Assembly: GCF_000264995.1 (NCBI RefSeq)
Contig: NW_006767444.1
Span: 1,056,560 to 1,080,021, forward strand
Source of the DNA: Punctularia strigosozonata HHB-11173 SS5
Lineage: Eukaryota > Basidiomycota > Agaricomycetes > Corticiales > Punctulariaceae
Direction: 5' to 3'
DNA: 23,462 bases
Part shown: positions 1 to 23,462 of the stretch, piece by piece
Position numbering within the stretch: position 1 is the first letter of the stretch
Layout: each line of letters begins with the position of its first letter
Program-made: the position numbers and the translations under genes
Notes under the pieces: generated by a model
What the model saw: only the letters and a program-made list of their open reading frames with translations
What the model was told of the DNA's origin: nothing
The model's database searches: none

Positions 1-1
1 T

Positions 2-924
2 ATGCACTGGACCCGCGACCCCACGGACAGGTCCGCTTTCGGACCACGGACTTGGCGTTATTTTGACGCGGATCTCGGTGAGCAAGGTCCCGCGTTTGCC
101 TTAGTGCTTTGTGCTTACGACGCCGCGTTTGCGCTCGGGGAACAGGTGAAGCTCAAGTGTTTGAACGTTCGGATAGGACGGAGCGTGGCGAAGGCAACAC
201 TTCGGGTGAGTAATGAGGAGTTCTCAGCGTTTGGCACAAGCTAACATAGTGCGATACAGAGTACGCATCTGTAGATGCCCTCGTAACACCTTGCGTCCCA
301 GGCGCGCATACCGTCATCGTACGGAGAGCGCGTCTTTGACGGAGGCTTTTCGTAAAGTAGTTTCCAGGAGGCAGCAAGCGTTGTCTGGATCAGACTCGAC
401 CTCCGGGGCGGCTTCTTCGCAGCTAATCACTATGGTGTTGGGCAAAGCGGGCGTAGTATTATATATGCGAAGAGTAACGGGCTCGCAGGGGCGTGAAATA
501 GATCAGCCTCAGGGCGAGAATTGTCTTCGCCCAAGAAAGCAGTGAGGATGGGGAGCTTCAGGTGAGTAAAATGTGAAGCTCCACAAACCGTAGGACTGAG
601 TTGGTTGCAGAATACGTGAGAGCGATCAAGCCATGGTCGGATAGCGATTGTAGGTACGTATAGGAGCCCTCGCCCAAGACCGAGCTCACGAGAGTTATCC
701 AACAGGGCACCGCATCGGCGTGGAACGAATCGTCTCGCGTCTGTCGCACACACGTTCGTTTCGGGCGGGAGACTCCCCTTTGGCTTGGATGCTCGAGAGC
801 CGCCCGCAGGGAGACAGGCGTTGACCTGGCTTGATGACTGTCTCAGGCGGTAAGGGCCTGGTAACCCCAAATAATCGTCGCCTTCCGATGTAAGCTCGAG
901 TTTGATGTCAGCTTTCGCAGCTAA
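2..924 (+). CDS. 3' part of an unknown spliced gene
   Basis: The family is not recognised. A chain of seven phase-compatible exons can be read: 2-205, 250-318, 368-492, 543-561, 601-653, 706-849 and 912-924, with TAA at 922-924. The best introns are 206-249 (GTGAGT donor, GCTAACATAG at the 3' end), 654-705 (GTACGT donor) and 850-911 (GTAAGG donor). The 39-nt intron 562-600 with a GAG acceptor is the weakest join. The first exon runs off the left edge, so an ATG at position 2 need not be the start. Recognisable pieces of the product are FAANHYGVG and ALTWLDDCLRR. No catalytic motif, signal peptide or membrane segment is visible. A simpler model stops at 337-339 without the later exons, but it would leave several frame-matched open segments unexplained. 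Confidence 0.5.
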
Positions 925-1298
925 CCATATCGGCTGTGTCGTTGCAGCGACGGTCTTTCGTTGGGAGGCGGGGTAAACTCGTGTAGTAAAATATTTATTG
1001 TGCTACATATCAGGGGGTTCCACTTCAGGGGCGATTGCAGGCAACGCTCCCATCCACTGGAAGGGAAAAATCCTAAGTAATAGGGCAATCACTGCGAGTG
1101 TCCCGTCTGGAAGTTCTTAATCGAACGTCATAAGGTTCGGAGAATCAGCGACGTAATATGCAGCAAGCCAGCCAATAAAAGGGACCACCCAGTTAGGGTC
1201 GGTCGTCCCACTTCTCCCTATACCACCATCGTGTGAGCAATAATATCTTGTAGCGTAACCGTGACCTCAATTGTCCAGCCATAGATAGTTCTTTCGTT
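925..1298. other. Intergenic region
   Basis: This is a 374-bp gap between two genes on the same strand. It contains an AT-rich stretch at about 984-1010, which would suit a 3' UTR or polyadenylation region of the upstream gene. The rest must hold the promoter of the gene starting at 1299. No open frame, repeat or RNA gene is convincing here. Confidence 0.5.
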
Positions 1299-4200
1299 AT
1301 GGCATCATCCTCGCGTTCGGCGGTATCTGCCACTTCACGGCCATCGGGAGCCGCCTCCCCAGCGCATTCCACTGCGACTCCTCGACCGTCGATATCAAAT
1401 ATTGAACTGGCTCTGGTGAGCGTTTTGCAGTTTTGGTCGGCCTTACGTCTCAATCCGCTGGATATAGGCTCGGTTACGCAGTATAATGGAGCCCATTGAT
1501 ACATGGGACAACGACGACACCGTCGACGTTCCCATCCGAATCGGTTTCGAAGACGAGGAAACAGGGCAGACAAGAACGGGAACAGCCTTTATTCCTCGCG
1601 ATGCCGGCGAGCGCAACTTCGTACCGGTGGCTCCTCCGTCTCGCCAGTGGTCAGTGGTGTACCCCGACTGGGATGAAACACCGCCCGACTGGGAGCAGGA
1701 TCGCTCGAGTCATGTGTCCGACGTGCGATTCGCTGGATATTTCAATCCGCCCTTCGAAAACTCCGTCGCCATCAGCGAATTCGGCACTCGCTCTTTGGGG
1801 CTTGATCCCTTCAGTGATGAAGCCGGTCTCGCGCGCGAAGAATATAATCGCAGGCGCACCGGAATCGTTTTTCAGCCAGAGCTACGGGATGTCGTGGATA
1901 ATCAGGGCATAATACGCAGGGATTCGTTTCATGGGGTGATCCCCTACAATCCGCGCCATCCCGTGGGCTTGGCATTCATGCACCGTGGCCCGCAGGTGTT
2001 GGACCTCCATCCCTGTTTCGCACCGATCTCCGGCATGCCCATCGTAGAGCGATGGGAAGACAATAGGAAATTCTACTACGCGGACAACGACCGTCTGACG
2101 GAGTGGTGGTACATCGCGGACGCACTTGTCAAGACCGAAATGTCGCTGGCTGGCCATCCTCAGGCCAGCAAAGCTCGCGTCGTCAGCGTGGACTATGTTC
2201 CGCTCCCTCGGCCGACAGAATTCAACCTGAAGAGGAGGTGGTGGTCTCGAGGAGCCGCCGAACGCGGTGTTCAGGAAGCCATGCGCGCGTTTTGGCCAAT
2301 GATAGCAGAAGTCACTTACTTGCTGGCGTTTCTCAAACGCACGCTCAGCGTCACGGACATCAAACATCATCTGCTCCTGACTTCTGAGCTCACGGCGGTA
2401 TGGATCGACCACCTGTTCACTTCAGAGGTTTTCGACGTGGCCGGTGTCCCACGCGCTGGATCATCCATGATCTGGGGGTCCACGGAGACGTACTCAACAA
2501 CTCTGGCTGCCGTCTTGCGGGCCTGGAATATCCCTTTCCAGGTTAGGTGGCCCGCCGCCGCTCGTCCCGAGGTATACAGATCGCTGCGCGCTACTCTCGG
2601 GTACGATGCGCCCACGCAGGAGGATATCGACCGGTTCGCAGCCACAAAGCGTGACTGTACATTGTGGCTGCCTCGCGTGCGACCAGAGCTCCGCATAGAG
2701 GATGAGGGAGGTGTCTTTGGCATCCGCTCCATGGAACAGTTTTTCAGGGAGCGTGTCCGTGAAGATCACCTGGTGGGGATTACATCCTCTTCTCTGGATC
2801 AAGAAGATGTGGACGTCGGGGGCACGGTTTTCACCGTGTTCCTATGGATGACAGATGGCGATTATCTGGTTCGCCATCGTATCCTACCTGCATATGCGAT
2901 GACAGTTCTCCGGGCTTACAAGTGGCACCACTTGTCGATCGATTGCCATCGTGCGGAATGCGACGTTTACGGAGGGTGGGGCGCGTCGCGGATGGTCTTG
3001 AACACCGGTCTCCCCCTGCGCCAGAACCTGCCGTCATCAGAACGGCAGGACGACTTTGTTGAAGAAGGCCCCATGGACTTCGGAGGTGTGCAGGATCCTT
3101 CCGAGGCTCTCGACCGCGACAACAGGTTCGGCTTTGATGTCACAGATATACAACGGCTCGATTCTGCCCGCGATGCGTTTTACGACCGAATCACTGACGT
3201 GCAGTACGGGCCCTTCCGAGATGTGCTGTCTCTGTCGATGTCTCTCCACGGGCTTCTCGGTCGATTGCAAGCACGATATGGCTGGCGCGCGGGACCTATC
3301 CATTATTGGACGCAAATCCATTGGAAGAACGAGAAGGGCCTGGACATGGTTCCCTATGACGCGCCAGCGCTCCTTCGAATTTATGGCAGCGTTTCCGGTT
3401 CTGATGATGCTACCGGCCTGTTGCGGGTGTCGGAAGGTTTCGATCAGGTTGCCGCTCTCCGTGACTTCACGCGCCACGTCGAGCTTCATGCTTCGGTGGA
3501 CGGAATCCCCCGAGATGTTCAAGATTGGCCCTCGCAGGTTGATCGCGGTGCACTGGGGGGAGTGCAGCTAACTCGACGCCAGCTGTCCTTCACTCGCGAG
3601 TTCGAGGACAGCGCCGGAGTCAGCCAGGGGAAGAGCCTCCCTCCGAACAATTGCATGGGCTATCTATTCAGCCTTTCGACTGCGAGGACAGGAGTCTCGT
3701 GCATCGTCGTGGATGAAGCACTCAATGCGATGCAAGCTGTCCGTTTCCTGAGGTGGGACGTACTTTCGCAAAAGCCGGACCCTCTGCAGTCGCTGGCAGA
3801 ACACTTCCTCCACAACGGCGTCCACTTCTGGACGGCTGAACGCAGCTTCTCGGGAACCATCAAGCGACGCGCGACGCGCTACAGTCTCCCGGTGCGCACT
3901 CACGCGTGGATTGGCAAAGCCACAAAGAAAGACTTCGTGGCATGGGAACATACTGTCAGTCGGTTTTTGACGACACCGCGCGCTAGGGCGGCTGCGCTTA
4001 CAGGAGGCGTCGTTTGGCGCATCGCCGTGGAGTACGGTCCTCCTGAGCTGCTCCGAGATGCTGCTCAAGGTCCGTCCCAAGACCGGTCGGGGTGGGGGGC
4101 GTTCGCGAAGGATAGTCGCGCTGGACGCTTTTACGATGATATACTGTCTCCGGAAGAGATGCAGTTGTTATGTGGGACGTACGTCGTCTTGGAAGGTGCG

Positions 4201-4699
4201 TTACAAGGATCGGTGGCGAATGCAATTCTTGGTTTCTCACAGGCTCATTCCAGCTCGCGGCAAAAGCTTCCAAGAAACGTTGTTATCTTGGTTTCCCCGC
4301 GCAAACAAGTATTGGCTGAACGGAGTGTGGACTCAAGCGGATGAAGATTGGTTCCGTGCCCACGTCGAGGCATGCCGCGCGGGCCAGCGACAGCCCCTCA
4401 AAACCTCCGTTTGGCACACCAAGCTGGCGTCCCGTACCACCCGCGCCGCTCGCATTTTCCGTCAGTTTGAGGCCCTGGCGCAGAGTTGCCTGCGGCAGTG
4501 GGCACCGGAAGATCCTTCGGAGCACCGCGACGCGGAAAGACGTGAGAAACCCGAAGGTAGTTCGGCGAGTCGTAGAGCGAATCGTCGTGGTGAGAGCGCC
4601 GAGACACGTAGCACAGGGCGGTCGCAGGATCAGGGTGAACATGGGACTCCAATCTCTCCTGGAACTTCACGCGTCAAAGGGAAGGGGAGAGCAAAGTAG
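1299..4699 (+). CDS. Large agaricomycete orphan-family protein, 1094 aa
   Basis: Exons are 1299-1415, 1468-4178 and 4243-4699. Intron 1 (1416-1467) has a GTGAGC donor and TATAG acceptor. Intron 2 (4179-4242) has a GTACGT donor and CTCACAG acceptor. The phases close exactly to 1095 codons. The continuous frame through 4344 is read-through of intron 2: the spliced product instead gains TLLSWFPR and EDWFRAHVE, which fit the C-terminus I remember from this family. The N-terminal 40 residues are Ser/Ala-rich and probably disordered. The middle is rich in Trp, Tyr and Asp without a known enzyme motif, and near the C-terminus are VVWRIAVEYG and LSPEEMQLLCG. The last 60 residues are Lys/Arg/Glu-rich, possibly a nuclear tail. 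I recall related 900-1100-aa proteins as multi-copy and uncharacterised in Agaricomycetes; the function is unknown. If the first intron is wrong, translation would start at the ATG at 1486. Confidence 0.8.
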
Positions 4700-4725
4700 T
4701 CGGATGTGTAAACTATGTCTTATTC

Positions 4726-5344
4726 CTATCTATTTCGCACATCACCGGAACGGGTTCCTGTCATAGCCATAACTCCTCCGAGAATCGACGGAGATGAGGA
4801 TGCATCCGTCGATAGCCCACAAATCTGGTCGTCGGCCATCAATGCGCGGCATAACGTTCCTACCGCGGATGGGACATACCTGCGGACGGCTTCGTCTGCG
4901 ACTGTTCCGTCTCCACTTCGCATGTTGACAGGCGCGCGGTCGCTCTGGTTCGATAGGCGCATTACGATAACATCGCCCTTATATCCTCGGCGGCAACCGC
5001 GCGGCAGGGCGAGGTTGATGGGTAGCCGTTTATGCCGGTTGAAAAATAGCAAGAAACGACGCTGCTGGCCCCTATAACGGAAGTGAATCACCACGTCGTG
5101 GACGTAGGGTTGGATTCTCGCGGAGTCCAAGGCTGTCTCGGGCATGGGATAGCGTCGTAATGAGTCTTGCCCTCGTTGCCGTACGAGGATTGGAACTCCT
5201 CTGGGCCTCATTTCGCTAGCGGCATACAAGCGGCCGCGCAATCGTAATTCTTTGGTCTACCATGTATGTCAGACGGTCTTCCATTCCAACATAATGCCGA
5301 CCAACCTGGTTAGAGGGAAGAATCGCTATGCGGTGTCGTCCCAT
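4726..5344 (-). CDS. Small basic orphan protein, 189 aa
   Basis: Exon 1 is 5306-5344 (MGRHRIAILPSNQ). Intron 5257-5305 is 49 nt with a GTTGGT donor, a CTGAC branch site and a TAG acceptor, and exon 2 is 4726-5256. The phase is 0 and the frame stays open for 190 codons. The core (about residues 65-130) has DVVIHFRYRG, RRFLLFFNRHKRLPINL and GDVIVMRLS, an alternation of beta-strand-like hydrophobic runs with basic turns, then APVNMRSGD and VRRYV. I recall a small family with a fast-evolving tail and this core in agaricomycete proteomes, never characterised. The Ser/Gly-rich C-terminus looks disordered. The 3' end lies 26 bp from the stop of the convergent upstream gene. The start is the ATG at 5344, because the longer open frame in exon 2 has only a TTG at its 5' side. 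Confidence 0.75.
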
Positions 5345-5608
5345 GGTTGATCTCAGTGTTGGGGAAGGAACCGAGGGTCCGTGGGTCCCCTTTGCACACG
5401 CTACATTATATCGATTTCTGGACAAAGTCGTGTGTCTGAAGCTCGTGGATCAGCACGAGGAGGGAGCACGGCGGGGTAGTCGACACCGTTCCTAGAACGT
5501 GTAGCGGAGTTTAGATTTGATGCCTGCGGGAATCCCACATGAAGGTAGCCATGTTCCCGATCAAAGGTTCCCGCTTGCCCGCCTCGTCGACCCCCTCGAG
5601 ATATCGCG
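5345..5608. promoter_or_regulatory. Short divergent intergenic region, probable shared promoter
   Basis: These 264 bp separate the start codons of the 189-aa gene (leftward) and the coiled-coil gene (rightward). A TATAAT box-like element on the minus strand at 5405-5410 lies about 60 bp upstream of the leftward ATG. No comparable element stands out for the rightward gene. A bidirectional promoter is inferred from spacing only. Confidence 0.35.
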
Positions 5609-8600
5609 ATGTCTGACGGGCATGTGCCGTCGAATGTTGCCGTGGCAAAACGACGTAGGCAAGATGACGACCTCGGACAGCGCGAACCTCTGCCTGTGGA
5701 CGTCGAAGAAGTGGTGGAGGTTTGTCCAGCTCGCTTCCGCCGCGCGGTGATGTTTGCTGAATTGTATAATTCTCCAGGGACTAAGGGAACAGATTGAATC
5801 GCTTCGTCAAACGATGGTTAAAATTAGTGATCCGAAAGAAAGAGATGCGATGGATGTGGTGACTGGCCGCCTTGTGACGGTGAACACGGCCTTATTCCGT
5901 GCTTGGGTGGACGCTGATTCTTCTCGACGTGCGTAATGCAGCAAGAAAAGCAGCTCTCTGATACTCGCCGACAACTTGCTGTCACTCAGCGGAACTTCGA
6001 AGAAACGCAGGCGAATCTTGCGCTCCGCACGGCCGAGTTAGACCAACTTGCCAGAGATCGCGAGTCCTTGTCGACCAAGGTACGTGTTGTGTATCTGGCG
6101 CGAGGTTTGGTTTGTGATGTTGGCCCCTAGTGTGAGAAATTGGAAGGAGAAATTGCAGCCGCTATGGGGACAAACACCCAGCTCAAACTGCAGCTCGTCG
6201 CCGTGCAAGAAAAACGTCCCTCGCGTGTGTCCGCAAGGGTGTCGCCATTACCTGTATTCAGCATCGACTCCACACCCTCTGCTTCGACGTCTTTTGTTGC
6301 CATGGATGAAGACGGGGAAGATACGCCGCCTACCCCTGTGGCAGGTGTACGGGGCCTCAGACGTGAGATGACTGAGGAAGAGCCTGCTCCGGAAAACATT
6401 CGCCGTGATCGCCGGGCTAAGGAACGCCTTCAGGAGGAGTTGGTTGCGTTGCGGGAACGATATCAGCGGTTGGAAGACGAGTATCGTAAGGCGGAGGAGA
6501 GGTCGCGTATGCTGCAGCAGGTGTGACGGTCGTCGCATTATTGACAGTTGAGGGTGCTAACCTCGCAACGTTGTTGGCCTAGAGTGGGGACAGGGCTGTC
6601 GAGAACGCTACAGCGGAGATGGCCACTCTCAAAGCACAATCTTCGAAGCAGTCAGAGCGGATGAGCATCCTGGAAACTGAATGTCAACGACTGCGAGTGC
6701 GTTTGTGTAGTTGTGATCGTCGTCATGAGAACTGACCCCCCTTCCCTCCCACAAAGGATCAGTTGCACGCCGCAGAGTCAGAGCAACAATCATTGCGACA
6801 ACAAGTAGAAGAACAGTCGCAAGCCGCAAACGAGAATCAGAATGTCGCATTTTCCGCACAGGAAGAGATGGTGAAAGCAAATAGGGTAAGAGCTTTGCTC
6901 TGTGGATGTTTCCCTCCGTTCATTGCTTGATGCAGGAAATCGCGAGTTTACGCTCGCAACTTAATGGAGTTTCGACACAGCTGCAGCGAATCCAGGCCGA
7001 CGCTGATATCGTGGTCTCGGTAAGCGTATACAGGTCATGGCTCCTGCATCGAAGTTGACGGTGTATGTCAGGAACGCGACGACCTGCGAAGACAGGTGAT
7101 GGCTGCGCGTCACGAACGAGATGCGGCCGAGGAAAAACTCGCTGGCTTGGACCAGCAGTTCAGCGAGCTACAGGCAAATCTAGGTCGTTGGGAAGCGGAA
7201 GGGTCCCGTGAATTGGCTAGCCTGAAAGAAGCCTTAGAGAAGGAGTCACAGAAAGTCGGTGAACTCAAAAGGGAACTCGAAGTCAGCGCGGCCGAGTATA
7301 ACCGTCTCAAAAGTGAGCACTGCCATCGTTTGTGAAGATCGGCAGCAGTGTTTAAAGTATTCTTAGATTCTCTTGAACGAGGGGATGAGACTGCGCGATC
7401 GAAAGTTCAACAGCACAAAGATCAGCTCGCGGAACTCCGATGTGCGTCTTGCAGTACCGCATTAAACTTTGTGTCCCTGATTGTATGATATAGCTGAACA
7501 TGAAGCCTTATCAGCTCAATTCCACAATGTTCAACGTGCGGAGCAGGAAGCCCAGAATCGCATAAATGAACTCATAGCTCGGCACGCCGAGGAGCTTTCG
7601 AAGGTGGAGGATGAGCACGTGACGAAAGAAAAGAAACTGGAAGAAGAATACCGTGCGGCCAATGCAGAATTGTTATCGCAGATTGCTATCCTCCAGAGAC
7701 GCAGCGACGACTCGGACATCGAACGGAACCAGCTGTTGGCCGATGCGACAGCAGAACGTGACCAATTGCGAGCAGATATAGAGAAAGAGCGTATCCAATT
7801 ACGGACCCAGATGGAGGAGGAGCGCGCTCGATTGCAAGGGGAGATGGAGAACGAGCGTACCCAATCACGGACAGATATGGAGGAGGAGCAAAACCGATTG
7901 CAGAAGAAGATGAACGAGTGCGCCCAACTGCAAAACGACCTGGAGGAGGAGTGCACCTGGTTGCGCACTGAGATGAAGAACTTATCCGATCAATGTGCAT
8001 TGAGCGTAGCCAATATCCATGCAGCGCACGAAGACGAAACCAAACAGCTTGTTGCTAGCCACGAAGCCACGCTTAACGAGTTGCGCGAGCAGCTTGCAGA
8101 GGCCCGTGGTGCCCTGGACGATGTTCGTGAAGTGGATGCATTCCTCGGAAACAGCAGCTTGATGGACTTGGTAAAGTGAATTGGCCTCGTTATGTTCTGT
8201 TCCTCACGCTGTACGCAGGACGATCCCGAGGACGATCCCGTGCCGACCACCACGAGCAGGCCTGTAATGTCCGATGGTTCGCAAACAATCGAGACACGCG
8301 ACAGAGGTGGTCCCGATGACGTGAACTTGCCGCCGAGCAGTAGTTCGCGGCTACTCGATGCTTTGGACAATTCGCGACGCACCAACCAGGAGGCATTGCT
8401 CGAAATCAAGGGACGCTTGCTGGCGTTGGTCGATGACACACAAGACATGAAAGAGCGTAGTCGGGAAGTGCAGGAGACGTTAGTTCGGAATGGAGAACTG
8501 CACGAAGTGCGTTGCACGATTCCGACGATCTTTCCACGATCCTCACACCGAATGGTCAGAGCTTACAGCGTGTTACCAAACTATTTGAAGCTACACAGCG

Positions 8601-11003
8601 CGAGCGTGACAGATACGTCGAAAAATTAATGAAAGCTGAAGACGAACGCGCGCAAGCGCAGAAGGTGAGCAAGTGGCAGGGATCCTTGCCATGCAACACT
8701 TGAACCTGTCCTGTAGGAACGAAATGACATGATGGAAGAGGCGCGAGTGGCGAAGGAGGCGCTGAACGCGGCTCGCGCGGAGCTGGCAGCAGCAGAAAAG
8801 GCTCTTAAGAAGGCAAAGGAGGACTTGAAGGAGGCGAAGAACGAAGCGCGAATGGCGGAGCAGGAGCTGAAAGACATGGCGATTGAGGACGATCGGTACA
8901 TTGAGAGGGAGGAACTTATGGCTTCGATAGCGCAAATACGTGATATGGTCATGCGGACCAAGGAGGCGCTCGTTGGCCGAAGCCCTTCCCCACCTGATAT
9001 AGACGACGAAACGGTTGCGGTGGTCGATCTTCCCGGAGGACGAAATCGGTCCGAAGAGATGGAAACGATCGCAAACTGTCAGCCTATGGCGCTTGTTCTT
9101 GACGGGCTCGTCGTTAGTCATTCGATGTCACGGTGTGGTTCATACTGACATCGTCATTTCAGGAGTTCCTGAAGGATGCCGCGGCAGGCCTTCCAGCTGC
9201 AAATGTCTCTTTGGGCGGTGGTAAGGGCAAGGGAAGAGAGTCCGATCCCTTGTTCAAGCCGGTCTTATCACCTATTGGCGAGGAGATGACATCAACGACG
9301 CCTCTTGGAAGCCCGCAAAACATTGTTCTTCCGCATGATATCCCGTCCTCAAGCGCCTCGGCAGGCCCAAATGTCGTTGCCGCAAAATTCACGACGACGA
9401 CTCCCGTCGCTCCAGTTTTTGGTCCGCCCTTGGACGGTTCAGAGGCCCCTCCTGCTGTTCCGAGGACTCCAGTCGACCTCCAACTTAACATACCAAGGAC
9501 ACCCCCTCGAGCAAGGACATTTTCCCCAGCCAGTGAATTGAGCCGCGACGACGCTCAGACCGTGATCAGGATGGTCTCCATCAAACCAAGTCGGATCTTG
9601 CCAAAGACTCAGTTGTTTGCGTCGCTGGTGAGTAGCTCTCGTTATGCTTTACGCCTTGAATCCTGAACAAGCCCACCGTGCAGCCGACTCCACCATCGGC
9701 GAAGGAAAAAAAGAAAGTTCGTCGCAGTACTCCGACGCGGAGTGCTTCACGGAGGGGCTCGTCTGCACCCAGCAGGGCGCCTTCTATCAGCCTGTCTGAC
9801 CGACCGCACCGCTCGAAATCCATCGAGCGCGAGGATAGCGAGGAAGACGGAAGTCTGGGTGAAGACGAAGATGACGAGGATATGAGAACCCTGACGCAGA
9901 AGCTCGAGCATGAGAAGGCTGCCGTGCCCAAAGAAGCAAGACGGCGTCATACGGTCAGGAAATATGGTATCGTGTTTCGAGAGTTGTTCTGATAGCCGCC
10001 TCTTCAGCATTATGTCAAACACGCCGTTCACAAGGTCTTCAATATCAAAGAAGACCTCGCCATAGTGGGAATTCAAAACATTTCTGAAGAAGACATGCGC
10101 ATCTTCATGGACAGCGATGGTCATGAAGGCGGTCCCACCGAAGAGCGACTGGTTCCGGATCTCGCCACGCTCGACTCGTTGTGGAATAGGCGATGGCTTG
10201 AGCTGATGGTTAACAAAACCCGTGACTTCTTCCACTACGAAGGGGCCCCGCCTGAAGATATTCGGAGCAACGAGTACTGGGCGGACATTGCGTGGACACG
10301 GCTTGGAACCCTTCAAACTATCTGGCGCAAGCGGAGACTTCGTACGGACCCCGAAACTGGAAAGCAGGAGACGGTGGAGGAAGCCGTGAAACGTATAGCG
10401 GATGAGAGGTCAAGGGAAGCTAAAGCGCGCAGGCATTACAACCTGCGTAAGGCGGTATGTAATCCATTGGTCAGTCATCGCGCAGTGCTGACAAGGAAAC
10501 AGAAATATGAAAGAAGGTTGAAGGCCGCTGATCAGATAGTCGAAGCTCGCAAAGACGCTCCTGACGTGGAAAGCTGGCGGTTCATCCGACGAATGATCGA
10601 CTTGTACGGTCCACAGGGGATGAGCTCGGAGGACAGTGGAGGCGAGGACTCGGATGCCGATAGCGACCAGGGGGGAAGGGATTCCGACCCGATACAAGCA
10701 AAGGTGTTCACAGTCAAGTGCAATCCGTGGCGCAGAGACATCGAGACTGAATTGGGGGCGCTGGAGAAAATGCACGCGATGCTGGAGCAACCGAAAAGGA
10801 GCCAAGGCAGAGCTCAAGCGCCACGCGAAAGGCCTCCTCTCGAGGAACGCAAGTTGAGCAAGAGACCAGCAGTCCCTGGCTTGCCGCGCTCCTATTACTC
10901 AGACGATTGGTTTGAGAGCCTTTCCGTTGGCAGGAAGAGCGTGGTTCGTGCCAAGCTAGGGAAATCAGATGAGAAATGGCCTCGCTTCACGTTCGTTGAG
11001 TAG
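5609..11003 (+). CDS. Long coiled-coil protein with C-terminal GMSSED/GLPRSYY domain, about 1510 aa
   Basis: Seventeen exons join in phase: 5609-5719, 5778-5879, 5942-6079, 6131-6520, 6583-6696, 6757-6885, 6936-7019, 7072-7312, 7367-7441, 7494-8170, 8219-8506, 8560-8664, 8717-9112, 9163-9627, 9684-9953, 10008-10454 and 10503-11003. The second donor (5874, 5880 or 5907) and the one near 9954 are less sure. The N-terminus has a basic AKRRR patch, a possible nuclear signal. Residues about 38-950 are mostly coiled coil, including a hendecad repeat and the Ala/Lys-rich segment around ELAAAEKALKKAKEDL. A Pro/Ser-rich linker carries SPSPPD and PRTPVDL. The C-terminal third is a separate domain with KYERRL, GMSSED, an acidic run, CNPWRRDIE and GLPRSYYSDDWFESL. 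I remember that order of motifs from a large multi-copy agaricomycete family of unknown function. The sum suggests a nuclear or chromatin-linked scaffold, which is inference. Confidence 0.8.
7754..7981 (+). repeat. 33-bp in-frame repeat coding an 11-residue (hendecad) coiled coil
   Basis: Seven tandem units lie inside exon 10 of the coiled-coil gene, at 7754, 7787, 7820, 7853, 7886, 7919 (30 bp only) and 7949. Units read like ERDQLRADIEK, ERIQLRTQMEE and ERARLQGEMEN, consensus ER-x-x-L-R/Q-x-x-M-E-E/N. Units 2+3 resemble 4+5 more than they resemble each other, so a 66-bp pair was probably duplicated. Hendecads form weakly right-handed coiled coils, unlike the heptads expected on either side. 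Confidence 0.85.
10455..10502 (+). other. In-frame intron of 48 nt with no stop
   Basis: Within the last open frame of the coiled-coil gene lies a near-ideal intron: donor GTATGT, branch site GCTGAC, acceptor AACAG. It is 48 nt, a multiple of three, and has no stop in frame, so both spliced and unspliced mRNA encode full-length protein. Splicing joins the HYNLRKA and KYERRL segments, the arrangement I recall for the family. The retained form would add 16 residues. Confidence 0.75.
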
Positions 11004-11073
11004 AACTGTAATGCATACAGATTTATATCGGGGACCCTCGTCGAACTGCAGTTCTCAGAGCAGGAACAAGGAA

Positions 11074-11835
11074 TTAAGTCGCGCATCTGCGCACTTTTGC
11101 ATCCTCAGTCTTCGATTTGTCCTGGTGCCAATCCTCCTCAAACTTCGAATATCGCTCGTCCAGCATCTTCCCCTCCCACTGCGCCGGCCTTCCCATCCCG
11201 TGAAACAGTCTCATTGCCATAACACCGGTCATGGACTTGGCCCAACGGGGCACTGTGGCCCACTCCTTCGGAACGATGCACTGGCACACCGGCTCCGTTG
11301 GGGCAGGGACGTCCGGGTGACCATACTCCACCATAGGACTGTCAATCTCGAACACGACGAACTTTCTGCTGACCCCTACGATCCTCATGACCTCCCCGGT
11401 GGTGACGCGTCTTGCAATGCCGTCCTGGAGTTTCAAGGTGCTCCCGATTTCGATGCGCGGGATATTCTTTCCCTCGTTTCTGGCAAGCTTCCATCTACGT
11501 CGTGCTACCACCCTGGCTTGGAGATATCCTTCGACTGCCACAGGAAATTGACGTGAGAACGAAGGCGTCCGGCACATTGCCAGCGTAAGCTTACGAGGTG
11601 CCGAGGGTGGAGACTCGTTCTCGACGTTGACGTCGGCAATCGGATCCGGCTCGGGGACAGCCTCGGTAGCAATATCCGTGGGCGTGGGTCCAATGTGGGT
11701 ACTGCCGGGCACGGGTTCGTCGGGCCTGAGCGGGTCCGCAGAAGCACGAGTGGGAGTACGAAGCAAGTGGGGTAAGACGGGATCGCCCGCGTCTTGCGCG
11801 AAGTTGGGGTGAGATTGTGACCTGCGGGTGTTCAT
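11074..11835 (-). CDS. Single-exon orphan protein, 253 aa
   Basis: An ATG at 11835 opens 254 codons with no need for an intron. The first 85 residues are Pro/Thr/Arg-rich and probably disordered. The folded part starts around YLQARVVARRRWKLARN and continues through IEIGSTLKLQDGIARR, GEVMRIVGVSRKFVVFEID and CIVPKEWATVPRWAKS. The pattern of short beta strands with a charged helix could be a small SH3- or KOW-like fold, but no family was recognised and this is only an impression. The end is Lys/Asp/Glu-rich. The stop is 70 bp from the stop of the convergent coiled-coil gene, so the two transcripts likely overlap at their 3' ends. Confidence 0.7.
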   Translation of the reverse strand: MNTRRSQSHPNFAQDAGDPVLPHLLRTPTRASADPLRPDEPVPGSTHIGPTPTDIATEAVPEPDPIADVNVENESPPSAPRKLTLAMCRTPSFSRQFPVAVEGYLQARVVARRRWKLARNEGKNIPRIEIGSTLKLQDGIARRVTTGEVMRIVGVSRKFVVFEIDSPMVEYGHPDVPAPTEPVCQCIVPKEWATVPRWAKSMTGVMAMRLFHGMGRPAQWEGKMLDERYSKFEEDWHQDKSKTEDAKVRRCAT

Positions 11836-12311
11836 GTGTAGTTCGGGTGATGAGAAGGCTCTCCGGGTGGTGGGTTCGATTTATATCCGTATTACCCCCA
11901 TTGTCCGCAACTTTGTTTTGATTGTGCGGACACATTACATTGTTCGTGGTCTTCGACAAGCAGTTGATTGTCTCCCCATCTGTCTAGCATTAGACTGCAG
12001 GGGCAACTCGTAGCAAAATTATTGCACTACACACAGAGGAGGATCAACACTATATGTCCCCTTCATCATTACTTCGTCAACCCCGTCGAATGGTCACCTC
12101 TTATATCTCAGTAGCCCCTGCGTATTATGGTTTCAACATTTGACAGGGTCATCATGCGATGTATACCAGCCATAGTTGCCTGTTATGACCGTGGATTCGC
12201 GTTCTCGTGGCAAACATGTGGTGGCCACGCGTATGGGGGAGAGCCCATGATATAAGAATCTCTGTGCCAGGGAAGTGGTCCGGAAGAGCTAGATCCCCCC
12301 ACCTCGTCGTC
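11836..12311. promoter_or_regulatory. Divergent intergenic region
   Basis: These 476 bp lie between two outward-facing start codons (11835 leftward, 12312 rightward), so both promoters should be here. The left part is AT-richer than the flanking genes. The short open frames on both strands lack splice-phase continuity and protein-like composition, and no repeat or RNA gene was seen. Confidence 0.4.
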
Positions 12312-13956
12312 ATGGATACAAAGTTCATTGGTGCCACTCGCATCGTACCCGAGATTCTCCAAGACCGTTTCAGCCGCGAAAGGTTTTTCCTTTGCCGTTG
12401 CGGCTTCTGGATGTCCACGCGTTGACCCAAGTGCTTGTAGTCCAAATGTTATCGATACCGCTCTCGCCGCGCGGCAGATCAGCAAGGATCAGTTTGAGCT
12501 CGCACATATCATCTCGATGTTGTCGTCTTTCCAAATCAAAGCTTGGTACCGAACACGCATAGATGAAGTAAATCCCTCCGAGATCGTGTCTGAGCTTCAC
12601 GTCGTCTATGTGTGTATCGCGTTCGACATCGGTGCGTTCTGTCGTATCCCGAAGCGTGGAAAGTGCCCACTGACACACTCGCAATAGAGATGCTCATGAC
12701 GATACGCTTCCATTGCGGTAAAGGTTCGGATGGGGAACCTTTTCTCGCAGCACATTACATCCCTCGCGCCCTGTCTGGACCTCCTGGCGTTGGTGGCTGG
12801 CCTGCTCGTCGTACCCTCGATCTGCGCGAGTTGGGCCCTTTTGGAGGAGAGATCTGCGTCGATTGCCCACGTCTTCGTGCCTTGCTGAACGACCTGGGGG
12901 AAGTCGTGCACGCTCTCGGTACCCGCCTGGGTTTCCCCAAGACCGCTAATCCCATCGAGAGGTACTTCTCCGATGTGTTGATTTGTCCTCATCGTCTGGA
13001 CGACGTCCACGGTCTCCAACCTCCGCAGGCGGCAGTCGATGGCCCTTCCCTGGCGCCGTCAGGGTCGGGCAAAGTCCACTCAAAGGCCACGCGACGGAGT
13101 CTGCGCAAAGAAGATCCGGTCAAAGTACTCGAAGATCGTCGGAGTAAAGTCATCCGCAAACTGCGAAAGGGTAGAGGCGATGTCGCCGATCAAATGTAAA
13201 GTCGCGATTGCACATTTAACCTTTCCTCGTCTGACGATAACATCTGTGTCAGTCCGTCATTAGAGTTTCGTTATTATGCTCCAGGCAAGGAGCATGAACA
13301 TGGACCGATGCTCATCCGCTTCGTCGACATGCTCGGGTTCGTGAAGGCGACGTCCCGTACGCTTATATGTCCCAAAGACCCGGTCTGGCAGGCTGTGAGG
13401 AGGCGCCATGCGGTGGTGCAGTGGGAATTGAAGTGGACGGATCGGCGGTTTGGTTTTGGTTCGTCCCTGCGCCTGCTTCTTAGGGCAGTGTTTGACCATC
13501 CTGGCAGATGTTCTTTTCCGCATATGCCTCCACGGACGTTCCCTTCCATCGATAGAGCCCGGCTCAGAGGGCCAATATGTGTCGCCTGAGCCCATGTGGC
13601 ATTACGCGCCACTCGTTGCGTACCGCAATGACGGGGAGAACTTGGACGATGTCCCTCTTGGTGAACTAGGCCCTGTCGGGCGCGAGCTCTGTATACCGGA
13701 AAATATTGCCTGTCGGTGGCTCATAAGCGCCTTGAAGGATGCGCTTCTGGCTGTAGCCAACGAGAGAGGGTACCCTCGACAGGCTGAAGACAGTCCGGAT
13801 TTCAATAGATGTCTCCACCAACACGGAGGACATAGCATCTCTGATGCGGAGGCTCGGGCGAGACTAATCGATAGCTTCCGCGATGATGTAACGTGGATTC
13901 GAGGTGGGCATCTTGTATCTCCTCCGGATTCTTCGCTTGGTTCCAGTCAAACATAG
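12312..13956 (+). CDS. Orphan protein with two diverged copies of one domain, 474 aa
   Basis: Exons are 12312-12382, 12441-12631, 12688-13195, 13253-13458 and 13508-13956, totalling 475 codons. The introns (58, 56, 57 and 49 nt) mostly have clear branch sites: CACTGACAC before 12687, GTCTGACG before 13252 and TTTGACC before 13507. The frame running to a TAA at 13197-13199 looks like the end of a gene, but the donor GTAAAG at 13196 precedes that stop, and splicing to 13253 keeps the frame open. The protein has two related domains (residues about 88-171 and 326-415) sharing L-x-E-L-G-P-x-G-x-E-x-C and a G-F/Y-P end. A basic linker around RSKVIRKLRKGRG lies between them. No enzyme motif is visible and I do not recognise the family. 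The ATG at 12312 has G at -3. Confidence 0.75.
12688..12938 (+). repeat. First copy of the internal duplicated domain
   Basis: Residues about 88-171 of the 474-aa protein. Key positions are the phase-1 intron at its start, LRELGPFGGEICV about 47 residues later, then a leucine-rich helix ending RLGFP. Confidence 0.6.
13508..13776 (+). repeat. Second copy of the internal duplicated domain
   Basis: Residues about 326-415 of the same protein. It also begins at a phase-1 intron, has LGELGPVGRELCI about 52 residues later, and ends its helix with ERGYP. It is clearly diverged from the first copy at protein level, so the duplication is old. Confidence 0.6.
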
Positions 13957-14382
13957 AAGCTGCGTGCGCACATGTATGTCTGCCTTGTATTCTACCCATG
14001 TCCTTTGCCTGTATTTGTCGGATTGAGCTGAGGTTTCAAGGTTGTGTTTTCATGGCGTACCAGAATGTATCTGCAGTTAGTCTAGCTTCTCCCGTGGCCG
14101 TAGCAGGCCAACATGTATTTCCATTTGCAGATACAGTCTATCGAGGCCAGCCGGTGTGCCCCGTGTTGAACCAGCCGTGATCCCACCGTCCGCTCTGAGT
14201 GTTGAGGCAGTTTATGGGTATGCCACGCACGTCCTTCAGAGACCGCGTCAGATACCGTGTGGACAAATGTTTAACTGAGGGACACTTGCAGCGAGTGCAC
14301 TGCTGCATTGCAATTTTAATACATATTAACGACCGTAGCTTCCGAAGGCTCGTTGCATTGACGGTAAAAGAACACTCTCGCT
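13957..14382. other. Intergenic region between convergent genes
   Basis: This 426-bp gap lies between the 3' ends of two genes that point toward each other. It should contain both 3' UTRs. The open frames here are short and cross no plausible exon junction. No repeat, RNA gene or inverted repeat was recognised. Confidence 0.45.
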
Positions 14383-15433
14383 TCATACCAACTCCACCTC
14401 CGGGAACAGTTGGCCGTCGGGCCCCTCAACAAAGCTACCAAATGCCCTGTTCCAGTCCTCTTGCGCTTCCCGGAGGCTATCAAAACCTTTATAGCGAGCG
14501 CGACTTACGTTCTCCACCATACGATAACATGCCTCCCTATCAAAGATGGGTCAGGCTGGAAAGCTGAAGGAGGGGGAACGCGCACCAAGAGTTGACGACA
14601 CCGACATCGCGACCGCGGTAAACGACGTAGTAGGCATAACGACGGCGACGTCCGCGATGGACCCGGCGGACAGTGCTGCCGGGGGTGGACGAGTGAAGCG
14701 CCCCTGCGGATGACCTGAGACGAGACCGATTAAGGAATCGATCGAGCAAGTCAGAGTCATCGGCGCACCAATCTTTGACAAGTGCGCGGGTGGGCGCAGC
14801 AGAACCGGGATCACTCCAAGCGACTACATATCCCCTTGCTCGCTCGCCTTGGGATGCGTTGGAGCCAAGCGAAGGGCCAGGGTCCGACGGACGACCAGGG
14901 GGGTTCCCTCCTCGCCAAGCGCTTCTTTCCTGTACCTTAGAAGTGGCTGCCCGCGTTGGCGGTGGATTTGTAGTCACGATGGCTTGAGGAGCTTCGGCAG
15001 GCATAGGCGCTGACAGGTGGTTTACTGAGGGCGTGCCCGACGAACCAACGTCGTACGGCGGAGGCGGGTCTGTCTTGTCCCTCTCTCGGGTACGAGAGAC
15101 TGCGTGCTCGGATCTGGACGCTCGAGGGGACATCGAAGAAGAGTCGTCTCGGGGATGTTTTGGAGGTGGAGAGGAGACCACCACTTTGCCCGCGAGGACG
15201 AGTGCGGTCAGATTTATTGAGCTATCCAGAACCCAATCGGGCAGCGGCTCGCATTGGGACCAAAGTTCCTCGTCCTCGTCCTCGATGTGACCTTCATCGT
15301 CCTCATCCTCGCTGGAATCGTTGTTGTGTTCGCGATATTTCTCCTTGTCGCTGGGAACCCTCATCGTGGAAGATCTAGAGGATCTGACAATCAGACCTGA
15401 AGTCAAGGCAGACTTAGATAACAGCCTGTCCAT
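14383..15433 (-). CDS. Protein with C-terminal RNase H1 N-terminal / viroplasmin-like domain, about 333 aa
   Basis: Exon 1 ends at 14586, the intron is 14537-14585 (49 nt; donor GTGCGC, branch CCTGACC, acceptor TAG) and exon 2 is 14383-14536. Splicing restores a compact domain at residues about 268-314: YYVVYRGRDVGVVNSW, then a Trp-Glu junction, RYKGFDSLREAQEDWNRAF. This is the small RNA/DNA-hybrid-binding fold found at the N-terminus of eukaryotic RNase H1 and in caulimovirus viroplasmin. No RNase H catalytic domain follows; the protein ends 19 residues later. The first two thirds are Ser/Pro/Asp-rich and disordered, with an acidic run around SSEDEDDEGH, a PPPPY motif and a basic RRVHRGRRRR patch just before the domain. 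The start is uncertain: ATG at 15433 or 15364. Genes with this domain at the C-terminus are, as I recall, multi-copy in Agaricomycetes. Its role in binding RNA:DNA hybrids is inferred. Confidence 0.8.
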
Positions 15434-15667
15434 AGGCGTCCTCTCACGATCAGGCTTCCGCCAGCGGGCTCGCAGGTACCATCTTGACTCGCACTCACAC
15501 GGCCGAGGGGCCAAACCTGCGAGAAGCCGGAAACCACTCTTTCCCTGATACGGTGGTGTTCATGGGCAAATAGAGGTCGGTAGCATATGATTTGGATGTC
15601 CTAGGCGCAGCGTAAGATACATATGAAATGTGCACTATCTATTCTCTCCGGGCGGCAATCTCGAGCC

Positions 15668-17726
15668 CTAGACCTGTGGCTGCGGAGGATCAACGGCACA
15701 GCCAGCTGAGAACCCAACCTTCCGAAGGAGCCAGAAACCGTACATCCTCCAATCCTCGTAGTTGTCCGCGTCGAAAGGTTTGTCCCTACATAGCAGAAGG
15801 CACAACCCTTTTAGGCCAGCATTGTCGACGTTGTGGAACTCCAGGTGACCCCGCATTGCAAGCAGCACGATCACTCGCGCGGCACCGGACAATCGACGGA
15901 GTTCGTCCCCGGTCACTCCCTGCATGATGAGATGATAAGTGGTCTCCGTGGCGCCGTCGATATGGAACCAAGTCCACATATATGGGTTGACGCGGGCGGG
16001 CAGCTCGCGTTGGGGTCGCTGACGTATCGGCCCCCTCGCCGGCTTGGGTCTTCTGCGCTCTTCCCTTGCCATCAGCCCGGCCTTGAATCTCTCGAAGAGG
16101 TCCGGGAAAAGGAAATAGTATAATATTAAGAGTTGGAGCTGGGCGTAAGGTGGGTTCCGAGGACTGGTGGGGGGACCACCCTCGTCATCCGAAAGGGGCA
16201 TCACCGCGTTGATGAAGACGAGGACCTCATATATAGGAACGTCCATGAAAATGCCAAGGTACGTGTCCGTGTTATACGTGTGGGCGTCGAAGAGATCGGC
16301 AGCCTCGCTCTTGATTTTGCATCGCACGTCCACCGTCTGCAGCAGTTTCTGTCTCCATTCAACGGACTTCGACCGGACGCCTGGCTTGAACGGGAAGTAG
16401 TAACAATCCTCCTCTACCACAAAGAGGTAGGGTCGTTCGGGGGGCGGAAAGATGGGATCAGGCAATGGGTAATCCTTTGATGGTTTGAGGCTAGCCAGCT
16501 CCTGCAATAAAGCAAACTGACGCTGCCTCGCCAGCTGGAGCGGAGATAGCGCCGGCTCTGACTGGGCATCGGGCTCCAGGTCCTCTGCTTGTTCCGTCTC
16601 GGGGGCGGCCATCTCGACGTCGGGATCACCAGGGCTGGTCAGCCGCTCGGCAGGAGCGCCCTGGTGTTGGCTCAAGGAGTCCTCGACCGGCTTAGAGCGG
16701 TCTGCATAATTGCTTGTGGAGCGAGCAGAATCGTCCACGATCATGTTATGGTCCTCTTCCTCGCACAGATCGATGATGGACCGCGCCGGAGAACCGCGCG
16801 GGTTCACAGAGGTATCCTTCTTCTTCTCCAGCGGCAGTGCATCCTGGGTCTGCGCTAGGGCGCCCACGCCGGTGCCGCTGCGTGAAGGAACAAGGCGGGG
16901 TGGGTCGATAACCTCTACGTCGTCATCGTCCGATATGACGATGACCTCCGGTTCCGGTGTGTCGGACTCCTGCTCATCATCTGGAAGGAACAGAGGCTCA
17001 ACACGTTTGCGATCCGCCGGCATATGCTCCACCACGTTTGGAGCGGTGGGCTCCTCCGGCGTTCGCACACGTTCGATGCGCGAAGAGTTCGCGATATCCT
17101 GCTGAATCTTCAGAATTGGAGATGTGAAGCGATACGAACCGTCTCACCGGTGCACGCGCTACTTCGTCCTCCCCCTCGTCTTTCTGAGACTTGTGCGGGG
17201 CTTCATCCTGTATACGCATCAGTAAATACCAGTGCTGATGCACATTGGAACGTACCGACGGCCCACGGAACTTTCGGCCGCGCTTTCTGGCACGACGCAC
17301 TTGCGCTTGAGCCTCAGCATAGGTCCTCACCAGGTCTTCTGACGGTCCAGGACATTCCTCGGTCGCGGAGAACACGGAGTCGGGGATCAAACGCAGATCG
17401 GCTACGTGACGCTTTGCTAATTTTTTCACATCTTGCCATCGTCTTCGCTCCGTCTCCAGAGCGGCCATATCTTCTGGTAGCTTCCCGAGTTTGCCGGCCC
17501 TCGTCGAAAGCCACCACAGAGCCTCCGTTTGCTGCTCACCCGGGTAGAAGCGGCGCATGTCCTGCAGCGCTTCTATCATTGCATACTTTGCGATATCCCC
17601 TGAGTTGGCGGCCTCGTGGTCCTTGCGCGCGGCGTCCACCGTGAACGGCAGATCTGCTAACGCACGCCACGACGGTGGGTATCCGATGGGTTTGCGCGAC
17701 TCGTGTCTGTTCAGCGGGCCCGACAT
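15668..17726 (-). CDS. Nuclear-type orphan protein with SUMO-interaction-like motifs, 669 aa
   Basis: Exon 1 is 17148-17726, the intron is 17099-17147 (donor GTGAGA, acceptor CAG; a CAG three bases earlier is possible) and exon 2 is 15668-17098. Both exons are whole numbers of codons. The start is the ATG at 17726, with G at -3; upstream of it the same frame offers only a TTG. Residues 1-190 are helical and charged, with RRARKRGRKFRGP as a strong nuclear-localisation-like patch. Residues about 240-310 are acidic and carry EVIVISDDDDVEVI and SIIDLCEEED, both fitting the hydrophobic-core-plus-acid pattern of SUMO-interaction motifs. The C-terminal folded part has RPYLFVVEEDCYYFPF, YMWTWFHIDGATETTYHLIM and YGFWLLRKVGF. 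No known domain was recognised. It lies 234 bp upstream of the RNase-H1N-domain gene on the same strand, and is divergent from the transposase gene. Confidence 0.75.
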
Positions 17727-18096
17727 GGCTACGTTTCGATGGTTATCATCCAATCCCTTGGCATTGACATATCTAGAAGCGCTTACCTGTGATGAATCGT
17801 TGGGCGTGTGTTTGACCTACTGACAGATCGTGGAGGCAAGAAGCAAGAAGGATCCGGTGTGCCTCGTGAACCCTGCATGGTGCCACCTAGTGAACTCCCA
17901 CGCTCCCACGGAGCGTCTAGGTTTAATCAAGCTGCACACGGTGGGGCAGCTGTAGGCGAGTTGCCTTGTTGGGGCAAAAACATTGCGAGCGCGCGTCCAA
18001 TAGCAAAAGCGAAAGCAATTCTGCGTTCCGCTCAGATAGCCGAATTCGGGATTCAAGTAGCTAGCGCTACCCCTGACAAGTTGATTGCAGGCGAAC
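17727..18096. promoter_or_regulatory. Divergent region upstream of the transposase gene
   Basis: The 370 bp lie between the leftward 669-aa gene and the rightward transposase gene. At 18071-18090 there is a CTGAC branch site followed by TTGCAG, a good intron 3' end just before the transposase ATG. A 5' non-coding exon or a short N-terminal exon may therefore lie here; candidate donors do not single one out. I looked for a CACTA-type terminal sequence and saw none. Confidence 0.4.
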
Positions 18097-21000
18097 ATGC
18101 TCGACATGAACGATGACTCGCCCCCCCAAACGCCTGACCGCGAAGCTGAGGACGATGCCTTGATCGATTCCATCGCTGCCCAGGCCGTTCAAGATGGCCT
18201 TCTGGGGGACGAAGGGGAGGAGTACCTGACATTGACGAACGCGCGACCGGGACCGTCCTTCGCAGAGCTGGCTGCATCGCTATCTAAAGCTGCGGCGCCG
18301 GAGCCCCATTCCCCAAAGGCTCCAAATATGACGGCGACTGGGGTGAAGCAGCAAATGAAAGGGACGGCGGAAAAACGGGCCCAAGCAGGATGGGCTGCTA
18401 TATCCAAAGAGTTCGAAACGATGAATGACCGTCTTCGTGCTCGGTCAAGTTTGAACCCTTCGGAGCTCCGCCACCTCAGACAAGAACTGTTCGGGATGCG
18501 GGAAAAGATTGACCGTATGAAAACGATGGGGGGGAAGGGGGTCAAACCTTTACGAATACTAGCTGAGAAAACGTACGAAAGGCTCGTGCAAGATCTGAAC
18601 ACGTACCGTGTCTCCAGGGAAGACGTCGACATGTACGATGGAACTGCAGAGGCTTCTTCCAGTGCCTTGTCTGGAGCGTCAGCTGCACCCTTTGAGGTAT
18701 ACAACACCGGTAAGGAACCACTTCCTGCTCATTTCATCGACCATGAGCTCACCGTGAGTACCCAGAGCACATGTTCCAGTACGAGTTGAACTCCCGCAAG
18801 CCGGTAGTTCAAGTTATTCTCTTCGCAGCCATTGCGGGACATGTCTTCGCGAACGCCGGATTAAGGCTTTGCAACCTCATCTTAAACTTGCTCCCTCTCA
18901 TACTCAGGGCGAACTTTGAAGAGGTCGGAGGAGACAAAACGGCGCAAGAAAACATCTTGGACGATATCCCAAAGACCATAGAGACCGTCCTAAAGCAATT
19001 TCATCTCACGTCGCCATCTACGGTGATAGCCATTTGCCCAGACCCACACTGCCAACAAACATATGCGCCGGATGAGTCGCAGTCATATCCCTCTCATTGT
19101 TCCCACCGTCGGTTTCCAGCTGCTGATATATGTGACAAGCCTCTGCTGAAGCCCAGCAAAAGAGGCGGAACCAAGCCCCAAAGGCCTATGCTATTCTGGA
19201 ACTTCGAAGAGTACCTCGCAATGCTGTTCTCAAGACCGGATTTCGAGTCCGCAATCGACCGCTTTGCGGACGAAGCATGCGCCGCCGCCGCCATACCGCG
19301 GAAGCAAGAGTGGTCGCATGTGTACGACGGAGAGTTCCTAAGAACGTTCAAAGGGCCCGATGGCGATTCCCAATTCTTGCATCGCTCTGGGTCAGAAGCC
19401 CGAGTACTGTTTGCATTATTCTACGACGGGTTCAACCTCGAGAGAAACACCGTCGGAGGCGAGTCGGCAACATGGGGTATCATAAGCTTGAAATGCGTCT
19501 CCCTGCCGATCGAGGTGCAGAATCTGCACGACAACATGCACATATCAATGTTGATTCCGCCATTCAAGGGGGAACCCGGCCAGGATGTGATCGACAACTA
19601 TCTGCGCCTGCTCGTCGAGATCTTCATTCGAGGCTGGGAAAGGGGTATCCGCCTCAGCAGAACGGCGCATTATCCCGACGGACGCAACGTTGTCTTCGCA
19701 TTGATCTATGCTGTCGCGGATTTGAAGGCGCGCGTCAAGGTTGCTGGAGTACAAGATCACGCAGCGCACCGTTGCGGCGGCATATGCGACTGCGTGGGGA
19801 GCGACACGCACAGAAGATTCGACTACAGCTCGTGGAGGCCCCTGACTGTGGACGAGATGAAAGACCGGGCGGCGAGGTGGAGGACAGAGAGCACCGCATC
19901 CGGACGGCAGAAAGCGTTCCGAACTAACGGTGCTCGCGATAGCATTATGTATCGACTGCCGTATTGGAACCCGGTGCGCCAAGTCGTCATAGACCCCATG
20001 CACGCTGCAAAAAACCTCGCGGATTTCATGTCTGGGCAAATCTTGCATTTGACCGAAGACGCTCCAAGGCTAACCAAGATCGTGGACTTGGGATTTGATT
20101 TCAAACCAGCTGAAGAGGCACTAGAAGCTGAAACGTCAGCCATCCGGAACGCAAAGGACTTGAGGCTGCTGAAGGACATTCACGCTATCCAAATGCATCT
20201 GCAAACTGGCACGGCGATCACGGATCGTGAAGGTCGTATAAGATTCCTTAACGAATGTCAAGAAGCCATCGCCAAGCGGTCCGTGAAGGCCTTGCGCTTT
20301 GTATGCGATGACGTTGGGACGAAGCCGATGAAAAACCGACCGTGGATTGAAGGGTCCGCCGACTACGCGGAGGGGCGTGATGTGACTGCTCGGTCTCTGG
20401 CAAACGGATTGATATTTTGGGTGGGTACGCAGTGCCCACACGCGATGATATGTTGCTGAACAAACATAGCGTTCATCAAGGTCAATGGCGCTGCCTCCCC
20501 GACCGCCGCCTACGAGCGACGACGACGTGAAAGCTCGGATCCGGCAGGTCATAACACAAACAGACATCCCTTCCTGGTTCCAGAAACCGCCGGCGAGATT
20601 CGGGGAGAAGGGCGTCGGCGCCATCAAAAGCTCGGAATGGCGAAATCTGTACACCCTCCACATCCCTTTCGCACTCATCAGTTTATGGTCGAAGAATGCG
20701 AACCCTGCTCTCAAGATGACATACCTCAAACAACACCCTGAGTCGCAAGACAATTACACCGACATCCTGGTCACCACCATGCACTTGGTATCCGCGCTCT
20801 TTCTGATGAACAAGCGCGTGCAATCTGAACGAACGGCGGACGCCTATCGCAAACACTTGGCCGATTGGTACGAGGCGATCCAACGCATCTGGACGGGCGT
20901 AAAGGCCAAGCAGAATTGCCACGCCGCTTTTCACGTGTGGGACTTCCTACAACTATTCGGGCCAGCGGCGTTCTGGTGGTGTTATTCCTTCGAACGACTG

Positions 21001-21793
21001 ATAGGACATCTTGAACGCCTTCCCCACAATCATACTAAACGTTAGTTGAAAATCATGCTGCGAATTGTGATCTAACCTACCAAGTACAGTGGAGGCGGAG
21101 CAGACCATTACTCAAGCGTTCATTCTAGGGTGCAAGACCCGTCATTGGTTATCCAGGCCTGACTGTCCTCAAGCCATAAAGGAGTGCAAGAGGCTGTACA
21201 ATAAAGCATATCGAAAAAGGAGTGTCCTGAACGATGACGAAGGTCTTGAGCCGCTGCCTTCCAAGGGGACACAGGGCCCAAAGATGGAACTGCCGATGGA
21301 AATAGCCATCGCTTTGCCCTTCAACAGTGCGCCAACCAAGGCGCACCTCACTGTGAACGGCATAGTGTATTCTCGAGCCGAGACGCACACCGGCAATAGC
21401 CTGGTGATGTACAGAATGGGTGATTTGGTGCAATATGGATCGATCCAGGTCATCTTCTGGCACCCAGGCGGCGCGTGGAAATGTGCAGTGAAGCGCCAAC
21501 TCCCGGCTGCAGACACGATTGCGAACATCTACGGCTTATTCGAGGATTATCCGGCCACCACCCTTTCCAACTCCTGGGTGGAACAACCCGATATTATCGA
21601 TCCTGGCGACATTCTTGGTCATTATGCGCGGTGGGAAATGACAGATGACGTCTCTGTAGTTCTTCCCCTACGGAAGGTCGGGCAAGCAACCCTTCGACTT
21701 TCGTGCAAAACATCTGACGAACCACACAGGAGTGACGCTCACGCGAGCCATCAATTATTGAAAGTATACAGAGAGGGCGCGAGTCAGCTATGA
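18097..21793 (+). CDS. Tnp2-family (CACTA/CMC) DNA transposase, about 1183 aa
   Basis: Exons are 18097-18753, 18801-20420, 20470-21040 and 21090-21793. The introns are 47, 49 and 49 nt with donors GTGAGT, GTGGGT and GTTAGT; the last two have clear branch sites (TGCTGAAC, TCTAACC). The joined frame is open for 1184 codons. The N-terminal 220 residues are a variable helical region. A Cys/His cluster follows at about 298-330 (CPDPHC, then SHCSH and ICDKPL), as in agaricomycete Tnp2 proteins. The catalytic core has LFYDGFN (Asp about 428), SRTAHYPDGR, a second Cys/His group (HRCGGICDC), RLPYWNPVR and VIDPMHAAKNL (Asp about 617). The third exon has FLQLFGPAAFWW and SFERLIGHLER. The last exon has the family's tail, GSIQVIF and DILGHYARWE. 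Both Asp motifs and the FER segment are present, so it may be active. It would cut and rejoin element ends in the nucleus. Confidence 0.88.
18097..21793 (+). mobile_element. CMC/Tnp2 DNA transposon, termini not located
   Basis: The transposase gene shows that a class II element is present, but no terminal inverted repeat or target-site duplication was recognised by eye, so the limits given are only those of the coding region. Neighbouring genes are packed against it on both sides: a 370-bp gap on the left and an overlap on the right. The element therefore either carries neighbours as cargo or has lost its ends. Confidence 0.55.
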
Positions 21794-23462
21794 GTCGGGT
21801 TGGAGGTCGAATCCATCGGCGTCACAATATGTATGTCTGACGTCCATGTAATCCTCCGGCGTGAATCCCAAGATATTTGGAGGCAATCCTGGCAAAAATT
21901 CCACCGTCGCCATCTGCTCTTCATGACGGGACATAGGATGCAAGGTGCGTCGTATCTCCGCAAGAAGGAACTGCAGCCCCTTTGTCTTCTCGAGACACAG
22001 CGGGACGGCGAGGGGCCAGTTGGTAGGAAAAGGGACGGTCGAAGATGTGGGATCTTCCGCGAAAGCGTCGTGAAGCGTCCCAGGCATATAGTGAAGCCTG
22101 TCTTCCAGACCCCGAGGACGGCGGCCGCGAGCGGCTACCCGGTGTCCATGGAAGGCCATCTTGAATTTGTACACTGTACGAGTCCAGTGAGTTCACGGTG
22201 GCTTGAAAGTACGCAAACTATGGAACACTAACGCAAGGTGCCAATTTGAAAGGAAAGCGAATAACATTCGATTTGACTTCTGCGCCCCATTGCCTTGTAT
22301 TCACCATCCGGTCCAAGACGTTCCCGGCCAATGAGAAACACGCCAAAGAATCGCAACTGAGCCCACACAGACGTCTCCAAGGCGACGGATTCCGACAGGC
22401 CTCTATTCAGAGGCCACCACATGCCCAAGTTTGCGCCGACGAGACGCTCCGCCCTCATCACGCGCCTATGCAGATCGTCCTGTCGCTGTATGGCATCGTT
22501 CAATCGATGTTGGCGTCGGATCGGTGATCGAGTTCGTCGACTAGGGCGAGCGGATGGCTCTCCGTCGGGCTCCTGACATCGGCGCGCCGAAGCCATGTCG
22601 ACGGTGAAGTTGATTCCAGGCGCCCGTGGCAAACGGAGAGTCGATCCAATGTTTGCAACGACTTGCTGAATATCCGCGAACAGGGTGGCACCCTCGTTAT
22701 TAGGGCCCATGGCGCACCACTTGTCCTGGTCATAAGGGTGCATCAGGCTCATATCCTGAGTCTGGGGCTCTCCCTTAAAGAAGCGATGCAGAGCATGCGG
22801 ACGATATTGAACGACCCATCGACACTTCTCGCGATCAACACTTTCATCTGGGTCGATGAGGCAGACGGTAAATTGCAGGCCTGAAAAGAGCTGTGAGCAG
22901 CGAACGGCGGAGAAAACAGCCACGAAACGCACTAAGCTGGTATACGTGGTCTGTGTAAACAAACACTATTTCAATGGTCGTCTTGTCCTCGTCGTCTGGG
23001 TCCGGTGCCCGCAGTATCCAGCCTTTGGCCACGAAGTTGGTGATCGACTCGTGCAAGACAAGGAGTTGTTGAATTTCTCTCGTCGTGATCGGACCATCGC
23101 TCAAGGGCTGTCTGTGAACGAGTGTCAATAGCACGTCAAACACGAGGGACGAGATAACATACGCGTCAAGAAAATACGTCGGTGACAGACCAGGGAGCAT
23201 GACAATGACTTCGTAAGAGCGGCGAAGGAAACAGTGACTGTTTGAGAACGGGGCAATGTAGCGGAAGGGACGTGTGGCAGGTCCCGGTACGACTTGCAGG
23301 CGAGAGGGAAGGCGACAGCAAAACGGGGAGCCCTGGCAGCGACGTCCCTTGCAGGCCCCACTCTGCACAAAACATGCGTTGCGCCCTGACTGCGGAAGTC
23401 CCTTTCAAACACGAGGTGATGCATGAGGTCGAAACGTTGTAGCATGTGGCACACGAGGCAAC
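21788..23462 (-). CDS. Unknown spliced gene overlapping the transposase 3' end, 5' end beyond window
   Basis: Reading leftward, the exons are 23294-23462 (partial), 22946-23237, 22233-22890 and 21788-22173, with TAG at 21788-21790. The introns are 56, 55 and 59 nt; the last uses the GTTAGT donor also seen in the transposase gene. All phases agree and at least 500 codons are open. Visible pieces are a hydrophobic FLDAYVISSLVFDVLLTLV segment, FTVCLIDPDESVDREKCRW, an Arg/Ser-rich stretch around RPSRRTRSPIRRQHR, and near the end FGFT-like LGFTPEDYMDVRHTY. No family was recognised. The first join (23238-23293) is the least certain, since another frame is also open there. The stop abuts the transposase stop, and the two coding regions overlap by 6 bp. 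It may be a partner gene of the transposon or an older host neighbour. Confidence 0.6.

Follow-up and report, generated by a model that had tools for sequence, protein, structure and literature searches.

The window, that is, the whole stretch of 23,462 nucleotides analysed here, is the terminal stretch of contig C12, with the contig end (1080021) falling at window position 23462. Long open frames across the window are consistent with the roughly ten spliced genes that an earlier note on this DNA had proposed. The features are listed below by window position, with amino acid identities to the related block on C18 and positions of other relatives.

1..1299, no strand: expected inner part of the left terminal repeat of the window's element, placed from the C18 layout only
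1300..4699, + strand: gene A, ~1094 aa in the earlier note; main exon frame of 958 aa
4726..5350, - strand: G2, small very basic protein, 176-aa frame; C18, 149 aa at 60%; relative on C11
5609..11003, + strand: G3, multi-exon coiled-coil protein with a GMSSED motif in its last large exon; C18, 544 aa at 42% in 7 pieces; C11:199502
11074..11835, - strand: G4, orphan protein of ~250 aa, start at 11835; C18, 105 aa at 48% in 3 pieces
12312..13956, + strand: G5, orphan protein; C15:412721-414736 at 82-86% (DNA)
14380..15364, - strand: G6, RNase-H1N-like protein; PF01693, E=0.16
15668..17726, - strand: G7, orphan protein, start at 17726; C18, 342 aa at 47% in 5 pieces; C11:195384-196040
18097..21793, + strand: Tnp2 transposase gene, PF02992; C18, 1074 aa at 70%
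21788..22159, - strand: G9a, small orphan protein; C18, 70 aa at 41% in 1 piece
22228..23462, - strand: G9b, orphan protein running to the contig end; C18, 234 aa at 42% in 3 pieces

The first exon and start of gene A and the start of G5 were positioned by eye, the upstream limit of G2 and the lower limit of G6 are approximate, and the span given for G3 could hold two genes rather than one.

Gene content of the window

Of 25 distinct frames scanned across the window, not one passed the Pfam cut-off, that of Tnp2 included. Gene A has no known domain and gave no match in Pfam, PDB sequences or PHROGs. Seven window proteins had no match in PHROGs, which covers prokaryotic viruses only, and the profile matches of G3 were limited to weak coiled-coil ones. 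The GMSSED string reported earlier was found at 10617, and the predicted basic protein corresponds to the 176-aa frame of G2, with a computed pI of 11.6. The RNase-H1N domain assigned to G6 was recovered as the PF01693 match, although weakly. Several of these families had been described as multi-copy; each does occur at several loci, but the copy number within this genome is modest. Counting the window, there are at least three loci each for gene A and the GMSSED part, at least four for the RNase-H1N-like protein and at least five for the basic protein. As annotated, such genes would appear as scattered hypothetical proteins.

A subtelomeric location had been offered as an alternative setting for these genes. 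C12 was not among the contigs listed with a telomere repeat, and the final 500 bases of the contig have none, so its end was taken as an assembly break; the subtelomeric alternative is not supported.

A complete related element on C18 and partial copies elsewhere

Eight of the ten window genes recur, collinear and in the same orientation, at a non-syntenic locus (C18:360-380 kb). Outside Tnp2, identity between the two copies is 41-48% for six genes and 60% for G2, values low enough that the copies do not by themselves demonstrate recent movement. Inverted arms (354249-356722 and 380784-382921) spanning ~2.5 and ~2.1 kb bracket the C18 block; they are 97-99.5% identical over their readable parts, middles excluded, and the inner end of an arm lies ~380 nt ahead of where the gene A alignment begins. 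The whole element (354249-382921) is 28.7 kb long, has CACAG...CTGTG ends and carries a WD40-type gene at its right end. It is flanked by GAA, a 3-bp target-site duplication of the kind the earlier note had proposed looking for; both ends are visible in this copy only, so the duplication rests on a single case, and a 3-bp match has a chance of 1 in 64.

The common outer ends that the same note had suggested seeking were also recovered, at C18, C11 and C3. The terminal sequence CACAGGGA is shared by the two ends of the C18 element and the one end on C11, the termini of the window copy lying outside the visible sequence, on the right beyond the contig end and on the left in the unread flank. From base 1, the terminal 423 bases of C18 match C11 (69%) and C3 (82%), each of which has one matching end, and the homology between C18 and C11 breaks off at the same terminal base. 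AAATAG or its complement CTATTT occurs seven times in the first 250 nt of C18 and of C11, a count reached in none of 500 shuffles of either sequence, the motif having been picked by eye before the shuffle test. Judged from its sequence, the C18 element is a 28.7-kb EnSpm/CACTA-type DNA transposon with a Tnp2 transposase.

In the window itself, the search for inverted repeats gave just two chance-like pairs (24-25 nt, 79-80%) and none by BLAST. The C18 terminal motif, allowing up to 3 mismatches, had 12 matches against 17 expected, and window positions 1-1300 used as a genome query matched themselves alone.

A decayed third copy on C11 retains at least four of the genes, remnants of A, G2, G3 and G7 following one another as they do in the window; Tnp2 was not among the C11 matches listed. 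The gene A paralogue on C18 (377692-380406, 42% identity) has an open frame, and that on C11 (228730-231513) contains a stop in two of its three pieces. Likewise, the C11 side of the aligned G2 pair holds a stop. The end of G3 in C18 shows stops in read-through, from introns or decay, and its aligned end has one stop. C11 is also interrupted by a 7-kb insertion.

Of the window genes proposed to move together, the eight in the shared block recur as a group; the two at 12.3-15.4 kb, G5 and G6, have no match on C18 and are either passengers or a later insertion. Relatives of G6 were found on C15, at C6:1904174 and at C1:520775-521090. The possibility that C15 holds the complete block once more was considered and rejected: in its readable part G5-G6 alone match, and the match stops at 414736, where another repeat starts. 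The C1 and C15 loci are repeat mosaics.

These mosaics, the separate relatives of G5-G6 on C15, C1 and C6, and the insertion in C11 would be compatible with unrelated transposons and orphan genes nested into a pile resembling one element. We consider such a pile very improbable, since the order and orientation of eight genes are kept in two diverged copies, and of at least four in the third, which would be unexpected of a random pile.

Transposase and selection on the genes

The Tnp2 call of the earlier note was borne out by a match to Tnp2/Transposase_21 (PF02992, E=3.6e-6), whose 26.8 bits are slightly under the Pfam cut-off of 28.6; it was the sole transposase match in the 25 frames. The gene had no match in PDB sequences, and the IMG/VR scans of its exon and of gene A, which reach close relatives only, returned no relative. 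We take the D in YDGFN (19422), the D in VADLK (19713) and the E in FERLIG (20989) as candidate catalytic residues, assigned by eye from known family motifs. YDGFN and FERLIG are the same in C18, and the context of the second D is VADLK in the window versus AADLK in C18. In both copies HAAFH lies directly ahead of the candidate catalytic E, and a cysteine pair is present as CGGIC, or C(3)C; C(2)C is absent from the two exons searched in both. The motif reported for the clade between the second D and the E combines C(2)C with H(3-4)H (PMC12730594). Plavaka/KDZ was also considered and set aside, PF02992 being the sole transposase match and the ends being CACAG, not the TGT or CATCA described for Plavaka (PMC12730594).

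Purifying selection acts on the main Tnp2 exon (dN/dS ~0.04 over 466 codons, with silent sites (dS) near saturation), and Tnp2 is the best conserved of the window's genes against C18. Between C18 and C11, dN/dS was 0.35 for gene A and 0.91 for a G3 exon, the latter giving no sign of selection. Further relatives of G2 lie at C5:1127891 and C1:492375, where the distance to another Tnp2 gene is ~5 kb and ~7 kb, respectively.

Purifying selection on frames where silent change is measurable, together with a lack of mobile-element domains besides Tnp2 in the scanned frames, would also suit an ordinary host gene cluster copied by segmental duplication, with Tnp2 present by chance. This is nonetheless highly improbable: the C18 block lies inside inverted arms and a duplication, C11 and C3 share its boundary sequence, Tnp2 is the best conserved gene, and two other Tnp2 genes have G2 relatives nearby.

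That a DNA virus, or a virus-like element resembling a Polinton or Teratorn, has integrated here and uses the Tnp2 transposase is more improbable still, and we give it very little credence. It would account for the large size, the dense gene content and the long inverted arms, and for a majority of proteins without known identity; against it, no capsid, DNA polymerase or packaging domain exceeded its Pfam cut-off in the 25 frames scanned, the lone viral name (Herpes_UL25, E=0.52) was one of 15 weak matches and reflects a coiled coil, and gene A and the Tnp2 exon had no relative within the reach of the IMG/VR scan. Polintons/Mavericks carry a protein-primed DNA polymerase, an integrase and a capsid, and in Starships the leading gene is a tyrosine-recombinase captain (DUF3435); a Pfam scan of the same frames gave no hit to either set at E values of 1 or less.

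A probable giant EnSpm/CACTA-type element and its relatives

The window very probably represents the greater part of a single copy of a giant cut-and-paste transposon of EnSpm/CACTA type, both of whose ends are seen at the C18 copy only. This reading draws on the collinear block, inverted arms, termini, GAA duplication and AAATAG repeats, and on the Tnp2 gene with its D/D/E candidates under purifying selection, the G2 relatives near other Tnp2 genes and the C11 gene order. Counted against it were the Tnp2 score under the cut-off, the C(3)C spacing, Tnp2 not being among the listed C11 matches, the low C12/C18 identity outside Tnp2 and the stops in the C18 G3 end. The giant gene-carrying element proposed earlier is supported by the eight collinear genes between inverted arms on C18, and what would have been a new kind of element we rate as an unusually large variant of the known EnSpm/CACTA superfamily.

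In plant En/Spm elements, TnpA binds a repeated motif near the ends and assists or regulates transposition. Here Tnp2, as a DDE transposase, would cut at the CACAG ends and insert the element at 3-bp staggered sites, and, by analogy with TnpA, at least one conserved protein (the basic G2 or the coiled-coil G3) may bind the repeated near-end motif and assist or regulate the process; a DNA-binding helper role is possible for G2. More generally, we infer that some of the seven non-Tnp2 backbone genes assist transposition. G5-G6 in the window copy and the WD40-type gene in the C18 copy would be variable passengers.

Fungal EnSpm/CACTA elements (Kojima 2025, PMC12730594) likewise have an EnSpm-type transposase, CAC..GTG ends and a 3-bp duplication; the element described here differs in its 28.7 kb, ~8 conserved genes plus passengers, kilobase inverted arms and C(3)C in place of C(2)C. 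Oversized CACTA elements with extra ORFs are known from the red alga Chondrus crispus (En/Spm, 16-20 kb, 4-5 ORFs; cited in Arkhipova and Yushenova 2019, PMC6431247), in another kingdom, smaller and with fewer genes. Soybean Tgmt* (20.5 kb, PMC2613891) is likewise a large CACTA element with a tnp2 ORF, a 3-bp duplication and subterminal repeats, but it has 13-bp inverted ends and one large gene for transposition functions, in contrast to the multi-gene backbone here. Among the best matches in the open-licence literature, none dealt with a giant CACTA element carrying several genes in Agaricomycetes.

We tentatively suggest, at somewhat less than even chances, that these copies belong to a self-contained basidiomycete lineage of giant DDE transposons with an eight-gene backbone, kilobase inverted ends and exchangeable cargo slots. 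The backbone would comprise the transposase and seven helper or self-protection genes, and the slots would hold G5-G6 between G4 and G7 and the WD40-type gene at the right end. If the genes do form one mobile element's backbone, several orphan families would be explained together. Gene-carrying elements known from basidiomycetes include Helitrons (PMC4289320), TET/JBP-carrying DNA transposons (PMC12730594) and, recently, Starships, eight of which are reported from Tremella fuciformis (PMC13066641); the present element would widen this set. Starships are likewise large, many-gene fungal elements, but are led by a tyrosine recombinase rather than a Tnp2 DDE transposase (PMC13066641), and the proposed lineage, if real, would be their CACTA-based counterpart, moving gene blocks around, and perhaps between, fungi. 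Since DNA transposition is said to lose efficiency with growing distance between the ends (PMC6431247), a 28.7-kb DDE element with kilobase arms offers a test case for the role of extra proteins.

No TET/JBP gene was detected by Pfam in the window frames scanned. The PE type of TET/JBP, found in EnSpm elements, is described as barely recognisable by sequence (PMC12730594), so a TET/JBP-like protein could be among the orphan genes.

Gene content of the locus

The genome searched comprised 33.57 Mb in 32 contigs. The window covers C12:1056560-1080021 on the plus strand. Contig C12 stops at position 1080021, and the last window base is therefore the last base of the contig. No telomere repeat was found on C12 in the genome telomere listing or in the final 500 bases of the contig. 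The window is filled by open reading frames, among which we placed ten genes with a related copy on contig C18 as a guide; their exon limits are approximate, several having been set by eye, from sequence alone.

Predicted genes of the window (window positions, strand, basis or description)
A: 1300-4699, plus, open frames and comparison
G2: 4726-5350, minus, basic protein
G3: 5609-11003, plus, possibly two genes
G4: 11074-11835, minus, open frames and comparison
G5: 12312-13956, plus, open frames and comparison
G6: 14380-15364, minus, weak RNase-H1N match
G7: 15668-17726, minus, open frames and comparison
Tnp2: 18097-21793, plus, PF02992 on large exon
G9a: 21788-22159, minus, open frames and comparison
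G9b: 22228-23462, minus, open frames and comparison

In a Pfam scan of the window frames, which took in part of the G3 exons, the sole match of weight was PF02992 (Transposase family tnp2) on the large Tnp2 exon (E=3.6e-6, slightly under the Pfam cut-off). G6 matched RNase-H1N weakly (E=0.16).

The C18 element and its ends

Using tblastx against C18:340001-390000, we matched eight of the ten window genes in C18:360299-380406, with order and relative orientation kept. Mean amino-acid identities were 70% for Tnp2, 60% for G2, 48% for G4, 47% for G7, 44% for A, 42% for G3 and G9b, and 41% for G9a; G5 and G6 had no tblastx match in this interval. In a control tblastx on 50 kb of C15, of which 21.6 kb lay outside the readable sequence, and on 30 kb of C1, only G5-G6 sequences matched, bar one 17-residue match on C15.

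The copy on C18 is a transposon, in which self-comparison revealed inverted arms at C18:354249-356722 and 380784-382921, with identities of 99.5% over 423 nt and 96.9% over 485 nt in the portions compared (1537 and 1177 nt within the arms lie outside the comparison). Read inward, both ends are CACAGGGAATTTTTTG, with GAA immediately outside each; termini and GAA were read in the C18 copy, and the window copy's ends lie beyond the sequence read, which stops with the contig on the right and on the left leaves out the adjoining 23 kb (C12:1033110-1056559). From end to end the element measures 28.7 kb. Its alignment with a copy on C11 ends at the identical terminal base, and the terminal 423 bases, used as a genome query, matched C11:233178-233598 (69%) and C3:680412-680830 (82%), both starting at base 1. 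For fungal EnSpm elements, PMC12730594 describes CAC..GTG termini together with duplications of 3 bp. A second inverted-repeat pair flanks the C18 element on the outside (352434-353757 and 385036-386398, 67% over 1.38 kb).

The hexamer AAATAG or its complement, picked after sequence inspection, occurs seven times within the first 250 nt in both C18 and C11; shuffled sequences gave means of 0.43 and 0.55, and 0 of 500 reached seven. In plant En/Spm, subterminal repeats are bound by a second protein, TnpA. By analogy, the AAATAG cluster suggests the need for a TnpA-like binder, for which G2 or G3 would be the best candidates. Tnp2 would recognise the ends and would itself cut and paste the element, leaving 3-bp duplications. 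The kilobase arms may assist pairing of the ends, or they may have arisen through repair and gene conversion.

Related copies and selection

A third copy lies on C11, with order and relative orientation as in the window.

Relatives of window genes on C11
C11:227.8-231.5 kb, A and G2 relatives
C11:219.2-219.6 kb, G3 exon relative
C11:199.5 kb, G3 end relative
C11:195.4 kb, G7 relative

A and G2 are broken in this copy, which contains approximately 7 kb of other DNA. Among the matches listed, none to Tnp2 was on C11, where the stretch C11:210001-218655 lies outside the sequence covered. The 7-kb insertion, at C11:220057-227024, has what looks like a 5-bp target duplication and may be an LTR retrotransposon. 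In a partly palindromic stretch of the terminal region, 159 bp lie in opposite orientation in the two copies (C11:233366-233524 against C18:354323-354481). None of the searched proteins had a listed match on C3, and the end copy at C3:680412-680830 may therefore be a short, possibly non-autonomous derivative. Genome-wide copy counts are lower bounds; of the window genes, A, G2, G3, G6, G7 and Tnp2 served as protein queries against the whole genome.

When the window was compared with C18, the 466 codons of the main Tnp2 exon gave a dN of 0.145 and a dS of 3.7, which is near saturation (dN/dS ~0.04). The ratio was 0.09 for the last G3 exon (201 codons, with a single stop in C18) and 0.32 for G7 (142 codons), and the remaining window/C18 comparisons were saturated at silent sites. 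These values mark the window and C18 copies as old relatives that have largely preserved their reading frames. Such conservation fits a lineage that went on moving, and does not demonstrate recent movement. For the C18/C11 pair, ratios of 0.35 for gene A and 0.91 for one G3 exon are as expected when one member of a pair decays.

Gene partners and passengers

Two further G2 relatives, each with one stop, were found at C5:1127891 and C1:492375. Measured between nearest edges, they are about 5 and 7 kb away from two other, distantly related Tnp2 genes at C5:1121630 and C1:499391 (30% identical). By post hoc arithmetic with seven such Tnp2 loci in 33.6 Mb, the probability that both relatives lie within 8 kb by chance is about 1 in 100,000, and G2 therefore appears to be a long-standing partner of Tnp2 elements.

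Close to its right end, the C18 element has a frame that matches WD40-type propellers (best PF23743, E=3.4e-5, under the cut-off). The adjoining frame, presumably part of the same gene, had one relative elsewhere among the matches listed (C14, 60%). This is possibly a captured host gene. Some EnSpm elements carry TET/JBP-type enzymes (PMC12730594), and by analogy some orphan gene here could be such an enzyme, hard to recognise. A large CACTA element has been described in soybean (PMC2613891), and PMC6431247 cites oversized En/Spm elements from Chondrus that have 4-5 ORFs; Transposase_21 relatives are reported from Coprinopsis and Phanerochaete (PMC1636069), and Starships from Tremella (PMC13066641). 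Among the matches listed in the open-licence literature, we found no multi-gene giant CACTA element of a mushroom.

G6 relatives are present on C15, C6 and C1, and G5 and G6 occur together on C15 (82-86% DNA identity). These two genes either travel as passengers or form a separate unit that entered between G4 and G7. Within the C15 copy of G5-G6, an insertion of approximately 0.5 kb (C15:413098-413609) recurs on C1 and C18 and is probably a short mobile element. Also on C15, inverted arms that are 99.6% identical (420443-420907 and 436268-436734) surround 15 kb and may mark another large inverted-repeat element.
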